Assembly: GCA_017134815.1 (NCBI GenBank)
Contig: CP071032.1
Coordinates: 2,476,001-2,540,000 of the forward strand
DNA: 64,000 nt
Direction: 5' to 3'
Origin: Lentisphaerota bacterium
GTDB taxonomy: Bacteria; Verrucomicrobiota; Lentisphaeria; Victivallales; Victivallaceae
Shown: piece by piece, positions 1-64,000 of the stretch
Position numbering within the stretch: position 1 is the first letter of the stretch
Layout of the letters: every line of letters starts with the position of its first letter
The notes under the pieces: generated by a model
What the model was told of the DNA's origin: nothing
The model's input: the letters and a program-made list of their open reading frames with translations, nothing else
Database searches by the model: none
Translations under genes and position numbers: made by a program

Positions 1-111
1 AGCTTTGAGATTATAGTATTTATGAAAAATCTTATGTTAATAGAAAATAAATAATTTTAGGAGGAGTAAAGGCTTTTTCTCGCTAGCTGCGAACGCAACA
101 ATCTAATTTAT

Positions 112-265
112 CATCGCAACATCGATGTCTGTATCACAGAAGAACGCCAGAATTTATGAGAATACAGAGAAATGGGTGTTGCGCTCGCATACTTTTGCGG
201 GCGCATTCTGTTTGTATGTATTCTCAGGTACTGGCGTACCTTCTGTGATTGCAGCGGAATGTCGC
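112..265. repeat. Long imperfect inverted repeat (about 150 nt hairpin)
   Basis: The sequence folds on itself over about 150 nt. Paired blocks from outside inwards are GCAACAT (116-122) with ATGTCGC (259-265), ATCACAGAAG (133-142) with 240-249, ACGCCAG (144-150) with 231-237, TGAGAATACA (157-166) with 217-226, and TGCGCTCGCA (180-189) with 196-205, closing on a six-base loop at 190-195. It is more GC-rich than its surroundings and appears once in the window. It may be a miniature inverted-repeat element, an attC-like recombination site or a structured RNA; the sequence alone does not decide. A 67-residue open frame across it is a by-product of the palindrome. Confidence 0.75.
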
Positions 266-352
266 CCGCTCCTTTTTATATACCGGCGGCCTAATTCTTG
301 TAATTTGTATTTCCTTTTATTGTTTTAATGATTAACAAGAAAGTGCTAAATA

Positions 353-871
353 ATGTTGAATAGGCTGCTTTTACTGAAATGTCTTTTTGTATTATTTGTA
401 ATTTCCTATGCCAATTTATCTAATGCTATTGTCTCATCAGATAATTCCAAGAGAGCTAGATTCATGAGAAATCTCGTAATGAATATTGAATATAAAACTG
501 GAACCTTACTAATTCTCGATTCCAATATTGCCGATCATATTGTTAAGGAATTTAAAGCAGACTATTCTTGGGCCAAAGAGAAGTATACTGGTAAGAAATT
601 TATGGTCAGCGGGCTTGTTCACGGTTTGAAGCCAGACCCTTATAATCAAAGAGATGTACTTTTTGAAGAGGATTATATCTGCATAAGTATCTTGATTTCA
701 TACCTAAAGAGAAAACGTTTTTATCGGCGAATTTTGTGCTATATGAAGTATGGTAAAAACTTTGAAAATAAAGTAGTTGAAGGCGTGAATATCACGTTGA
801 AAGGAAAATTGGATTATGACTGTACTGTTAATGATATCGCTTTCAGGGAGTGTGAGTTGGTTGATGAGTAG
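353..871 (+). CDS. Secreted tRNA_anti-like OB-fold protein (full-length copy)
   Basis: This is a 172-residue protein with an N-terminal signal peptide (hydrophobic residues 4-20, likely cut near SNA at 23-25). The body resembles the tRNA_anti-like OB-fold family: a strand-rich domain with YTGKKFMVSG near residues 78-87, a CYMKYGK stretch near 125, then GVNITLKGKL and a closing RECELV. Such proteins are small exported or membrane-attached proteins of unknown function. It is the only complete copy here. Its 3' end recurs as fragments near 2286, 3961, 4963, 6700, 7250, 10284 and 13634, always on the plus strand between minus-strand genes. The family call is from motif memory; the gene itself is well supported because its decayed copies keep the same frame and stop. 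Confidence 0.75.
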   Translation: MLNRLLLLKCLFVLFVISYANLSNAIVSSDNSKRARFMRNLVMNIEYKTGTLLILDSNIADHIVKEFKADYSWAKEKYTGKKFMVSGLVHGLKPDPYNQRDVLFEEDYICISILISYLKRKRFYRRILCYMKYGKNFENKVVEGVNITLKGKLDYDCTVNDIAFRECELVDE

Positions 872-934
872 TGCTGTAATACATTCCTGGAGCGAAACTC
901 TAATTGAAATCATTGAAAGACGATAAAATTTTAA

Positions 935-960
935 AGCCCGGTCAACATAAAGGCCGGGCT
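935..960. terminator. Hairpin terminator between convergent genes
   Basis: AGCCCGG (935-941) pairs perfectly with CCGGGCT (954-960). Read on the minus strand it is followed by a TTTAAAATTTT tract, so it fits best as a minus-strand terminator, although it also lies just downstream of the plus-strand OB-fold gene. A mutated copy sits in the same relative place after the OB-fold remnant at 7250-7537. Confidence 0.6.
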
Positions 961-1043
961 AACCTAAAAAGGGTCGGATGTAGTTTTTGTTAAAGCAAAT
1001 CAAAGTTTAAAACGAATCAAGCCAATATCCCTAAAAATGGTGA

Positions 1044-1130
1044 GGTAACATTAACCCAAATAGTTTGTGCTTAGATATACATAAAAATTAGAAAAAATGT
1101 TTAGCGTCCTAAAAAAGGTGAAATTTTTTA
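1044..1130. repeat. Constant intergenic module, copy 1 (degenerate)
   Basis: This stretch aligns with modules near 5018, 7649 and 11716. It begins GGTAACATTAACCC, where better copies have GTTAACGTTAACCC, continues through a TGTGCTTAGA block, and ends in a degenerate terminator (GTCCTAAAAAAGGTG). It lies downstream of the minus-strand gene ending at 1267. The rest of 872-1266 is AT-rich and contains a second partial copy of the terminator part (AAAAAGGGTCGGATG, near 968). Confidence 0.55.
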
Positions 1131-1266
1131 ATTTTTTTTAAAAAGGTATTCCATGATTTTAAGGGTAAATATAGTGATTTAATTCATGGTAATTTAAATT
1201 TCAGCTTTAAAATTTGACTAAAAGAGATAAAGTGAGCCCCAATATTCATCCCAACTCTAGGCCAAC

Positions 1267-1989
1267 TCAGTTGTTAGTTTTTTTAACTTTCTTTGTTAAT
1301 GGAAATATGTATTCGTCCTCTCTAAATTTTCCTTGTTGGTCAAATACAACAATATTTCCATTCTTTTCTATCATAAAATACTCGCTCTTAGGATTACTAA
1401 TTTTTTTATATCTAATTTTGCCGTCTTCTTTTTGGGTATTTAATTCATCAACACCATAACTTCCATCAATATAATTTGTTTGTACGTATATCTTTCCGTT
1501 AGCTGTATATATACTTATCAAGTGTTCAAAGCCTGGAGTATCATCCAACCATCTACCTATTATTAGATCATGATGTTGTTTTACAGTTGCTTTTTTTAAC
1601 TTATTTATTTTAGAAAGAGGTGAGCCAATAATGTTTAAGTCTAATCCTGCTGGTTGAAAGTAAGAATAAGCCCATACCCATTTATCTGAATTTAAATCTT
1701 TAATATAATACCAAACCCAAAGGTAAGAAAAGTGCTGTCTGTTACTTCTAAGTTGCATCGCTATTTTTTTAAGAGTTTTTTGATCAACGGGCTCAAGGAG
1801 CTCTATCCTAAGGCCACATCGACTAAAGTCGTCATCGCTGGATTCACTTATGATTTTATATCTTATATCTTTTCCTTGTGAGTCTTTTATCAGGTAAGTA
1901 CTTGACGCCAATGTAATCATTGCTGTTAAAAGAAAAGTTAAAACAAATAAAAAAGCATAAATGCTTTTAAGGTTTTTAATCTTTTTCAT
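1267..1989 (-). CDS. Secreted protein of unknown function, paralogue 1
   Basis: This 240-residue protein has a signal peptide or anchor (hydrophobic residues 9-29, ending in ITLASS). It then has a conserved half (SSDDDFSRCGLRIELLEPVD, residues about 50-69) and a WxWYYIK...WVWAYSYF segment near 92-112 that recalls small bacterial lipoprotein-like families. Function is unknown. Residues about 7-95 are nearly identical to the protein at 2818-3567, while the C-terminal half is much more divergent. Its ATG lies inside the end of a 56-codon upstream ORF (14-nt overlap), which suggests translational coupling. A consensus promoter with a palindromic operator lies at 2223-2274. Confidence 0.7.
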   Translation of the reverse strand: MKKIKNLKSIYAFLFVLTFLLTAMITLASSTYLIKDSQGKDIRYKIISESSDDDFSRCGLRIELLEPVDQKTLKKIAMQLRSNRQHFSYLWVWYYIKDLNSDKWVWAYSYFQPAGLDLNIIGSPLSKINKLKKATVKQHHDLIIGRWLDDTPGFEHLISIYTANGKIYVQTNYIDGSYGVDELNTQKEDGKIRYKKISNPKSEYFMIEKNGNIVVFDQQGKFREDEYIFPLTKKVKKTNN

Positions 1990-2146
1990 TTTCTATTTCC
2001 TTTTGTTTTTTGCTAATTCTGTCAAGGACTCTGAAGTTGTTATAATAAACTTCACTAATAGTATCATTAATTCGCGAATGAGATTCAGCTGATTTTTGAA
2101 TAATCACGCGCAAATTCTTAAGTAAATTTGTCATTTTTGTATCCAT
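1976..2146 (-). CDS. Small leader ORF (56 aa) coupled to the downstream gene
   Basis: This ORF starts MDTKMTNLLKNLRVIIQKSA and ends IENEKD, and is probably helical. It starts about 100 nt downstream of a consensus promoter and overlaps the start of the 240-residue gene by 14 nt. A second copy at 13373-13528 keeps most of the sequence but has an in-frame stop at codon 18. No family is recognised; a small regulator or antitoxin-like role is only a guess. It is too short for usual gene-calling cut-offs, but two copies with the same frame and promoter argue that it was once functional. Confidence 0.5.
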   Translation of the reverse strand: MDTKMTNLLKNLRVIIQKSAESHSRINDTISEVYYNNFRVLDRISKKQKEIENEKD

Positions 2147-2222
2147 TTTATGACTATCAATTTTTCTATTTTTTTATTTAATATATCGTTTTGTTTTTAT
2201 CCAAATAGACTAACTCCATACT

Positions 2223-2274
2223 TTTACTAAAGCACTTTAGTAAATATTATACACCCATATCATTGCTTTGTCAA
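2223..2274 (-). promoter_or_regulatory. Consensus sigma-70 promoter with palindromic operator
   Basis: On the minus strand TTGACA (2269-2274) and TATAAT (2246-2251) are exact consensus hexamers separated by 17 nt. Just downstream of the -10 lies the inverted repeat TTTACTAAAG-CA-CTTTAGTAAA (2223-2244), where a repressor would block initiation. The same promoter and operator recur at 13573-13628. Confidence 0.75.
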
Positions 2275-2285
2275 TAATACCAAAT

Positions 2286-2338
2286 AGAAACTGTATTATG
2301 ACTGTGCTTTAAATGAGTCTCTTTTAGGAAGTGTTAAG
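2286..2338 (+). pseudogene. OB-fold gene 3' remnant (copy H)
   Basis: The sequence matches the last 50 or so bases of the OB-fold gene (LDYDCTVNDIAFRECE region) with several substitutions and a lost frame. It is closest to the remnant at 13634-13704; both are preceded by the same AACACC/AATACC-AAATAGAAACTGTATT junction next to the promoter module. Confidence 0.6.
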
Positions 2339-2500
2339 CTTTGGAATACAATTAATGTACTTAACATAAGCTAAAAAGATAAATAGTTAGAAGTACATAG
2401 GACCCAATCGTAATAATAACTTTTAGTGTTAAAAAAAAACTTAGTTATAAAGTTGTACATTGTATTCCATTCAAAATAAGTATTACGATGAAGCTTAATC
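2335..2500. repeat. Nested inverted repeats, possible small mobile or structured element
   Basis: The outer arms are TTAAGCTT (about 2335) and AAGCTTAA (about 2494). The inner arm starting GGAATACAAT (about 2342), with ATGTAC two bases further on, pairs with GTACATTGTATTCC (about 2457-2470). A further pair, ATCGTAATA (about 2408) and TATTACGAT (about 2482), crosses these. The element follows an OB-fold remnant directly. It may be a MITE or a recombination site; no transposase is visible. Confidence 0.5.
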
Positions 2501-2529
2501 AGCTTAAATTATTTTCCTTTTCTCTGCTA

Positions 2530-2670
2530 TTATTTTGTTATGATTGCACTGTAACTATATTGAATTAGGCCAGATCCTAAAGACACAATAAGTGAAACAA
2601 TAGTCCAAATTAATAATTTACTTATAATAATAGTGTTTATTTTCTGCAAAAATCCAAATATTTGCTATCT
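2530..2670 (-). pseudogene. Possible 3' remnant of a membrane-protein gene
   Basis: A minus-strand frame of about 45 codons without a convincing start encodes a hydrophobic stretch (LLIWTIVSLIVSLGSGLI) ending SAIITK and stop. It could be the tail of a decayed membrane protein or chance. A 13-bp tandem duplication (ATTGCCTGACTAT twice, 2683-2708) lies just upstream. Nothing else is evident between 2501 and 2817. Confidence 0.25.
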
Positions 2671-2817
2671 CACTAAAGTTTAATTGCCTGACTATATTGC
2701 CTGACTATATTACTTAATTTACAAGTATGGTGATGATATTTATTATAAAGGTTATCAAGCGTCATATTTCCCTATTGGCTAATATCTTAATGGAGTAAAA
2801 AGAAAGCATTAGAATCA

Positions 2818-3567
2818 TTATTCAGAGTAACCTGGTCCTGGGGCACCAGTGGTTGTGCTACTTGGCCCAAGTTTCATTAACGGTAATGGTTTATCCTGTC
2901 TGAATTTATCTTTGTAACCGTATACTCCAAGGTTACCATTTTCTTCTATAATAAAATACTTAATGCTCTTTCCTTCGATGATATCATATTTTGTTTTGCC
3001 CCTATACTCTGTTTTCTTTAACTTTTCTAACTCATAGTTCCCCTCGATATAATTTATTAGAGCAAATGATCTTCCATTTTCAACATATATAGTTGTTATA
3101 GATTCCTTGCCAGGTGTGTCATCAAACCACTTACCTATTATTTGATCGTAATTTTTTTTAACAGTTGTCTTTTGTAATTTATTAATTTTAAAAAGAGGCG
3201 ATCTACTAATTTTTAATTCTAATCCATCTGGCTTAAAGTGAGAATGAGCCCATACCCATTTATCTGTATTCAAACCTTTAATATAATACCAAATCCAAAG
3301 GTAAGAAAAGTGCTGTCTGTTACTTCTAAGTTGCATCGCTATTTTTTTAAGAGTTTTTTGATCAACAGGCTCAAGTAGCTCTATCCTAAGTCCACATCGA
3401 CTAAAGTCGTCATCGCTGGATTCACTTATGATTTTATATCTTATATCTTTTCCTTGTGAGTCTTTTACCAAGTAAATACTTGACGCTAATGTAATCATTG
3501 CTGTTAAAAGAAAAGCTAAAATAAATAAAAAAGCATAAATGCTTTTTAAATTTTTAATTCTGTTCAT
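2818..3567 (-). CDS. Secreted protein of unknown function, paralogue 2
   Basis: This 249-residue protein has an N-terminal hydrophobic segment (residues 9-29) and the same first half as the gene at 1267-1989. The shared blocks are FSRCGLRIELLEPVDQKTL and LRSNRQHFSYLWIWYYIKG. The second half is divergent and ends in a low-complexity GPSSTTTGAPGPGYSE tail absent from its paralogue. The 5' halves are nearly identical at the nucleotide level, but the upstream DNA is unrelated, which indicates gene conversion or module exchange. Its start overlaps the end of a 32-codon ORF. Function is unknown, with export to the periplasm or outer surface likely. Confidence 0.7.
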   Translation of the reverse strand: MNRIKNLKSIYAFLFILAFLLTAMITLASSIYLVKDSQGKDIRYKIISESSDDDFSRCGLRIELLEPVDQKTLKKIAMQLRSNRQHFSYLWIWYYIKGLNTDKWVWAHSHFKPDGLELKISRSPLFKINKLQKTTVKKNYDQIIGKWFDDTPGKESITTIYVENGRSFALINYIEGNYELEKLKKTEYRGKTKYDIIEGKSIKYFIIEENGNLGVYGYKDKFRQDKPLPLMKLGPSSTTTGAPGPGYSE

Positions 3568-3652
3568 TTCTCATTTCCTCCTGCATTATTGCATAGCTAC
3601 TTTTAAGACGTGTTGTTAAAGTCAATATTTCGGCTGATAATTCTATCATCAT
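3554..3652 (-). CDS. Small leader ORF (32 aa) overlapping the next gene start
   Basis: The ORF reads MMIELSAEILTLTTRLKSSY and ends MRNEQN, and its last codons overlap the ATG at 3567. It contains AGGAGG (about 3577-3582), which is also the ribosome binding site of the downstream gene. It occupies the same position as the 56-codon ORF upstream of the paralogue but has a different sequence. It may be the surviving 3' end of a longer gene. Confidence is low because it is so short. Confidence 0.35.
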   Translation of the reverse strand: MMIELSAEILTLTTRLKSSYAIMQEEMRNEQN

Positions 3653-3673
3653 TCTACCAAATACAATTTAGAT

Positions 3674-3880
3674 TTATCTATTATGACATTCTGGGCAACA
3701 ATATTTACAGCCATCAACATTATCATAAAACTCTTTGGCTTTTCCAATAGCCTCATGGCAGGTTTCAAAAATGCCAATTGGTGTTCTTTCTTCGACTCCA
3801 GGAAGGAAATTACAGGAAGTTTTGTGAATTTCATGTTCTCCAGTTTCTTGTGCAATTTTATTTACAATATACACGTCCAT
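3674..3880 (-). CDS. Small Cys/His-rich protein, possible metal-binding
   Basis: The 68-residue protein has the pattern YIVNKIAQETGEHEIHKTSC, then a GIFETCHEAIGKAKEFY helix and a C-terminal DGCKYCCPECHNR. The clustered Cys and His residues (HEIH, then C..CC..CH) suggest a small zinc-binding fold. Proteins of this pattern are familiar as hypothetical proteins in accessory regions; function is unknown. A relative is encoded at 13079-13327. It has a good ribosome binding site (GAGGAGG) upstream and lies about 100 bp upstream of the secreted-protein gene in the same direction. An overlapping frame at 3649-3855 is a shadow. Confidence 0.65.
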   Translation of the reverse strand: MDVYIVNKIAQETGEHEIHKTSCNFLPGVEERTPIGIFETCHEAIGKAKEFYDNVDGCKYCCPECHNR

Positions 3881-3960
3881 AACTAGATCCTCCTCTTGCT
3901 GTTAATCATGTCCAACTATAAGTTACATATATAAGTTTGTCAACAGAATTAGCTTGTGCA

Positions 3961-4113
3961 ACGCTTTCGGCGGATTTTGTGTTATATGAAGTATGATAAA
4001 ACTTTGAACATAAAGTTGCTGAAGGTATTAATATTAGTTTGAAAGGAAAGTTGGATTTTGACTCAAGAGCAAATGATGTTGCTTTTAGGGAGTGCGAGGT
4101 GGTGAATGATTAA
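3961..4113 (+). pseudogene. OB-fold gene 3' remnant (copy B), frameshifted
   Basis: The sequence aligns with the last 150 bp of the OB-fold gene, from RILCYMKY to the stop. A one-base deletion (AAAACT where the full gene has AAAAACT) shifts the frame, and the gene's 5' two thirds are missing. The tail still reads RECEVVND and stop. It ends only 23 bp from the stop of the convergent VOC gene, without the terminator module seen elsewhere. Confidence 0.75.
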
Positions 4114-4136
4114 TGACGCAAAGTATCCTTTCTATT

Positions 4137-4487
4137 TTAATCATATTTGAACTTTTCTTCATTTTTCTTCTCCTCTTTGGTGAATTGAAGAAACTCTATA
4201 GGGGCACCATTTTCAACAATAAATGCGACTAAAAGTCCGTCAACTGGACTGTTTGGTTTTATTATTACTTCTTTACCTCTAATTGCTTCTTCAATATCTT
4301 CAACTTCAAAGGCAATATGTGAAACTTCTTTTACAATTTTTGGAAGGCGACATTTCTTGCCATATCGCATATACTGAATTCCATAAGGATTGTTATCATG
4401 TTCGGTACAGTAAATATCATAACTTTCAAGGTATATTTCACCTGTTTGGGGCTTCTTAGCAGGAATTCCAATGTGATGATATTTCAT
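4137..4487 (-). CDS. VOC (glyoxalase/dioxygenase-like) family protein
   Basis: The 116-residue protein begins MKYHHIGIPAKKP, a typical first strand of the vicinal oxygen chelate fold with a metal-ligand His. It continues with VKEVSHIAFEVEDIEEAIRG, the second-module strand with its His, and ends in a GAPIEFLQF strand that normally supplies the Glu ligand. It is a single-domain VOC protein, so it probably acts as a dimer. Substrate cannot be told. Its start overlaps the stop of an upstream frame (ATGA), now part of the debris at 4507-4765. Single VOC genes are common cargo of cassette arrays and islands. Confidence 0.75.
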   Translation of the reverse strand: MKYHHIGIPAKKPQTGEIYLESYDIYCTEHDNNPYGIQYMRYGKKCRLPKIVKEVSHIAFEVEDIEEAIRGKEVIIKPNSPVDGLLVAFIVENGAPIEFLQFTKEEKKNEEKFKYD

Positions 4488-4506
4488 TCTTTTCTAAGCC
4501 TTTCAA

Positions 4507-4765
4507 TTAGTTCCATAGTTTTTTCGCCTTCAGCAGTCTTGGCAATGCTATAATAAGCTCCCTCCTAGATAGTGTAAGCATTGCTACTCCATTTTCATCT
4601 TTCTTTACAGCTATAGTTCCTCCAGTTGTAATAATAGCAATTTTGGGTAATTTGGGATTCTTTCCCAGTAAGATTTGCTTGACATTCTTGACGACATTCC
4701 CGCCGAATGCATGAGAAAAAAAGCACAGCCAATGGCATCACAGCAGCAACAAGGCTTTTATGCAT
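4507..4765 (-). pseudogene. L-asparaginase 5' fragment (type II, secreted), frameshifted
   Basis: A good ribosome binding site (AGAGAGG) and ATG start a signal peptide, MHKSLVAAVMPLAVLFFS. A frameshift in a T-rich run then moves the reading into HAFGGNVVKNVKQ. This is followed by PKLPKIAIITTGGTIAVKKD, the N-terminal asparaginase signature with its nucleophilic Thr in TGGTIA, and then RRELIIALP. The frame ends after about 85 codons, where a full enzyme has over 300 residues, so most of the gene is missing. It would be dead as an enzyme. It sits head-on against the VOC gene start, which suggests a recombination junction. No other gene is seen in 4766-4960. Confidence 0.7.
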
Positions 4766-4962
4766 AAATTTACCTCTCTATTTATTATGGACTCCTGTAA
4801 TGAATAGATTAGACTATAACGTATATTCCTACTAAGACAAATTTTGCTTATATTATTAAAGAGAAGGAAGCAGTTAAATTTTCTAAGCATTATCATATTC
4901 CAAAGCTTTCAAATTATGAATTTCAAGTTATAAGCGCAGCTTGGTGAGATGGTTTGTTCTTC

Positions 4963-5008
4963 AGTTAATGATGTCGCTTTTGGGGAGTGTAAGTTGTTGG
5001 GGAAGTAA
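4963..5008 (+). pseudogene. OB-fold gene 3' remnant (copy C)
   Basis: Only the last 45 bp or so match (VNDVAF-ECKLLGK then TAA). The sequence upstream (4800-4960) does not match the OB-fold gene. It is followed at once by the GTTAAC module and a terminator, as in the other copies. Confidence 0.65.
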
Positions 5009-5017
5009 TGAAAAAAA

Positions 5018-5090
5018 GGTAATGTTAACTCAGTCACTTTGAGATTAGAATATCAAAAAAGGGCCGTTTGGGGTTTACGGCCCTGAAAAA
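5018..5090 (-). terminator. Constant module, copy 2, with strong minus-strand terminator
   Basis: GGTAATGTTAACTCAGTCAC starts the module. AGGGCCG (5060-5066) pairs with CGGCCCT (5078-5084), and on the minus strand the stem is followed by TTTTTTGAT, a good intrinsic terminator for the amidase gene ending at 5230. About 140 bp of AT-rich sequence without other features separates them. Confidence 0.7.
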
Positions 5091-5229
5091 AAGTTGAAAA
5101 ATTTTCATTTTTTGTGTAATGATTTTGTGATTCTAAAATATAAAAAGCCCTCAATAAAGCAGACAGTTGTCCCTCTTTATATCTTTATCAACAATTTAAT
5201 GGGTTCTTTCATTCCTCTGGATTGCTTTT

Positions 5230-6606
5230 TCATTTAATAAATGGTTTCGAAAAGTTACCGACTGCTTTTTCAATATATCTTGCAACAGCCAAAGCAATGT
5301 CTTCGCGCCAAGGTGGGGCAACTATTTGGACTCCAATAGGAAGTCCGTTCTTAGAGGTCCCTGCTCGAGTAACTACAGAAGGCCATCCTGTTAAGTTGTA
5401 AGTCACAGTATAACTAAATGTTCTTAAATCTTCCCCAGTTGTTTCTTGCTGGGGAAGTGCAGTGAAGGCGTTTACTGGACAGATTATTAGATCATAATTT
5501 TTAAGAAAAGATAACATTGTGCTACGAAACTTAGACCATTTTATCAATAATTCATCAAGCTTATTTGCATCAATGGGTTTTGCAAACTCAAGCCACGGTA
5601 TAGTATGCCCTTTGGTATTAGCCTTTTTTAGTAATCTTCTTATTAGTGCTCCACCGTCAGCGGCCCATAATTGCATTCCTAATTCATATGATTGCTCAAT
5701 TTCAGGAGGTTTTTCTTCAGTCACTATCATTTGGGATTGATCAAGTATTTTTGCCACGTTTTTAATGACTTCTGAAATGTCAGAATCGGGTGTAATAATT
5801 CCATTGTCTGTGTGAAATGCAACACGAAGTTTTTTTAAATTTATAAGGTCAGGTTTGACTAAAGGCATTGGGATTATATTAGGGTCAACCCAATCAGGGC
5901 CGCAGATAAGCGGAAGAAGTAAGTTTAGATCATCAACGCAAGTTGCTAAAGGACCAATTTGTTGAAAATGGTCCAAGAGACCGCCAAAAGGAAGAATATG
6001 CCCGGTACGCGGGACACGACCAGAAGTTGGTTTGATTGTGCTGATTCCACAGCAATGGGCTGGATACCTTAGGCTGCCTCCATAATCACTACCAATATCA
6101 AAAGGAGACCCCCCACATGCAACAATTGCTGCTCCTCCTCCGCTGCTGCCGCCAGGAGAAAGTGAGGGGTTATATGGATTGTTGGTTTGACCGTAAATTA
6201 AGTTATTTGTTTCATAAGAAAGTGTAAGCTCTGAGGTATTTGTTTTCCCCATCAGTATTGCCCCATTTGCACGAAGACGGGCAACTACTGTAGCATCTTT
6301 GGAGGGAGTAAAGTTTGCTCTTCCTTTCGTCCCTCCTGTGGAAATCATATCCTTAGTATCAAATGAATCTTTCACAGTCATTGGAATCCCATGAAGAGGA
6401 CCACTAATTTCTCCTTCTGCTAATTTCTTATCAGCATGATCTGCCTGTTCTCGAGCCTCATCAGCAGAAATATGTACTACAGCATTGAGTTTTGGATTGA
6501 CTTCCTCAATCCTATCAAGATATACATTCACTACTTCCTTTGAGGAGACTTTCTTGCTCAGAATTGCCTTACATAGTTCTGATATTGGTGCATATAAAAT
6601 ATTCAT
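5230..6606 (-). CDS. Amidase (amidase signature family, GatA-like)
   Basis: The 458-residue enzyme carries the full Ser-cisSer-Lys triad of the amidase signature family: Lys79 in GIPMTVKDSF, the cis-Ser at 154 in PGGSSGGGAAIVA, and the nucleophile Ser178 in GSDYGGSLRYPA. It hydrolyses a carboxamide bond and is cytoplasmic, with no signal peptide. The position numbers match those of GatA, but there is no gatB or gatC nearby and the ribosomal-context genes are far away. A free-standing aliphatic amide, urea-derivative or acylamide hydrolase is therefore more likely than a Glu-tRNA amidotransferase subunit. It lies in the accessory region flanked by repeat modules, consistent with horizontal acquisition. 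Confidence 0.9.
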   Translation of the reverse strand: MNILYAPISELCKAILSKKVSSKEVVNVYLDRIEEVNPKLNAVVHISADEAREQADHADKKLAEGEISGPLHGIPMTVKDSFDTKDMISTGGTKGRANFTPSKDATVVARLRANGAILMGKTNTSELTLSYETNNLIYGQTNNPYNPSLSPGGSSGGGAAIVACGGSPFDIGSDYGGSLRYPAHCCGISTIKPTSGRVPRTGHILPFGGLLDHFQQIGPLATCVDDLNLLLPLICGPDWVDPNIIPMPLVKPDLINLKKLRVAFHTDNGIITPDSDISEVIKNVAKILDQSQMIVTEEKPPEIEQSYELGMQLWAADGGALIRRLLKKANTKGHTIPWLEFAKPIDANKLDELLIKWSKFRSTMLSFLKNYDLIICPVNAFTALPQQETTGEDLRTFSYTVTYNLTGWPSVVTRAGTSKNGLPIGVQIVAPPWREDIALAVARYIEKAVGNFSKPFIK

Positions 6607-6699
6607 AACTTTTATCTTTAATTTTGAATATGTGATTAGTAAGTATTGCTTTAATAACTCAAATGCTCAATAAATTTATTCTGAAAATTTGAGAATACA

Positions 6700-6814
6700 A
6701 CCATTAGAAGAAAATGGAATGTCCAAAGGCATCAAAGTTAAATTGAGAGGGAAACTGGATTTTGACTTAAGAGATGATGATCTGGCTTTCAGTAAGTGTG
6801 AGTTAGTGGAGTAG
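6700..6814 (+). pseudogene. OB-fold paralogue 3' remnant (copy D)
   Basis: The plus-strand frame reads GIKVKLRGKLDFD, then LAFSKCELVE and stop, clearly related to the C-terminus of the OB-fold protein but more divergent than the other copies. There is no 5' part. A small hairpin (ATGTCG/CGACAT, about 6831-6856) follows the stop and may act as a terminator. Confidence 0.65.
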
Positions 6815-6979
6815 TAAGTTACAAAAGTATAATGTCGTCATCAAAAAATGGCGACATCATATTCAGGATCTAAAATTATCTTTTTAGTCTAAATAGCTTC
6901 TTCATTTGATTTAATTTTTTTGCCATCTTTGCTATTTTTTTCATTGGGTTTGATTTTTTTAACATCTTTATCTTCCACT

Positions 6980-7171
6980 TTATTTTTCAATTATTTTATT
7001 TAAAACTGCTTCAAGCTTGTTATTTTGACGATTACATTTATTATTTTTATGATAAATGAATAAAGCAACACCAGCAATAATAAGTGTAGTCAAAATGACT
7101 AAAATATAGAGATGACTATTACATTGTTTAGGATAGTGACTTCTTTCCTGCGAACGATTTATTTGTACCAT
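6980..7171 (-). CDS. Small single-span membrane protein, probably frameshifted at its C-terminus
   Basis: The 63-residue product has a short polar N-terminus, one transmembrane helix (LYILVILTTLIIAGVALFIY, about residues 21-40) and a basic tail ending NKIIEK. Immediately past the stop, a different frame runs on to 6889 as a lysine/glutamate-rich stretch (NKVEDKDVKKIKPNEKNSKD). A one-base loss in the AAAAA run near 6980 would therefore have shortened an original protein of about 93 residues. No family is recognised. A ribosome binding site (GGAGGAG) precedes the start. Confidence 0.55.
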   Translation of the reverse strand: MVQINRSQERSHYPKQCNSHLYILVILTTLIIAGVALFIYHKNNKCNRQNNKLEAVLNKIIEK

Positions 7172-7249
7172 ATTCTCCTCCTGTTGATATCTTGTAATAG
7201 ACTATACGTTAAATAGATGATAATACCAACTACGGTATTAATAACAAAA

Positions 7250-7537
7250 GGTATAGTTCAATAATTTTTGGTCAGCGGCATTGTTTTAAGCGTTAAATTC
7301 AGCTCCTAATAAGAAAGATATTTTTTTGAGAAGGGTTACATCTGCATTAGTATCTTGATTCCCTACCTAAAGAGAAAACGTTTTTATCGACGGATATTGT
7401 GTTATATGAAATATGCTAAAGACTTTGAAAGTAAAGTTGCTGAAGGGGTTGATATTACGTTGAAAGGGCAACTGGGTTTTGACTGCACTGTAAATGATGT
7501 CGCTTTTAGGGAGTGGGAGGTGGGATTAATAGACTAG
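7250..7537 (+). pseudogene. OB-fold gene remnant (copy E), longest truncated copy
   Basis: Similarity to the 353-871 gene starts near its GGTCAGCGG segment (7271) and continues to the stop. The first part is frame-disrupted. The last 60 codons are open (MIPYLKRKRFYRRILCYMKY to the end) and nearly identical to the full gene. The signal peptide and first domain half are missing, so a functional exported protein is unlikely. Confidence 0.75.
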
Positions 7538-7543
7538 AGAAAA

Positions 7544-7720
7544 AGCCCGGTCAATACAATGGCCGAGCTAAACAGAAAATAAGAAATGTGAATGCCGAGC
7601 TAATTTAATCAATAAACAAATTAAGTCAAGGATTCTAAATATGTGAAGGTTAACGTTAACCCAGTTACTTTAAGCTTAGAACATCAAAAAAGGGCCGATT
7701 TTGGTTAAATTCCCTAAGAA
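7544..7720. repeat. Constant intergenic module, copy 3 (hairpin plus GTTAAC block)
   Basis: A hairpin like that at 935-960 (AGCCCGGTC, 7544, with GGCCGAGCT, 7561-7569) follows the OB-fold remnant. About 80 bp later comes GTTAACGTTAAC (7649-7660), a perfect palindrome. It is followed by CCCAGTTACTTTAAGCTTAG and a weakened terminator stem (AGGG at 7691 with CCCT near 7712). It lies between the remnant and the stop of the minus-strand GrpB gene. Confidence 0.65.
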
Positions 7721-7780
7721 AGTTGAATTTTTTTATGTTGCATTAGCATTTTTAATAAAAAATAAATTTTTTTAGTTTTT

Positions 7781-8314
7781 TTAATTGTGACATTTGGTTA
7801 GTATTTCCTGAATAAAATCACTTTTGGCCTCGGTATAACTGAAAACATCATTTACAAAAACCTTGGCTAACTTTTCTTTCAAGCTCTGGTAAGCAATGGC
7901 CGAGTCTTTGTTCTTGCGTAAATAATCTCTAAAAAATAATTGTCTTTGCCAAAAAAAACTGTCTATTTTTACCATGTGCAAATGGAAATGTCTATTGGGT
8001 GAGTTGGGGCCTTTGTGTAAAAAACGACGTTTAGGAAAACTTTTTTCTAACTTGGGTACATATTCATAGCCAATAGATTCTAACGGTTTTATACAATTGT
8101 TCGATGTTAATATATCTTTTGTCCCTACCATAATATCAACAATTGGCTTGGCTGATATTTTGGGTACTGCCGTACTTCCAATGTGTTCAACAACCACATT
8201 TTTACCACCAATAACATATAAAATTTTGGCCTTTTCTTTGTCAAATATTTTGGGCCAATCATTATCATAGGTTGAAAGAATAACGTGACAGTTTAAAAAA
8301 TATTGTTCAGACAT
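7781..8314 (-). CDS. GrpB/UPF0157 family protein
   Basis: I choose the start at MSEQYFLN (8314), which has AGGA eight to twelve bases upstream, giving 178 residues. A longer frame to 8392 adds a non-conserved hydrophobic leader. The core shows the UPF0157 hallmarks: YDNDWPKIFDKEK, then VVEHIGSTAVPKISAKPIVD (a nucleotidyltransferase-like GSTAVP motif and acidic residue), and RRFLHKGPNSPNRHFHLHM. The family belongs to the nucleotidyltransferase fold and is often fused to dephospho-CoA kinase; the reaction of stand-alone members is not known. GrpB proteins are frequent in accessory gene arrays. Confidence 0.85.
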   Translation of the reverse strand: MSEQYFLNCHVILSTYDNDWPKIFDKEKAKILYVIGGKNVVVEHIGSTAVPKISAKPIVDIMVGTKDILTSNNCIKPLESIGYEYVPKLEKSFPKRRFLHKGPNSPNRHFHLHMVKIDSFFWQRQLFFRDYLRKNKDSAIAYQSLKEKLAKVFVNDVFSYTEAKSDFIQEILTKCHN

Positions 8315-8561
8315 TATGATTATCCTATTGAAAAAATACAAAATTATACTAGCTGGAAGCTGAGGAAGTGCAATACTCCTAAAATAATTCATTCCAATGT
8401 TTTAAAAGTTCCAAGGTGAATTTTTACAAAAACTATCTATGCATAGTCCATGAAAATGCCGATTCTGGTTAATAGTTCTGAAAAAAGAACAAAAACTTCT
8501 TACATTTTTTTACATTTATTTTTTTAAAGGTATAAAATATCTATTCCCGTTACAAGACCTT

Positions 8562-9212
8562 CTAAATACTCGTTATTAAATAAATATGTTCTTTTCTTAA
8601 AACTTTAATATCATTAAAATCATTTATAACTAAATCAGCTGCTTGTAGGTCGTTACATGAGTGGCTTGTTTTTAGAGCTATTGTCAAACAACCTGCTGCT
8701 TTAGCCGACGCTATGCCTGAAGGAGAATCTTCAAATGCAACACATTCATGAGCCAATAATCCTAATTTATTAACAGCTTTTAAAAAGGGTTCAGGATGTG
8801 GTTTTCCATTATTAACATCTTCTGCACAAATAGTTACGCATGGTATATTAAAACCGGCTGCACTAAGACTTGTTGAAGCAATTTTACGTGGACCACTAGT
8901 AACAATAGCCCAATCTATATCAGAAATATGCTGAACAAATCTATGTGCACCTGAAATAGATTTGGCACTTTTCATTTCATGTGCAAATTTTTGCGTCAGT
9001 TTCATTTCTTCTTTTTTGTTTTCAAAGCTTGGACATACACACCTAAGAGTTTCATTTATTTTCCTACCGTGAATATGGGGGTAGACTTCTGAAAAATTGC
9101 GATTTTTACTCTTTGACCAAACTTTCCAAACATAATTGATTATATTTGTAGTGTCAACCAAAGTCGCATCTACGTCAAAAATCATCCCTTTGCAAGTTAT
9201 TTTCTCAATCAT
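8562..9212 (-). CDS. HAD-superfamily phosphatase (beta-phosphoglucomutase-like)
   Basis: The 216-residue protein has HAD motif I in CKGMIFDVDATLVDTT (nucleophile Asp13 and Asp15, with Ala where most members have Gly). A helical cap follows, then motif II in WAIVTSG, the motif III Lys in NGKPHPEPFLKA, and motif IV in CVAFEDSPSGIASAKAAG. This pattern is typical of subfamily IA sugar-phosphate or glycerol-phosphate phosphatases such as GPP/DOG. The substrate is not predictable. A degenerate copy of the terminator module lies downstream at about 8450-8480. The next gene upstream (9299) is only 86 bp away, so the two may be co-transcribed. Confidence 0.85.
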   Translation of the reverse strand: MIEKITCKGMIFDVDATLVDTTNIINYVWKVWSKSKNRNFSEVYPHIHGRKINETLRCVCPSFENKKEEMKLTQKFAHEMKSAKSISGAHRFVQHISDIDWAIVTSGPRKIASTSLSAAGFNIPCVTICAEDVNNGKPHPEPFLKAVNKLGLLAHECVAFEDSPSGIASAKAAGCLTIALKTSHSCNDLQAADLVINDFNDIKVLRKEHIYLITSI

Positions 9213-9298
9213 GGTTACAAACCCTTAGCTTAGATAGTAGTGTTTCAGATTATCACTTTTCAAATCTTTGCTGCTTCTTTGTACATTTATATATTAGA

Positions 9299-10135
9299 CT
9301 AAATCTGAAAAGTCTTGTTCCAACCTGTATTAATGGGAAAAATATTTTTATCACTTAGAGCATTATAAAGTTTTGCAAACCCTAACATTCCAGTGCAATG
9401 TCCAAGATACAATTTACAGTCAGGGCGCTTTTTTAAAAAATCAACTGTCTGCTTTATTTCTTCATCTGAGGCATCATTGAGGTGACTGCCTCCCAAAATA
9501 TAACCTACCGGTTTAGTGGACAATGATTCAGCTGTATTTACAATTTGTGACAGTCCGCAATGTGAGCACCCAACTATAAGAAAATTGCTTTTTTCTCCTT
9601 CCATAAGTAAAGATACTTCATCAACTAAATTATCTTGAATGTAATTTTGGTCATCTTCTTTAATGAAAAAACTCCAATCAGATGGTAGAATTTCACGCCC
9701 CCCACTACTAAAAACCCTGTCTCTTCCGTCTAATAAGAAAGGTGCATCATCACACCAAATAACTCTATTATGTTTATTTGCATCTGAAATTGCCTGGAGT
9801 GAATTAGAATCAATTCCAACATATCGCAAATTCCCTCTTGCATCAGACATTTTGTACTTTAAGGCATCGCGATGTAAAACAAGATTAGCATTACTGCATT
9901 TATTTAAAGCATTACTTAGTCCGTCAGAATGGTCGTAATGCCCATGGCTAAGAATTATGTAATCGACTTCAGATAAATCAATTCCAAGCACTTCTGCATT
10001 CTTATAAAACAATGATCCTAAACCAGTATCAAAAAGAATTTTTTTATTATTCTTTTCAATTAAAACAGATAGACCTGACTCGCCATGCAGACCGTCTCTT
10101 CCAGCATTATTATCAACTAAAACTGTAACATTCAT
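9299..10135 (-). CDS. Metallo-beta-lactamase-fold hydrolase
   Basis: The 278-residue protein has the MBL metal motif LSHGHYDHSDG (His64, His66, Asp68, His69), a second-His segment in FLIVGCSHCGL, and a late His in YLGHCTG. The start KILFDTGLGSLFYKN and GCSHCGLSQIV are characteristic of the archaeal and bacterial MBL subgroup related to the methanopterin-pathway protein (RFAP synthase-like). The substrate is unknown; the subgroup is often annotated as 7,8-dihydropterin-6-methyl-4-aminobenzene-phosphate synthase by similarity, which should not be taken as function here. It is cytoplasmic and probably forms a two-gene unit with the HAD gene. Confidence 0.85.
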   Translation of the reverse strand: MNVTVLVDNNAGRDGLHGESGLSVLIEKNNKKILFDTGLGSLFYKNAEVLGIDLSEVDYIILSHGHYDHSDGLSNALNKCSNANLVLHRDALKYKMSDARGNLRYVGIDSNSLQAISDANKHNRVIWCDDAPFLLDGRDRVFSSGGREILPSDWSFFIKEDDQNYIQDNLVDEVSLLMEGEKSNFLIVGCSHCGLSQIVNTAESLSTKPVGYILGGSHLNDASDEEIKQTVDFLKKRPDCKLYLGHCTGMLGFAKLYNALSDKNIFPINTGWNKTFQI

Positions 10136-10283
10136 GATTTAGACCTTGGTGTTAATCATACAAACTTTTGGAAAAATTATCATATAGCAAACCACGAACA
10201 ATTTCAATCAAACAAAGTTTTTAAATTTTGGAAATTTATTACTAATTATAGACTAAGTGAAGAAGTTTTTTGGGGAACTAAAC

Positions 10284-10333
10284 TCTAAAGTTAATGATGT
10301 CGCTTTTAGGGAGTGCGAGTTGGTAGATTAATA
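10284..10333 (+). pseudogene. OB-fold gene 3' remnant (copy F)
   Basis: The last 50 bp or so (VNDVAFRECELVD then TAA) match the full gene almost perfectly. The preceding 100 bp (10160-10280) does not match and holds no gene. Confidence 0.65.
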
Positions 10334-10395
10334 AAACAAATATCTTTGGGCAGGAGGATTAGTCTATGTCATGGGGCAGCGATAAGGTAAAAGTC

Positions 10396-10419
10396 CCGGC
10401 TAGCTTGATGGCTAGCCGG
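10396..10419 (-). terminator. Strong hairpin terminator
   Basis: CCGGCTAGC (10396-10404) and GCTAGCCGG (10411-10419) form a perfect 9-bp stem with a six-base loop. On the minus strand it is followed by GACTTTTAC. It lies just downstream of the minus-strand gene ending at 10442 and beside OB-fold remnant F. Confidence 0.7.
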
Positions 10420-10441
10420 ATCCAAAAGAAAAAATACAAAT

Positions 10442-11149
10442 TTATGGATTTATCGATTGAAGGTTAGAATCTGACTGGATTGTGTGTCCGTTAGTCATAT
10501 TTGGAACAATTGGTTTGTGGGGTTTAGGAAGGTACACGTATTCAAGAGCTAAAAATGTCATAAGATGTGCAACGAAAGAATTATTAAAGTGACCTTGAGC
10601 ATCAATAGTGAGACTGGTAATTGAAAGTTGTTTATCGGCTGGAAAGCTTTTAAAGGCATTCATAAAGGCATCCACAAAAGCATGTTCATAATTATCTGAA
10701 GGGTCAAAACCGTTGTAAGGCTTTGATATTAAAATTCCACAAATTATACTATTGGGATTCGCATTTCTAATATCGCTGATCATTTTTATGTAATAAGCTT
10801 GAGTTTTTTGGAAATAATTTGGATCATAATTTTGACCTTGAACATCATATTTATCAAAATCGGTAGGGTCTAATTTCGCAAAGATAACAATAACATCTGC
10901 ATTGGTAGTTAAAATGTAGCTGTTTGCTTTTTGATATTTATAAAGAGAAAAAGTGTATTTGATGTTTGTAAGAAACTGACCATCTTTGAGATAAACTTTT
11001 GTGTTATTTTTAAGGGTACTTTTTAAATCGTTTCCCATTCCAAAATCATAGCAAACATAATTTAGATCTCTATATAAACCTCCTGAAAATGCATTAAATG
11101 ATATAAAAAAAGAGGTGATTGCGAATAAAAAAATTATCGTCTTTTTCAT
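10442..11149 (-). CDS. Secreted protein of unknown function, possibly SGNH-hydrolase-like
   Basis: The 235-residue product has a clear signal peptide (MKKTIIFLFAITSFFISFNAFSG, cut near residue 22). A DVIVIFAKLDPTDFDKYD segment sits where SGNH hydrolases have the block around GxND, and LTIDAQGHFNNSFVAHLMTF resembles the final DxxH block. However, the canonical GDS Ser is not obvious, so the assignment is weak. The protein ends in a Pro/Asn/Ser-rich tail (PKPHKPIVPNMTNGHTIQSD). It is transcribed alone and followed by a strong terminator. Confidence 0.5.
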   Translation of the reverse strand: MKKTIIFLFAITSFFISFNAFSGGLYRDLNYVCYDFGMGNDLKSTLKNNTKVYLKDGQFLTNIKYTFSLYKYQKANSYILTTNADVIVIFAKLDPTDFDKYDVQGQNYDPNYFQKTQAYYIKMISDIRNANPNSIICGILISKPYNGFDPSDNYEHAFVDAFMNAFKSFPADKQLSITSLTIDAQGHFNNSFVAHLMTFLALEYVYLPKPHKPIVPNMTNGHTIQSDSNLQSINP

Positions 11150-11242
11150 TGGAATTCCTTAATTGTTTTTGCTCTTAAGTTTTTTGTTTATAATTTTATA
11201 AACCAGAATAAATTTCGGTTGTGATTAAATTAAAATTAGATA

Positions 11243-11299
11243 TCTAGCTGTACATTGGCTTGCCTGTTTCCTGGGTTCAGGCATTAATGTACAGTTAGA
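11243..11299. repeat. 57-bp inverted repeat with attC-like end boxes
   Basis: TCTAGCTGTACATT (11243-11256) pairs with AATGTACAGTTAGA (11286-11299) through one G-T wobble, and GCCTG (11262) pairs with CAGGC (11278). The right end reads GTTAGAC, matching the integron R' box consensus GTTRRRY; the left end ATCTAGC differs from RYYYAAC by one base. Unlike true attC sites, there is no unpaired central spacer. It could equally be an operator or a structured leader of the gene starting at 11149. Confidence 0.5.
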
Positions 11300-11376
11300 C
11301 CTGCTATGAATTATAGGGATATAGACGTGATCATCACAGGAAATGTTTCTTGTGTTTGTAAGAGTTTTTGTATGAA

Positions 11377-11421
11377 GTTGTTAGGCAGTTCTAAGTAAGG
11401 ACTTAGTATTAGTCTAACAAC
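11377..11421. repeat. 45-bp inverted repeat with GTTAGGC and GTCTAAC boxes
   Basis: GTTGTTAG (11377-11384) pairs with CTAACAAC (11414-11421), and CTAAGT (11391-11396) pairs with ACTTAG (11401-11406) around an AAGG loop. The boxes GTTAGGC and GTCTAAC are inside the stem, in the opposite order to an attC. A further TCGATT-A-AATCGA palindrome follows at about 11427. The remainder of 11150-11715 is AT-rich and shows no gene. Confidence 0.5.
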
Positions 11422-11715
11422 AGTGATCGATTAAATCGAGATAACAGCTGGTAAGTAATTTTTATAAAGCTATGATTACAACCCCCTGAGAATACTTTAA
11501 AAATTATTAGGTATTGGAAACTACAAAACCTTAAACAACTATAATGCATTAGTATCTTAAATGCGTTTCTTTTTGCTTTAGAATATTTTCAGTGAGCTAT
11601 AAAATTTAAGAAATTGATAATATTTGGTGATTGAAAATATTATTAAATACTGAATGGATAGTAAGAAAATAATTTTATTCTATATCATTAAATCAATAAA
11701 TCAATAAATTACTAG

Positions 11716-11790
11716 GTTAACGTTAACCCAGTGACTTTTAGCTTAGAACATTAAAAAAGGGCCGATTGGGGTTAACGGCCCTAAAAAAAT
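11716..11790 (-). terminator. Constant module, copy 4, with intact minus-strand terminator
   Basis: GTTAACGTTAAC (11716-11727) leads through CCCAGTGACTTTTAGCTTAG to a stem, AGGGCCG (11758-11764) with CGGCCCT (11776-11782). On the minus strand the stem is followed by TTTTTTAATG. It is the best-preserved copy of the module and terminates the substrate-binding-protein gene at 11829. Confidence 0.75.
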
Positions 11791-11828
11791 AGAAAAAAGT
11801 TTTAACTTTGTGTAAGCTCTATCATGAG

Positions 11829-12803
11829 CTAATTATAACTAACTGCACATAGGCTAATTTGGTCTTTTACAAAGTTTTTAAAAGCTATTTCAATACCAGC
11901 ACCTTTTGAAAGGATATTTACTTTTCTAGGGATAAGTTTTTGTTGATACAAGAAGTCGATATCTTTTCTTAAACTTTTAATGTCATCTCTGTTTAAGGTA
12001 TTTATAAATTTGGTGTTGTTGTACAACCACTCAGCGTCTTTGTAGGAAATCCCAAGGTCTTTAGCAGCTATCTCTAAGGCTTCACGTTTATGATTTTTGA
12101 TAAATTCCATCGCCTCATCTTGGACTTTAATATATCTTTTAATCCAATCAGGGTGTTTTTTCGCAAAGGATTCATTAACCGCAACAACTAGCTTTGTTCG
12201 CATTAGCCCTTTGGCTGTTGTCAAGATTCTTGCCCCTCTTTTTTTAGCGTTTACCACTTCAGTCGCGGCCAATATCCCAACATCTACCTTGCCAGCAAGC
12301 ATAGCTTTATATGTTTCTGCATTCGACATCGGGATATAATTGACGTCTTTTATTGTCATATTATTTTTTGCTAATGCCAGAAGTAGTAATTGGTGCGAGT
12401 TGTGCTTGCTAACGCAGGCAATAGTTTTGCCTTTTAAATCTTTGACTGACTTAATATTTGGATTAGTGGTCATCAAAGCCAAGGTATCGGTAGAGTTACA
12501 AACTGCTCTAATAATATTTAGCTTTATATTTTGGCCTGCCGCTACAATTATGCTGGTAGTATTAAGACTTCCGCATATATCAACTTTGCCTGTTGCTGCT
12601 GCCTTGACTTGTTTTACACCATTGGTGATATCGTGAAATTTTATTTTTATCCCATCTTTCGCAAATTCTTTTTCCAGTAAGCCTTTATGTTTCATGACTA
12701 CCAATTGCAGATTAAACGGGCAGTTTGGGTAAGTTACATTGATTTCTTTGCCTAAAAGGTTCAAAGCTGCGAATAAAGACAGGATACAAAATAAAACTCT
12801 CAT
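11829..12803 (-). CDS. ABC transporter substrate-binding protein (NMT1/SsuA-like)
   Basis: The 324-residue protein has a signal peptide (MRVLFCILSLFAALNLLGKE). It then shows a periplasmic-binding-protein layout typical of the nitrate/sulfonate/taurine and NMT1/THI5-like families: INVTYPNCPFNLQLVVMKHK, GVKQVKAAATGKVDICGSLN, SVKDLKGKTIACVSKHNSHQ and MLAGKVDVGILAATEV. It would bind a small organic or sulfonated solute in the periplasm for an ABC importer. No permease or ATPase gene is adjacent, so it is an orphan in this array and must work with a transporter elsewhere or be non-functional cargo. A good terminator follows. Confidence 0.8.
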   Translation of the reverse strand: MRVLFCILSLFAALNLLGKEINVTYPNCPFNLQLVVMKHKGLLEKEFAKDGIKIKFHDITNGVKQVKAAATGKVDICGSLNTTSIIVAAGQNIKLNIIRAVCNSTDTLALMTTNPNIKSVKDLKGKTIACVSKHNSHQLLLLALAKNNMTIKDVNYIPMSNAETYKAMLAGKVDVGILAATEVVNAKKRGARILTTAKGLMRTKLVVAVNESFAKKHPDWIKRYIKVQDEAMEFIKNHKREALEIAAKDLGISYKDAEWLYNNTKFINTLNRDDIKSLRKDIDFLYQQKLIPRKVNILSKGAGIEIAFKNFVKDQISLCAVSYN

Positions 12804-12944
12804 GTAAACACTTTATTCTAAAAAAGTTTCCTCTAAAAACGACTGATTATTATAAGCCTAAATAATGAATTTTCAATTATGAGAAAGAACATATTTATGA
12901 TTTTAAAGAGCAAAAGTGGTTTAGTAAGAGGACGTTCAAGGGAA

Positions 12945-13000
12945 ACGTGGGGAAAAAGGTTAGTGCCCTGAAAAAGGTGAGTTTTTTTCATGCATTTTAG
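12945..13000. repeat. Degenerate constant module downstream of the Cys/His gene
   Basis: GTGGGGAAAAAGGTTAGTGCCCTGAAAAAGG resembles the terminator part of the other modules in a decayed form, at the equivalent place downstream of the minus-strand gene ending at 13079. Nothing else is seen in 12804-13078; a 69-codon minus frame there runs through the repeat and is not believed. Confidence 0.35.
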
Positions 13001-13078
13001 GCATGTTACTATTAGATTAAATAAAGATAAAAATACTCTCAATGCGGCATAGCCAGGTTGATGTGCAATATTTTATTA

Positions 13079-13327
13079 CTATCTATATGAGATTTCTTCT
13101 CTATTAGATACAAGGAATATATTATGGCTGTTGTACTCTCTGCAACAACAAACGCCTAAATCAACTTTGACATAATAGTCTTTTGATTGTTCAAGAGCTT
13201 GTGCTGAATTATTGAAGTATCCAAGGAATATCCTATCCTTTCTCTTTTCAAGAAATAAACAGCCTGCTCTGTGAACTTTATGCATACCATGTCGATCAGA
13301 CTCAACATTGACGTAATATTTTTCCAT
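13079..13327 (-). CDS. Small Cys/His protein related to the 3674 gene
   Basis: The 82-residue protein begins YYVNVESDRHGMHKVHRAGC and continues LGYFNNSAQALEQSKDYYVK, then VDLGVCCCREYNSHN, aligning along its length with the 68-residue protein at 3674-3880. The C-terminal Cys cluster is altered (CCC instead of CxxCCxxCH), and the protein runs on about 15 residues further. The gene sits behind a promoter and leader module that elsewhere drives an unrelated gene: the DNA just upstream still contains the first codons of that other gene (MKKIKSLK, start at 13376). It therefore looks like a fusion of a promoter cassette to new cargo. Function is unknown. Confidence 0.6.
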   Translation of the reverse strand: MEKYYVNVESDRHGMHKVHRAGCLFLEKRKDRIFLGYFNNSAQALEQSKDYYVKVDLGVCCCREYNSHNIFLVSNREEISYR

Positions 13328-13372
13328 GATAAAACCCTCTACTATGAATCATTTTAAGGCTTTTAATCTTTT

Positions 13373-13528
13373 TCATTTCTTATTTTCTTTTTCTCTCATT
13401 CTGTCAAGGACTCTGAAGTTGTTATAATAAACTTCACTAATAGTATCATTAATTCGCGAATGCGATTCCGCAGCTTATTGAATAATCAAGCGCAAGTTAT
13501 TAAGTAAATTTGTTATTTTTGTATCCAT
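13373..13528 (-). pseudogene. Broken second copy of the 56-aa leader ORF
   Basis: The sequence is about nine tenths identical to the leader ORF at 1976-2146 but has TAA at codon 18 (IIQ then stop) and small indels near its end. It is followed by the first eight codons of the secreted-protein paralogue (MKKIKSLK) before similarity stops abruptly, close to the start of the Cys/His gene. Confidence 0.65.
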
Positions 13529-13572
13529 TTTACAATTACCAATTTTTCTACTTATTTTAGCCAGACACTACT

Positions 13573-13628
13573 AATACTTACTAAAGTGCTTTAGTAAGTA
13601 TTATACACCTAAACCATTGCTTTGTCAA
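13573..13628 (-). promoter_or_regulatory. Consensus sigma-70 promoter with 30-bp palindromic operator
   Basis: On the minus strand TTGACA (13623-13628), a 17-nt spacer and TATAAT (13600-13605) are all exact consensus. The operator is AATACTTACTAAAG (13573-13586) and its exact complement at 13589-13602 around a 2-nt centre, overlapping the -10. It is the longer version of the operator at 2223-2244. It should drive the Cys/His gene at 13327. Confidence 0.75.
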
Positions 13629-13633
13629 TAACA

Positions 13634-13704
13634 CCAAATAGAAACTGTATTTTGACTGCACTGTTAATGATGTCGCTTTTAGGGAGTGCGAGGTGGGGGA
13701 GTAA
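13634..13704 (+). pseudogene. OB-fold gene 3' remnant (copy G)
   Basis: The tail (FDCTVNDVAFRECEVGE then TAA) is preserved in frame. It is fused directly to the -35 side of the promoter module, with the same junction as copy H at 2286. Confidence 0.7.
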
Positions 13705-13821
13705 TGACATCAAAATGGAATTGCCTAATAATTAACTTATCTAGAGTTATGAGAAGGCCAATGCTTATGAGTTTTTAATAAAACAATACCCCCAAAACAA
13801 ATTGAATTAATGAAGGTAACA

Positions 13822-13945
13822 TTAAAAAGGGCAGAGTTTATTAACCTTGTTTCTTCCAGCATATACATTAGCTTCGATACTTAAAATCTGTTTAAAATCT
13901 TTTCCAGTGAATTGTTCTTTGAAGAATAAATGGTTATTGATTCAA
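13822..13945 (-). pseudogene. Unrecognised minus-strand gene remnant
   Basis: A frame of about 40 codons without a start reads FFKEQFTGKDFKQILSIEAN, then VYAGRNKVNKLCPF and stop. It has a coding-like composition but no recognised family. It ends in a degenerate copy of the repeat module (GGTAACATTAAAAAGGGCAG, 13815). The rest of 13705-14060 shows no gene. Confidence 0.25.
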
Positions 13946-14062
13946 CTCATGGGAAAATGACTATCACTAAAAAAAGAGTTGAGTATGATCGAAAGTGAAC
14001 ATCGCAGATTTTTAAATGTCTAAATTTAAAGAATGTTTCCTCTCTCTCCTCCTTTTGCTGAG

Positions 14063-14097
14063 GCCTTCCGATTACCCAATCGGAGGGCTTTACTTTT
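14063..14097 (+). terminator. Strong intrinsic terminator at the accessory-region boundary
   Basis: GCCTTCCGATT (14063-14073) pairs with AATCGGAGGGC (14078-14088) around ACCC, followed by TTTACTTTTT. No plus-strand gene is evident immediately upstream, so the gene it once served may have been removed or replaced. Confidence 0.7.
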
Positions 14098-14192
14098 TAA
14101 TAGGAACTTCAGACAATGTCAGATGGTAGCAGTTGGGAGCGCTACGTGATAGGGCATATGTAGGTTTTGATTTTTTATTTGGAGAAAAAACG

Positions 14193-14249
14193 ATGAGAGG
14201 TTTTGTGTCTAAGTTATTTGTTTGTATAAGGATGAGATGGGGTATTTAG
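14193..14249 (+). pseudogene. 18-codon start fragment with good ribosome binding site
   Basis: GGAG at 14180-14183 precedes ATG at 14193, and the frame MRGFVSKLFVCIRMRWGI then stops. It resembles the beginning of a signal peptide. It may be the orphaned 5' end of the truncated gene that is open from 14266, separated from it by a deletion. Confidence 0.35.
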
Positions 14250-14265
14250 AAATATTTAAACCTGA

Positions 14266-15111
14266 GACTCTCTGCTGGCACAGCAGAAGCTCGCATTCAA
14301 CCCCAAGGATACTACAGGGCTTCTGCTGTTAAAACTCGCAAATCACTTTATTCCAAATAACCGTTATGTTCTGCTGCTGCGGGGCAGACTAAAATTTAAA
14401 GTAAAAATTAAACCGCCTGATATAAAGGTAAACTCAAAAGATTTCCTTGCAATGCTGGATAAAGCCAGAGAGAAAATTGATGGAAACGATACCGCTTTGA
14501 ATCGTCACTTGCTGTTGGTAATCAACCAGACTGTCCGCCTGTTCAAGCCGGAAGACGAAGCTGCAATTATTACTTTGATGCAGTTTTCTGATAATGGCAT
14601 TGATATTAACCTTGAAGCATTGCTTAACCAGAAGCTTGGCCAGATAACTAACGTTGAATATGATCCCAAGGATCCGCGTTATGCTATTTCCAACTTAAAA
14701 AAAACAGTTATTGTCTCAGCTGATCGACCCTGGACGGAAACGTGGGTGAAGGTAAAGGCCGGCAAAATGATTTATGTTCAGGCGAAACATTCCTGGAGTA
14801 TGGGAAATGATCTGAAATTCCCGGTTTGTGACGGCAATGGTTATGTCGGATATGATATGCAGGAACTGACTGGAAATAATAAGAAAAGCAGCAAAAAGAA
14901 AAAAGACACCCGTCGCTTTCTAAAAAGCGCACGTGGCGGTTCTCCTGGTGGCTTGCTGGCTAAAGTAGGTAAAAAAGAGTATTTTGTCGGACGTGACGGT
15001 TCATTTAAGGCCGAAAGTGACGGAATACTATATTTTGGTCCTTACGAATGGGCGGACTACAGTGACAACGATGGCAGTCTTGAAGTGACTTTTTCAGTCA
15101 AGGATAAATAG
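14266..15111 (+). CDS. PA-IL-like secreted protein, 5'-truncated
   Basis: The reading frame is open from 14266 with coding-like sequence (FNPKDTTGLLLLKLANHFIP) before the first ATG at 14452, so the N-terminus, including any signal peptide, is missing. The C-terminal 110 residues match the PA-IL/LecA-like beta-sandwich seen in many secreted PVC proteins: WTETWVKVKAGKMIYVQAKH, then DGNGYVG, a Lys-rich insert, GGLLAKVGKKEYFVGRDGSF, and a final YSDNDGSLEV. The domain often binds carbohydrate or calcium, which is an inference here. Codon use is like the core genes to the right. It overlaps the convergent methyltransferase by 14 nt. Confidence 0.6.
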   Translation, partial: DSLLAQQKLAFNPKDTTGLLLLKLANHFIPNNRYVLLLRGRLKFKVKIKPPDIKVNSKDFLAMLDKAREKIDGNDTALNRHLLLVINQTVRLFKPEDEAAIITLMQFSDNGIDINLEALLNQKLGQITNVEYDPKDPRYAISNLKKTVIVSADRPWTETWVKVKAGKMIYVQAKHSWSMGNDLKFPVCDGNGYVGYDMQELTGNNKKSSKKKKDTRRFLKSARGGSPGGLLAKVGKKEYFVGRDGSFKAESDGILYFGPYEWADYSDNDGSLEVTFSVKDK

Positions 15112-15748
15112 CGGACTTTCTACCGACATAGGCAAAGCCGTTGGAGTTGTGCCCATTCATGGTTGTATGCTGCATTTCTTTAAGCTCTTTCTGTTCAAAT
15201 TTCTCCAGCAGAGAGCATATGTAGTTTATGTCATGGTGTCGCAACAGTCCGCCGTCCGGCAGTTTAAATATGCCGTAAGCTCCATATTCTGGCTGATATT
15301 TGCAGTAGCGTTCAATATTGCGTGGATCGTTGTTCAGCAGAAAGTCACTTAAATAGATATAGCCGCCGGGCCGCAGCAGTCTCAGCACCTCTTTAATAAG
15401 TCTATGCTGGTCCTGGGTATCAACTACTGACGTAAGCACTCCGATAACCAGTATCAGGTCAAAACTTGCGTCAGGCCAGGGAGTCAGAAAGTTATTGCAC
15501 TCAACAAATTCAGCCTGTGGTAATGCTTTGGTGGCAAGCTCCAGCATAGCCGTAGATATATCCGTACCGGCCAGCCGTTTAAACCCCAGGCCTCTAAGCT
15601 GCAGAAGCGTTCTGCCATAGCCGCAGCCATAATCCAGAATACGTGGAGATTCCGGTAAACAGGGCAGAATAAGCTCCGGCAGCAGTTTAATCGTAAACTG
15701 TTTTTTCCCGGCGAGGTTATCCCAGTACCTGCGCAGCTTATCACTCAT
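15098..15748 (-). CDS. Class I SAM-dependent methyltransferase
   Basis: The 216-residue protein has motif I ILDYGCGYGRTLLQLRGLG (SAM-binding GxGxG, residues about 35-53) and the acidic motif post I in LAGTDISTAMLELA. It then has FDLILVIGVLTSVVD (motif II) and LRLLRPGGYIYLSDFL (motif III). It is a Methyltransf_11/25-type enzyme; the substrate is unknown. It lies 23 bp downstream of the NAD synthase gene on the same strand, so the two probably share a transcript. Confidence 0.85.
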   Translation of the reverse strand: MSDKLRRYWDNLAGKKQFTIKLLPELILPCLPESPRILDYGCGYGRTLLQLRGLGFKRLAGTDISTAMLELATKALPQAEFVECNNFLTPWPDASFDLILVIGVLTSVVDTQDQHRLIKEVLRLLRPGGYIYLSDFLLNNDPRNIERYCKYQPEYGAYGIFKLPDGGLLRHHDINYICSLLEKFEQKELKEMQHTTMNGHNSNGFAYVGRKSAIYP

Positions 15749-15771
15749 TTTTAAATCCAGTTGTTTGCGTC

Positions 15772-17691
15772 CTAAATTGACTCCATCCAGATATCAGAAA
15801 CGCCGTCAGAAGGCATACGCCAGTCACCGCGTGGAGAAAGACTTATCGTTCCTACTTTCGGGCCGTCAGGAATACAACTGCGCTTGAACTGCTGCTGGAA
15901 AAAGCGCTTGATAAAGAGCCCCAGATAATGCTTGATAAACTCTTCATCATAAATTCCCTCAAAGGCGTTTTGTGCCAGAAATGAAATTTTTTCAGGAGCT
16001 GCTCCGTATTTAATCATATGGTACAGGAAGAAGTCATGCAGTTCATATGGACCGACGATTTCTTCAGTGCGCTGCACAATATCCGCGTTGGGGTCATTCG
16101 GCAGCAGTTCCGGGCTGACCGGAGTCGCGATAATATCTTCCAGGACTTCACGTAATTCTTCTTCTGAATTGTCTGCCACCCAATGGATTAGAAATCGTAT
16201 AAGGGTTTTGGGTATTGAACAGTTAACTGCATACATTGACATGTGGTCCCCGTTGTACGTAGACCAGCCAAGTGCAATTTCAGACAGATCTCCGGTTCCG
16301 ACCAGCAGGCCGTGCTGATGGTTAGCTATGTCCATCAGCAACTGAGTCCGTTCCCGGGCCTGGACATTTTCGTAGGTAATATCGTGTACTTCAGGGTCAT
16401 GGCCAATATCTTCAAAATGTTGTCTGCAGGCCGGCTTAATATTTATTTCCCTGAACTCCGCACCCATGAGTTCAATCATTTTCAAGGCATTCTGGTAAGT
16501 CCGGTCAGTGGTCCCGAAGCCGGGCATGGTTATAGCCAGGATGTCCGAATTTTTTCGACCGAGCAGCTTTAAAGTTTCAGCACATACCAGAAGGGCAAGA
16601 GTCGAATCGAGTCCGCCGGAGATACCGATAACCAGCTTTTTAGACTTGACGTGTTCCAGGCGTTTTGCCAGACCGGCCGCCTGTATGTGGAAAATCTCTT
16701 CACAGCGTTTGCTGCGTTCAGCCGGATTGCCCGGGACAAACGGATGTTGTTCGATATCAGCATATCTCAGGTTCATGCATTCCGGGACATCACTCAGCTG
16801 AACTGTATCAAAGACTTCATCATCAGAGAGTTCAAAATCCCCGATTGAGCTTTCGCTCATCCGGATTCCGCGTAAACGTTTCAGGTCGACATCGGCGCAA
16901 GTAATTCCCGTGTCACGACTGAAGCGCTTGCTTTCAGCGGTAATGTGACCGTTTTCTGCAATAATCGAATGTCCGCCGAAAACCAAATCGGTAGTTGACT
17001 CATGTACGCCTGCCGAGGTATAAATATAAGCGGCAATACAGCGGGCGCTTTGCTGGGAAACCAGCTGACGGCGGTAATCGGACTTGGCAACCAGATCATT
17101 ACTGGCCGAAAGATTGAATATTGCATTGGCGCCAGCTATGGCCTGGTGTGAACTTGGGGGAATGACTCCCCACATATCTTCGCAGATTTCAATTCCGAAT
17201 TTGAAATCCGGACCGCATTCAAATATATAGTTTGTCCCGAAAGGAATACCGGTGCCGCAGATACGGCAGTTAACCTCATCAAGTTTAATATTACGCCCGG
17301 ATTTAAACCAGCGTTTTTCATAAAATTCCCGGTAATTGGGATTGCTGGTTTTGGGGACAATACCGCGTATCTTTCCTCCCTGCAGCACAAAGGCGCAATT
17401 ATACAGTCCATTGCCATGCACCAGCGGAGCACCGACGATTATCACCATTTGTGAAAATTCAAATTTCCGCGCCACACAGTTTACACCGGCCAGCGCAGCT
17501 TTGAGCAAGGCATCCTGATGAAAAAGATCTGCGCAGGAATAACCGGTAATACATAACTCCGGGAAAACGACAGCAGAGACCCCATTGTCGCGGCACTCTT
17601 CCGCCGCTTCGATGATTTTCGCAATATTAAATGCCACGTCCCCGACACGGACTTCGGGGGATGCCGCAGCAAGGCGATAAAAACCGTACAT
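15772..17691 (-). CDS. nadE: NAD(+) synthase, glutamine-hydrolysing
   Basis: The 639-residue protein converts deamido-NAD to NAD using glutamine. The N-terminal half is a nitrilase-type glutaminase: Glu in VVFPELCITGYSC (about 47), Lys in GIVPKTSNPNYREF, and nucleophile Cys in FGIEICEDMWG (about 175). The C-terminal half is the ATP pyrophosphatase synthetase with the P-loop LVIGISGGLDSTLALL (SGGxDS) and a VGTGDLSEIALGWSTY segment. Length and order match the two-domain NadE of most bacteria. A cytoplasmic role in the last step of NAD biosynthesis is secure. Confidence 0.96.
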   Translation of the reverse strand: MYGFYRLAAASPEVRVGDVAFNIAKIIEAAEECRDNGVSAVVFPELCITGYSCADLFHQDALLKAALAGVNCVARKFEFSQMVIIVGAPLVHGNGLYNCAFVLQGGKIRGIVPKTSNPNYREFYEKRWFKSGRNIKLDEVNCRICGTGIPFGTNYIFECGPDFKFGIEICEDMWGVIPPSSHQAIAGANAIFNLSASNDLVAKSDYRRQLVSQQSARCIAAYIYTSAGVHESTTDLVFGGHSIIAENGHITAESKRFSRDTGITCADVDLKRLRGIRMSESSIGDFELSDDEVFDTVQLSDVPECMNLRYADIEQHPFVPGNPAERSKRCEEIFHIQAAGLAKRLEHVKSKKLVIGISGGLDSTLALLVCAETLKLLGRKNSDILAITMPGFGTTDRTYQNALKMIELMGAEFREINIKPACRQHFEDIGHDPEVHDITYENVQARERTQLLMDIANHQHGLLVGTGDLSEIALGWSTYNGDHMSMYAVNCSIPKTLIRFLIHWVADNSEEELREVLEDIIATPVSPELLPNDPNADIVQRTEEIVGPYELHDFFLYHMIKYGAAPEKISFLAQNAFEGIYDEEFIKHYLGLFIKRFFQQQFKRSCIPDGPKVGTISLSPRGDWRMPSDGVSDIWMESI

Positions 17692-17856
17692 ATCCTACCT
17701 CTCAGTTATAAGCCTCGCATTTGTACATTACTCTTTTGAAAACAATGGCTTGTACTTAAAATATATTATTTATGCAACAGTGCAAATAATTAGTGATTAT
17801 TGTATTTGCGGGTAATGTACCATGCTTATACGGTTTTCGCCAGTTAGATATTATTT

Positions 17857-20481
17857 CTAAGCTTCCGGACCGGAGGTTACAAATACTCCGCTGGTCTGAT
17901 GGAAATACTTTTTCAGCACACTGTTAACCTGTTTGAGAGTCAGCTGCTTGAAAGTTTCCGTGTTTTTAAAAGGTACCATAAAGCCGTTGCCGTAATACTC
18001 TGAAAGCAGTGAATTGTTTAGAAGAGCATCACTGCGTTCCAGCATTCCAGAACAGGTAAAAAGGCAACCGGCGAGGGCAGCGTCAAATTCGTCCTGGTCC
18101 AGTCCGTCGCGTCCCAGACGATCGCATTCGGCCTTAAGCATTTTTCTAACTTCAGGAGCAGCCTCAGGAGTGGTGGCGGCATAGAAGCCAACCAGCCCGC
18201 GCTGAAAACCTCGGGTAAAGACTGTCCCGGTACTGTATGCCAGCCCGCTGTCCTCACGGATGTTTTTGAAAAGCTTGGATGATAAACCGTTAAGTGCATG
18301 TTGCAGAACATCCATAACATAGCGGTCTTCACTCAGATTGCTGCATCCTGGAACTCCGTATACTATCATTGACTGCTCTCGGGGCAGGGTAATTTCTTCA
18401 TAAATATCAGTCTTGGGGAAGACCGGCTCCGGCGGTATTTTAATTTGGCAGACTGAGTTCCAGTTCAAAGCCTTGTCAATTCTGTTGCAGGCGGTAAGCG
18501 CATCTGTTTCACTGATGGCACCGCCGACAGCGATAATACTGTGCTCTGCACCCATTATGCTGTGCATGAATTCGTGCAGGTCTTCGACCTTGATATTGCT
18601 TATTGATTCAATTGTCCCGACCCTGGGCAGGGAGTAAGGATGGCTGCCGTAAAGTTTTTTCTGCATCAAATCCTGAGCGGCAGCAGATGGATTCTGCGCA
18701 CGGCTTTTCAAGGACTCAATTGCGTTGGCCTGTTCGCGTTCAAACTGCTTCATGGGAAAAGCCGGCTCGGTCAGCATCGAAATTAATAAGTCCAAAGCTT
18801 CCGGCAGGCACTCCGGCATACAGTTCATTCTTACCTGCAATGAGTTGGAACCACCCATGACGCTGAGTTCAATCGCATTGGCATCAAGCAGAGCGTTGAA
18901 TTTGCCTTCAGGGTATTTCAAGGTTCCGGTTCCAAGCAACGCTGCCAGCATACGGGTTATGCCGGCATTCTGCGCTGTTTCATAAATAGTTCCTCCCGGC
19001 AGTCCGATGCAGATATCTACCAGCGGCAACCGGTTGTCATGCAAAGTAAGCGCCCGGGCGCCTGATCTCAAATGATGCTTGCCGGGAAGGTGCTCAAAAA
19101 CTGATTTTGCCGCTGCCTTTGTATTGCTTTTTTGGGGAGGCGGGGTCTGCCTGACAACTGAAAGCTTTTCCTCGCTGAAGTACTTGCTGGCAACTCTCAC
19201 GATATCCTCCATAGAAACTTCGCTGAGCAGCTTTAAGTAGCGGTCAGCCATTTCAGGGCAGCCGTAGGAAAGCACAGACTGTCCAATAATTCCGGCAATT
19301 CCCTGATTGGTGCGCAGCGAACGGATATATTCCGTAGTCTGCTGCCTTTTTTCACGCTGCAGCTCAGCGGTTTCAACTCCAAACTTACGCAAGTTGGCAA
19401 TTTCTTTGAACAGCGCCTTTTCCAGTTGCGGCATTTTTTCAGGAACAGCTGCCGCCATAATAGTTGATACCCCTTCAAAGTTCGGGGTGAAGTTGAAAGT
19501 TCCTACACTCAAGGCAAGTTCTTTTTCATTGCGCAGTGATTTTACCAGCCTGGCACTTTTACTCTGGCCTAGAATTCCGCATATCAGATCCAGGGCGGGA
19601 ATATCACGATGTGTGACAGGAGGAATGCGCCCGGCAATGGCAATCCTGGCCAGCGGGTCTTCAAAGTGGCAGTCACGCTGCCGCATGGCAATCTGCCACG
19701 GCTCTGTAGCCAGAACCGGCTCGTGAATATTGCCGTGTCCCCACTTTCCAAGCAGTCTTTCCAGCTCCTCAAAAACGAACTCAGGTTTGATATCGCCTGA
19801 AATTACGAAAAAGATGCGTTCCGGAGAATAACGTTGCAAGTAATAGTCATTCATTAATTTTCGGCTGACACTTTCAATCTTATCGTGATAGCCGATAATC
19901 GGGTGCCGGATTGGGTGTTTCAGGAATACGGTTTTCCATAATTCTTCTCCAAGCATACGCTCTGGTCGATCAAGCCCCAAATCACGCTCACGCAGAATAA
20001 CCTGTTTTTCAGAAACAAATTTTTCTTCTGGAAACTGAGGGGCACTGATCATTTTCGCCAGAATATCCAGACCGACCGCAGTATGCTCAGAAGGCAGCTC
20101 CAGGTGGTATACGGTATTGCCGAAGGAAGTATACGCGTTAACATCACCGCCAAGCCGGTTTACAGTATCGGCAGCCTCCTGCCCGGGATAGCCTTCGCAG
20201 CCCTGAAACAGCATGTGCTCAAGAAAATGTGACAGACCGCAGCCCAGGTATTTGCCTTCATGTACGCTGCCGGTTTCAACCCAGCTTTGCAGCGAGACCA
20301 CCGGAGCGTCAGTTTTTCGATTTACGTAAATGCGCAGCCCGTTATCGAGAGTAAAACTGCTGATACGGGAAAAATGACCAGTGGTGAAACTGCTTAAATT
20401 CAAGTCAGTCAATGGTTGGAACCTTTTTGTTAAGCGGCTTATCTTTACTGTCCGCGATTTCTGCTGCAGCGAACAAGTCAT
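17857..20481 (-). CDS. M16 (insulinase/pitrilysin) family zinc peptidase
   Basis: The protein of up to 874 residues has two M16 repeats. The N-terminal half carries the inverted zinc motif HFLEH (residues 85-89 of the long frame) with the downstream Glu in the VILRERD helix. The C-terminal half is a catalytically inactive M16 copy (LPLVDICIGLPGGT...). It probably degrades peptides; periplasmic or cytoplasmic location is unclear because there is no obvious signal peptide. The ATG at 20481 would overlap the upstream gene by 77 nt. A TTG at 20412 overlapping that gene's stop, with AAGG upstream, is a plausible real start (851 residues). Confidence 0.9.
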   Translation of the reverse strand: MTCSLQQKSRTVKISRLTKRFQPLTDLNLSSFTTGHFSRISSFTLDNGLRIYVNRKTDAPVVSLQSWVETGSVHEGKYLGCGLSHFLEHMLFQGCEGYPGQEAADTVNRLGGDVNAYTSFGNTVYHLELPSEHTAVGLDILAKMISAPQFPEEKFVSEKQVILRERDLGLDRPERMLGEELWKTVFLKHPIRHPIIGYHDKIESVSRKLMNDYYLQRYSPERIFFVISGDIKPEFVFEELERLLGKWGHGNIHEPVLATEPWQIAMRQRDCHFEDPLARIAIAGRIPPVTHRDIPALDLICGILGQSKSARLVKSLRNEKELALSVGTFNFTPNFEGVSTIMAAAVPEKMPQLEKALFKEIANLRKFGVETAELQREKRQQTTEYIRSLRTNQGIAGIIGQSVLSYGCPEMADRYLKLLSEVSMEDIVRVASKYFSEEKLSVVRQTPPPQKSNTKAAAKSVFEHLPGKHHLRSGARALTLHDNRLPLVDICIGLPGGTIYETAQNAGITRMLAALLGTGTLKYPEGKFNALLDANAIELSVMGGSNSLQVRMNCMPECLPEALDLLISMLTEPAFPMKQFEREQANAIESLKSRAQNPSAAAQDLMQKKLYGSHPYSLPRVGTIESISNIKVEDLHEFMHSIMGAEHSIIAVGGAISETDALTACNRIDKALNWNSVCQIKIPPEPVFPKTDIYEEITLPREQSMIVYGVPGCSNLSEDRYVMDVLQHALNGLSSKLFKNIREDSGLAYSTGTVFTRGFQRGLVGFYAATTPEAAPEVRKMLKAECDRLGRDGLDQDEFDAALAGCLFTCSGMLERSDALLNNSLLSEYYGNGFMVPFKNTETFKQLTLKQVNSVLKKYFHQTSGVFVTSGPEA

Positions 20482-20806
20482 AGTCTACCGAGAAATCATC
20501 TCTGGAGTCGTCTTCACTGGCGGAAAGGGCCTGCTCGGCAATAAGTTCATAGACAATGGTGCCGATGTCTGAAGCTTTATAAATTCCCCAGCCTTGAAGA
20601 ATATCTTTATAGAAAGGTCCGAACTCTTTCAATGCGTATGTGGATATCCCCTTGAGCAGCTCAAGGGCGTTAACATGCCTGGTTTGCGCCAGCTTTGCTG
20701 TAGTATAAGTGACTGATGCGCTCACAAAAAAATAAGCTTCCCGATGGTACCTTGTTTCACGCTTCAGTATTTGGTTTATTTTATAATTAAGATCATTCTT
20801 ATGCAT
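20405..20806 (-). CDS. Minf_1886-like conserved protein of the PVC group
   Basis: The 133-residue protein shows the family pattern: YHREAYFFVSASVTYTTAKL, then RHVNALELLKGISTYALKEF, then GPFYKDILQGWGIYKASDIG and TIVYELIAEQAL. It has an acidic aromatic end (DDFSVDYDLFAAAE) plus a short unique tail. The family is found mainly in Planctomycetes, Verrucomicrobia and Lentisphaerota and has no known function, which makes it a useful taxonomic marker. It appears translationally coupled to the M16 peptidase gene downstream. Confidence 0.85.
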   Translation of the reverse strand: MHKNDLNYKINQILKRETRYHREAYFFVSASVTYTTAKLAQTRHVNALELLKGISTYALKEFGPFYKDILQGWGIYKASDIGTIVYELIAEQALSASEDDSRDDFSVDYDLFAAAEIADSKDKPLNKKVPTID

Positions 20807-20959
20807 GATTCACTCAGATTTAAAGCACGAATGCTTACTTCCCAATTTGTATTGCGTCCAGCCTTTGAACTGTCCCGGTTTTTCGGTTGTTAAATAATTC
20901 CTTAAAAAAAAACACCAGGATAAAAAATGCTGAGTTTTATCTGTAACAGACATTGTGAG

Positions 20960-21631
20960 CTATGATAAATGTTCACGACTTTTCTGTAATTTTACAGAAA
21001 ATACTGCCAGCCCGCTGGAAAGGTTTTCGTTATGACACACTACTTCAGGCGGGACTTTGAGCTTGATCATGGAAAAATTCCAGATTCCCCAGATACCTGC
21101 TTCAACTAAAATATCTGCAACTTCCTGAGCAGCCTGCCAGGGGACTGTGACTATAGCAACTTTCACCCCCATTCGTTTAACCAGTTCCTTAAGTTTGGAA
21201 AGGTGAAAAATCTTTTTGCCGTGTATAGTTGTTCCAACCCGGCTCGGGTCAATATCAAAGCCGGCAATAATTTTTAATCCATTTTCCTCAAAAGGCTTGT
21301 GCCCTAAAAGTGCAGAGCCCAGAGCTCCGGCACCTACTAAAAATGCTTCATCGGTTTTATTCCAGCCGAGAAAGTTCTCAATGGCTTCTATCAGGTCTTT
21401 GAGGCAATAGCCCATTCTCGGCTTGCCCGGGATTCCCATCAACACCAGATCCTTACGAACAAGAATTGGTTTAAAGTCCAGTTCATTTATAAGGGAGGTT
21501 GTTGAGACAAACTCGTGTCCCTCATCTTCGAGGCGCTTGAGTATGTGCAGGTAGGTAGGCAAGCGCTTAATTGTAGGTAAGCGCAGAATTTTCATATTGC
21601 TGCCGTTAGCCTGTTCTTTGTCACCATTCAT
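20960..21631 (-). CDS. rex: Redox-sensing transcriptional repressor Rex
   Basis: The 223-residue protein has an N-terminal winged-helix domain (LPTYLHILKRLEDEGHEFVS, then ILVRKDLVLMG) and a Rossmann NAD(H)-binding domain (AFLVGAGALGSALLGH, then IIAGFDIDPSRVG). It ends with the IWNFSMIKLKVPPEV swapped-helix region. Rex senses the NADH/NAD ratio and represses fermentation and respiration genes. The start may be Met13 (MKILRLPTIKR) rather than the first ATG. No clean TTGTGAA-N4-TTCACAA Rex box was found around it. The 390-bp region 21632-22020 upstream is otherwise gene-free. Confidence 0.93.
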   Translation of the reverse strand: MNGDKEQANGSNMKILRLPTIKRLPTYLHILKRLEDEGHEFVSTTSLINELDFKPILVRKDLVLMGIPGKPRMGYCLKDLIEAIENFLGWNKTDEAFLVGAGALGSALLGHKPFEENGLKIIAGFDIDPSRVGTTIHGKKIFHLSKLKELVKRMGVKVAIVTVPWQAAQEVADILVEAGIWGIWNFSMIKLKVPPEVVCHNENLSSGLAVFSVKLQKSREHLS

Positions 21632-22020
21632 ATTAATCTTGTATGGGTTTGGTATTTGTGTATCTTACCGGTTTATAAGCTTTTTCAATCCAGAGGATAC
21701 CGAAAAACGACCTGTGAAACCGCAAAATAAAAGCGTTTCAGCTGTTTCAGCATTTCCCTTCACTCTAATAATATTCGCTTAAACCGGTTATTCAAGCTGC
21801 ATTGATTAACAATTCCTTAAAAACTATATGTGAATATTACAGCAAATAGTTTATAGCAGGCTATTATCGTTGCAGAATTATTGTTTTGGAGTATTGTAAT
21901 CTTTGGAGAAGATTTTTATTATAGACATGATCAAGTAAATTGTGTAACAGATTTCAAAATTGACCACGACCTTGCCGGTTGTGACTGCATTGAAAGTATC
22001 TGTGAGTCAAGGAGGTTACT

Positions 22021-23385
22021 ATGTTGGATTGCACATCTGCCCCAAAAGCTGTTTTTCTTGGATTCGGCAGTGCCACTTTACCTGGGGAGTACATTGACAA
22101 ACGCTGTCGGGCTGCAGCCGAAGCGATAGACGCTGCCGGAGTCGAACTTATTTTTATGCCGCCGGTTTCAGAAGTGAAAAACGACGCGCAGATAGAAATA
22201 GTTATGAAGTCACTTGAGAGCAAAGATTATGATTGTGTAATTGCCTGTATTTCCAGCTGGATGCCGCGCTGGGCTATGATGAATATGTTCAGGCGGTTCA
22301 AATCAACTCCGATCCTGCTTCTTGGGTTAAGCGGTGATCAGACCGAAGGCTATTATGTTTCTTCAGGAGCCCAGGCGGTTGCCGCTGATTTAAACCAGGT
22401 AATGCGTGATGCCGGTTTCCGCTTCCTCTACCTGGCGGGCAGGCGCGGTCGCAAGCTGCCGACGGCTGATATTTATGATTTCTGTGTGGCCGCCAAGGCT
22501 GTGAAGCAGCTGAAGAAAACAAGAATCGGTATGGCCGGTTTTCGGGACATGCGGCTTTACGGCAGGAACCAGACTATTCCAGTTAACGATAAAATAGGGG
22601 TTGAGATTGAATACTTTGACATTGAGGATTTGAAAAAGTCCAATCGCAAACTCGCCCCGTCTGAAGTCAAGAAGCTGGTGGAGGAGCTGCCCAGGCGCTG
22701 GCACTTTAAAAATACTCCATGCCCGGAAACTCTGGAAAAAGTAGTCAAGACTTACTTCGCAATAAGGAATAAGGTTGAGAAGTGCGGTTTCGATGGCTTC
22801 TCATTTGTGAACAATGACAGCATAAAAAAGCACATGGGCTACGCTCCTGCCGGAGCTCTTACGCTGCTGCATGATGAGAAGAAAATATCCACGATTCCAG
22901 AAAATGATGTACTTGGAGCCACTACCCAGGCTATGGTACGCCTGCTGACTGGTCAGGTCGGAGCTTATTTTGAGATATATGATTTCCTGGAAAACGGCAT
23001 TATGCTGGCGGTTCCGGACTATGTGCCCAGCGAGGTTGTTGAAGGCCGTGTGACTGTTATTGATAATTCGGTTGACGGTGTCGGGGAAGGCATTATCAAT
23101 GTGTCAAAAGTCAAAAACGGCCCGGCAACCTTATGTCGACTGGGGTGTTGCGGCGGTGAGCTTAAAATGCACATTTCCACTGGAGATGCAGAGCGTCCTG
23201 TACGCTGGCATGAGGTTGGCTGGCCGCCTCCGGCACCGCAAATGCCGTCACTTGATTTTATCCTTTCGGAGAATACTGACGAGTTTGTACAGAATGTTGC
23301 CGGAATGCATTATATAATTGCTTATGGTGATCATCGCAGAAAGATAGAATTTCTTTGCAGACTGCTGGATATTGACTGCAGTTAG
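22021..23385 (+). CDS. L-fucose/L-arabinose isomerase family protein
   Basis: The 454-residue protein has an N-terminal Rossmann-like region (AVFLGFGSATLPGEYIDKRC, DYDCVIACISSWMPRWAMM, PILLLGLSGDQTEGYYVSSG) and a mid-domain FDGFSFVNNDSIKKHMGYAP with acidic and amide residues. It ends with YHIAYGDH-like metal-site residues (MHYIIAYGDHRRKIEFL). This is the general architecture of the fucose-isomerase-like superfamily, which interconverts aldoses and ketoses; the exact sugar is not predictable. A perfect AAGGAGG ribosome binding site at 22009-22015 fixes the start. It is a single-gene unit convergent with gcvPB. Confidence 0.8.
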   Translation: MLDCTSAPKAVFLGFGSATLPGEYIDKRCRAAAEAIDAAGVELIFMPPVSEVKNDAQIEIVMKSLESKDYDCVIACISSWMPRWAMMNMFRRFKSTPILLLGLSGDQTEGYYVSSGAQAVAADLNQVMRDAGFRFLYLAGRRGRKLPTADIYDFCVAAKAVKQLKKTRIGMAGFRDMRLYGRNQTIPVNDKIGVEIEYFDIEDLKKSNRKLAPSEVKKLVEELPRRWHFKNTPCPETLEKVVKTYFAIRNKVEKCGFDGFSFVNNDSIKKHMGYAPAGALTLLHDEKKISTIPENDVLGATTQAMVRLLTGQVGAYFEIYDFLENGIMLAVPDYVPSEVVEGRVTVIDNSVDGVGEGIINVSKVKNGPATLCRLGCCGGELKMHISTGDAERPVRWHEVGWPPPAPQMPSLDFILSENTDEFVQNVAGMHYIIAYGDHRRKIEFLCRLLDIDCS

Positions 23386-23392
23386 TTTTGCG

Positions 23393-23424
23393 AAAAAAAA
23401 CTCCGCCGGCAAAAACCGGCGGAG
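23393..23424 (-). terminator. Terminator of the glycine cleavage operon
   Basis: CTCCGCCGG (23401-23409) pairs with CCGGCGGAG (23416-23424). On the minus strand the stem is followed by eight T residues, so it terminates the gcv genes. On the plus strand it could also slow transcription from the isomerase-like gene. Confidence 0.85.
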
Positions 23425-23469
23425 TTAAGCGTCAGAGTAAATATTGAAGAGATTGCGTGACTCCTGTAT

Positions 23470-24921
23470 TTACGCCAGGTCTGCAACTACGGGTTTTCTG
23501 GCTGCCGCGGTTTCATCCAGACGTTTGACTGGAGTAGTAACCGGACATTTCAGAATTTCTTCCGGGTTGGTATCAACCATCTCGGCGATTTCAATCAAGG
23601 CACTGATGAATTCGTCAAGGGTTTCCTTCGACTCGGTTTCCGTAGGCTCGATCATCAAAGCTTCCGGCACTATCAGCGGAAAGTACATGGTCGGCGGATG
23701 GAAACCGCGATCAATCAGTGCCTTGGCAATATCCAGGGCATGAACACCTTTCTCCGCCTGCGGAGTAGCGGACATAACGCATTCATGCATGCAGACACGA
23801 TCGACTTTTTGTGCAAAGTGTTGCTTGAGGCGCACTCGCATATAGTTAGCGCTGAGAACAGCATTTTCGCTGACGCGCTTAAATCCTTCACGTCCCAATG
23901 AGAGCATATAGGCATAAGCTCTCAGGATAACTCCGAAGTTGCCGTAAAACGGGGCTATATAACCGATGCTGTCATCGCAGTGATACTGCAGGGCATAAGT
24001 ACCGTCGTTGCGTTTTTCGACACGTGATACCGGCAGGAACGGCACCAGGCATTCAGCAACGCCTACCGGGCCGGAGCCGGGGCCGCCGCCGCCATGCGGC
24101 GTGGCAAAAGTTTTATGCAGGTTGACGTGCATAACATCAAATCCGATGTCTCCGGGGCGTACCCGGCCCATGATGGCATTGAAGTTGGCTCCGTCACAAT
24201 AGTTAAGGCCGCCAGCCTGATGTACCAGTTCGCAAACTTCTTTGACATTTTGGTCAAACAATCCCAGGGTACTGGGGCAGGTCAGCATGAATCCAGCCAC
24301 ATTCGGACCAAGTTTGGACTTAAGATCCTCGATACAGACATTGCCTTCGTCATCGGTTGCAACTTCGCGGCATTCAAAGCCGCTTACGGCCGCACTGGCC
24401 GGGTTGGTGCCGTGAGCAGCATCTGGAATCAACATAATTTTACGGGCTTCGTCGCCACGGGCTTTATGATATGCTGCAATCAGCATTACTCCGGTAAGCT
24501 CGCCATGAGCTCCTGCCAGTGGCTGCATGGTGCAGTCAGCAAAGCCAAGCAGTTCAGACAGGATGCGCTGAGCTTCATAGATAACTGCCAGAGCGCCTTG
24601 AGTCAGAGCGCCGCCGTGCCGCAGCTGCGGCAGCAGCGGGTGCAGGTCGGCGAAGCCGGGAAGTACCGCGATGCGCTCGTGAAATTTAGGATTGTATTTC
24701 ATGGTGCAGGAGCCCAGCGGATAAAAGTTGGTGTCCACACCCATATTTTTACGGCTCAACAGAGTATAATGGCGCACTGCGTCCTGTTCAGTTACTTCCG
24801 GCAGTTCAGCAGCTTTTGCCCTGCGGAATTTTTCAGGAACTGCACAGGCGGCAGGTACATCTGTACGTGGCAGTGAAGTGCCTCTGCGACCCTTCTGGCT
24901 TTTAGCGAAAATCAGTTCCAC
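23470..24921 (-). CDS. gcvPB: Glycine dehydrogenase (decarboxylating) subunit 2
   Basis: The 483-residue protein is the C-terminal half of the P-protein of the glycine cleavage system, which decarboxylates glycine with PLP and passes the aminomethyl group to GcvH. The PLP-binding Lys lies in VNLHKTFATPHGGGGPGSGP. Other signatures are LGSCTMKYNPKF near residue 71 and IPDAAHGTNPASAA. The split P-protein is common in PVC bacteria, Firmicutes and archaea. It overlaps gcvPA by 10 nt, consistent with coupled translation of an obligate heterodimer. Confidence 0.97.
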   Translation of the reverse strand: MELIFAKSQKGRRGTSLPRTDVPAACAVPEKFRRAKAAELPEVTEQDAVRHYTLLSRKNMGVDTNFYPLGSCTMKYNPKFHERIAVLPGFADLHPLLPQLRHGGALTQGALAVIYEAQRILSELLGFADCTMQPLAGAHGELTGVMLIAAYHKARGDEARKIMLIPDAAHGTNPASAAVSGFECREVATDDEGNVCIEDLKSKLGPNVAGFMLTCPSTLGLFDQNVKEVCELVHQAGGLNYCDGANFNAIMGRVRPGDIGFDVMHVNLHKTFATPHGGGGPGSGPVGVAECLVPFLPVSRVEKRNDGTYALQYHCDDSIGYIAPFYGNFGVILRAYAYMLSLGREGFKRVSENAVLSANYMRVRLKQHFAQKVDRVCMHECVMSATPQAEKGVHALDIAKALIDRGFHPPTMYFPLIVPEALMIEPTETESKETLDEFISALIEIAEMVDTNPEEILKCPVTTPVKRLDETAAARKPVVADLA

Positions 24922-26252
24922 AGTACGCCCTCCAGTGCATTAGCCAGAGCTTTGATTTCTTCTCTGGTGCGTTTTTCAGTTACAGCAACCAGCAGCTGGT
25001 TACTGCGATCGGCATAATAACGTCCAAGCGGGAAGCCTGCGGCAAAGCCTTTGTCAATCATTTTGCCCACAGCTTCACCGGCGTCCATCGGCAGCTTTAT
25101 TACAAATTCGTTGAAGAAAGCGTCGCCGCCAACCGGTTCAACTCCTTTAATGGCCAGCAGCTGCTCTCTGGCAAAGACTGCTTTTGCCGCACAGAGCTCA
25201 GCAACATCAATCAGTCCCTGCTTGCCGACGCAGCTTAAGTAAACCAGCGCAGACAGAGCACAAAGATTTTCATTGGTGCAGATGTTTGACATTGCGGCTT
25301 CGCGGCGAATATGCTGTTCGCGGGTCTGCAGGGTCAAGACAAAACCTTCGCGGCCGTCGGCATCGGCAGTGCGACCGCAGATACGGCCGGGCATTTTGCG
25401 CATAAGTTTTTCGGTAACCGCCATGAATCCAAGATAAGGTCCGCCAAAGCTGAGTGGTATTCCCATGCTCTGCCCTTCGCCGGTGACAATATCAAATCCG
25501 AGTTCTCCGGGTGGAGTCAGCAATGCCAGGGAAATCGGGTAAGTTGAGCAGACAGCCATTGCTTTTCCGGCATGGATTTGAGCTGTAAATTCCGACCAGT
25601 CTTCAATTGTTCCGAAAACATTCGGGTACTGGACCATAACACAGGCGGTAGCATCAGTGACAGCATCCAGCAGGGCCTGCTGGTTTGAGTCAGCGGTGCC
25701 GGCGGGGACAGATATAAGTTCAATATCAAGGTTACTGCTGTAGCACTCGATCATTTTGCGGAAAATCGGAGAAACCGCTTCTGAGATTACTACCTGTCGG
25801 CGTCTGGTCGCTCTGACTGCCATCATCATGGCCTCAAACAGCGCAGTACCGCCGTCATAGAGTGAGGCGTTGGCAACCGGCATACCGGTAAGCCTGCAGA
25901 TCATGGACTGGTATTCGTATATTGCCTGCAGAGTGCCCTGGGATGCCTCCGGCTGATAAGGGGTGTAAGCGGTATAAAATTCTGTTCTGGAGGTAATGTC
26001 GGAAACAGCGGCAGGAATAATATGGTCGTAGTATCCGGCTCCGAGAAAATTAACCAGTTCTGATGCGTTCTTGGCAGCCAGTTGCTTGAGATTACTGACT
26101 ACTTCGAATTCGGACAGGCCATGGGGAAGGCTGTCCAGCGAAGGCTCGGGGACGGTGACCTGGGCCTGCCGCCACATCTCAGCAAAGTCCGCACAGCCGA
26201 TGTGTTTAAACATCTCTTCGCGGTCGGCTTGAGTGTTAGCGATATATGGCAA
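24912..26252 (-). CDS. gcvPA: Glycine dehydrogenase (decarboxylating) subunit 1
   Basis: The 446-residue protein is the N-terminal half of the split P-protein. Signatures include LVNFLGAGYYDHIIPAAVSD, FYTAYTPYQPEASQGTLQAI and GEGQSMGIPLSFGGPYLGFM. It completes the PLP site with GcvPB. It is preceded by a 110-bp gap after gcvH that contains a perfect TGGCCGC-tttt-GCGGCCA hairpin (26311-26328), which could reduce read-through or stabilise the upstream mRNA. Confidence 0.97.
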   Translation of the reverse strand: MPYIANTQADREEMFKHIGCADFAEMWRQAQVTVPEPSLDSLPHGLSEFEVVSNLKQLAAKNASELVNFLGAGYYDHIIPAAVSDITSRTEFYTAYTPYQPEASQGTLQAIYEYQSMICRLTGMPVANASLYDGGTALFEAMMMAVRATRRRQVVISEAVSPIFRKMIECYSSNLDIELISVPAGTADSNQQALLDAVTDATACVMVQYPNVFGTIEDWSEFTAQIHAGKAMAVCSTYPISLALLTPPGELGFDIVTGEGQSMGIPLSFGGPYLGFMAVTEKLMRKMPGRICGRTADADGREGFVLTLQTREQHIRREAAMSNICTNENLCALSALVYLSCVGKQGLIDVAELCAAKAVFAREQLLAIKGVEPVGGDAFFNEFVIKLPMDAGEAVGKMIDKGFAAGFPLGRYYADRSNQLLVAVTEKRTREEIKALANALEGVLWN

Positions 26253-26362
26253 TTTATCGGTCTCCTGTGTTTTAAAATTTTATGAATCCAATGTTTTTGT
26301 TTGCGATGCGTGGCCGCTTTTGCGGCCAGCATTTCGCTTGCAAGGCAGGGTGAGTCAGCGGC

Positions 26363-26737
26363 TCAGGAAATTTCCTTAAGGAATTTCTGATAGGCATCTT
26401 CACTCATCATGTCGTCAAGTTCAGATGAGTCAAAACCGGAAATTCTGCAAATCCAGCCTTTGTCCTCAGGAGAATCATTGACCAGGTTGGGCTCGTCTTC
26501 AAGATTTTCATTTACAGCTGAAACAGTACCGCTGAGCGGGCTGTAAATATCGGAAGCGGCTTTCACTGATTCAACAACACCCAGAGTGTCACCGATTGTC
26601 ACATCATCGCCTTCGGCAGGCAGTTCAACATAGGTGATATCGCCAAGCTCATTTGCAGCATATTCAGATATCCCGATTGTAGCAACATTGCCTTCCACAA
26701 CAATCCACTCATGATCTTCAGAATAGTATCTCATCAA
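26363..26737 (-). CDS. gcvH: Glycine cleavage system H protein
   Basis: The 124-residue lipoyl carrier has the lipoylation site Lys59 in TLGVVESVKAASDIYSPLSG and the typical N-terminus YYSEDHEWIVVEGNVATIGI. It shuttles the aminomethyl intermediate between P-, T- and L-proteins. It sits between gcvT and gcvPA in the same direction, about 110 bp from each. No lpd gene is in the window, so the L-protein must be encoded elsewhere. Confidence 0.97.
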   Translation of the reverse strand: MMRYYSEDHEWIVVEGNVATIGISEYAANELGDITYVELPAEGDDVTIGDTLGVVESVKAASDIYSPLSGTVSAVNENLEDEPNLVNDSPEDKGWICRISGFDSSELDDMMSEDAYQKFLKEIS

Positions 26738-26848
26738 TCATTTTCCTTACAGTTAATTTTAAAACTCGGATGACAATCCCCATGAGATTGCAATTAGACA
26801 TTAAAACCTTAAAAATTCAAGCTATTTATTTTTAAATAAAAGAAGAAT

Positions 26849-27961
26849 TTAAAGTTTTTTTCTTACCGAGCCGTCCTTGTAAAATGGTAATTCTGTCACA
26901 GTTCCCGTGAGTGTTGCGCGTCCGGCGGAAAGTTCAACTGTATCACCGATGCCGGTTTTTGAATCTGACTTGATATATCCCATTGCTACTGAGTTGCCTA
27001 CGGACGGAGCAAAGGCGCCTGATGTGACTACTCCGATAACCCGTTCATTAACAATAATATCAGCTCCGGCACGAGCGGCGCGACGACCCTCCAGAGCGAT
27101 TGCTGCCAGTTTCCACTCAGGGCTTGAAGCCACCAGGGCAGCTTTGCCGGTAAAGTTGCGGTCTGGATTATCATCAATTTTAAGCATTGGACCGTAGCCG
27201 GCATCCAGTGGAGTATGCTGAGCATCAAGTTCGTGACCGTAAAGCGCATAACCGACTTCGAGGCGAAGTGTGTCACGGGCGCCAAGTCCGACTGGTTTTA
27301 CCTGCTCAAAGCTCAGCAGGTAATTCCACATGTCAACGGCTTTAGCTGCGTCAAAATACAGTTCAAATCCCAGCTCTCCGGTATAGCCGGTACGACTGAT
27401 GAGTATAGGGGTGCCGTTTAATTCAATTCTGCCCCACCTGAAATATCTCGGAAGTTCCGCAACATCAATACCTGCCGCAGCAAGTACTTCAGCTGACTCA
27501 GGTCCCTGCAGGTCAAGTTTCGCGGTCTGATCTGAAACATCTTCAAAAGTGATACATGCAGGCAGCTGTGATTTAATGCGCTCCGCATCGCTGTATCTGG
27601 TCCCCGCATTAACTACAATAAAGAATTCCTCTTCATCAAGCCGGTATACAATAAGGTCGTCCATGACTTTGCCGTCATCATTCAGGAGGAAGTTATATCG
27701 GCATACACCGATCGGCTGATTAAAAACAGGACGGGCAAAGATGCGGTCAAGGGCATCAAGTGCTCCAACCCCGTTAACTTTAAATTCACCCATGTGGCAG
27801 ATATCAAACAATGCAGCATGGTTTCGGCAATGAGTATGTTCGGCAATGATTCCTTCCTGGTATTGAACCGGCATATTCCAACCGGCAAAAGGTACCATTT
27901 TGGCCCCGAGAGATTCGTGACAGGCCTGCAGCGGAGTATTAAAGACTTGATCAGCTACCAT
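26849..27961 (-). CDS. gcvT: Glycine cleavage system T protein (aminomethyltransferase)
   Basis: The 370-residue enzyme transfers the methylene group to tetrahydrofolate. Signatures are PFAGWNMPVQYQEGIIAEHT near the N-terminus, the folate-contact region ISRTGYTGELGFELYFDAA, and LGARDTLRLEVGYALYGHEL with the key Asp-Arg pair. It is first in the gcvT-gcvH-gcvPA-gcvPB unit. A promoter lies about 110 bp upstream. I looked for a glycine riboswitch in 27962-28301 and saw none. Confidence 0.97.
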   Translation of the reverse strand: MVADQVFNTPLQACHESLGAKMVPFAGWNMPVQYQEGIIAEHTHCRNHAALFDICHMGEFKVNGVGALDALDRIFARPVFNQPIGVCRYNFLLNDDGKVMDDLIVYRLDEEEFFIVVNAGTRYSDAERIKSQLPACITFEDVSDQTAKLDLQGPESAEVLAAAGIDVAELPRYFRWGRIELNGTPILISRTGYTGELGFELYFDAAKAVDMWNYLLSFEQVKPVGLGARDTLRLEVGYALYGHELDAQHTPLDAGYGPMLKIDDNPDRNFTGKAALVASSPEWKLAAIALEGRRAARAGADIIVNERVIGVVTSGAFAPSVGNSVAMGYIKSDSKTGIGDTVELSAGRATLTGTVTELPFYKDGSVRKKL

Positions 27962-28069
27962 GGCAAAATTTCCTTGAGTTTTTATTCAGACCTCTGTTGT
28001 TAATACAGGATGTTTATTGTCAGATATATTTCAGGCGCTCTTAACCCTAAAAAATATTTCTCGTGCAAT

Positions 28070-28098
28070 ATAATAATACGTACTTGATAATTTGTAAA
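28070..28098 (-). promoter_or_regulatory. Likely sigma-70 promoter of the gcv operon
   Basis: On the minus strand TTTACA (28093-28098) and TATTAT (28070-28075) are separated by 17 nt, about 110 nt upstream of the gcvT start. The surrounding 27962-28301 is AT-rich, with A/T runs upstream of the -35, and contains no gene. Confidence 0.5.
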
Positions 28099-28301
28099 TA
28101 GCTTTTTTGAAAAAAAGTCAATAAAAAGCGCATTTTTTTTGAATATAATATATTTTTAAGGGTGTTTTTAAGAATAAAACTTTGAAATGAAGCGATGTCT
28201 AAGAATAATCTTCTTTTGTGGTGCGTTGATGTAATTGCAGCTTTAGTTTATGCAGAACACAGGGCTGATTGAGGGGGAAATGCTGGACAGGCGTTCAAGG
28301 A

Positions 28302-30152
28302 TTACCAGTCAAGCTTGAGGGATAATATATTTGACACATAGGACATTACACCGTGCCTGAATGCATTTTCCATTTCTTCCGCAACCCGCTTTGCATCCAT
28401 AAATGGAGAATTTCTTAGTTTGTCGCGCAGACTTTTGCGTAACTCAATCAATCCTCTGATGTTTTCCGGCTGATTTGCAGCAATGTCCAGATACGCTTTT
28501 TCAGAAGAGGCGACAAATTTCTCCAGTCCCAGTCTTTTCATTATGGCCATGCCCACTCGGGAAGCATGTGGTAATTCATACATCGTCACGACCGGCACTC
28601 CCATCCATAAAGCTTCAAAGGTTGTAGTGGTGCCGTTATAAGGGAATGTGTCCAGTGCGACATCAACTTCATTATAAATTTCCAGGTGGCTATTGATTTC
28701 AGGTTCAAAGCCGCGCAGGATAATACGGCCGCTGGCAATCCCCTGAGCTTCAAACTGCTCCATGACATGCTGACGGACAGAGTTTGCCGAGAGTGAGCTG
28801 TTTTTGAGCAGGATTCTGGTGTTGAGGTTACTTCGCAGCAGTTTTCCCCAGAGTTTTATCTGCAGCGGAGTGATCTTTGCCTGATTATTAAATGAGCCGT
28901 AAGTGAAGTAACCGTTATCCAGGCAGGGCAGGGCTTTGACCCTGGGGGTATTGGCCGGCGGGGTATAGGCCCAGAAGCCGTTTTTGAAGCGAATAATTTC
29001 TTCATGGCAGGAGCCGTCCGACTGTTCGGTGTCTGTATAGCGGTCACCAATCCTGAAGTCAATGTTATGCAGGCCGGAGGATCCAGGGTAGCCCAGGTAG
29101 GATACCTGTACCGGTGCAGAACGCTTTCCAAATATCTGCAGCCGTTTGCCCAGTGTGTGTCCAAAAAGGTCAACCAGCACGTCAATACGGTCGTTTTTAA
29201 TCATTTTTCTGACTTGCTCATTTGTTTTACGGCTGATATCACGCCAGTGTGGTGTCCACTTTTTTATTCGAGCTGTTATTTCATCAGGTACTTCAACATC
29301 TGAGTAGCAGAAAACCTCAACTTTGTGTGTATTGTGATTCTGCAGCAACGGCTCAATAAAGCAGGCAACTGAATGCTGCCGGAAATCTCCTGACACATAG
29401 CCTATTCTTAGCCTCCTCGTTGCCACTGTCAGGTCAAGATTTAAAACATCCCAGAAACTGAACTTTCGTTTGCTGACATTTTTGTTGAGCAGAATTTTTT
29501 CCCACTTGGCCGCTTCTGATGTAATTCTGTCAGTTGAATTCTTGAAATAGTTATAGGCAAAAATCAGTCCCGATCTGACTTCAAGAACATCCGGTTTGAA
29601 TTTTAATGAACGCCTGAAGCAGTGAATTGCTTCTCCGGGCATACCCCGCAGCAGCTGCAACTGTCCCATCGTTGCCAGAAGCCTGCTGTTTTTCGGATGA
29701 GCGCTGAGCCCGCGCGAACAAACGCTGAAAGCTTCATCCAGGTCAGTGTATCCCAGGATATGGCACAGGTTGGCAATTGCCGGGGCATAATCAGGCTGCA
29801 GTTCAAGCACCCGCCGGTACTGGGTAATTGCATCTTTAATCTGAGAACAGCGCTCTAAGGCAACTCCAAGAAAGTATTCCCGACTTACAGTGTCCGGTTT
29901 GGCGGCAGCTGCTCTGGAAAGGAAACGTAAGGCGTCGGAGCCGCGTTTTTCGTTAAGGGCCAGCATCCCGTTGAGCAGGCAGATGGTGGAGTTTTTATGT
30001 TCATGCGGTTGAATACTTTGGATGATTTCCCGCGTCTTTTTCAGATCTCGTTTAGAATAGGCCTTAAAAGCACGGTCAAGCTGACGGCTTATAAATCTTT
30101 GCCGTCTTCTGACCGGAGTAGTTCTTTTCAGCCTGCGCCAGTATGTACGCAT
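28302..30152 (-). CDS. TPR-containing O-GlcNAc transferase-like protein (GT41, SPINDLY type)
   Basis: The 616-residue protein has a basic N-terminus and about five TPR-like helical repeats (roughly residues 20-205). A GT41 catalytic region follows: LRIGYVSGDFRQHSVACFIE, VDLFGHTLGKRLQIFGKRSA, PVQVSYLGYPGSSGLHNIDF, and the sugar-nucleotide end VDVALDTFPYNGTTTTFEAL with WMGVPVVTM. The family transfers GlcNAc, fucose or other sugars to Ser/Thr of proteins; the donor cannot be told from the sequence. There is no signal peptide, so it should act in the cytoplasm. It is separated from tcdA by about 40 bp, so co-transcription is likely. Confidence 0.9.
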   Translation of the reverse strand: MRTYWRRLKRTTPVRRRQRFISRQLDRAFKAYSKRDLKKTREIIQSIQPHEHKNSTICLLNGMLALNEKRGSDALRFLSRAAAAKPDTVSREYFLGVALERCSQIKDAITQYRRVLELQPDYAPAIANLCHILGYTDLDEAFSVCSRGLSAHPKNSRLLATMGQLQLLRGMPGEAIHCFRRSLKFKPDVLEVRSGLIFAYNYFKNSTDRITSEAAKWEKILLNKNVSKRKFSFWDVLNLDLTVATRRLRIGYVSGDFRQHSVACFIEPLLQNHNTHKVEVFCYSDVEVPDEITARIKKWTPHWRDISRKTNEQVRKMIKNDRIDVLVDLFGHTLGKRLQIFGKRSAPVQVSYLGYPGSSGLHNIDFRIGDRYTDTEQSDGSCHEEIIRFKNGFWAYTPPANTPRVKALPCLDNGYFTYGSFNNQAKITPLQIKLWGKLLRSNLNTRILLKNSSLSANSVRQHVMEQFEAQGIASGRIILRGFEPEINSHLEIYNEVDVALDTFPYNGTTTTFEALWMGVPVVTMYELPHASRVGMAIMKRLGLEKFVASSEKAYLDIAANQPENIRGLIELRKSLRDKLRNSPFMDAKRVAEEMENAFRHGVMSYVSNILSLKLDW

Positions 30153-30194
30153 TCAACTCTCTCGTGTTTTTTGCTGTTCGAATGTTTGCCTGTT

Positions 30195-30953
30195 TCAGCA
30201 GCTGCTTTGTCCGGTTAATTCTCTCAAAACTACTGAAGCGCAGCAGCAGCCGAATGTCGGCGGCATATATGAAATTGTTCCCACTACAGAACCGCACTTG
30301 CCGCTGTCTGCATCCTCAAAGGCATGTACTGCGTGCGGTGGTACATCTTCAGGTGAAAAAACCGCTTTAAATCCTTTTCTGATGCCGCGACGATGCAGTC
30401 TTTTTCGGATTGCTTTGGCCAGTGGGCAGTTATATGATTTTGAAATGTCCGCGATCTGGACTCTGGTCGGGTCGGTTTTTCCGCCTGCACCCATTGAGCT
30501 GACCAGCGGGTAGCCTGTTTCAACACATTTGCTGATCAGGTTGACTTTTGGAGACAAAGTGTCAATTGCGTCAACGACATAGTCATATTTGTAAGCGTTC
30601 AGAACTTCATCTGTAAGTTCATCACGTAAAAAGAGTTCAAGCGGGGTGATTTCAGCTTCTGGGTTGATGTCACGCAGTCGGTCAGCCATCAGCCCGGCCT
30701 TGCTGCGTCCTTCTGTACTGGAAAGTGCCGGCAACTGGCGATTCCGGTTTGAAGCCTCTACGGCATCGGAGTCGACTACAGTCATTTTTCCCACCCCGGC
30801 CCGACAGATCAGTTCGGCGGCATAAGCGCCGACTCCGCCAAGCCCGACAACCAGAACTCTGGAGTTTTTAAGTATTTCAAGTCCCTCACGCTTAAGCAGC
30901 ATGGCGGTGCGCTGCTGCCACTGGGGGACTTTTTCAATTAGTGGTAATGTCAT
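30195..30953 (-). CDS. tcdA: tRNA threonylcarbamoyladenosine dehydratase
   Basis: The 252-residue protein belongs to the ThiF/MoeB E1-like family. It has ATP-binding VLVVGLGGVGAYAAELICRA (residues about 33-52), VVDSDAVEASNRNRQLPAL, and the TcdA-type middle VDAIDTLSPKVNLISKC and MGAGGKTDPTRVQIADISK. It cyclises t6A to ct6A at position 37 of ANN-decoding tRNAs. It has the C-terminal GSVVGTISYMPPTFGCCCAS typical of TcdA/CsdL. It overlaps the tatD-like gene by 20 nt. Confidence 0.9.
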   Translation of the reverse strand: MTLPLIEKVPQWQQRTAMLLKREGLEILKNSRVLVVGLGGVGAYAAELICRAGVGKMTVVDSDAVEASNRNRQLPALSSTEGRSKAGLMADRLRDINPEAEITPLELFLRDELTDEVLNAYKYDYVVDAIDTLSPKVNLISKCVETGYPLVSSMGAGGKTDPTRVQIADISKSYNCPLAKAIRKRLHRRGIRKGFKAVFSPEDVPPHAVHAFEDADSGKCGSVVGTISYMPPTFGCCCASVVLRELTGQSSC

Positions 30954-31659
30954 CAGGTAAAAACAACCTCTTGAAATTTCTTCTCATGACGGCTTTTAGT
31001 TCCTGGTCACTGAGATCCAGTACTTCGCCTGCCCGGGCATAAACAGACTTTACACTAACATTGGAATCGTCAGTTTCAAGGGCAATGAGATTGAAATACT
31101 TCGGGTTGGCACGAAGAAAATCAGGAACATCCTGCCGGTTGAGGGCCGCGAGGCCGAACGAAACCATACAGTTGTGTTTAAAAAGCTGCTCAAGCAGCGG
31201 CGGCTTTCCATTGTAACCGTGTATCATTACAGGCAGTTCTGGAGCAAACTGTTTTTTCAGGGTAATTATTTCCGGGTAAAAGCGTACACAGTGAACAATA
31301 ACTGGCTTGCTGAGTCTGACGGCAATTTTCAGGATTTCTGAGAACACAACGATTTGTGTCGCTGCCGCGGGGCCGCGGGTTTTGTCAAGCCCGGTTTCTC
31401 CAATAGCAATAACCTGCGGATGCTGCAATAATTTTTCCAGCTTTTCAAGGCGCTGCATTGACTGGTCGTAGTTACCTTTCAAGCTCCAGGGATGAATTCC
31501 AACGCTGAATAAAGTGCTGCTGTCGCACTCATTCACCCTTTGAAGAAAGTCTTCAGGATCACAGGATACTATATTCAGATAATGCGGAGCCTTAAAGTTC
31601 TGATGAGTGTGAAAATCAATATATTCGATTTCCTTAAGATCGCCTGGAGATAACTTCAT
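30934..31659 (-). CDS. TatD family metal-dependent hydrolase
   Basis: The 241-residue protein has the TatD metal motif YIDFHTHQNF (HxH), the central VIAIGETGLDKTRG Glu, KPVIVHCVRF with a metal His, PVMIHGYNG, and the final LIALETDDSNVSV (Asp). TatD proteins are 3'-5' exonucleases or D-aminoacyl-tRNA-type hydrolases. At 241 residues with an LDKTRG variant it is closer to the Bacteroidetes/PVC branch. It overlaps the kinase gene upstream by 26 nt and tcdA downstream, so kinase, TatD, TcdA and OGT form one run on the minus strand. Confidence 0.85.
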   Translation of the reverse strand: MKLSPGDLKEIEYIDFHTHQNFKAPHYLNIVSCDPEDFLQRVNECDSSTLFSVGIHPWSLKGNYDQSMQRLEKLEKLLQHPQVIAIGETGLDKTRGPAAATQIVVFSEILKIAVRLSKPVIVHCVRFYPEIITLKKQFAPELPVMIHGYNGKPPLLEQLFKHNCMVSFGLAALNRQDVPDFLRANPKYFNLIALETDDSNVSVKSVYARAGEVLDLSDQELKAVMRRNFKRLFLPDDITTN

Positions 31660-34354
31660 GCAATTTCCTGCTCAATTTATTTAATGAATAAGGTTTTTTG
31701 ATAAATCCTTTTGCTCCGGCTTCCAGTGTTTTCTGCACCCGGCTGTCGTTGGTGAAGCCAGATGAGACCAGAACCGCAGTATCAGACCTGATTTCACGGA
31801 TACGTTTGAATGCCTCATCACCTGACATGACCGGCATGGCAATGTCGAGTAAAACCACATCGACCTCATTGACGTAATTTCTGAATATTTCAACTCCTTC
31901 CTCACCGTTTTCTGCAGTCAGTACCCGGTAACCGAGTGATTCAAGCATTTTTCCCGCAGTTGCACGGATCGCCAGTTCATCATCAATAATCAGTACCAGT
32001 CCACTGCCTGGAATGATTTCGGAGTTGACCTGGTGCACGTCATAGGACTCTTCGCCGGGCAGCAGTTCCGGCAGGTAGACAGTAAAAATACTGCCGGTGC
32101 CGGGTTCGGATTTCACATCTACAAAGCCATTATGCATATCGATAATATTGTAGACCATGGCAAGCCCAAGTCCGGTGCCTTTGCCTCTCGCCTTGGTGGT
32201 AAAGAACGGGTCAAAGATTTTGCGCATGGTATCTGGCGGAATTCCTACTCCATTGTCTTTTATATCAACCTGCCAGAATTCTTCCTGATCAATGGCCTTG
32301 GGGTATTGCAGCGGATCAAGTTTAGTCCGGCTTATCGAGATTTCAATATCTCCGCCTTTAGGCGCGTCTTCGCCACGCATAATAGTCATGGAGTGTTCAG
32401 CGTTAATGAGCATGTTCAGCAAAACCTGGTCAATTTGAACTCCATCGGCCTCCACCATGATTTTACCCGGTGGTTTGGAAATTGAAATTGTCACGCTTTT
32501 GTCAAATGTCCCGCGGCATATACTCAGGACATGACTGAATGATTCATTCAAGTCAACTGGTTTGAAAGAAAGCTGGCTCTTGCGGGAAAGGGCCAGCAGC
32601 TGTTCAACCATGCTGGCGGCACGGTTCACAGATTGCTCGGCAAGGGCGGCAAATTCATTGATCTCCTCGCTCTCATCCGGGGCGTTGTTCAAGTAATAAC
32701 GAATCATTGACAGTGACCCTTTAATTCCGCCAAGGACATTGTTGAAGTCGTGAGCCAGCCCCCCAGTCAGAGTCCCGACCGTTTCCATTTTCTGGGTTTG
32801 GATAAGCTGTTCACTTTTTCTGGCCAGTTCGGTTACATCTTCCATCGTTATGACCGCGCCGCGATTCTCACTGTTGTTGAACGGGTTTATACAGATGTTG
32901 AAAAAATATTTGCGCTTTTGCCAGATAATAGTCTCACGGTACTTTTCGCGGGGTTTTCCGCTGGCAATTACCTGTTCAACTTCGTTGCGGTATGTACTCA
33001 GAAATCTGGCAAGTACCCAGAGCTTGAACCCGACGGCATCCTGTGACTTTATCCCGGTAAATTTTTCCATTGCCATATTCCACTGGGTTACATAGCCGCG
33101 ATCATTGACCGCAATGAGCTGCTGACGGATTGAATCAAAAAGCTGATTCAGATAATTCCGGGTATTCCTGAGTCGTTTTTCAGCCTCTTTGATTTCAGTA
33201 AGGTCATTGAACATCAACAGGCTCTGCTTTTTGATGCGTTTGTGTCTGACTTCAATTTCAAGCACTTTGCCGTTTTTGCATTTCAAGCGTTTTATTGCGA
33301 TGCCGGGGGTTTTTTCCTGCAGCATCTTCTGCCAGTTTAAAGTGTTTTTGCGGGCAGGCGTTGAATCTGGACGACTCATTTCAAAGAAATCATCAATGCA
33401 CCGCATTTCTTTCTCATTGAAACCAAAAACTTTTGAGAACATTTCATTCACTGAAAATGACTTGTCTTTACTTACAGTAGCGATAGGCATTGGAGAATTT
33501 TCAATAAGTTCACGGATTTCATGTTCCTTCTCTCGGCGCTCTTTGATTTCTTCCTGGAGCTTGGCCATTGACTCCTGAATCCGGTCGGCCATTTCATCAA
33601 AGGCCTTATTCAAAATGCCGATTTCATCGTGAGAATAATCCCGTCGGTCTTTGTTATCGGGGAATATGCCCGCAGCCATGCCGGTTGCATTGCTGACCAG
33701 CCGGTTCAAAGGGGAAAGAGCATGCTGAATCAGCCATAACAGGGCGGCGACAGATGCGACCATACAGCAGATTACTGCCAGAATCTGCCGGAAATACCCT
33801 TTGCTGACTGAGCTGTAAAAACTCGCCTCCATCGGAAACGAGTAACACATTATCCAGCCCCATGGCTGAAATGTCCGATAGAGTATGATTCTGGAAACCG
33901 GACCGGTTTGATAGTGAATTTCACCTTGTTTCTTGCGGAAATAATCCGAAAATTTAAGCTTTTGGTGTCCCGGTAGTCTGGTGATTTTTGAAGACTTGGG
34001 CCCCAGCAGAATTTTTGACTTTGCTGTTACTATTATTGGAAAGCCCGCATCGCTTCTGGCACGTATTCTAATCGAATCACGAATTCTCTCAAGCGCTTTG
34101 TCCTGAGCATCAGCTTCGGTCTGATAAACGTGCTCCAGAAAGAGATTATCCTGTTCGGTGATGATTTTAAGCATCTGATCCAGCCGCTGAATCGCGACCT
34201 CATAGTTCAAGCGATTGACTTCGCGACGGTAGGCTCTAGTGCTTATCCAAACCAGAACATAAGAAAAAACAGCCAGCATTATGATAAAAAATCCGGTCAG
34301 CCTGGTCTGAATTTTCATTTCACGATATACTCCGTATTTTATTTGTATACTCAA
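31634..34354 (-). CDS. Hybrid sensor histidine kinase (membrane, PAS, HisKA, HATPase, REC)
   Basis: The 906-residue protein has a first transmembrane helix ([16 protein letters not shown], about 22-37), an extracytoplasmic sensor of about 150 residues, and a second helix ([19 protein letters not shown]). A HAMP-like linker follows, then two PAS domains and a HisKA box [20 protein letters not shown] with the phospho-acceptor His. The HATPase has [12 protein letters not shown] and a [15 protein letters not shown] box. A C-terminal receiver carries the phospho-acceptor Asp in [19 protein letters not shown]. The likely start is Met13 (MKIQTRL). The partner phosphotransfer protein or regulator is not in the window. 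The signal is unknown. Confidence 0.92.
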
Positions 34355-34883
34355 GTAAATTAGGCCGTTTCAGCAAGATTTGCAAATTTAAATTAAAATG
34401 CAATACAATTAACTTGTTTTTTTGCGGATAATTCCTTAAAGTAAGCAGTTTTTTTGCCATCACAATCATCCAGTTCACAACTTGAAAGCCTGGCGGCCTT
34501 TTAATGAATACGGGCATTGCAGTAAGTGGTGTTTCGGGAAACTGAAATTTACAAAAAAACGTAGAGGATTCAGGTTTATGAGGCAACTGTGCCATTTTTT
34601 TGCTGCATGCATGTTTTTGGTATTTAAATTATTTGCTTTTAGGTGTATAATGTGTATATTACTCGTCGGCATATAAAATATGCCTTGAATTTTATAAAAC
34701 CATTCGAGTTACTTTTTAGATAAACTTATGTTCAGACTAGTGGAAAAATTGGTTGGTGTATGATGCCCGGCAGTGCCGGGTTACCCGTTTTGTATCGATT
34801 TTTACCGCTATTAAAGCAGTTTCCGTATAATCCCTGAAAGTGAAAATTCAGGAAAACTGTATCAAATTTGGAGAAGGATTCTA
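34355..34883. other. Gene-free intergenic region with possible ilvB leader hairpin
   Basis: No convincing gene is present; a 64-codon plus-strand frame (34482-34676) has no ribosome binding site or family. TATAAT (about 34648) offers a possible promoter. CCCGGC (34766-34771) and GCCGGG (34775-34780) form a small hairpin in the ilvB leader, inside a 24-codon frame from 34763 that is rather Leu-rich (GLPVLYRFLPLL). The frame lacks a clear ribosome binding site, so attenuation is only a weak idea. GGAGAAGG (34870-34877) is the ilvB ribosome binding site. Confidence 0.35.
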
Positions 34884-36584
34884 ATGAACAAGAACAAGAA
34901 GACGCTCAAAGGCAATCAGATAACAATAAAATGCCTGGAAAACGAGGGCGTTGATACAATATTTGCCTACCCCGGCGGATTTTCCATGGAGTTACATCAG
35001 GCGCTTACCGAGTCTGATATCCGGGTAATTCTGCCGCGTCACGAACAGGGTGGAGCTTTTGCCGCGGACGGCTATGCGCGAGCTACCGGCAGGGTCGGGG
35101 TGTGTATGGCTACCAGTGGTCCGGGCGCCACAAATCTTCTGACCGGGATTGCTGACGCTTACATGGACTCGATCCCGATGGTCTGTATTACCGGACAGGT
35201 TCCTTCAAGCATGATAGGAAAAAATGTTTTCCAGGAAACCGATATCATCGGAATGACCCGTCCAATTATAAAACACAGTTACCTTGTTCTGGATGCTTCT
35301 GAATTGCCGGGAGTTATAAAAGAAGCTTTTTACCTGGCGAAAAGCGGTCGTCCGGGACCGGTAATAGTTGATATTCCCAAGAATGTTCAGCAGCAGGTTT
35401 GTGAGGTTGACTTTAACGTTTCAGTTGACGTCAAGGCTTATGATCCGAATCCTGCAATGCGTCAGGAAGATATTGATGCTTTTAAAGAAATGCTTCAGGC
35501 CTGTGAGCGTCCCTGCCTGTATGTTGGTGGTGGGATTATTTCTTCAGAGTCATCAGCAGAACTCAGAAAATTTGCTGAAGGTTACAACCTGCCGACGGTA
35601 ACTACATTGATGGGGGTCGGCTGCTTCCCAGAAGACCACCCGCTCAGCCTGAAATGGCTAGGCATGCACGGTACAGTTTACGGCAATAACGCGGCAAATG
35701 AATGTGACTTGCTAATTGCTTTGGGAGCCCGGTTTGATGACCGTGTTACCGGAGACCCGAGAAATTTTGCCACACAGGCTAAAATTATTCATGTTGATAT
35801 TGACAATTCTGAAATCAATAAGAATAAACCGGCTGACCTGGGCATTGTTGCCAATGTCAAGGATATTCTAGCCGAGCTTAATAAGGCCCCTGTTTTTAAG
35901 GAATACAAGGAATGGTTTGCCAGGATAGATGCCTGGAAAAAGAAGTACCCACTGTCATACAAAGAAAAGACAGACAGGGTTCAGCCGCAGTATGTTATGG
36001 AAAAACTCTGTGAAATGACTAACGGTGAGGCCGTGATCGTTCCCGGGGTTGGACAGCATCAGATGTGGTCGGCTCAGTTTTATACCTACAGCTTTCCGCG
36101 TCAGTTCCTGACTTCAGGCGGACTTGGCTCCATGGGGTTTGGCTTGCCGGCTGCGATGGGGGCGAAAGTCGCGCGCCCTGACGCTTTGGTTATCAATATT
36201 GATGGCGACGGATCATTCCAGATGAATATCCAGGAACTGGGGACTCTGCATATCAACGAGATCGGGGTCAAGATGATCATTTTAAACAATCAGCACCTTG
36301 GAATGGTTGCACAGTGGGAAGATCGTTTTTACGGCAGCCGCCGCGGTGATACTGTTATGAAAAATGACCGGGTCGAACGCCCTTATCCGGATTTTGTTAC
36401 AATTGCCAGGGGCTATGAAATCCCGGGTCGTGAAGTCTATACCCGTGAAGAACTCGAACCGGCACTCAGAGAGATGCTGGAGGCGGACGGTCCGTTTATC
36501 CTTGATATACACACTGGTTACGATGAACACGTTTTGCCGATGATACCTCCGGGTAAAGACTATCGGTCAATTATAACTGAGTAG
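34884..36584 (+). CDS. ilvB: Acetolactate synthase, large (catalytic) subunit
   Basis: The 566-residue ThDP enzyme makes acetolactate or acetohydroxybutyrate for branched-chain amino acid synthesis. The catalytic Glu54 lies in PRHEQGGAFAADGYARATG, followed by VCMATSGPGATNLLTGIADA. The FAD/linker region contains LIALGARFDDRVTGD. The ThDP motif is INIDGDGSFQMNIQELGT, with NNQHLGMVAQWEDRFY following. The features are those of the biosynthetic AHAS type rather than catabolic ALS. No ilvN, ilvC or ilvD follows; a strong terminator closes a monocistronic unit, so the regulatory subunit must be elsewhere. Confidence 0.95.
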   Translation: MNKNKKTLKGNQITIKCLENEGVDTIFAYPGGFSMELHQALTESDIRVILPRHEQGGAFAADGYARATGRVGVCMATSGPGATNLLTGIADAYMDSIPMVCITGQVPSSMIGKNVFQETDIIGMTRPIIKHSYLVLDASELPGVIKEAFYLAKSGRPGPVIVDIPKNVQQQVCEVDFNVSVDVKAYDPNPAMRQEDIDAFKEMLQACERPCLYVGGGIISSESSAELRKFAEGYNLPTVTTLMGVGCFPEDHPLSLKWLGMHGTVYGNNAANECDLLIALGARFDDRVTGDPRNFATQAKIIHVDIDNSEINKNKPADLGIVANVKDILAELNKAPVFKEYKEWFARIDAWKKKYPLSYKEKTDRVQPQYVMEKLCEMTNGEAVIVPGVGQHQMWSAQFYTYSFPRQFLTSGGLGSMGFGLPAAMGAKVARPDALVINIDGDGSFQMNIQELGTLHINEIGVKMIILNNQHLGMVAQWEDRFYGSRRGDTVMKNDRVERPYPDFVTIARGYEIPGREVYTREELEPALREMLEADGPFILDIHTGYDEHVLPMIPPGKDYRSIITE

Positions 36585-36605
36585 TATTTCATATTAATAC
36601 ATTTA

Positions 36606-36639
36606 AGCCCCCGGGAAATGTCTTTCCCGGGGGCTTTTT
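36606..36639 (+). terminator. Intrinsic terminator of ilvB
   Basis: AGCCCCCGGGAAA (36606-36618) pairs perfectly with TTTCCCGGGGGCT (36623-36635) and is followed by TTTT. It lies between convergent ilvB and the pilT-like gene. On the minus strand it is less T-rich, so it mainly serves ilvB. Confidence 0.9.
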
Positions 36640-36655
36640 CTTAATCAAAAATTTT

Positions 36656-37720
36656 TTATTCTTCCAGATCTTCTATATACTGGGCGAACAACTTCTTATC
36701 GCTGGCTTTCATATAGGCTTCTTCGCCATTGATCAATCCCTGCTCCATAAGGTCTTTGAGATTGCCGTCCATTGAGCACATGCCGCGTGATTTATTGGAT
36801 TCGATAATGGTCCTGATATTTGAAATCTGTCCTTCACGGATGACGTTGGCAAGTCCGTCAGTCCTGAGCAGAATTTCATGGCAGGCGACGCGGCCTTTGG
36901 GAATTCTGCGGCAGAGCAGCTGTGAAACCACTCCGTGCAGGCATTCAGCAAGCATAGTACGTATCTGGGCCTGTTCATTGGCCGGGAATGCGTCAATGAT
37001 TCGGTCAATGGTTTTTGGCGCGTTGTTGGTATGCAGGGTCGCAAATACCAGCATACCCATGGAGGCACATGCCAGTCCAAGGCGGATGGTTTCCAGCTCA
37101 CGCATTTCGCCGATAAGTACAATATCCGGGTCGGAGCGCATTGCGCCGCGCAGCGCTCGAGGAAAAGAGGAGCTGTGGATGCCGACTTCGCGGTGGACAA
37201 TCACGCAGTTTTTATTCGGGTGTACAAATTCAATCGGGTCTTCAATGGTAATAATATGTTTTTCAAAGTTGTCATTAATATAGTCAATCATTGCCGCCAG
37301 TGTAGTAGATTTTCCTGACCCGGTCGGACCGGTTACCAGGACCAGGCCGCTTTTGAAGTTGCAGATGTCAATAAGTACGTTCGGTAGATTCAAATCCTTT
37401 AATGTTAATATCTTGCTCGGTATCTGTCTGAAAACGGCGGCAATGCCGTGGTAATTGCAAAGGTAGTTACTGCGGAAACGAGCCAGGCCGGGGATTTCGT
37501 GTGCAAAGTCCAGGTCGTGGGTTTTGAGGAAGTGCTGCCAGCGTTGCTCCGGGCAGATTTCATGCAGCAGTTCTTCCATCATTTCAGTATCCACAATATA
37601 GTCGGTCAATGCTTCAAGTCGACCATGAACTCGGATCTTTGCCGGATGATTTATGGAAAGGTGCAGGTCGGAACCACCGCGGTTGAGCATTTCCGTCAAA
37701 TATTCATCAATCTTAGCCAT
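36656..37720 (-). CDS. PilT-type twitching motility/type IV pilus retraction ATPase
   Basis: The 354-residue secretion ATPase has the PilT N-domain (LTEMLNRGGSDLHLSINHPA) and Walker A GPTGSGKSTT (131-140). It also has the Asp box IITIEDPIEFVHPNKNCVIV, Walker B SDPDIVLIGEMRELETI with catalytic Glu, and the His box VFATLHTNNAPKTIDRII. Length and the absence of the extended PilB N-domains support PilT/PilU. It hydrolyses ATP at the inner membrane to depolymerise pili. It is the second gene of a two-gene unit with another PilT-like ATPase, 18 bp apart. Confidence 0.9.
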   Translation of the reverse strand: MAKIDEYLTEMLNRGGSDLHLSINHPAKIRVHGRLEALTDYIVDTEMMEELLHEICPEQRWQHFLKTHDLDFAHEIPGLARFRSNYLCNYHGIAAVFRQIPSKILTLKDLNLPNVLIDICNFKSGLVLVTGPTGSGKSTTLAAMIDYINDNFEKHIITIEDPIEFVHPNKNCVIVHREVGIHSSSFPRALRGAMRSDPDIVLIGEMRELETIRLGLACASMGMLVFATLHTNNAPKTIDRIIDAFPANEQAQIRTMLAECLHGVVSQLLCRRIPKGRVACHEILLRTDGLANVIREGQISNIRTIIESNKSRGMCSMDGNLKDLMEQGLINGEEAYMKASDKKLFAQYIEDLEE

Positions 37721-37738
37721 TAGAAAATCTCCTCGTTA

Positions 37739-39211
37739 TTATTGACCGCCGGCGGCCAGTTTTTTCGCTTCGTTGACGGCAATCAATTTATCAAGCTGGG
37801 CAATTATAGCGGTATCATGCATGTAGGAACGGGCCAGTTGCGCATCAACCTGCCCAAGTTTTACCCGGTTGAACAGATTGCTGTCGAAGGTGCACATGCC
37901 GGATTTCTGTCCAGTCTCCATAACACTTTTCAGACGATGCGTCCGCCCGTCATTAATGATATTGGCGACCGCCATATTGTTGACCAGCAGTTCATAAGCC
38001 ACGGTCAGGCCGTCGTCGACAGTCGGAATAAGCTGCTGACAGACAATTCCGCGCAGCGAGCCTGCTGTCATGGCACGAATCTGGGACTGCTGTGAAGGAG
38101 GGAAGACATCCAGCAGGCGGTTCAGAGTATTGGCCGCATCTTTGGTGTGAAGAGTTCCGATAACCAGGTGACCGGTTTCTGATGCGGTAATGGCATTTTC
38201 AATAGTTTCAAGGTCGTGCAGTTCACCAATTACAATAATGTCCGGATCCTCTCGAAGTGCTCCTTTCAGGGCGGAGCTGTAGGATTTGGTATCTTTGCCC
38301 ACCTGACGCTGGGTTATATTGCAATTGGCTGACTTCTGGAGAATTTCTATCGGGTCCTCCACCGAGATGACATGGTCATACCGGTTTTTGTTTATAACGT
38401 CGACCATTGCTGCAAGGGTTGAAGTTTTGCCGCTGCCCAGTGGGCCGGTGACCAGTATCAGACCGTTATGATAGTCCAGCAGGCGTTCGATCACTTTTAC
38501 ATCGTCAGGCAGAAAGCCAAGCTCCACAAGCGGACGAATATGGTCAGGCACCAGGCGATAGCTGCCTCCCATACCGTCTTTATGCTCCATCAGACTGACC
38601 CTGAAGCGATCCTGTCCGACTTCAAGGGCGAAGTTGAGATCCTGATCCTCTTGAAATTTAGCCTTCTGTTCTGCGGTGAGCAGACACAGATTGAGTCTTC
38701 TGGCATCATCAGGGTCCAGGGGGATTTTACTGAGCTTCTGAATTATCAGTGAGCGCCGGACAAACGGGGCACCGGTGGCGGAAAGGTGCAGGTCACTGGC
38801 TCCCAGCGCCCGCAGGCTGGTCAGTAGTTCTATCATAAGTCCGGCTACTTCGTTATCTGACATCTGTGAAATTCCATCAAGACTTGGAACACCATCCAAA
38901 GAATTTTGCGCCTGCTCTTCCTGACCAGCAGGCACAGTTCTGTTGCCTGATTTATATGCGTCAAGCAGCTCAGGCGAAGTTTTCTCTTCAGCTTTCTGAA
39001 CGGCAAACTCCATAACTGTTTGGAACTGTTCCAGCAGTGCCTGCAGCTCATCTTCAGGCATCTGGCTGGCCAGAGCATTGACAATCTCCTGAGCGTAAGC
39101 GGTAATATCTATTTCCGGATCAAGCTGTTCATAAAGTGCGACGCAGTCTTCCAGTGTAAGTACCTGGTTTTCGACCAGTGCGTATATGAACCATTGGATT
39201 TCCAGCCTCAT
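37739..39211 (-). CDS. PilT-like ATPase with unusual N-terminal extension
   Basis: The 490-residue protein has a C-terminal 355-residue PilT-like core (Walker A GPLGSGKTSTLAAM, Asp box ISVEDPIEILQKSANCNITQ, Walker B DPDIIVIGELHDLETI, His box VIGTLHTKDAANTLNRLL). In front is a helical, acidic N-terminus of about 130 residues (EIQWFIYALVENQVLTLEDC, MPEDELQALLEQFQTVMEFA). That extension is not standard PilT and may be a protein-interaction module. The pairing with a shorter PilT suggests a PilT/PilU-like hetero-system. No other type IV pilus genes are in the window. Confidence 0.85.
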   Translation of the reverse strand: MRLEIQWFIYALVENQVLTLEDCVALYEQLDPEIDITAYAQEIVNALASQMPEDELQALLEQFQTVMEFAVQKAEEKTSPELLDAYKSGNRTVPAGQEEQAQNSLDGVPSLDGISQMSDNEVAGLMIELLTSLRALGASDLHLSATGAPFVRRSLIIQKLSKIPLDPDDARRLNLCLLTAEQKAKFQEDQDLNFALEVGQDRFRVSLMEHKDGMGGSYRLVPDHIRPLVELGFLPDDVKVIERLLDYHNGLILVTGPLGSGKTSTLAAMVDVINKNRYDHVISVEDPIEILQKSANCNITQRQVGKDTKSYSSALKGALREDPDIIVIGELHDLETIENAITASETGHLVIGTLHTKDAANTLNRLLDVFPPSQQSQIRAMTAGSLRGIVCQQLIPTVDDGLTVAYELLVNNMAVANIINDGRTHRLKSVMETGQKSGMCTFDSNLFNRVKLGQVDAQLARSYMHDTAIIAQLDKLIAVNEAKKLAAGGQ

Positions 39212-39501
39212 ACCACGACCCCCTTTTATTTGTAAGTAATACTTATCTGCGAATGAGTTATAGGCTTTTTCTGAATACGGCCCTGATTCTAATGTTGAAT
39301 CCAGACCGCAGCATGGAATTATTGAACTTTTTTAAAATGATTTTCCCGTTTTTTTGCTGTTCCCGATTAAAAGCAGATGCCATCCTGGGGGTATGAAGTT
39401 GTAGAAATCCTGAATAAATATGTTATTCAGCATCACGGGGAGCTGCCATACCGCCACGTAACTTAATATAATAACTTGCGATACAAGGCATTTCAAGCAC
39501 A

Positions 39502-39533
39502 AACGCCGCTTAAAAATGTTTTTAAGCGGCGTT
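39502..39533. terminator. Perfect 15-bp stem terminator
   Basis: AACGCCGCTTAAAAA (39502-39516) and its exact complement (39519-39533) flank TG. The A/T-rich inner stem and flanks let it work in either direction. It is most likely the terminator of the minus-strand nuclease gene ending at 39649. The rest of 39212-39648 shows no gene. Confidence 0.7.
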
Positions 39534-39648
39534 ATCTGATTCAGGTTAATCTTGATAATTGCCTTGTTCGTGAAAAAGCAGTTGTGTTTTCCGGCTGTGT
39601 CGTGTTCATTAATGCCTTTTCAACGTGGGACAATTGGCAGGATAACCT

Positions 39649-40335
39649 TTAGTTTTGAATTGTAAGTTCACTTGGGAACTGTAAGTCGGTAAGCGCGGTT
39701 ACAAAGTGGATTGGTACCTGAAAATAGGTGCTTGGATAAGGCGTGCCCCGATTGGGCACAACAAAGCACTCTATCGGATTCAGGTTTTTGTCCATTACAA
39801 CTTTGAAATACAACTGCGGCACGGCAACTCTATTCGGTCCGATCTGCTGAAAAACAGCCCCCATAACAACCGGACCGGTTATGACATTTACCAAGCCGTG
39901 TTGCAAAGCAAGGTCACGAACATGTTGTTCGATTTTGTTCCAGATTTTCTGATTGCAGTCTTTGTGCTGAGGCGACATGTTACTGAGATAGAAACATTCG
40001 TTCATCGCGTTTTTTGACCACCTGAAAATTGCTGCCGGAGCCATGTGTCCGCGGTCAAAGCCGCTTTCACGATAATCCGCCAGTTCCGCACTGCCGCCCT
40101 TTACCATTGGATCCGGACGGAAGAAATCACGCCTTTTGCAGACTGGACTTTTCAACTTTTCAGCTGTGATCTCGTAAGCCACCCAGTATGCCTGATTCCA
40201 CTGCTTGCAGTACTTCAGGGTGTACGCAAAATGCTCTACAATTTGTCCTTCAAAGTCATCACGCGGTAAAACGTAAGCGCTTGAAAGGTTGTGGATGCCG
40301 ATTGCGATAGTCAGGGTGATGATCAGTTTGAACAT
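39649..40335 (-). CDS. Secreted DNA/RNA non-specific endonuclease
   Basis: The 228-residue protein has a signal peptide (MFKLIITLTIAIGIHNLSSA) and the beta-beta-alpha metal nuclease site GFDRGHMAPAAIF (DRGH with catalytic His). The metal-binding Asn helix NMSPQHKDCNQKIWNKIEQH follows at the usual distance. It belongs to the NUC1/EndoG/NucA family (endonuclease_NS), which cuts DNA and RNA without sequence specificity. It is exported, so nutritional use of extracellular nucleic acid is a likely role. No immunity gene is adjacent, which argues against a toxin role. It is transcribed alone. Confidence 0.92.
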   Translation of the reverse strand: MFKLIITLTIAIGIHNLSSAYVLPRDDFEGQIVEHFAYTLKYCKQWNQAYWVAYEITAEKLKSPVCKRRDFFRPDPMVKGGSAELADYRESGFDRGHMAPAAIFRWSKNAMNECFYLSNMSPQHKDCNQKIWNKIEQHVRDLALQHGLVNVITGPVVMGAVFQQIGPNRVAVPQLYFKVVMDKNLNPIECFVVPNRGTPYPSTYFQVPIHFVTALTDLQFPSELTIQN

Positions 40336-40807
40336 GAATCCTCTCCTACTTTTGCTTGCGATATTTATAATAGTAGCCGGAATATTATTAGATTATAGAG
40401 ATTAATTTATTTTTTGTCAATAGTTTAAAAAATAAAATATTATGAGTTTATTGTCATGTGATTTTAGCTTTATTTATTGTTTTAGTTGTTAAAGTTAGAT
40501 TCATTTTACCCAATAAAAATTATAATATTTTTGTAGTTTAAAAAAAATGAAAAGAATGAAGATGTTTATTTATAGTTCTAATTTATATTAGACAAAACTT
40601 AATATTAAAATTGTATACATTGAAATTGTGTGATAATTAAAATTTTTTAGTAAACTATTTACTTAAGAATGGAGCTGCCCCCATTTTCATTTTTTTATGC
40701 CTGTCCTGAAAAATAAACTGTTTTACTTTTTTTCATGGCACTTCTGTTTAACATATCTCTGATTATGCTATAATATTCCGGACTAATCATTACTTTTTTA
40801 TGTTTGC
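40336..40807. other. Very AT-rich intergenic region between divergent genes
   Basis: Both flanking genes point outwards, so promoters for the nuclease and the radical SAM gene should lie here. The stretch 40370-40680 is extremely A/T-rich with runs that could form curved DNA. No ORF, repeat or strong hairpin was seen. Confidence 0.5.
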
Positions 40808-41926
40808 ATGGACACGTTCAAAAAACTTGAAATACTCTCAGAAGCTTCGCAGTATGATCTTGCCTGCGCTTGCGGCACTGGCAAAAATGACCGGCGCCAG
40901 CGTGACGGAGCAGGGCACTGGCTTTATCCGGTACCGCTGCCGCAAGGTGGATACAGTATTCTCCTGAAAACCTTGTTATCCAGCGCCTGTGCAAATGACT
41001 GCAAATACTGCCCGCTGCGTAGTGATGCCAATGCCAGGCGCTGCACTCTTTCAGCTGATGAGACCGCCAGGGTTTTTATGGATTACTACCGTCGCGGAAA
41101 GGTTTTCGGCCTATTCCTGAGTTCCGGAGTGACTGGCAATCCGGACCGCACCATGGAGCGACTGAACGATACGGTGAGACTGCTGCGCCTAAAGCATGGT
41201 TTCAAAGGCTATGTGCATCTTAAAATTATTCCGGGAGCTTCGGATGCGGCTGTAGAGGAAGCGGTTAGTCTGGCCAGTGCAGTTTCCCTGAATATAGAGA
41301 CCCCGGGTGAGCAGTTTTTTTCACAGTTGTCTGAAACGAAAAGTTTCATGGATGACATTGTGCGGCCGGTTAAGTTGATGAGTAATCTTACAGCTTCCGG
41401 AGCCAGGTTCAGCCGGGTGAAGTGCACTACCCAGTTTATCGTAGGGGCTGCTGACGAAAATGACAGTGATATCATTAATTATGTGGACGCTGTATACAAC
41501 AGGCTTAATTTTCAGAGAGTGTATTTTTCGGCTTATCAGCCTGGTCTTGGGGACAGAAATATTCCGGGGGAACAACGCTTTGAATTGAATCCGGAAGATC
41601 ACCTCACCAGAGAGCACCGCCTTTATCAATGTGATTTTTTATTCAGACAGTATGGTTTTCAGAAGAATGAATTGTTTTTTGATGAATCCGGTAACCTGCC
41701 ACTTGACTGTGATCCTAAAAAGATCTGGGCTGAGCGGCATCTGCATCTTTTTCCGGTTGACTTAAACAAAGCCGACAAGGAAATGCTTCTAAGAATTCCA
41801 GGGGTCGGCCCTGCAACTGTAAAAAAGATTCTGAATCTGAGAAAAATACATTCCCTGCAGAATTTATGTGAAATTGGACTGAAGGGCAGAAATCTTGAAA
41901 AAACTTTACCATATGTGACATTTTAG
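40808..41926 (+). CDS. Radical SAM protein with C-terminal helix-hairpin-helix (putative DNA modification/repair)
   Basis: The 372-residue protein binds a 4Fe-4S cluster through C61, C65 and C68 (SACANDCKYCPLRS, a CxxxCxxC motif). A radical SAM barrel follows (VFGLFLSSGVTGNPDRTMER, then VHLKIIPGASDAAVEEAVSL, then VSLNIETPGEQFF). The C-terminal 55 residues are a ComEA-like HhH (VDLNKADKEMLLRIPGVGPATV) that should bind DNA. This is the family annotated as putative DNA modification/repair radical SAM proteins, usually next to a DUF4130/UdgX-like uracil-DNA-glycosylase partner. No such partner is adjacent here. The start has no obvious ribosome binding site. Confidence 0.88.
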   Translation: MDTFKKLEILSEASQYDLACACGTGKNDRRQRDGAGHWLYPVPLPQGGYSILLKTLLSSACANDCKYCPLRSDANARRCTLSADETARVFMDYYRRGKVFGLFLSSGVTGNPDRTMERLNDTVRLLRLKHGFKGYVHLKIIPGASDAAVEEAVSLASAVSLNIETPGEQFFSQLSETKSFMDDIVRPVKLMSNLTASGARFSRVKCTTQFIVGAADENDSDIINYVDAVYNRLNFQRVYFSAYQPGLGDRNIPGEQRFELNPEDHLTREHRLYQCDFLFRQYGFQKNELFFDESGNLPLDCDPKKIWAERHLHLFPVDLNKADKEMLLRIPGVGPATVKKILNLRKIHSLQNLCEIGLKGRNLEKTLPYVTF

Positions 41927-42149
41927 AAATACTACTTGATTGCAGTTATTGCAAACAGTTTTTGAGGAGTAGAAATAAATATTATTTTTTGATGTATTTC
42001 CTTCATGATATAGTGTCTTGAGTCGTTTGTGCCGCGTCGCTGTAGGAGGTTGTAATTCTTCAGTTTAAAGGAAAAATAAAAAAAATATCCTTAGAGTGTA
42101 ACTTTTCTTAGCTATTGTTCGACATACCAATAGACTCAACTACCCCCCA

Positions 42150-42220
42150 AGCACCTGCTCAGCGGCTCCCCTTCAGCTGCAAGCACTCTTCCTCGCTTAA
42201 GCTGAGCAGGTGTGCTTTTG
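42150..42220 (+). terminator. Long hairpin with T-rich end, terminator or small RNA 3' end
   Basis: ACCTGCTCAGC (about 42153-42163) pairs with GCTGAGCAGGT (42201-42211), extended by AGC and GCT arms. A 37-nt apical loop contains a smaller AGCTGC-type pairing, and GCTTTTGAGTTTTT follows. It may terminate the radical SAM gene 220 bp upstream, or be the 3' end of an unannotated small RNA in 41927-42220. The remainder of 41927-42399 holds no gene. I tested it against SRP RNA and 6S RNA hallmarks and found none. Confidence 0.5.
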
Positions 42221-42399
42221 AGTTTTTCCAAACTCAATATATATTACATTAGAAGGAGCCACCCAGGGTAATTACAAGCTGATCGCTGTATAATGTTTTC
42301 CGAAAACACGGTGACATACTGGTAAGTTTGTGTATTGGCAATAAATTCATTTAGTGTTATATTGGGCTTTTTGACTAATTGTTTTAACTGAGATTTTTT

Positions 42400-44130
42400 A
42401 TGCTGAAAGAGTTTTCCAAATATTATGTGCCGCATTTGCGCCTTTTTGTGCTTGATATGCTTACTGCAGTCACGACTGCTGCATTTACAGTACTGATACC
42501 TAAGATAGCATACGTGATATTGAGTAATTACCTGCCGAAGATGGATTTCGCAAATATAATCCTGAACCTGACATATATTGGTGGAATTGTTGTAATCCTG
42601 GCTGCAGCTGATTTCTTTAACGTTAAGTGGGGTAATATTTTAGGTGTGAGAATGGAGGCTGACATGCGGCGGGACCTTTTTTCTCACCTGCAGAAGTTGT
42701 CTTTCAGCTATTTTGACCGCACTAAAACCGGTCACATCATGTCGCGGCTTTCTAACGATTTGACTCTGATTGCTGAAACGGCGCATCATTCACCTGAGGA
42801 TTTACTGATTTCAGTACTGATTATAGTTGGAGCTTTCAGTTTCATGTTTCTTCAAAACTGGAGGTTTGCCTTATTTACATTTCTGCCCCTGCCTTTAATC
42901 ATAATCTGGGGCACTTTTTTTATGCGCAGAATGAAGCGCGGCTTTCGGCAGGTGCGCAAAAAAGTGGCAGATCTGAACAGTCAGGTCGAAAATTCAATTC
43001 AGGGTATCAGAGTGGTCAAGGCATTTACTAACGAGGAGTACCAGGTTGAGAAATTCCATGAAGTGAATACACAGTTTAAAAATGCCCGTGAAAATGTTTT
43101 CGGCACGTTGGCTGGTCTCCATTCCGGAGTTATTTTTATGATTCAGGGGTATTCGGCTTTATTTGTCGTAGTCGGGGTGCTGCTGGTTTATTTTAACAAG
43201 GCGACGGTGGCTGAGGTTTTTACCTTTTTCATGTATTCCCGTTATATTGTTATGCCGACTTTTCGCATGCTGAACTTTGCTGAGCAGTTTCAGCAGGGAT
43301 TTACCGCATTTGAGCGCTTTCATCAGGTAATGCTGGAGGAACCGGATATTCAGGATCGCTCCAATGCCCTGTCTCCTCCTGAACTGAAAGGCAATATCGA
43401 GCTTAAAAATGTTTACTTTAAATACCAGCTTGAAGAGGGCAGGGAATACAGCGACTGGATTCTTGACAATGTCAGTATAAAAATTCCGGCAGGACTAACT
43501 GTTGCCTTGGTCGGTGAATCCGGAGCTGGAAAGTCGACCATTGCCGCTTTAGTGCCCCGCTTTTATGAGGTAGCGGCCGGACAGGTTCTTATTGACGGTA
43601 ACGACGTTATGGACCTAAAACAGAAAAGTTTGCGGGAAAATGTCGGTATTGTACAGCAAAACCCGTTTTTGTTTGACGCCAGTATTCGTGAAAATATACT
43701 GATTGGTAAAGCTGACGCTACTGACGAAGAAATGGTGGAAGCGGCCAGAAACGCCAATATTTATGACTTTATTATGTCTTTACCTGATGGCTTTGAGTCA
43801 CAGGTTGGAGAGCAGGGGGTAAAACTTTCCGGAGGGCAGAAACAGCGAATTGCAATAGCACGGGTATTTCTGAAAAATCCGGCCATTCTGATCTTCGACG
43901 AAGCCACCTCAGCTCTGGATAATGAATCTGAAGCTCTGGTGCAGGACTCTATGGACAAACTGTGCCGGGAGCGGACTACTCTGGTTATAGCTCACCGTCT
44001 GTCAACCGTACGCAACGCTGATTATATTTATTGCGTAAAAGACGGCAGAATTTCTGAAGAGGGCAGGCATGAGGAGTTACTTGAGCTCAACGGCTATTAT
44101 CACAAACTGTATTCAATGCATAATTTCTAA
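42400..44130 (+). CDS. ABC exporter, fused permease and ATPase (MsbA/MdlB type)
   Basis: The 576-residue half-transporter has six transmembrane helices in the first 310 residues (LFVLDMLTAVTTAAFTVLIP, IVVILAAADFF, and so on). The ATPase has Walker A ALVGESGAGKSTIAAL, Q-loop GIVQQNPFLFDASIRENILI, signature VKLSGGQKQRIAIARVF, Walker B ILIFDEATSALD and switch His in VIAHRLSTV. It would work as a homodimer exporting lipid, peptide or drug. No accessory membrane-fusion gene is adjacent, so the substrate is open. A hairpin terminator lies downstream. Confidence 0.93.
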   Translation: MLKEFSKYYVPHLRLFVLDMLTAVTTAAFTVLIPKIAYVILSNYLPKMDFANIILNLTYIGGIVVILAAADFFNVKWGNILGVRMEADMRRDLFSHLQKLSFSYFDRTKTGHIMSRLSNDLTLIAETAHHSPEDLLISVLIIVGAFSFMFLQNWRFALFTFLPLPLIIIWGTFFMRRMKRGFRQVRKKVADLNSQVENSIQGIRVVKAFTNEEYQVEKFHEVNTQFKNARENVFGTLAGLHSGVIFMIQGYSALFVVVGVLLVYFNKATVAEVFTFFMYSRYIVMPTFRMLNFAEQFQQGFTAFERFHQVMLEEPDIQDRSNALSPPELKGNIELKNVYFKYQLEEGREYSDWILDNVSIKIPAGLTVALVGESGAGKSTIAALVPRFYEVAAGQVLIDGNDVMDLKQKSLRENVGIVQQNPFLFDASIRENILIGKADATDEEMVEAARNANIYDFIMSLPDGFESQVGEQGVKLSGGQKQRIAIARVFLKNPAILIFDEATSALDNESEALVQDSMDKLCRERTTLVIAHRLSTVRNADYIYCVKDGRISEEGRHEELLELNGYYHKLYSMHNF

Positions 44131-44192
44131 ATATTGCGGTAACGGTTTAATTGATCTTTTTTTAAGCTTGCCAAAAATACACTGTAATAAAA

Positions 44193-44216
44193 AAGCGGCC
44201 GGTTTTCCGGCCGCTT
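44193..44216. terminator. Bidirectional terminator between convergent genes
   Basis: AAGCGGCCGG (44193-44202) pairs perfectly with CCGGCCGCTT (44207-44216) around TTTT. On the minus strand it is followed by TTATTACAG, and on the plus strand by CAAGCTT, so it best serves the DsbD-like gene. Confidence 0.75.
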
Positions 44217-44232
44217 CAAGCTTTAAAGTCAG

Positions 44233-45813
44233 TTACTTTTTGGGCTCCAGGATAATATAGGTTGGGAGACCCTTGACATTAAAGTAATCCAGTACCGGCT
44301 TGACGTCCGGTCCCTGAATCTTTTCTGCCTGGTATTTAACGAAAATAAAATCTTTAAGCTGTTTTTTGATTTCACTGTTTTTAAAAACAGTGCTGTTCAT
44401 ATACAGGCAGTTTTTGCACCAGCTGGCCCAGACATCTACCAGCACCGGCTTTTTCTGATCAAGAGCCCGCTGCAGCTTATTAGCCAGCTTGGCGTTTTGA
44501 CCAGTCGAGGCAACACCTCTGCCTGTGGTTTCAACCAGGGAAATTCCGGTATAACAGTAATAGACGGCCGCTGCCAGAATGATTATCCCGAACAGGTGTT
44601 TGATTCTGACCATCCACTGTCCCGGTTTGGGAATCAGAGCCAGCCCGGCACCGGCAAACGGCCAGGGAAGCCCCATGCCAAGTCCAAGCAGGAAAGGCAG
44701 AAACAGACCAGCCATGTTGCCGTCAGCATAGATTTTAGTTGAGTAAATCAATACGGCAATTACAATTGGAGCCACACAGGCGCCAGCCAGTAAAGCTGCT
44801 ATGACTCCCATAATTAACGCGGTTATAACTTTTCCGCTCTGGGAGTTCTGTGGCGTAATCTTGTGACCGTATTTGGAGAAATCTATAATTATCAGGTCAA
44901 ACATGGCCAGACCCAGTATCAGGAAAACCACAGCGATGCCGATATTGAACCAGACCGACGAGTTTAATGACCCAAACCTGGCTCCGGTTAGTACCGCCAG
45001 CAGGCCGAGAATCCCATAGGATAAAGTAATTCCCAGACCATAAGCTCCGCCTCTGATAAAGCCTTTTGCCTTTGAGTCAGCCTTAGGCCCGGCTCCGATT
45101 ATAGCCAGGTTTATCGGTATCATCGGCAGGACACAAGGTGTCAGGTTCAGGATGAGGCCGCCGCCCAGAATAATCAGAATAATTAAAAATGTTCCCTTAT
45201 CGGCCAGCAGGTCGGTCATTTTAGTTTTTCCGACCAGGAACATGGAAAATTCTTTTTTGTCCATGACACCGGCTGCGGTGCGGGAAATTTTAAATTTATC
45301 TAACAGCGATTTCAGAGCCGGAGGTATTTCACCGGTTTCATAGGAAGCTTTTCTCGTGGTTTCTGTCTCCGCGGTCGCTTTGTTGTCACCTTTAATGGTT
45401 AATTCTTTTTGTGAGGGCACAAAGCAAATTGCCTGGGAGTCAGCGGTTTTTTCCTTGCAGCCCTGATAGGCAATATCAATTTTTAAAGGCGTCTGCAGTC
45501 CTGAGCAGTCAAAGGTCCAGTCAATGGTGCCTGGGCCCATAAATACTCTGGTTTTACCTAACAGCTGATCTTCATGGAGAATTGCTTTAGGGGTTTCAGA
45601 AGCGATACAGGCCTGGCCGGTATTTCCGGTTACCATTACCTTGGTCTGCTCCTGATAGAGGTAATGACCAGCCGGTATTTTTACTTTAACGCTTATCTTC
45701 TGGTTTTCTCGGGAAACATCCCATTTAAAGGGATCGGCAAACTGGGCCTTAACTCCTGCTGCAGTAAAAAATACTACAATCAGCAAGGCCCACAGTATGG
45801 TGCCTGTCTTCAT
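44233..45813 (-). CDS. Thiol:disulfide interchange protein DsbD-like
   Basis: The 526-residue membrane protein has a signal peptide, an N-terminal DsbD-alpha-like domain (FADPFKWDVSRENQKISVKV, DWTFDCSGLQTPLKIDIAYQ, GCKEKTADSQAICF) and a CcdA-like membrane domain. Its redox Cys residues lie in LNLTPCVLPMIPINLAIIGA and LLAGACVAPIVIAVLIYSTK. The C-terminal thioredoxin domain carries WCKNC (VDVWASWCKNCLYMN). It carries electrons from cytoplasmic thioredoxin across the membrane to periplasmic proteins. It is 43 bp downstream of a periplasmic thioredoxin-like gene, likely its substrate. Confidence 0.9.
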   Translation of the reverse strand: MKTGTILWALLIVVFFTAAGVKAQFADPFKWDVSRENQKISVKVKIPAGHYLYQEQTKVMVTGNTGQACIASETPKAILHEDQLLGKTRVFMGPGTIDWTFDCSGLQTPLKIDIAYQGCKEKTADSQAICFVPSQKELTIKGDNKATAETETTRKASYETGEIPPALKSLLDKFKISRTAAGVMDKKEFSMFLVGKTKMTDLLADKGTFLIILIILGGGLILNLTPCVLPMIPINLAIIGAGPKADSKAKGFIRGGAYGLGITLSYGILGLLAVLTGARFGSLNSSVWFNIGIAVVFLILGLAMFDLIIIDFSKYGHKITPQNSQSGKVITALIMGVIAALLAGACVAPIVIAVLIYSTKIYADGNMAGLFLPFLLGLGMGLPWPFAGAGLALIPKPGQWMVRIKHLFGIIILAAAVYYCYTGISLVETTGRGVASTGQNAKLANKLQRALDQKKPVLVDVWASWCKNCLYMNSTVFKNSEIKKQLKDFIFVKYQAEKIQGPDVKPVLDYFNVKGLPTYIILEPKK

Positions 45814-45856
45814 GAGAAGGACCTCCCGCAGTTAATGATTTTTAAGTAATCATCAG

Positions 45857-46303
45857 TTATTTTTTCATAGCCTTGGCGATTTCTTCTTTCAGGAACTTGA
45901 CGTACTTCTCAGCACCACCGTCACGATATCCGGTGCGCAGCAGGATTTTTCCGTCTTTATCCAGAACCAGGACTGTCGGGAAGCCGTTAATTTTATATTT
46001 CTCTGCCAGCTCTTTGTTTTGTTTCCTTATCTGGTCAGACTGCTTTTTGGAACGGGGAAAGTCTACTATGACCAGAACAAGATTGTCTTTGGCATAATCT
46101 TTGAAGGCTTTTTGAGAAAAGACTTCTCTGTCAAGTTTCATGCACCAGCCACACCAGTCAGAACCGGAGAAATCAACGAGGACGGGTTTATTGGTTTTTT
46201 TAGCCATCTGCATGGCTTTATCCATGTTGGTCATCCAGCCTTCTGCTGCCATAACGGAGATTCCAAGACACAGTGCAATTAAGGAAATTAACAGTTTCTT
46301 CAT
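45857..46303 (-). CDS. Exported thioredoxin-like protein
   Basis: The 148-residue protein has a signal peptide (MKKLLISLIALCLGISVMAA) and a thioredoxin fold with active site WCGWC (Cys51, Cys54) in VLVDFSGSDWCGWCMKLDRE. The cis-Pro lies in INGFPTVLVLDKDG. This SDWCGWC version is typical of the Thioredoxin_7/DUF255-like family in PVC and Bacteroidetes. It probably receives electrons from the DsbD-like protein encoded next to it and reduces periplasmic disulfides or helps cytochrome c assembly. Confidence 0.92.
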   Translation of the reverse strand: MKKLLISLIALCLGISVMAAEGWMTNMDKAMQMAKKTNKPVLVDFSGSDWCGWCMKLDREVFSQKAFKDYAKDNLVLVIVDFPRSKKQSDQIRKQNKELAEKYKINGFPTVLVLDKDGKILLRTGYRDGGAEKYVKFLKEEIAKAMKK

Positions 46304-46485
46304 TGTAAGGCTCCTCTTTGTGTTTTACTTTGGAAAGAGTACAGACAAAATGTCCGCTTTTTATAAACTATATCAACCGAAACAGTTTTTTTCAACATTT
46401 ACGAAAGAAATAACCCCTGCTTCGGCACGGCCTATAATTATGAAAGACCTCTGAACAGCATAAAAGTTCTTCTGTCTTTATTATA

Positions 46486-47370
46486 TTACTTTGTTTTATC
46501 GCGAGCCAGAGTTTCACCAGGAGTGGTGGTGGTATCGGGCCACATTTTCCTGCCCGGATAAATACTGGTGTGAATCCCGGTGTGGACATTGTCACCCAGT
46601 ACGAACCCGAATTTACGTCTGCCGGTATCCACGGCTTTACGGTTTACGATGGACTTATGATTTTTATTATCATGCCGCAGGTTGGCGCCGATGGTACCGG
46701 CCCCCAGGTTGGCATGAGGGCAGATTATTGAATCGCCAACATAGCTCAGGTGCCCTGCCGCTACATGATGCATTATCATGGAATTCTTGATTTCCACCGC
46801 CTGACCGATGTGGCAGTTGTCGCCGATATAGGTGTTGCCCCGGATATAGCAGTTAGGGCCGATTTTGCAATTCTCACCAATTACAACATTGCCTTCAATA
46901 TAAACTCCGGGCAGCAGCGTGCTGTTTTTACCGACCCAGACAGTGCCGTCTACAGTGACCCGCTCTCGTACGGTTCCCTGGATATTATCTTCAGTAATTG
47001 AGCCGACGATTATTTCATTGAGTGCCAGAATATCCCATGGATAGCGCAGAATTATGGAGTTTTCGTCCAGCTCGATATCTGTATAACTTTTAGAATCAGT
47101 ACAGGTCAATTTTGCGTATTCCACACCATTATTGCCTTTGATGACGATATTTTCTCTTGATTCAAGCAGTTTTTCAATTATATCAGAGGAAGGCCAGAGA
47201 TCGGCTCTGATGTCAAGTTTTCGTTGCTGATTGATCCCTTCAAACTCAAACATCCACATGAGACGTTCTTTAATGGGAATACCCGCTACCGGAATTTGGT
47301 GCAGCATCCGCCTGCAGGTCAAAGGTTCCATTTCATTTGAAGCTTTTACTTCAATAACATTTACTTGCAT
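46486..47370 (-). CDS. GlmU-like left-handed beta-helix acyltransferase
   Basis: I choose the start at MQVNVIEVKA (47370), which has GGGGAG upstream and begins 17 bp after glmM; the frame itself extends to 47412 inside glmM. The 294-residue product has a short N-terminal region with the PLTCRRMLHQIPVAGIPIKE motif of the alternative GlmU family. It lacks a full pyrophosphorylase Rossmann domain with its GxG signature. Hexapeptide repeats follow (VWVGKNSTLLPGVYIEGNVV, IGPNCYIRGNTYIGDNCHIG) and NLRHDNKNHKS-type acyltransferase residues. It likely acetylates or uridylates glucosamine-1-phosphate made by GlmM, for UDP-GlcNAc synthesis. Confidence 0.8.
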   Translation of the reverse strand: MQVNVIEVKASNEMEPLTCRRMLHQIPVAGIPIKERLMWMFEFEGINQQRKLDIRADLWPSSDIIEKLLESRENIVIKGNNGVEYAKLTCTDSKSYTDIELDENSIILRYPWDILALNEIIVGSITEDNIQGTVRERVTVDGTVWVGKNSTLLPGVYIEGNVVIGENCKIGPNCYIRGNTYIGDNCHIGQAVEIKNSMIMHHVAAGHLSYVGDSIICPHANLGAGTIGANLRHDNKNHKSIVNRKAVDTGRRKFGFVLGDNVHTGIHTSIYPGRKMWPDTTTTPGETLARDKTK

Positions 47371-47386
47371 TTTCTTATTCTCCCCG

Positions 47387-48739
47387 TTATTTTCCCAGTT
47401 CGCGCTGGGCAATGTCGCATAATTTAGTTATCCAGAAATCGACTTCGCGCTGGGCTTCAGCTTCAACCAGAATTCTGAGTTTATTTTCAGTTCCGGAATA
47501 GCGTACAACTGTCCGTCCGCTGCCTTCAAGAGCTTTTTCACATTCCGCAACAGCGTTTTTCAGGGCTGGAACCTGTTCAATTGGGACTTTTTCCTTTACA
47601 TCAACTCCTTCAAGGCGTTGTGGGAATACCTGCATGAAATCTGCCAGTTCTCTTAAAGTTTTGTTTTCACGAATCATAAGCTTCAAAACATGCAGCGCGG
47701 TAATAATACCATCGCCGGTAGTGGCGTAATCCATGAAAATAATGTGGCCGGACTGTTCGCCACCGACGTTAAAATTGTTTGAACGCATCTGCTCAATTAC
47801 ATAACGGTCGCCTACCTGAGTTTGGACAGTGTTGATTCCGGCGGCATTCATAGCCTTTTTCAGCCCGAGATTGCTCATGCTGGTGACAACTACCGAATCA
47901 CCGTTCAAGCGTCCGCGCTGTTTGTAGTCAAGAGCTACCATACCGATGATACGGTCGCCGTTGACTTCATTGCCCTGGGCATCGCAGAAAATAACCCGGT
48001 CAGCGTCACCGTCAAGTGAAATGCTGAGATCGGCCTGATGCTGTCTCACCAGTTCTGATGCGTGTTGCGAATAAGTAGCGCCACATTTTTCATTTATATT
48101 ACGCCCGTCAGGGGCTATGGCGGTTTCTATAACTTCCGCGCCAAGTTCGCTGAAAATGAGCGGAGCAATGGAATATCCGGCGCCGTTAGCACAGTCAAGT
48201 ACGATTTTCAGGCCTTTCAAACTCTGATTATTGATGGAGCTTTTAGCAAATTCAATATAGCGTCCACGGGCATCATCTATGCGGTAAGCTTTGCCTATCT
48301 GGTCATTCTCAATATGTTCTGAGTTGAGCTTGTCATCCAGGATAAGTTTTTCAATTTGCATTTCGATATGATCTGGCAGCTTGAAACCGTCACTGCCAAA
48401 TATTTTAATGCCATTATCCTCAGCCGGATTATGAGAAGCTGTAATCATAATACCGCAGGATGCTCCCAGGGATTTTGTCAGGTGAGCAACTGCAGGTGTC
48501 GGCATTGGGCCTACCGCCAGAACGTCCATACCCATGCTCAAAAGGCCGCTGGTAATTGCATTTTCCAGCATATATCCTGAAAGTCGGGTGTCTTTACCGA
48601 GTACCGCTTTACAAAGACCTTTGCCGGAAGCCCCGAAAACCTGTGCTGTCGCTTTGCCCAGCAGCAGGGCCAGTTCGGCTGTAATTGGATAATGATTGGC
48701 TTTGCCGCGAATACCGTCTGTCCCGAAAAGTTTTTTCAT
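47387..48739 (-). CDS. glmM: Phosphoglucosamine mutase
   Basis: The 450-residue enzyme interconverts glucosamine-6-phosphate and glucosamine-1-phosphate for peptidoglycan and LPS precursors. The phosphorylated Ser102 lies in IMITASHNPAEDNGIKIFG. The metal loop is ISLDGDADRVIFCD, the sugar-binding loop VGGEQSGHIIF, and the phosphate loop RYSGTENKLRILVEA. The start KKLFGTDGIRGKAN is typical of GlmM. It is upstream of, and co-directional with, the GlmU-like gene, forming a compact UDP-GlcNAc unit. Confidence 0.96.
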   Translation of the reverse strand: MKKLFGTDGIRGKANHYPITAELALLLGKATAQVFGASGKGLCKAVLGKDTRLSGYMLENAITSGLLSMGMDVLAVGPMPTPAVAHLTKSLGASCGIMITASHNPAEDNGIKIFGSDGFKLPDHIEMQIEKLILDDKLNSEHIENDQIGKAYRIDDARGRYIEFAKSSINNQSLKGLKIVLDCANGAGYSIAPLIFSELGAEVIETAIAPDGRNINEKCGATYSQHASELVRQHQADLSISLDGDADRVIFCDAQGNEVNGDRIIGMVALDYKQRGRLNGDSVVVTSMSNLGLKKAMNAAGINTVQTQVGDRYVIEQMRSNNFNVGGEQSGHIIFMDYATTGDGIITALHVLKLMIRENKTLRELADFMQVFPQRLEGVDVKEKVPIEQVPALKNAVAECEKALEGSGRTVVRYSGTENKLRILVEAEAQREVDFWITKLCDIAQRELGK

Positions 48740-48966
48740 ATCTGTATCCTCTACGGAAAAATTTTATGTTTCAATATAATGTATCCCAATCTAACCCGCA
48801 AACCGTTAAATTCAACCCGGCCATTTTTCTGGAGTAATTTTCATTGAAGTTCTGAAACAATTCAGATTATGAACTGAATGCTGAATTGTATTGTTGAAAT
48901 GTGTTAAAGTAAAATTGGAAAAAAATCTTCACGTTTATTGATATTGTTATTTAACCACGCTATTTT

Positions 48967-49059
48967 TTGCCTGATACCTTAGAGAGCTGGCTGGTGATAT
49001 TATTCCTGATGTGGTTTACAGTCCTGATTTTTATCGCTTTTGTGTCGGTTCAATTCTAA
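48967..49059 (+). CDS. Possible hydrophobic micropeptide (30 aa, TTG start)
   Basis: A short frame encodes LPDTLESWLVILFLMWFTVL and ends IFIAFVSVQF, essentially one transmembrane helix. It has a TTG start and no visible ribosome binding site. It sits in the 410-bp gap between glmM and the DUF1846 gene, which otherwise has no features. It resembles small inner-membrane peptides but may be chance. Confidence 0.2.
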   Translation: MPDTLESWLVILFLMWFTVLIFIAFVSVQF

Positions 49060-49148
49060 CTGCTTAATAATCAGTTGCGGCTGGACAGCTGGTTTTATAT
49101 AATAATATTCTTGATTGGTTATATCTGAAACATGGGGAAGGAGCTGGT

Positions 49149-50666
49149 ATGAAAAAAACAGGATTTGACAACGATAAATATTTGCAGGAGCAGGCTGAAG
49201 CGATTATTGACCGGGCTTCAAGGTTTGATAATAAACTCTACCTGGAATTTGGCGGCAAACTGGTTTTCGACCTGCATGCAGCGAGAATTCTTCCCGGTTT
49301 CGATCCAAACGTTAAAATAAAGCTGCTGCAAATCCTCAGAGATAAAATTGACATTGTAATCTGCATTTATGCCGGAGACATCGCCCGTAAAAAAATCCGG
49401 GCTGATTTTGGAATTACTTATGACGCTGACACGCTGAAACTGATTGATGACCTCCGGGACTGGGGACTGAGTGTCAAGGCGATATGCGTAACCCGTTACG
49501 AGGAACAGCCGGCCGTGAAAAGTTTTATCAACAAACTCAAGCGTCGCGGCATCAGCGTTTACACCCACCGGGCAATTAAGGGGTATCCCACTGAAATCGA
49601 GACCATAGTAAGTGAAGACGGTTATGGCGCAAATGCCTATATTGAAAGTGACAAACCGATTGTGATCGTTACCGGTCCCGGGCCGGGCAGTGGTAAAATG
49701 GCAACCTGTCTTTCTCAGGTGTATCATGAGCATCAGCGCGGGGTATCCGCCGGGTATGCCAAGTTCGAGACATTTCCGATCTGGAGCATTCCACTCAAGC
49801 ACCCGGTAAATATTGCTTATGAGGCCGCGACTGCCGATATTGCTGATTTCAATCAGGTAGACCCTTTTCACCTGGAAGCTTACGGTAAAACTGCGATTAA
49901 TTACAATCGTGACGTCGAAATATTCCCGGTTGTAAAACGGATTATGTCGAAAATTATGGATAACAGCCGGCTTTACCAGTCGCCAACTGATATGGGGGTT
50001 AACCGGGCAGGATTTGCTATTTGTGATGATGCTGTCTGCCGGGAAGCTTCAAAGCAGGAAGTTATTCGACGTTACTTCCGTTACAAATGTGAATATGCCA
50101 TGGGCCTTACTGACAAGCAGACCGTTGACCGGGTCAAGTTGCTGATGGATGAACTTGAGATAAAGCCGGAGGATCGCTGCATGGTTGAGGCTGCCAGAAG
50201 CGCGGCGGCGGCAGCTGAAAATCAAGAGGACAAGGGCAATGCCGGAATTTACTGCGGTGCTGCCCTGCAGTTACCGGATGGGACTATTGTAACTGGCAAA
50301 AACTCACCTTTGATGCATGCGGCCTCGAGTTCAGTGCTAAATGCAATAAAAAAACTGGCGGGCCTGCCGGATGAATTGCTGCTGATTTCACCTGATGTTA
50401 TTGATTCTGTCGGCTCCCTGAAGCGCGATATACTTAAAAGTAAGCGCCTAAGTCTTGACCTGGAGGAGACCATGATTGCCCTCAGTGTCAGTATGCCAGG
50501 TAATCCATCCGCACAGCTGGCACTGCAGAAGCTCGAAATGCTGCACGGCTGTGAGATGCACATTACCCATATGCCGACTCCAGGGGATGAGGCCGGGTTG
50601 CGCAAACTTGGGGTTAACTTGACCTGCGACTCTAACTTTTCCGGGAAAAATCTGTTTGTCGATTGA
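49149..50666 (+). CDS. DUF1846 domain-containing protein
   Basis: The 505-residue protein matches the DUF1846 family along its length: FDNDKYLQEQAEAIIDRASR at the start, then LYLEFGGKLVFDLHAARILP, a nucleotide-binding-like IVIVTGPGPGSGKMATCLSQ (about 172-191) and KFETFPIWSIPLKHPVNIAY. The C-terminal region is GAALQLPDGTIVTGKNSPLM. The fold combines P-loop-like and sugar-kinase-like elements; the reaction is not established. GGAAGGAG precedes the ATG. It stands alone, closed by a terminator. Confidence 0.93.
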   Translation: MKKTGFDNDKYLQEQAEAIIDRASRFDNKLYLEFGGKLVFDLHAARILPGFDPNVKIKLLQILRDKIDIVICIYAGDIARKKIRADFGITYDADTLKLIDDLRDWGLSVKAICVTRYEEQPAVKSFINKLKRRGISVYTHRAIKGYPTEIETIVSEDGYGANAYIESDKPIVIVTGPGPGSGKMATCLSQVYHEHQRGVSAGYAKFETFPIWSIPLKHPVNIAYEAATADIADFNQVDPFHLEAYGKTAINYNRDVEIFPVVKRIMSKIMDNSRLYQSPTDMGVNRAGFAICDDAVCREASKQEVIRRYFRYKCEYAMGLTDKQTVDRVKLLMDELEIKPEDRCMVEAARSAAAAAENQEDKGNAGIYCGAALQLPDGTIVTGKNSPLMHAASSSVLNAIKKLAGLPDELLLISPDVIDSVGSLKRDILKSKRLSLDLEETMIALSVSMPGNPSAQLALQKLEMLHGCEMHITHMPTPGDEAGLRKLGVNLTCDSNFSGKNLFVD

Positions 50667-50681
50667 GTTGAAATATTCAGT

Positions 50682-50713
50682 CCTCTTTGCAGATACGCTG
50701 CAAGGAGGGTTTT
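50682..50713 (+). terminator. Intrinsic terminator after the DUF1846 gene
   Basis: CCTCTTTGCAG (50682-50692) pairs with CTGCAAGGAGG (50698-50708) with one G-T wobble and is followed by GTTTTATT. Confidence 0.85.
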
Positions 50714-50841
50714 ATTAACTTGCATTTTACAGTAAATTTTCAATTTAAAACTTGCCATTGCAGCTGCCTGCGATTATCTTAAAGACTGTTTGAGTGTTTT
50801 AATCTTAGAAATTCAGGTACTTATACTCAATTCGGAGACTC

Positions 50842-50931
50842 ATGACAAAATACACAGTGAACTATAATTCGGCAGAGGTTTCCAGACGGACCTTTTTGGT
50901 ATTTTCTCGATGTACCTGGTTTTGGGGCTGA
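50842..50931 (+). CDS. Candidate tryptophan leader peptide (29 aa) upstream of trpB
   Basis: The ORF has a strong ribosome binding site (CGGAG, 50833-50837) and a proper ATG, and reads MTKYTVNYNSAEVSRRTFLV before ending FSRCTWFWG. Two Trp codons (50917 and 50923) sit just before the stop, whereas Trp is rare in short random ORFs. The stop lies within a GC-rich hairpin followed by a T-run, about 80 bp upstream of trpB. This fits a ribosome-mediated attenuation leader sensing charged tRNA-Trp. No homologue is recalled, so the role is inferred from position and sequence. Confidence 0.6.
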   Translation: MTKYTVNYNSAEVSRRTFLVFSRCTWFWG

Positions 50932-50949
50932 GGCCCGCTTCATTTTTTC
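50876..50949 (+). promoter_or_regulatory. Possible attenuator structures in the trpB leader
   Basis: AGGT-TT-CC (50876-50883) can pair with GGACCT (50888-50893), followed by TTTT. Further down GGGC (50925-50928) pairs with GCCC (50933-50936), with CATTTTTTC about 8 nt later. The first stem lies inside the leader ORF and the second spans its stop. Either could serve as a terminator depending on where the ribosome stalls. Stems are short, so the arrangement is suggestive rather than proven. Confidence 0.35.
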
Positions 50950-51010
50950 TTTCAGTTATATTTTTCCTTAATAATAAAATAATTTTTATTTTCAACTTTG
51001 GGGTTTATAA

Positions 51011-52213
51011 ATGAGTAATGTCGACTTGCACCAGTATCCGGATACCGACGGTTACTTTGGCGAATTCGGTGGTCAGCAGATTCCCGGTCACCTCCGTAAA
51101 ATAATGGATGACATCTGTAAATCATACCTTGAGATCCGGGATACTGAAAAGTTTAAGAACGAGCTTGCCAGTCTGCACAAATACTACGTTGGACGGCCAA
51201 GTCCTATATATCATGCACAGAAACTTTCTGCAGAGTGTGGTGGGGCGCAGATTTATCTGAAACGTGAGGATCTCAATCATACCGGGGCTCACAAAATAAA
51301 TCATTGTCTTGGAGAAGCTCTGCTGGCTAAATATATGAATAAGACCAAGGTTATCGCGGAAACCGGTGCCGGACAACACGGCGTTGCACTTGCTACCGCC
51401 TGTGCGTTGGTCGGAATACCGTGTGAAATTCATATGGGAACTGTGGATATCAAAAAGGAACATCCGAATGTGACTAAAATGCGCATTCTCGGAGCCAGAG
51501 TAGTTCCGGTTGATCGTGGTACTCAGACTTTGAAGGACGCTGTAGACAGTGCATTTGAGGAGCTGCTAAGTAATCCGGAGGATTATTTTTATGCTATCGG
51601 TTCTGTTGTCGGCCCCCATCCGTTTCCGATGATGGTACGTGACTTTCAGGCGATCGTCGGACAGGAAGCCAGAGCCCAGTTTCAGGAAATGACCGGAAAA
51701 TTCCCGGATTATGTTGTTGCCTGCGTGGGCGGCGGCAGTAATGCCATGGGCATCTTCAGTGGCTTTTTGAATGACAGGGGTGTCAGGCTGGTTGGAGTTG
51801 AGCCGGCAGGTCTGGGGCTTGATTCTGAAAAACATGCCGCAACTCTAACTAAAGGCAGCAAGGGTGAAATTCACGGCTTCAAGTGTTACGTTCTGCAGGA
51901 CGAAACCGGTAATCCTCTCCCGGTTTATTCAGTCGCGTCAGGTCTGGACTACCCTGGCGTCGGTCCTCAGCACTGTATGCTGAAGGATATTGAGCGGGCT
52001 GAATATGCAGCTGTGACTGATAAAGAGTGTCTTGACATGTTCATTCGCCTTTCCCGCAGCGAAGGGATTATCCCTGCGCTTGAAAGTTCTCACGCGGTTG
52101 CCTATGCTGCAAAGTTGGCGGAAACCCTGCCGAGTGATGTAAATATTCTGGTAAATTTAAGCGGACGTGGGGATAAGGACGCTGATTTTGTTGCAGACAA
52201 ACTGGGAATATAA
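51011..52213 (+). CDS. trpB: Tryptophan synthase beta chain
   Basis: The 400-residue PLP enzyme joins indole and serine. The PLP Lys95 lies in [20 protein letters not shown] and the phosphate cup in [18 protein letters not shown]. The start [20 protein letters not shown] is the usual TrpB N-terminus, and length and [15 protein letters not shown] support TrpB1 rather than TrpB2. No trpA or other trp genes are adjacent, so the alpha subunit is elsewhere. A candidate Trp leader peptide precedes it. A GGGAGGCT/AGCCTCCC hairpin at about 52246-52267 follows without a T-run. Confidence 0.96.
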
Positions 52214-52460
52214 TTTCATACCTGTTTATTAACCTTCTGATAGACTTTGCCGGGAGGCTGATAGAGCCTCCCGTGCTGGGACTGCGACCAGCTTGTTTGA
52301 GAATGGTTTCGTCACGCGCAGAAGTAAGTTGCTTCTGAATTGGCTGGAGCTCGATTTTCAAGTCAAAGGATTTATCGTAAAAAAATATGAAAAAATCCTG
52401 TTTTTTTTATTCTTTCCTGCTATATTAACCGCTCACATTGCGAAAAAGTAACTTTTTTTC

Positions 52461-53399
52461 GTGAAAAATAATAGTTTTTGTATGCATAAGGTAAGCACAA
52501 ATACATTGAGAGGGCTTTTCTGCGCAAAAATTTTGCATATTTTCTGCAAAATGCGTTGGACAGAATGGCTTTGTGTGTTTATTTTATGTACTTTGCCCGT
52601 ACTTTGTCTTCAAGGTGAAGAGGCGGGCAGGGAAATCCGCAGTGCGCCGCCTGTAAAAGCGAAGGCAACCGTCAGGATTGAACTGGAAGATGCTACCGGT
52701 TCAAATCAGACATTGCAGGAGCAGGAACAGCTTGATGGCGCAAGACGGGAAGCGTTGAAGTTCAAGCGGCTTAACTTTGAGCTGCAGAAAGATAACAAGC
52801 TTCTTCGCAAAGAGTTGATAAAAATTTTAGAGAATTTTCAAACGCAGAATGAGAAATACCGGCGATTACAGTTGAGTATTGCGGCTACTATAGCAAGCTC
52901 CAGGATGCAGGCCGCAAGCACCAGGGAAGGTCAGCTGTGCAAGTCGTTTGTTGAAGTTTCTGACAGTGGAAGAGCTCTTGCACTCAAAACCATTGAATTC
53001 TGTGACAGTGTGGCCGCTGTAGTTAAGGACATTCCCATCGGGAGTTTTCGAAAAACTGAGCTGAGATTAAAAATTGATGCTTTAAGGCGGGACGCACGAA
53101 AGTTGATTAACATTGCAGATCTGGAAAACAGACTTAAGCCGGTTGAAAGATGCAGAGTGCTGGCTGTCAACAAAAATCTGCAAGTAGTAGTATTGCCTGT
53201 CGGTTCTGCCCATGGTGCATTTTTGGGCTTGAACTATTATATCGGGAAGGAACGCACGGTGGCAAAAATTATTGCGGTCAGGCCGTTTGTCTCCGCCGCC
53301 GTTGTTGTTAAAGGCAGTATTGAGAACGTAGCACCTGGAAGTCAGGCTGCTACCGATGTGAAAACAATTAATAAACAATTTGGTAAGTTATGGAAGTAA
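52461..53399 (+). CDS. Exported coiled-coil protein overlapping rplV
   Basis: The frame runs 312 codons. A more sensible start is Met at 52554 (MRWTEWLCVFILCTLPVLCL), which makes a signal peptide cut near LQGEE. The mature part has a charged coiled-coil (EQEQLDGARREALKFKRLNF, LQKDNKLLRKELIKILENFQ) and a small beta-rich C-terminal domain (CRVLAVNKNLQVVVLPVGSA, then HGAFLGLNYYIG). That domain resembles those in other uncharacterised PVC coiled-coil proteins. Function is unknown. Its stop lies inside rplV (10-nt overlap), so it is translated as part of the ribosomal operon in the place where rpsS normally stands. Confidence 0.7.
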   Translation: MKNNSFCMHKVSTNTLRGLFCAKILHIFCKMRWTEWLCVFILCTLPVLCLQGEEAGREIRSAPPVKAKATVRIELEDATGSNQTLQEQEQLDGARREALKFKRLNFELQKDNKLLRKELIKILENFQTQNEKYRRLQLSIAATIASSRMQAASTREGQLCKSFVEVSDSGRALALKTIEFCDSVAAVVKDIPIGSFRKTELRLKIDALRRDARKLINIADLENRLKPVERCRVLAVNKNLQVVVLPVGSAHGAFLGLNYYIGKERTVAKIIAVRPFVSAAVVVKGSIENVAPGSQAATDVKTINKQFGKLWK

Positions 53400-53722
53400 G
53401 AGCTATTACAAGAAACGTTCGGATATCTCCCGAAAAAGCGCGTCATGTTTCGCGACTGATTCAGGGAAAGTCTGTGACGGAGGCTTTGGCAATAGTTGAT
53501 CTCAGCCCGCGCAAAGCCGCTACGCTGTTGGGAAAAACCTTACGCTCTGCTGTAGCCAATGCTGAGAATAACTTCGATCTGGATCGCAAGTCGCTTACTG
53601 TAAAGGAAGCTCTTGTCGGACCTGGCCCAACCATGAAACGTTTTCAGCCCAAAGCACGTGGTGCTGCAGGTAGAATTCGCAAGCGGACCAGTCATTTCCG
53701 GATTACCTTGACAGATATTTAA
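53390..53722 (+). CDS. rplV: 50S ribosomal protein L22
   Basis: The 110-residue protein shows ITRNVRISPEKARHVSRLIQ at the start and the tip-of-hairpin region GPTMKRFQPKARGAAGRIRK, then RTSHFRITLTDI, typical of L22. It lines the exit tunnel of the large subunit and binds 23S rRNA. It is the first ribosomal gene of this cluster; rpsS and the earlier S10-operon genes are not upstream. Its ATG overlaps the preceding secreted-protein gene. Confidence 0.97.
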   Translation: MEVRAITRNVRISPEKARHVSRLIQGKSVTEALAIVDLSPRKAATLLGKTLRSAVANAENNFDLDRKSLTVKEALVGPGPTMKRFQPKARGAAGRIRKRTSHFRITLTDI

Positions 53723-53737
53723 TAAGAGGAATATATC

Positions 53738-54430
53738 GTGGGACAGAAAGTAAATCCAATTGGATTAAGAACAACCATTACTAAGAACTGGGAATCTCGC
53801 TGGTTTGCAGAGAAGCAGGTCTTTGGCGAATGGCTCCATGAAGACCTCAAAATCCGTAAGCACATTAAAGATAAGTTTACTAACGCTGCTATTTCACGGA
53901 TTCAGATCGAGCGCTTTGCCAGTCGTATTCGTATTACTATTTTCTCTGCTCGTCCGGGACTCATTATCGGCAAAAAAGGCGCCGAACTTGACTCCCTGCG
54001 TCAGGAGATCAGTAAATTTACCGATAATAAAGAAATCTTTATTGATATTGCTGAAATAAAACGCGCTGAAGTTAATGCTCAGCTGGTTGCGGAAAACATT
54101 GCTGTTCAGCTTGAACGCCGTATAGGCTTCAGAAGAGCGATGAAACGCGCTATCCAGACTGCTATGGACATGGGCGTCGACGGCATCAAAATCAATTGTG
54201 CCGGTCGTCTCGGCGGTGCTGAACTGGCCCGTTCAGAGCAGTACAAGGACGGTCGCGTGCCGCTGCATACGCTGCGCGCTAACATCGATTACGGTTTTGC
54301 CGAAGGTAACACTACTGCCGGTAAAATTGGTATAAAAGTGTGGATTTGCCATAAAGAGCCTACGGAGGATCAGAAATATGCCACTAATGCCAAAAAGGGT
54401 AAAGCACAGAAAGGTTCAGCGCGGAAGTAA
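53738..54430 (+). CDS. rpsC: 30S ribosomal protein S3
   Basis: The 230-residue protein starts with GTG ([20 protein letters not shown]) behind AGAGGA. The KH domain shows [20 protein letters not shown]. It lies at the mRNA entry channel. The C-terminal 17 codons ([17 protein letters not shown]) overlap the start of rplP out of frame by 53 nt, which is unusually long for this pair. Confidence 0.97.
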
Positions 54431-54788
54431 CGCCGGTGTCGCTACAAAGAACAATAAAGTTGACTTTGGCGATTTCGGTCTCCAGGCTGTAACTAGAGGC
54501 TATATCACAAATAATCAGATAGAAGCTGCCCGTGTCGCGATTAATCGTCACTTGAAGCGCCGCGGAAAAGTTTGGATTCGTATGTTTCCTTACAAGCCAT
54601 TCACCAAAAAACCTTTGGAAGTCAGAATGGGTAAAGGTAAGGGTAACGTTGAAGGTTGGGTAGCACCGGTCAAGCCAGGTCGTGTGTTATTTGAAGTAAG
54701 TGGCTGCAGTGAATCAGTTGCCCGTGAAGCCATGGCGCTTGCGGCCAATAAGCTCGCTGTCCGCTGTAAGTTCCTGGCACGTCATTAA
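54378..54788 (+). CDS. rplP: 50S ribosomal protein L16
   Basis: The 136-residue protein begins [20 protein letters not shown] and has [20 protein letters not shown] and [20 protein letters not shown], diagnostic of L16 near the peptidyl-transferase and A-site region. GGAGGA sits upstream within rpsC, supporting the ATG at 54378; Met4 (54387) is a second possibility. Either way the start lies inside rpsC. Confidence 0.97.
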
Positions 54789-54801
54789 TCAGGTGTTGAT
54801 C

Positions 54802-55002
54802 ATGAAAATGAAAGAAATCAAAGAAATGACTGACGCTGAACTGAGTGCTCAGATTGAGGATCTCCATAAGGAGCAGCTCAACCTTAAAATACAGTCTAGA
54901 ACAGGTCAGTTGGAAAAAACCGCACGTGTGCGGGAAGTTCGCAAGGATATCGCTAGAATCAAAACCGAACAAAATTGTCGTTTGGCTCAGGCCAACGTTT
55001 AA
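54802..55002 (+). CDS. rpmC: 50S ribosomal protein L29
   Basis: The 66-residue protein, MKMKEIKEMTDAELSAQIED then LHKEQLNLKIQSRTGQLEKT, is a two-helix L29. I place the start at 54802 behind AGGTG; a longer frame from 54700 would run through rplP in another frame and is not credible. L29 sits by the tunnel exit next to L23. Confidence 0.95.
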   Translation: MKMKEIKEMTDAELSAQIEDLHKEQLNLKIQSRTGQLEKTARVREVRKDIARIKTEQNCRLAQANV

Positions 55003-55014
55003 CAGGTGGATACT

Positions 55015-55287
55015 ATGAGTAAAGTTGAAACTAAAGAGCGCGGCAATCGCAAAGAGCGCGTCGGTGTTGTTACCAGCGATGTTCAGAACAAGACCATCGT
55101 TGTGGAAGTAACTCGTCGTACTCCGCACCAGCTCTATAAAAAAGTTATTAAAGTTAAGAAAAAATATACCGCTCATGACGAAGAGAACGCTGCGAAAATC
55201 GGTGATACTGTAAGAATCAGCGAAACCCGCCCGCTCAGTAAAAACAAAAGATGGCGCCTGCTTGAAGTCATCAGTCACGCGGAATAA
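55015..55287 (+). CDS. rpsQ: 30S ribosomal protein S17
   Basis: The 90-residue protein reads [20 protein letters not shown], then [20 protein letters not shown], and [20 protein letters not shown] with [14 protein letters not shown], the S17 signatures. The AGGTGG at 55003-55008 serves as ribosome binding site for ATG 55015; a GTG at 55006 would use no such site. It binds 16S rRNA early in assembly. Confidence 0.96.
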
Positions 55288-55307
55288 TAGACCGGAGGAC
55301 ATAAACA

Positions 55308-55673
55308 ATGGTACAAATGCAGACTAAATTGGAGGTTGCCGACAATTCCGGCGCCAAGTCTATCGTCGCGATTACCGTCCTCGGGCAGAGAAAGCGTTAT
55401 GCACGCGTGGGCGACATCATCACGGCTGCTGTTCAGGAAGCTATTCCGGACGGTAACGTGAAGAAAGGCCAGGTTGTAAAGGCGGTCGTTGTCAGAACTG
55501 CTGCAAAAATTCGCCGTCCCGATGGTTCTTATCTGAAATTTGACCGTAATTCAGCGGTTATTATTGATGCTAACAAGAACCCTGTCGGTACTCGTATTTT
55601 TGGACCGGTAGCTCGTGAACTGCGGGAAAAGGATTTCATGAAAATCATTTCCCTTGCACCGGAGGTACTGTAA
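55308..55673 (+). CDS. rplN: 50S ribosomal protein L14
   Basis: The 121-residue protein reads [26 protein letters not shown]-type core and [20 protein letters not shown], then [20 protein letters not shown], all typical of L14. It sits at the subunit interface. It is preceded by GGAGG and overlaps rplX by one base (TAATG). Confidence 0.97.
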
Positions 55674-55936
55674 TGAAAAAGTATCACGTGAAAAAAGGCG
55701 ACAAAGTTGTTGTTAACGCTGGCAAATGGAAAGGCAAAGAAGCCACCATCAGTGCCGTATTGACTAAAAAAGATCGCGTCGTTCTGGAATTTGCCAATGC
55801 TAACGCTCAGATGCGTGAAGAGTTCGGCAAAAAAACTGTCAAGAAGTCGTCCAAAGCCCCTAACGGCGGTTTGGTTGAACGTTCAGTGTCCGTTCACGTT
55901 TCAAACGTGAATCCAGTTGCTGAAAAAAGCGAATAG
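55673..55936 (+). CDS. rplX: 50S ribosomal protein L24
   Basis: The 87-residue protein begins [20 protein letters not shown] with the KOW motif GDKVVVNAGKWKGKEATISA, then RSVSVHVSNVNPVA. It is somewhat shorter than the usual 100-105 residues, with a divergent middle. It initiates large-subunit assembly at the 5' end of 23S rRNA. GGAGG lies within the end of rplN. Confidence 0.95.
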   Translation: MKKYHVKKGDKVVVNAGKWKGKEATISAVLTKKDRVVLEFANANAQMREEFGKKTVKKSSKAPNGGLVERSVSVHVSNVNPVAEKSE

Positions 55937-55964
55937 GACCTGATACAAGACGGAGTGTTTTAAT

Positions 55965-56501
55965 ATGCCTGATATGCAGAAAAAATATAAAGAAGAGGTT
56001 CGGCCTTCTCTGCAGGCGAAGCTGGGTTACAAAAACGTAATGCAGATTCCTAAAATCGAAAAGATCGTTCTCAGTACAGGAATGAATGTTGCTGTTGAGC
56101 GCGACGCTTTCGGCGAGGCACAGAAGCAGATCTCTTTGATCACCGGCCAGATGCCGGTAATTACAAAAGCTCGTAAGAATGTGGCTAACTTTAAACTTCG
56201 TGTCGGCATGCCGATCGGGGTTATGGTCACTTTACGCGGTTCAAGGATGTATGAGTTCATGGATCGTTTTATCCATAATGCGCTGCCGCGAGTGAGAGAC
56301 TTTCGCGGAATCCCTAAAAAGGGATTTGATGGTTCCGGCAATTATAATGTCGGACTTCAGGATGTTTCAGTTTTTACTGAAGTTGATCCCGATAAACTCA
56401 AATATCCGCTGGGGCTGAACGTTACTTTTGTTACATCAGCCAAGTCTAATGAAGAAGCGTATGAACTTCTCAAAATGATGGAAATCCCGTTCGCGGAATA
56501 A
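55965..56501 (+). CDS. rplE: 50S ribosomal protein L5
   Basis: The 178-residue protein reads YKEEVRPSLQAKLGYKNVMQ, then IPKIEKIVLSTGMNVAVERD, KARKNVANFKLRVGMPIGVM, and PRVRDFRGIPKKGFDGSGNY, a standard L5. It contacts 5S rRNA and the P-site tRNA in the central protuberance. Confidence 0.97.
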   Translation: MPDMQKKYKEEVRPSLQAKLGYKNVMQIPKIEKIVLSTGMNVAVERDAFGEAQKQISLITGQMPVITKARKNVANFKLRVGMPIGVMVTLRGSRMYEFMDRFIHNALPRVRDFRGIPKKGFDGSGNYNVGLQDVSVFTEVDPDKLKYPLGLNVTFVTSAKSNEEAYELLKMMEIPFAE

Positions 56502-56519
56502 CATAAGGAGCTCTTTGAA

Positions 56520-56705
56520 ATGGCAAAAAGAAGTCTTATTGTGAAAAGTGAGCGTGGAAACAAGTTCAAAGTTCGCAATTATAACCGTTGTAAAGCCTGT
56601 GGTCGTCCCAGAGCTTATATTCGTAAGTTCCAGCTCTGCCGTATCTGTTTCAGAGAACTGGCTTCAACCGGTAAAATTCCCGGCGTAATCAAAGCCAGTT
56701 GGTAA
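56520..56705 (+). CDS. rpsN: 30S ribosomal protein S14, zinc-binding type
   Basis: The 61-residue protein is the short C+ form: Cys24, Cys27, Cys40 and Cys43 (CKAC and CRIC) bind zinc, followed by [18 protein letters not shown]. It lies between rplE and rpsH as in classical spc operons. AAGGAG precedes the start. Confidence 0.97.
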
Positions 56706-56716
56706 GGAGGTAACGC

Positions 56717-57112
56717 ATGAGTTTGCAAGATCCAATTTCTGATATGCTGACCCGCATCCGTAACGCTGGCACTGCTTCTCTTAAAGTGGTTGCAATGCCC
56801 GGGTCAAAGATGAAAATCGCAATAGCTGACGTACTCAAGGAAGAAGGTTACATCTGTGACTATTCTGTTGCTGAAGACGGTCCCAAGAAGACCCTTAGCA
56901 TTGACCTGAAGTATTACAACAAGAAACCTGTTATTTCAGGAATTGAACGTGTCAGCAAGCCGTCTTGCCGCAGTTACTGCGGAAGCAGCGAAATTCCAAA
57001 GGTCCGCAATGGCCTGGGTACTGTCATCTTATCTACTCCTCAAGGTGTGATAAGCGGTCGTAAAGCTGCAGCCGATAAAGTCGGCGGCGAAATTCTTTGT
57101 TATGTATGGTAA
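56717..57112 (+). CDS. rpsH: 30S ribosomal protein S8
   Basis: The 131-residue protein reads [40 protein letters not shown], then [20 protein letters not shown] and [20 protein letters not shown], typical of S8. It binds the central domain of 16S rRNA and in some bacteria represses the spc operon. AAGGAGG precedes the start. Confidence 0.97.
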
Positions 57113-57138
57113 TATAGAAACCGTGAGGATTAGTTAAT

Positions 57139-57672
57139 ATGTCTCGTATTGGAAAAAAACCGATAGCTATCCCCGGCAGTGTCAAAATTGCTGTTGCTGA
57201 TGGTACCGTGTCGGTTGAAGGCAAAGTTAAGCTGTCCATCGCGATCCCGCCGAAAGTGGCAGTAGCTGTTGAAGAAGACAATGTTGTAGTCAGCCGCATT
57301 GATGACTCCCGCGAGTCCGGTGCCATGCAGGGCCTTGCCCGCAGCCTGATCAACAACATGGTCATCGGAGTGACCGAAGGCTTCAAGAAAGAGCTGCTGA
57401 TTGTCGGTGTTGGTTATCGCGCTCAAGTTAAAGGTAAATCACTTGTGCTCAACCTTGGTTATTCTCATCCGGTAGAATATGCTATTCCTGAAGGACTCAG
57501 CATCTCCGTGACTGACAATACCAAGATTCTCGTCGAAGGTGCAGATAAGCAGATGGTTGGCGAAGCCGCTGCTACTATCCGCCGGTATCGTAAGCCTGAG
57601 CCTTACAAAGGCAAGGGTATTCGTTACGCCGACGAGCGCATCACGATGAAAGAAGGTAAATCTGTCGGATAA
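57139..57672 (+). CDS. rplF: 50S ribosomal protein L6
   Basis: The 177-residue protein starts MSRIGKKPIAIPGSVKIAVA and ends with the L6 signature ADKQMVGEAAATIRRYRKPE, then PYKGKGIRYADERI. Two homologous beta domains are present. It sits near the GTPase-associated centre. Confidence 0.97.
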   Translation: MSRIGKKPIAIPGSVKIAVADGTVSVEGKVKLSIAIPPKVAVAVEEDNVVVSRIDDSRESGAMQGLARSLINNMVIGVTEGFKKELLIVGVGYRAQVKGKSLVLNLGYSHPVEYAIPEGLSISVTDNTKILVEGADKQMVGEAAATIRRYRKPEPYKGKGIRYADERITMKEGKSVG

Positions 57673-57686
57673 CGGAGTGTTTAAGT

Positions 57687-58052
57687 ATGTCTGAATATAA
57701 AACAAAAGAACAAAAACGCAGGCGCAGGCACTTGCGCATTCGCCGCAGGATTGCCGGCACTGCTGAATGTCCGCGTTTTTGTGTCAGTATAACTGCCAAT
57801 AACATTTATTGTCAGTTTATTGATGATGAAAATGGTGTAACTTTGGCTGCGACTTCTTCGCTTGATAAGCAGTTCAAGGAACAGAATGCCCGTCCCAATA
57901 TGGAAGGTGCAGCATTGCTTGGCAAGATTGCCGCAGAAAAAGCGACTGCCGTGAAAATTTCCAAGGTTGTTTTCGACCGTTCAGGATTTAAATTTCACGG
58001 CCGCGTCAAAGCTATTGCTGATGCCGCCAGAGAAAACGGACTGAAGTTTTAG
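57687..58052 (+). CDS. rplR: 50S ribosomal protein L18
   Basis: The 121-residue protein has a basic N-terminus ([20 protein letters not shown]), [20 protein letters not shown], and the end [20 protein letters not shown] with ARENGLKF, typical of L18, which binds 5S rRNA. Confidence 0.97.
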
Positions 58053-58063
58053 GAGCTGAAAAC

Positions 58064-58564
58064 ATGGCGAGAAAAAATTTCAACAGTGAAGAAGCTGTCA
58101 GCGAATTTGATGAAAGTGTAATCAGCATCAATCGCTGCGCTAAAGTAGTAAAAGGTGGCCGTAACTTCAGTTTCGGCGCACTGGTTGTTGTCGGTAACCG
58201 CGGCGGTAAAGTCGGTTATGGTTACGGCAAGGCAAACGAAGTTGCTGATGCTATCCGCAAAGGCAGTGAGATCGCCCGTAAAAACCTGATCAACGTTCCG
58301 GTTTCAGGAAGCACAATCCCGCATATAATCCAGACTAAATTCAGTGGTGCTTCTGTACTGCTGAAACCTGCTTCAGCAGGTACTGGTCTGATTGCCGGTG
58401 GTGCAGTTCGCGCTATTCTGGAGCTTGCCGGCGTCAAGGACGTCCTGGCCAAGAGCCTGGGTGCCAACAATCCGGTTAACGTTGCAAAGGCCACCATGAA
58501 GGCTATCGGTACTCTTGCTTCCAAGAAGGAAGTACTGGCCAAACGTGGTATTGAATCTCTGTAA
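58064..58564 (+). CDS. rpsE: 30S ribosomal protein S5
   Basis: The 166-residue protein has the double-stranded RNA-binding region [40 protein letters not shown] and the C-terminal domain [20 protein letters not shown] with [12 protein letters not shown]. It sits at the mRNA entry site. It is followed directly by rplO; the usual rpmD (L30) is absent. Confidence 0.97.
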
Positions 58565-58581
58565 TTTGGGAGATAAGCATT

Positions 58582-59025
58582 ATGAAACTGCATGATTTGA
58601 AAGTAGCTGAAGGCTCAAAGCATCGCAGAAGACGTGTCGGTCGCGGCGACAGCTCCGGCCTTGGACACACCTGCGGTCGCGGCCATAAAGGTCAGAAGTC
58701 ACGTTCAGGAGCTACTATACGTCCGTTTTTCGAAGGTGGTCAGATTCCTTTGTTCCGCCGCCTGCCGAAACGCGGTTTCAAGAGCTTCAATCGTAAAATG
58801 TTCAACGTCGTCAACCTCTCAGCTCTTGAAAAGAACTTTGAGCCCGGCGCTGTCATTGACAGTGAAGTTCTGCACTCAAAAGGGATTATTGGCAAAAATG
58901 ATTATGCCCTGAAGGTTCTCGCCAACGGCGAAATCACCAAGGCTGTAACTGTAAAAGCCAGTAAGTTCTCCGAGTCTGCCAAAGCGGCTATTGAAGCTGC
59001 CGGTGGAAAGTGTGAAGTAATTTAA
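58582..59025 (+). CDS. rplO: 50S ribosomal protein L15
   Basis: The 147-residue protein begins [20 protein letters not shown] and has [40 protein letters not shown] and PKRGFKSFN, the L15 signatures. It is a late-assembly protein with an extended basic N-terminus. Confidence 0.97.
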
Positions 59026-59047
59026 TAATTAAAATAACGAGTTTTAC

Positions 59048-60403
59048 ATGTTTGCTGCATTCTGGAATACGTTGAAAGTAAAGGAGCTGAGAAATCGTCT
59101 GCTCTTCACTGCAGGTATTATCGTACTGGCACGTTTTGCCGCTAATATCCCATGCCCGGGAATTGATCCTGCTGCACTGCAGAAATATTTTGTTCAGTTC
59201 AGCCAGAATCAAGCCGGCGGCGTATTCAATATGTTCGACCTTTTTAGTGGGGGCGCATTGCAGAAGTTCGCTCTTGCCACTTTGGGGATCATGCCATATA
59301 TTACTGCTTCCATTATAATGCAGCTGCTGGTTCCGGTTCTGCCTTCTCTGGAAAAACTTTCCCGTGAGGGCGATGCCGGCCGTCAGAAAATAAACCAGTT
59401 TACTCGTTATCTTACCGTTCTGGTATGTTTAGTTCAGGGAACCATTGCCGCTACGACAATGGTAAACCCTGAGCGTATCGGTCTTCCCAGGCCGGAAATG
59501 TCTTTGATTGTCGGCGATTCGACAATGTTTGTTTTTATGACCGTACTGGTACTGACCTGCTGTACCATGATTTTGATGTGGCTGGGGGAACAGATTACCG
59601 AGCGTGGCATCGGTAATGGTGCTTCAATCATTATTACAATCAATATTGTTGCCCGTATGCCTGCCGCCATCATGCAGCTGGTGGAAATGGTGCAATCCGG
59701 TGGGACTGGCTCCGGCACGAGCTTCAAGCCGGTACAGCTGCTTATTCTGCTGGTAATCTTTGGTGCGGTTACTGCCGCGACAATTATGCTGACTCAGGGG
59801 TATCGTCGTGTTCCTATTCAGATGGTGCGCAAGACCATTGGAAATTCAGCCCAGAGCAGCAGTACATACATGCCTTTGAAAGTGAATTTTTCCGGTGTAA
59901 TGCCGATTATTTTTGCCGGCGCGATTCTGATGATTCCCGGCGCCGTTTTCCCTGCCCTCAAGTGGTATCAGCTTGCAGCAATGTTTGCTTATGGGAGTGT
60001 TGGTTACATGGTGATATATGCCCTCTTTATTCTGGCATTTGCTTATTTCTGGGTTGCCAATCAGTTCAATCCTATTCAGATTTCAGATAATCTCAAGCAG
60101 CAGGGAGCCTATATCCCCGGGTTACGTCCCGGGCAGCCTACTGCTGACTTTCTTGATTCTACAATGACTAAGGTAACTTTTGCCGGCTCAATCTTTCTGA
60201 TGGGTCTGGCGATCTTCCCGATGCTGCTTTACAACATCTTCCGGATTCCGTTTATGGTCGCTTCGTTTTTCGGAGGAACCAGTCTTTTGATTATGGTTGG
60301 TGTTGTACTTGACACCCTCAGTCAGCTGGAGTCTCATCTGACTATGCGTAATTATGACGGTTTTCTGAAGCGTGGCCGTATCCGTAATCGCTCCGGTCGA
60401 TAA
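59048..60403 (+). CDS. secY: Protein translocase subunit SecY
   Basis: The 451-residue membrane protein has ten transmembrane helices. The plug and TM2 region reads FNMFDLFSGGALQKFALATL, then GIMPYITASIIMQLLVPVLP. The cytoplasmic loop is GYRRVPIQMVRKTIG, and the late signature is FNPIQISDNLKQQGAYIPGL, then RPGQPTADFLD. It forms the Sec channel in the inner membrane. It keeps its place after rplO, but the adk, map and infA that often follow are replaced by cmk. Confidence 0.97.
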   Translation: MFAAFWNTLKVKELRNRLLFTAGIIVLARFAANIPCPGIDPAALQKYFVQFSQNQAGGVFNMFDLFSGGALQKFALATLGIMPYITASIIMQLLVPVLPSLEKLSREGDAGRQKINQFTRYLTVLVCLVQGTIAATTMVNPERIGLPRPEMSLIVGDSTMFVFMTVLVLTCCTMILMWLGEQITERGIGNGASIIITINIVARMPAAIMQLVEMVQSGGTGSGTSFKPVQLLILLVIFGAVTAATIMLTQGYRRVPIQMVRKTIGNSAQSSSTYMPLKVNFSGVMPIIFAGAILMIPGAVFPALKWYQLAAMFAYGSVGYMVIYALFILAFAYFWVANQFNPIQISDNLKQQGAYIPGLRPGQPTADFLDSTMTKVTFAGSIFLMGLAIFPMLLYNIFRIPFMVASFFGGTSLLIMVGVVLDTLSQLESHLTMRNYDGFLKRGRIRNRSGR

Positions 60404-60425
60404 AACGTCAGCTTGAGGAGGTCAT

Positions 60426-61139
60426 ATGGGCGACAGAGTCATTGCAATTGACGGTCCGGCGGCATCAGGCAAAAGCACTGTCGCCGAACTTGTCGCTGAA
60501 AAGCTTTCTATCCCGTATATTAATACCGGAAATATGTATCGTGCCGTCACACTGGGTGCGTTAAGAGCCGGTATTGACCTGAAGACAAAATGTGATGAGG
60601 CTTCTTTCAGCAGACTTTTCAAAAATCTGCAGCTTGATTACAAGCGTAATGCCGCTGGCTGTTATGAAATTGAGCTTAACGGAGAGTTTCCCGGTAATGC
60701 CATACGCTCACCTGAAGTGGCTTCCTTTGTCAGCCCGGTTGCTGCGTTGCCGATAGTTCGTTCCTGGTTGAGCCAGAAACAGCGTGATTTTGCTGCGCTC
60801 GGCATGATTGTTATGGAAGGGCGTGACATCGGCACCGTAATCTTTCCTGAATCCAGATTTAAATTTTTTCTCACAGCGACACCCGAAGCCCGGGCTCGAC
60901 GGCGCCTGGCCCAGGATGGTGAAAATTTTGATGGTGCTACCCTTGAGTCGGTTGCTGCCGCGATTGCTGAACGTGACAGGATTGATTCAACTCGGAAGGT
61001 TGCTCCTCTCAAACCTGCGGTCGACGCTGAAATTGTTGATACTACAGAAATGACAATTGATGAAGTTGTTGATTATATTAGCGGGAGGATTATGCATTAT
61101 GAGGATTCACGAGATGACGTATCGGGTGCCGTACGCTGA
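60426..61139 (+). CDS. cmk: Cytidylate kinase
   Basis: The 237-residue enzyme phosphorylates CMP and dCMP. The P-loop is AIDGPAASGKSTVAE (residues 10-18 GPAASGKST), followed by PYINTGNMYRAVTLGALRAG. The signature MEGRDIGTVIFPESRFKFFL and a lid region with TPEARARRRLAQDG complete it. GAGGAG lies just upstream. The C-terminus (DSRDDVSGAVR) overlaps the next gene by 41 nt. Confidence 0.95.
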   Translation: MGDRVIAIDGPAASGKSTVAELVAEKLSIPYINTGNMYRAVTLGALRAGIDLKTKCDEASFSRLFKNLQLDYKRNAAGCYEIELNGEFPGNAIRSPEVASFVSPVAALPIVRSWLSQKQRDFAALGMIVMEGRDIGTVIFPESRFKFFLTATPEARARRRLAQDGENFDGATLESVAAAIAERDRIDSTRKVAPLKPAVDAEIVDTTEMTIDEVVDYISGRIMHYEDSRDDVSGAVR

Positions 61140-61494
61140 CACTGACCAGATGGGGGTTGTCTATTACGCAAACTACCTGGTGTATTTCGAACGCAGCCGT
61201 ACTGAAATGCTGCGTGACGCCGGACTTCCTTACAGCGAAATTGAGAGAAGGGGGTATTTGCTGCCTGTTGTCGAAGCCAATCTTAAGTACAAGGCTTCCG
61301 CGCACTATGACGAACTTTTAACATTTCGTTCCATAGTGAAAGAAGCCAGAGGGATTCGGCTGGTAATTGCTTCCGAGGTTTTTCGAGATGGGAAACTTCT
61401 GGTTTCCGGAGAGGTTACAATGGCCTGTGCGGATAAAAATCATAAGTTAACCCGCATTCCCGCCTTTATGCTGGAAACATTGAATAAATATTGA
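61099..61494 (+). CDS. YbgC/4-hydroxybenzoyl-CoA-type acyl-CoA thioesterase
   Basis: The start at 61099 (MRIHEMTYRVPYADTDQMGV) has GGGAGG ten bases upstream; a longer frame from 61057 lies inside cmk. The 131-residue hotdog-fold protein carries the catalytic Asp in YADTDQMGVVYYANYLVYFE and continues RSRTEMLRDAG, typical of YbgC. It hydrolyses short or medium acyl-CoA. In Proteobacteria ybgC sits with tol-pal, which is not the case here. Translation is probably coupled to cmk. Confidence 0.9.
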   Translation: MRIHEMTYRVPYADTDQMGVVYYANYLVYFERSRTEMLRDAGLPYSEIERRGYLLPVVEANLKYKASAHYDELLTFRSIVKEARGIRLVIASEVFRDGKLLVSGEVTMACADKNHKLTRIPAFMLETLNKY

Positions 61495-61607
61495 AGCAGG
61501 ATTGGGTACTTTTAGCTGCGTAGTTATTGCATTTTGTCCGGTATTGGTATAGATTGACGTTTACGGACTTAAAAAATAATTTGAAAGATTTAAAAGAAGC
61601 GAATCTT

Positions 61608-62615
61608 ATGGAAATGATTGACCGTGATAATCTGTACCCGATTGTTTTCGAACCTGTTTATCATGATAAAATGTGGGGAGGGACACAGATTTCAGACGTA
61701 CTCAAACGTACCGTTCCAGCCATGCATGATCCTGTTGGAGAATCGTGGGAAATCGTGGATCGGGACGATGAGCAGAGTGTAGTTTCAAACGGCCCCCTTA
61801 AAGGCGCGACCATATCCCAGCTTGTCAATCATTATGGCAAAAGCCTTCTGGGCAGTAAATTTAACGGCGGACGTTTTCCCTTGCTGGTCAAGCTTATTGA
61901 CGCCGGTAAACGTTTGTCACTGCAGGTGCATCCGGATGAACAGGCATGTGCCAGGATTGGAGACGGGACCGAACCTAAAACTGAGATGTGGTATATTATT
62001 TCCGCCCGCAAGGGGGCTAAAATAATGGCCGGTATGAATCCACGCAGCACCAAGCAGCAGCTGTTGTCAACACTTAACTCCTCTGAAGTGGAAGATCACC
62101 TCCAGGTATATCCTTCACAGCCGGGAGATGCATATTTTATCAGCAGCGGCACGTTGCACGCCATTGGTGAAGGCAACCTGCTTTTGGAAATTCAACAGAA
62201 CTCCGATACCACTTACCGGGTCAGTGACTGGGGCAGGGTGGACAGTTCAGGTCATCCACGTGAACTGCATGTAGATAAGGCCATGGATTCCATTAATTTT
62301 ACTAACCGTACTTCCCCCCGGATTCCAGGAGTGGTGGGAGAAGTAACTCATAACCGTAAGTTTCCGGTTGTCAACCGCTGTCGCTTTTTTGCCGTGGACG
62401 ATCTGCGTCTGGCGGGTGAGTGGGTGGACAACACGGTGGCTTCCTCAAGTTTTCATTTGATTAGCGCAATTAATAAACCAGTTCGTGTCGGCAATAAAGA
62501 ACGCTATGTTGAACTCGCGGCAGGACAGACCTGCCTGGTTCCGGCTAACTTTGGCACCTATAAGGTAATTCCGCTCGCAGAAGGTGAGTGTGACGTTCTA
62601 AAGTCGACCCTATAA
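61608..62615 (+). CDS. manA: Mannose-6-phosphate isomerase, class I
   Basis: I prefer the start at Met28 of the long frame (61608, MEMIDRDNLYPIVFEPVYHD), which has GAAG upstream. The 335-residue enzyme has the cupin zinc site residues in SLQVHPDEQACARIGDGTEP and KTEMWYIISA, then ISSGTLHAIGEGNLLLEIQQ with NSDTTYRVSDWGR. It interconverts fructose-6-phosphate and mannose-6-phosphate for GDP-mannose or mannose use. It is shorter than the E. coli enzyme and like the Firmicutes/PVC short form. Confidence 0.92.
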   Translation: MEMIDRDNLYPIVFEPVYHDKMWGGTQISDVLKRTVPAMHDPVGESWEIVDRDDEQSVVSNGPLKGATISQLVNHYGKSLLGSKFNGGRFPLLVKLIDAGKRLSLQVHPDEQACARIGDGTEPKTEMWYIISARKGAKIMAGMNPRSTKQQLLSTLNSSEVEDHLQVYPSQPGDAYFISSGTLHAIGEGNLLLEIQQNSDTTYRVSDWGRVDSSGHPRELHVDKAMDSINFTNRTSPRIPGVVGEVTHNRKFPVVNRCRFFAVDDLRLAGEWVDNTVASSSFHLISAINKPVRVGNKERYVELAAGQTCLVPANFGTYKVIPLAEGECDVLKSTL

Positions 62616-62637
62616 AGAATTTCAGGACAATTAGATA

Positions 62638-64000
62638 ATGAGCAGTTTTAAATGCATTGACGCGTTGGCGCAATTCCTCAAGACAGATTTCCCGCAGGCA
62701 CAGCTGCCGGCAGACTGGACTGTTGTGCCGGATAAGTGTCCTCCAAATATGGATGGAGATTTGACCGTAAATTGTTTCCGTCTGGCTAAGGCGCTGCGCA
62801 GCGCCCCGGATAAGATCGCGGAAAGTGTTAACGGTTTTTTTGCCGGAAATCCGGATGTTGAAAAATCTGAACAGATTAAAGCTTTTGTAAACATAACCCT
62901 GAAGCCTGAAGCGGTGCATCGTGATTCTGTGGGGGATATCGCTGCTTTGCTGAAAAGCGGCAGGCTGCCGGCTGTTGAAAGGCGGAAATTTATTGTAGAA
63001 TATTCGGCGCCGAATACCAACAAGCCGCAACACCTGGGACATGTTAGAAATAATACATTGGGAATGAGCCTTGCCTCGCTGCTGCATCGGGTCGGCAATG
63101 ATGTGACTCAAATCAATCTGGTTAATGACCGTGGTATCCACATTTGTAAATCCATGCTGGCTTATGACCGCGTTGGAGAGGGCGTAACTCCTGATACTAC
63201 TGGTATCAAGGGCGATCATCTGGTTGGTGACTTTTATGTTAGATACAATAACTTGCTGACCGAGGAAATCGCTGATTTAAAAAATTCCAAACCGGAACTT
63301 GCTGACAAAAGTGATGATCAGCTTTTTCTGGAAACTGAACTTGGACAGGCTACGCAGAAAATGCTGCGCGACTGGGAGGCTGGCGATGAAGAGGTCCGGG
63401 CACTCTGGAAGAAGATGAATTCCTGGGTTTTTACCGGATTTGGTCAGACCTACAAACGGATGGGAATTGAATTTGACCACACCTACCTGGAAAGCGATAC
63501 TTACCTGCTTGGCAAAGATGTTATTGCAGACGGCCTGGAGCGCGGAGTTTTTTCCAGGCGTGAAGATGGCGCAGTTATTGCCGATCTGGGCAAAATGGGA
63601 GAAAAAGTTATACTGCGTTCTGACGGTACCAGTGTTTATATAACTCAGGATATCGGCACAACTTTGAAAAAATATGAAGACTACCGCCCGGATGCACAAA
63701 TATGGGTGGTCGGGGATGAACAGATCCTGCATTTTAAAATGCTCTTCGCTATTATGAAAAAGCTCGGATATGACTGGGCTGATAATTTGTATCATCTTGC
63801 CTATGGCATGGTGAACCTGCCGAGCGGCAAAATGAAAAGCCGGGAGGGGACTGTCGTGGATGCTGACGATCTGTTCGATGAAATGTGTGCTTTGGCAAAA
63901 GTGGCATGTGAAGAGCGTTACGGTGGTGAAGTTACCAGTGAGGAAATTGCTGAGCGTGCTGAAATAATCGGCATGGGAGCCCTCAAGTTCATGCTCTTGA
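62638..64000 (+). CDS. argS: Arginine--tRNA ligase (incomplete at window end)
   Basis: The frame is open from ATG 62638 to the end of the window (454 codons so far). The class I HIGH motif is EYSAPNTNKPQHLGHVRNNT (HLGH), with the VNDRGIHICKSMLAY segment typical of ArgRS. The KMSKS-equivalent is LPSGKMKSREGTVVDADDLF. The N-terminal additional domain is short and divergent. It charges tRNA-Arg. The C-terminal anticodon-binding DALR domain lies beyond the window. Confidence 0.95.
   Translation, partial: MSSFKCIDALAQFLKTDFPQAQLPADWTVVPDKCPPNMDGDLTVNCFRLAKALRSAPDKIAESVNGFFAGNPDVEKSEQIKAFVNITLKPEAVHRDSVGDIAALLKSGRLPAVERRKFIVEYSAPNTNKPQHLGHVRNNTLGMSLASLLHRVGNDVTQINLVNDRGIHICKSMLAYDRVGEGVTPDTTGIKGDHLVGDFYVRYNNLLTEEIADLKNSKPELADKSDDQLFLETELGQATQKMLRDWEAGDEEVRALWKKMNSWVFTGFGQTYKRMGIEFDHTYLESDTYLLGKDVIADGLERGVFSRREDGAVIADLGKMGEKVILRSDGTSVYITQDIGTTLKKYEDYRPDAQIWVVGDEQILHFKMLFAIMKKLGYDWADNLYHLAYGMVNLPSGKMKSREGTVVDADDLFDEMCALAKVACEERYGGEVTSEEIAERAEIIGMGALKFMLL

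Follow-up and report, generated by a model that had tools for sequence, protein, structure and literature searches.

The window is a stretch of 64,000 nucleotides of contig CP071032.1 from a Lentisphaerota bacterium (positions 2,476,001 to 2,540,000). At its left end, a series of cargo genes, all on the minus strand, is interspersed with two kinds of constant DNA (Table 1). One is an OB-fold gene on the plus strand with fragments of its 3' end. The other is a short module containing GTTAAC. Pfam supports the GrpB, HAD and metallo-beta-lactamase calls of the original prediction, and the small Cys/His proteins match phrog_4298, a phage family of unknown function. The gene called VOC has no Pfam match.

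Table 1. Features of the array, of the element that contains it and of related elements. Positions are those of the window unless marked as genome.
Feature	Position	Strand	Remarks
Element F, whole	genome 2,456,084-2,490,282	+	integrase, repressor/early-gene remnants, cos-like site, att arms, 11-bp repeats
Element F, right part	1-14282	+	left end of F lies 20 kb left of the window
Integrase of F	genome 2456230-2457534		open gene; phrog_1, E 8.5e-58
cos-like site of F	genome 2471952-2472151
Structured leader RNA	82-297	+	~216 nt; ends in attenuator-like terminator strand
Intact OB-fold gene	353-871	+	172 aa; signal-peptide-like N-terminus; tRNA_anti-like (PF12869)
Module, decayed copy	1046-1123	-	60%
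Cargo gene, family F13	1267-1989	-	240 aa; no Pfam match
OB 3' fragment, decayed	2288-2334	+
Cargo gene	2818-3567	-	paralogue of 1267-1989
Small Cys/His protein	3674-3880	-	phrog_4298, E 7.4e-24
OB 3' fragment	3967-4112	+	junction with next cargo gene recurs in C (217 bp at 86% to 1382193-1382408)
Cargo gene	4137-4487	-	VOC-like in the original prediction
OB 3' fragment	4964-5007	+
Module copy	5020-5091	-
Amidase	5230-6606	-	PF01425, E 2.3e-106
OB 3' fragment	6726-6816	+
OB 3' half	7263-7523	+	longest fragment of the array
Module copy	7647-7727	-	second terminator on OB side, common to B and H
GrpB family	7781-8392	-	PF04229
Module, decayed trace	8453-8495		72% over 43 nt
HAD hydrolase	8562-9212	-	PF13419
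Metallo-beta-lactamase fold	9299-10135	-	PF00753
OB 3' fragment	10282-10333	+	junction with next cargo gene recurs in C (232 bp at 89% to 1400693-1400918)
Cargo gene, family F11	10442-11149	-
Module and NMT1-type solute-binding gene, unit	11687-12880	-	gene at 11829-12803; Pfam NMT1
Module copy	11700-11800	-	within unit 11687-12880
Module, decayed trace	12953-12999
Small Cys/His protein	13079-13327	-	phrog_4298, E 8.3e-12
OB 3' fragment	13642-13696	+
Module, decayed trace	13818-13831		14 nt only
Right attachment arm of F	13982-14176	+	83% over 197 nt to right arm of H, E 1.3e-50
att core ATAGGGCATATGTAGG	14149-14164		within right arm of F
Flanking direct repeat CTGCTGGCACA, 11 bp	14272-14282	+	right copy; left copy at genome 2456084
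Prophage H	genome 2,768.7-2,805.5 kb		complete, contractile-tailed; 36.8 kb
Element B	genome 754-791 kb		bounded by counterparts of H att arms
Element C	genome 1,379-1,413 kb	reversed	bounded by counterparts of H att arms
Element D	genome 1,419-1,451 kb		bounded by counterparts of H att arms

The recurring OB-fold 3' ends on the plus strand are real: seven fragments follow the intact gene. They start at nucleotides 245, 372, 428, 454, 454, 467 and 475 of the OB gene. These different starts indicate that their left edges do not correspond to one recombination site. The genome contains six intact copies, distributed among elements B, C (two copies), D, E and F, and around ten decayed 3' fragments. 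The tails are 5'-truncated copies of an accessory gene whose intact form has a promoter-like region and a structured leader RNA. In a genus mate (G001), OB tails are found close to tail genes and a related integrase, or close to a cos-like site. No relative of OB was found in the GTDB genome set, from which the own and near-identical genomes may be excluded.

The original prediction placed the module near 1044, 5018, 7649 and 11716, with decayed forms near 8450, 12945 and 13815. These positions are correct, except that the last trace could be a chance match. The proposed search of the whole genome returned 18 matches, the best at 2.6e-47 and several below 1e-20. The module is thus neither a chance similarity nor a local repeat, and its restriction to this locus, which had been named as evidence against a cassette process, is not seen. 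The matches form clusters at about 662–672, 766–779, 1,385–1,436, 2,461–2,489, 2,796 and 2,888 kb. Aligned on the cargo strand, the modules have in common a terminator, GGGCCGTTAACC..CCGGCCCTTTTTT, and, after it, about 35 conserved nucleotides, the last of which are GGGTTAACGTTAACC. That the constant part lies 3' of the variable genes holds for 12 of 19 module copies, which have the 3' end of a cargo gene within 1.5 kb on the expected side. In the complete prophage H, the early operon and an NMT1 cargo gene converge, and the module occupies the space between their ends. Based on this position, it reads as a terminator region that separates the early operon of the phage from a cargo gene running towards it. 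The order F6–module–NMT1 is also present in the genus mate.

The clusters of the module contain genes for the phage terminase large subunit (GpA family), head-associated and head-tail joining proteins, and phage integrase. At least seven related phage-derived elements are present in this genome, which is a single contig of 3.2 Mb: H and its derivatives A to F. H has the head, tail and packaging genes of a contractile-tailed prophage. Its genes include those for integrase, a repressor-like protein, an anti-repressor, an exonuclease, terminase, portal, major head protein, sheath, tape measure, baseplate and tail fibre. The proteins of H detect remnants in the clusters, including the integrase and the early-gene remnants of F. 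A and E are more decayed than the others, and are also bounded by counterparts of the H attachment arms. Just outside the arms are direct repeats specific to each locus, of 12 bp in H, 20 bp in B, 12 bp in C, 12 bp in D, 11 bp in E and 11 bp in F. According to our own estimate, the chance that two stretches of 160 nt share an 11-mer is about 0.006.

F has an open phage integrase gene and two matching attachment arms with flanking direct repeats. It also keeps one cos-like site, and its repressor and early genes survive as remnants. When H proteins were used as queries, no head, tail or packaging gene was found in F besides the cos-like site and a fragment of a small-terminase-like gene. F is classified as a degenerate prophage derivative for this reason. 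Between the cos-like site and attR, F carries 18 kb of cargo, where H has its late operon. Apart from the small-terminase-like fragment, no phage gene is recognizable in this interval. Most cargo genes of F are antiparallel to the phage genes. To the left of the window, F carries DndC-like and PDC-S20-type genes. Judging from the right arm and the right repeat, the array of the original prediction begins about halfway along F and stops almost exactly where F ends on the right. What looked like a "cassette array" is the right half of a degenerate prophage of the contractile-tailed (P2-like) kind, filled with cargo, and not an integron.

The cos-like site was recognized as a dispersed repeat with the motif GGGGTACAAA. 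It was once considered as a transposon end, an idea that was dropped because the repeat sits just upstream of the terminase genes of H; here it is read as a cos-like site. The label "cos" is based on position and repeats, since the small-terminase-like gene has no profile match. B, C and D hold two cos-like copies each. H has its cargo, two NMT1 genes and a gene for an HsdR-N protein, in the interval that separates the early operon from this site. The cargo of E includes an AbiE pair and a dGTPase.

Several units are common to different elements. The unit of F composed of the module and NMT1 aligns with a unit of H (genome 2795882–2794682) over 1,201 bp at 92% identity. In base-by-base comparisons, which covered selected stretches of the genome, different segments of F were closest to different elements: the leader RNA with OB resembles D most (88%), two OB–cargo junctions match C best (86 and 89%), and the closest counterpart of the NMT1 unit is in H. 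A and D have a 1,452-bp unit in common (97.7% identity) whose neighbours differ on both sides. This mosaic leads us to infer homologous recombination between co-resident prophages. NMT1 and OB are under purifying selection, with median dN/dS across copies of 0.16 and 0.20, respectively; any benefit of the cargo to the host or the phage would be presumptive.

The array is very probably the accessory ("moron") region of F, whose units would have spread between co-resident elements by ordinary homologous recombination. Units would pass from element to element at common segments, accompanied by deletions, and their spread would need no dedicated cassette recombinase. The constant DNA is resident sequence of the phage family, namely the early-operon terminator and the RNA-led OB gene. 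Some observations count against this reading. OB is absent from H. The other cluster stretches that were compared contain no copy of the amidase, GrpB, HAD and metallo-beta-lactamase genes. The borders of the units coincide only partly with the common segments, as the left ends of the OB tails vary. In the genus mate, integrase matches lie on around a dozen contigs, which end approximately 1–6 kb from the integrase; the query was a hand-joined mix of two integrases of the source genome, suitable for detecting relatives but not for giving exact identities.

The original prediction was correct in that variable genes alternate with constant DNA, and units are indeed common to several loci. These features, together with the position of constant DNA 3' of many genes, would suit an integron, or an array of integron-like cassettes whose attC is unrecognized and whose integrase lies elsewhere. 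Such an array is nevertheless scarcely credible here, and a new cassette-forming recombinase is not supported either. The genome contains no integron integrase above the TIGR02249 cut-off. Its matches are XerC/D-like; the two genes scoring below the cut-off are far from the array, and sub-threshold matches of this kind occur in 14 of 14 control genomes. No integrase is visible inside the window, as had been stated, and a search for a tyrosine recombinase to the left of it had been proposed. The tyrosine integrase of F is indeed located 20 kb to the left. The aligned modules share GTTAACGTTAAC and, judged by eye, have no conserved RYYYAAC/GTTRRRY pair of attC core sites. The module is accounted for as a phage terminator region, and the borders of the OB tails vary. 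Old local tandem duplication that involved no mobile element could be considered from the paralogous neighbours at 1267–1989 and 2818–3567 and from the tandem NMT1 genes. It is very unlikely, because the repeats are dispersed among seven elements that all have the same bounding att arms, and a complete phage contains one of the units. This genome-wide distribution contradicts a local origin.

The defective elements could be live phage satellites of helper length, which would excise with their own integrases, with H or a relative packaging them from the cos-like site. They would remain close to the phage in length because cargo replaces their virion genes. This scenario is possible but rather unlikely. 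As expected of a satellite, F possesses an integrase and no virion genes. The lengths of the elements with an open integrase, measured from repeat to repeat, are 36.8 kb (H), 36.8 kb (B), 34.3 kb (C), 32.9 kb (D) and 34.2 kb (F), while those with a broken or missing integrase are shorter (E, 16 kb; A, ~22 kb). The best cos-like copies of C, D, E and F are 89–94% identical to that of H, above the values for the integrase and the att arms. The near-constant lengths and the cos identity are suggestive and would fit packaging by a helper, and the purifying selection on OB and NMT1 points in the same direction. However, the length argument is based on five lengths, and recent recombination with H would likewise keep the cos-like sites alike. 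The presence of two cos-like copies in B, C and D, the remnant state of the repressor and early genes in F and their almost complete loss from C also speak against satellites. It is a little more doubtful still that the cargo elements are full-length satellites caught forming, which, as relatives of one complete phage, would have traded most or all virion genes for shuffled cargo, kept integrase, att, cos and near-constant length, and moved cargo between cells in the particles of H. Should the near-constant length reflect packaging, the elements whose integrase is open would stand midway between prophage and satellite; such an origin has been put forward, although it is difficult to observe.

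As the accessory region of a prophage, the array can be compared with known systems. P2-like phages carry variable cargo next to cos, and the hotspot of P2-like and P4-like elements averages ~3 kb inside an otherwise complete phage (PMC9122126). The cargo of H, between the early operon and the cos-like site, is in a similar position, and defense-type genes are among the cargo of the elements. In contrast, cargo has replaced the late genes of F over ~18 kb, many of the cargo genes here are secreted-protein-like and of unknown function, and units recur across several elements of one genome. Pools of defective prophages have been discussed as possible precursors of satellites (PMC11389934). Here, too, several related elements are present in one genome, one of them complete and the others devoid of virion genes but with an integrase. 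The cargo arrays and the near-constant length are different, and packaging of the present elements would be putative. PICIs are typically ~15 kb long, and their att sites are never occupied by prophages (PMC6092414). F resembles them in having an integrase, att sites, a cos-like site and accessory genes without virion genes. Unlike PICIs, F is 34.2 kb long within elements of 33–37 kb, and it has its integrase and att arms in common with the complete phage H. With integron arrays, the locus shares unrelated, mostly codirectional genes with adjoining repeated DNA. It differs from them in having no integron integrase or attC consensus, and its repeats belong to a phage family, in which they are terminators or remnants of genes. 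A puzzling integron-like array is thus explained by a known vehicle. The array also illustrates the extent to which cargo can take over a prophage, with ~18 kb replacing the late genes and related cargo in several elements of one genome.

Each intact OB gene is preceded by approximately 220 nt that form a covarying structure. This leader RNA occurs in six copies in the genome, each before an intact OB gene. Alignment of the upstream regions reveals a conserved promoter-like sequence just upstream of it, with the -10 element near 12–18 of the window. Among 38 sequences, 53 of 59 base pairs show changes on both sides, and the covariation score is 0.49 versus 0.18 for shuffled and at most 0.09 for slid alignments; because the alignment had been fitted to the model and contains two self-hits on the reverse strand, these counts lean towards structure. 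In a count independent of the alignment, at least six of the seven outer-stem bases pair in 65 of 74 distinct sequences, a set that includes about five chance pattern matches, compared with a mean of 16 after swapping of partners. The 3' strand of the apical stem has a potential second partner in a strand such as GGGGTACGTC, after which TTTTTTT follows. The helix formed by this terminator strand averages 9.7 bp, versus 7.4 bp for swapped and 6.3 bp for shuffled sequences. This alternative pairing suggests that the leader RNA may act by transcription attenuation.

The hairpin upstream of OB was also considered as an attC site. This was rejected, as it covaries, has a U-tract and precedes many different genes in other genomes. 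Assignment to a known RNA family was rejected as well: no Rfam family matches the leader RNA over the gathering score, and the best sub-threshold matches are implausible. The pattern of the leader RNA has six matches in IMG/VR, all without a downstream terminator, and these were judged to be chance matches. A model search detected the leader RNA in 48 of 137 genomes of the order. In other genomes it precedes varied genes, most often those for zinc-ribbon proteins. The covarying leader of OB can be considered a candidate new regulatory RNA family that is spread through Lentisphaeria.

The OB-fold accessory gene is preceded by a covarying leader RNA of ~220 nt, which is without a match in Rfam. 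The same leader is seen in the compared sequence stretches L067–L105 and most of L107–L196, and it is found in 48 of the 137 genomes of the host's taxonomic order. Its pattern also has rare matches, which look real too, in a record labelled Planctomycetota (L128), in one labelled Verrucomicrobia (L170), and in one labelled Bacteroidales (L153). The genes located 3' of the leader RNA differ between copies, and zinc-ribbon proteins are the most frequent among them.

A repeat-rich region with GGGGTACAAA motifs and a GC-rich palindrome is present at approximately 12 places in the genome. One of them is immediately 5' of the terminase genes in the complete contractile-tailed prophage H, and the region is read as cos-like, that is, as a putative packaging site. 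Each of the related derivatives B, C, and D contains two copies. Element D also has an additional right-end attachment-site arm inside it, beside a 5'-truncated OB-fold tail. This internal arm is a sign that elements were nested or recombined.

H carries three accessory genes on the opposite strand, flanked by tail genes; by eye, their sequences resemble those of small heat-shock proteins. Genes of defence type are seen in E, another derivative, and in F, the degenerate prophage element.

Coordinates of the features (genome positions unless the window is indicated)
Feature	Element	Position	Stretch	Type
Leader RNA	F	window 82–297		
GGGGTACAAA repeat-rich region (one place; 11 others in the genome)	F	2,471,952–2,472,151		
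Small heat-shock protein-like genes	H	2,780,469–2,781,818	L204	
Additional right-end att arm	D	1,425,366–1,425,541	L044	
DndC-like protein and KAP NTPase (PDC-S20) genes	F	2,470,174–2,471,205 and 2,468,526–2,469,767	L047	defence-type
AbiEii/AbiEi pair	E	2,335,697–2,337,305	L046	defence-type

In the genus mate genome G001, the integrase family of these elements has ~12 matches (e.g., on C412, C138, C169, and C18), most of them at contig ends. By this count, the element family seems to have expanded in G001 no less than in the genome containing the window.
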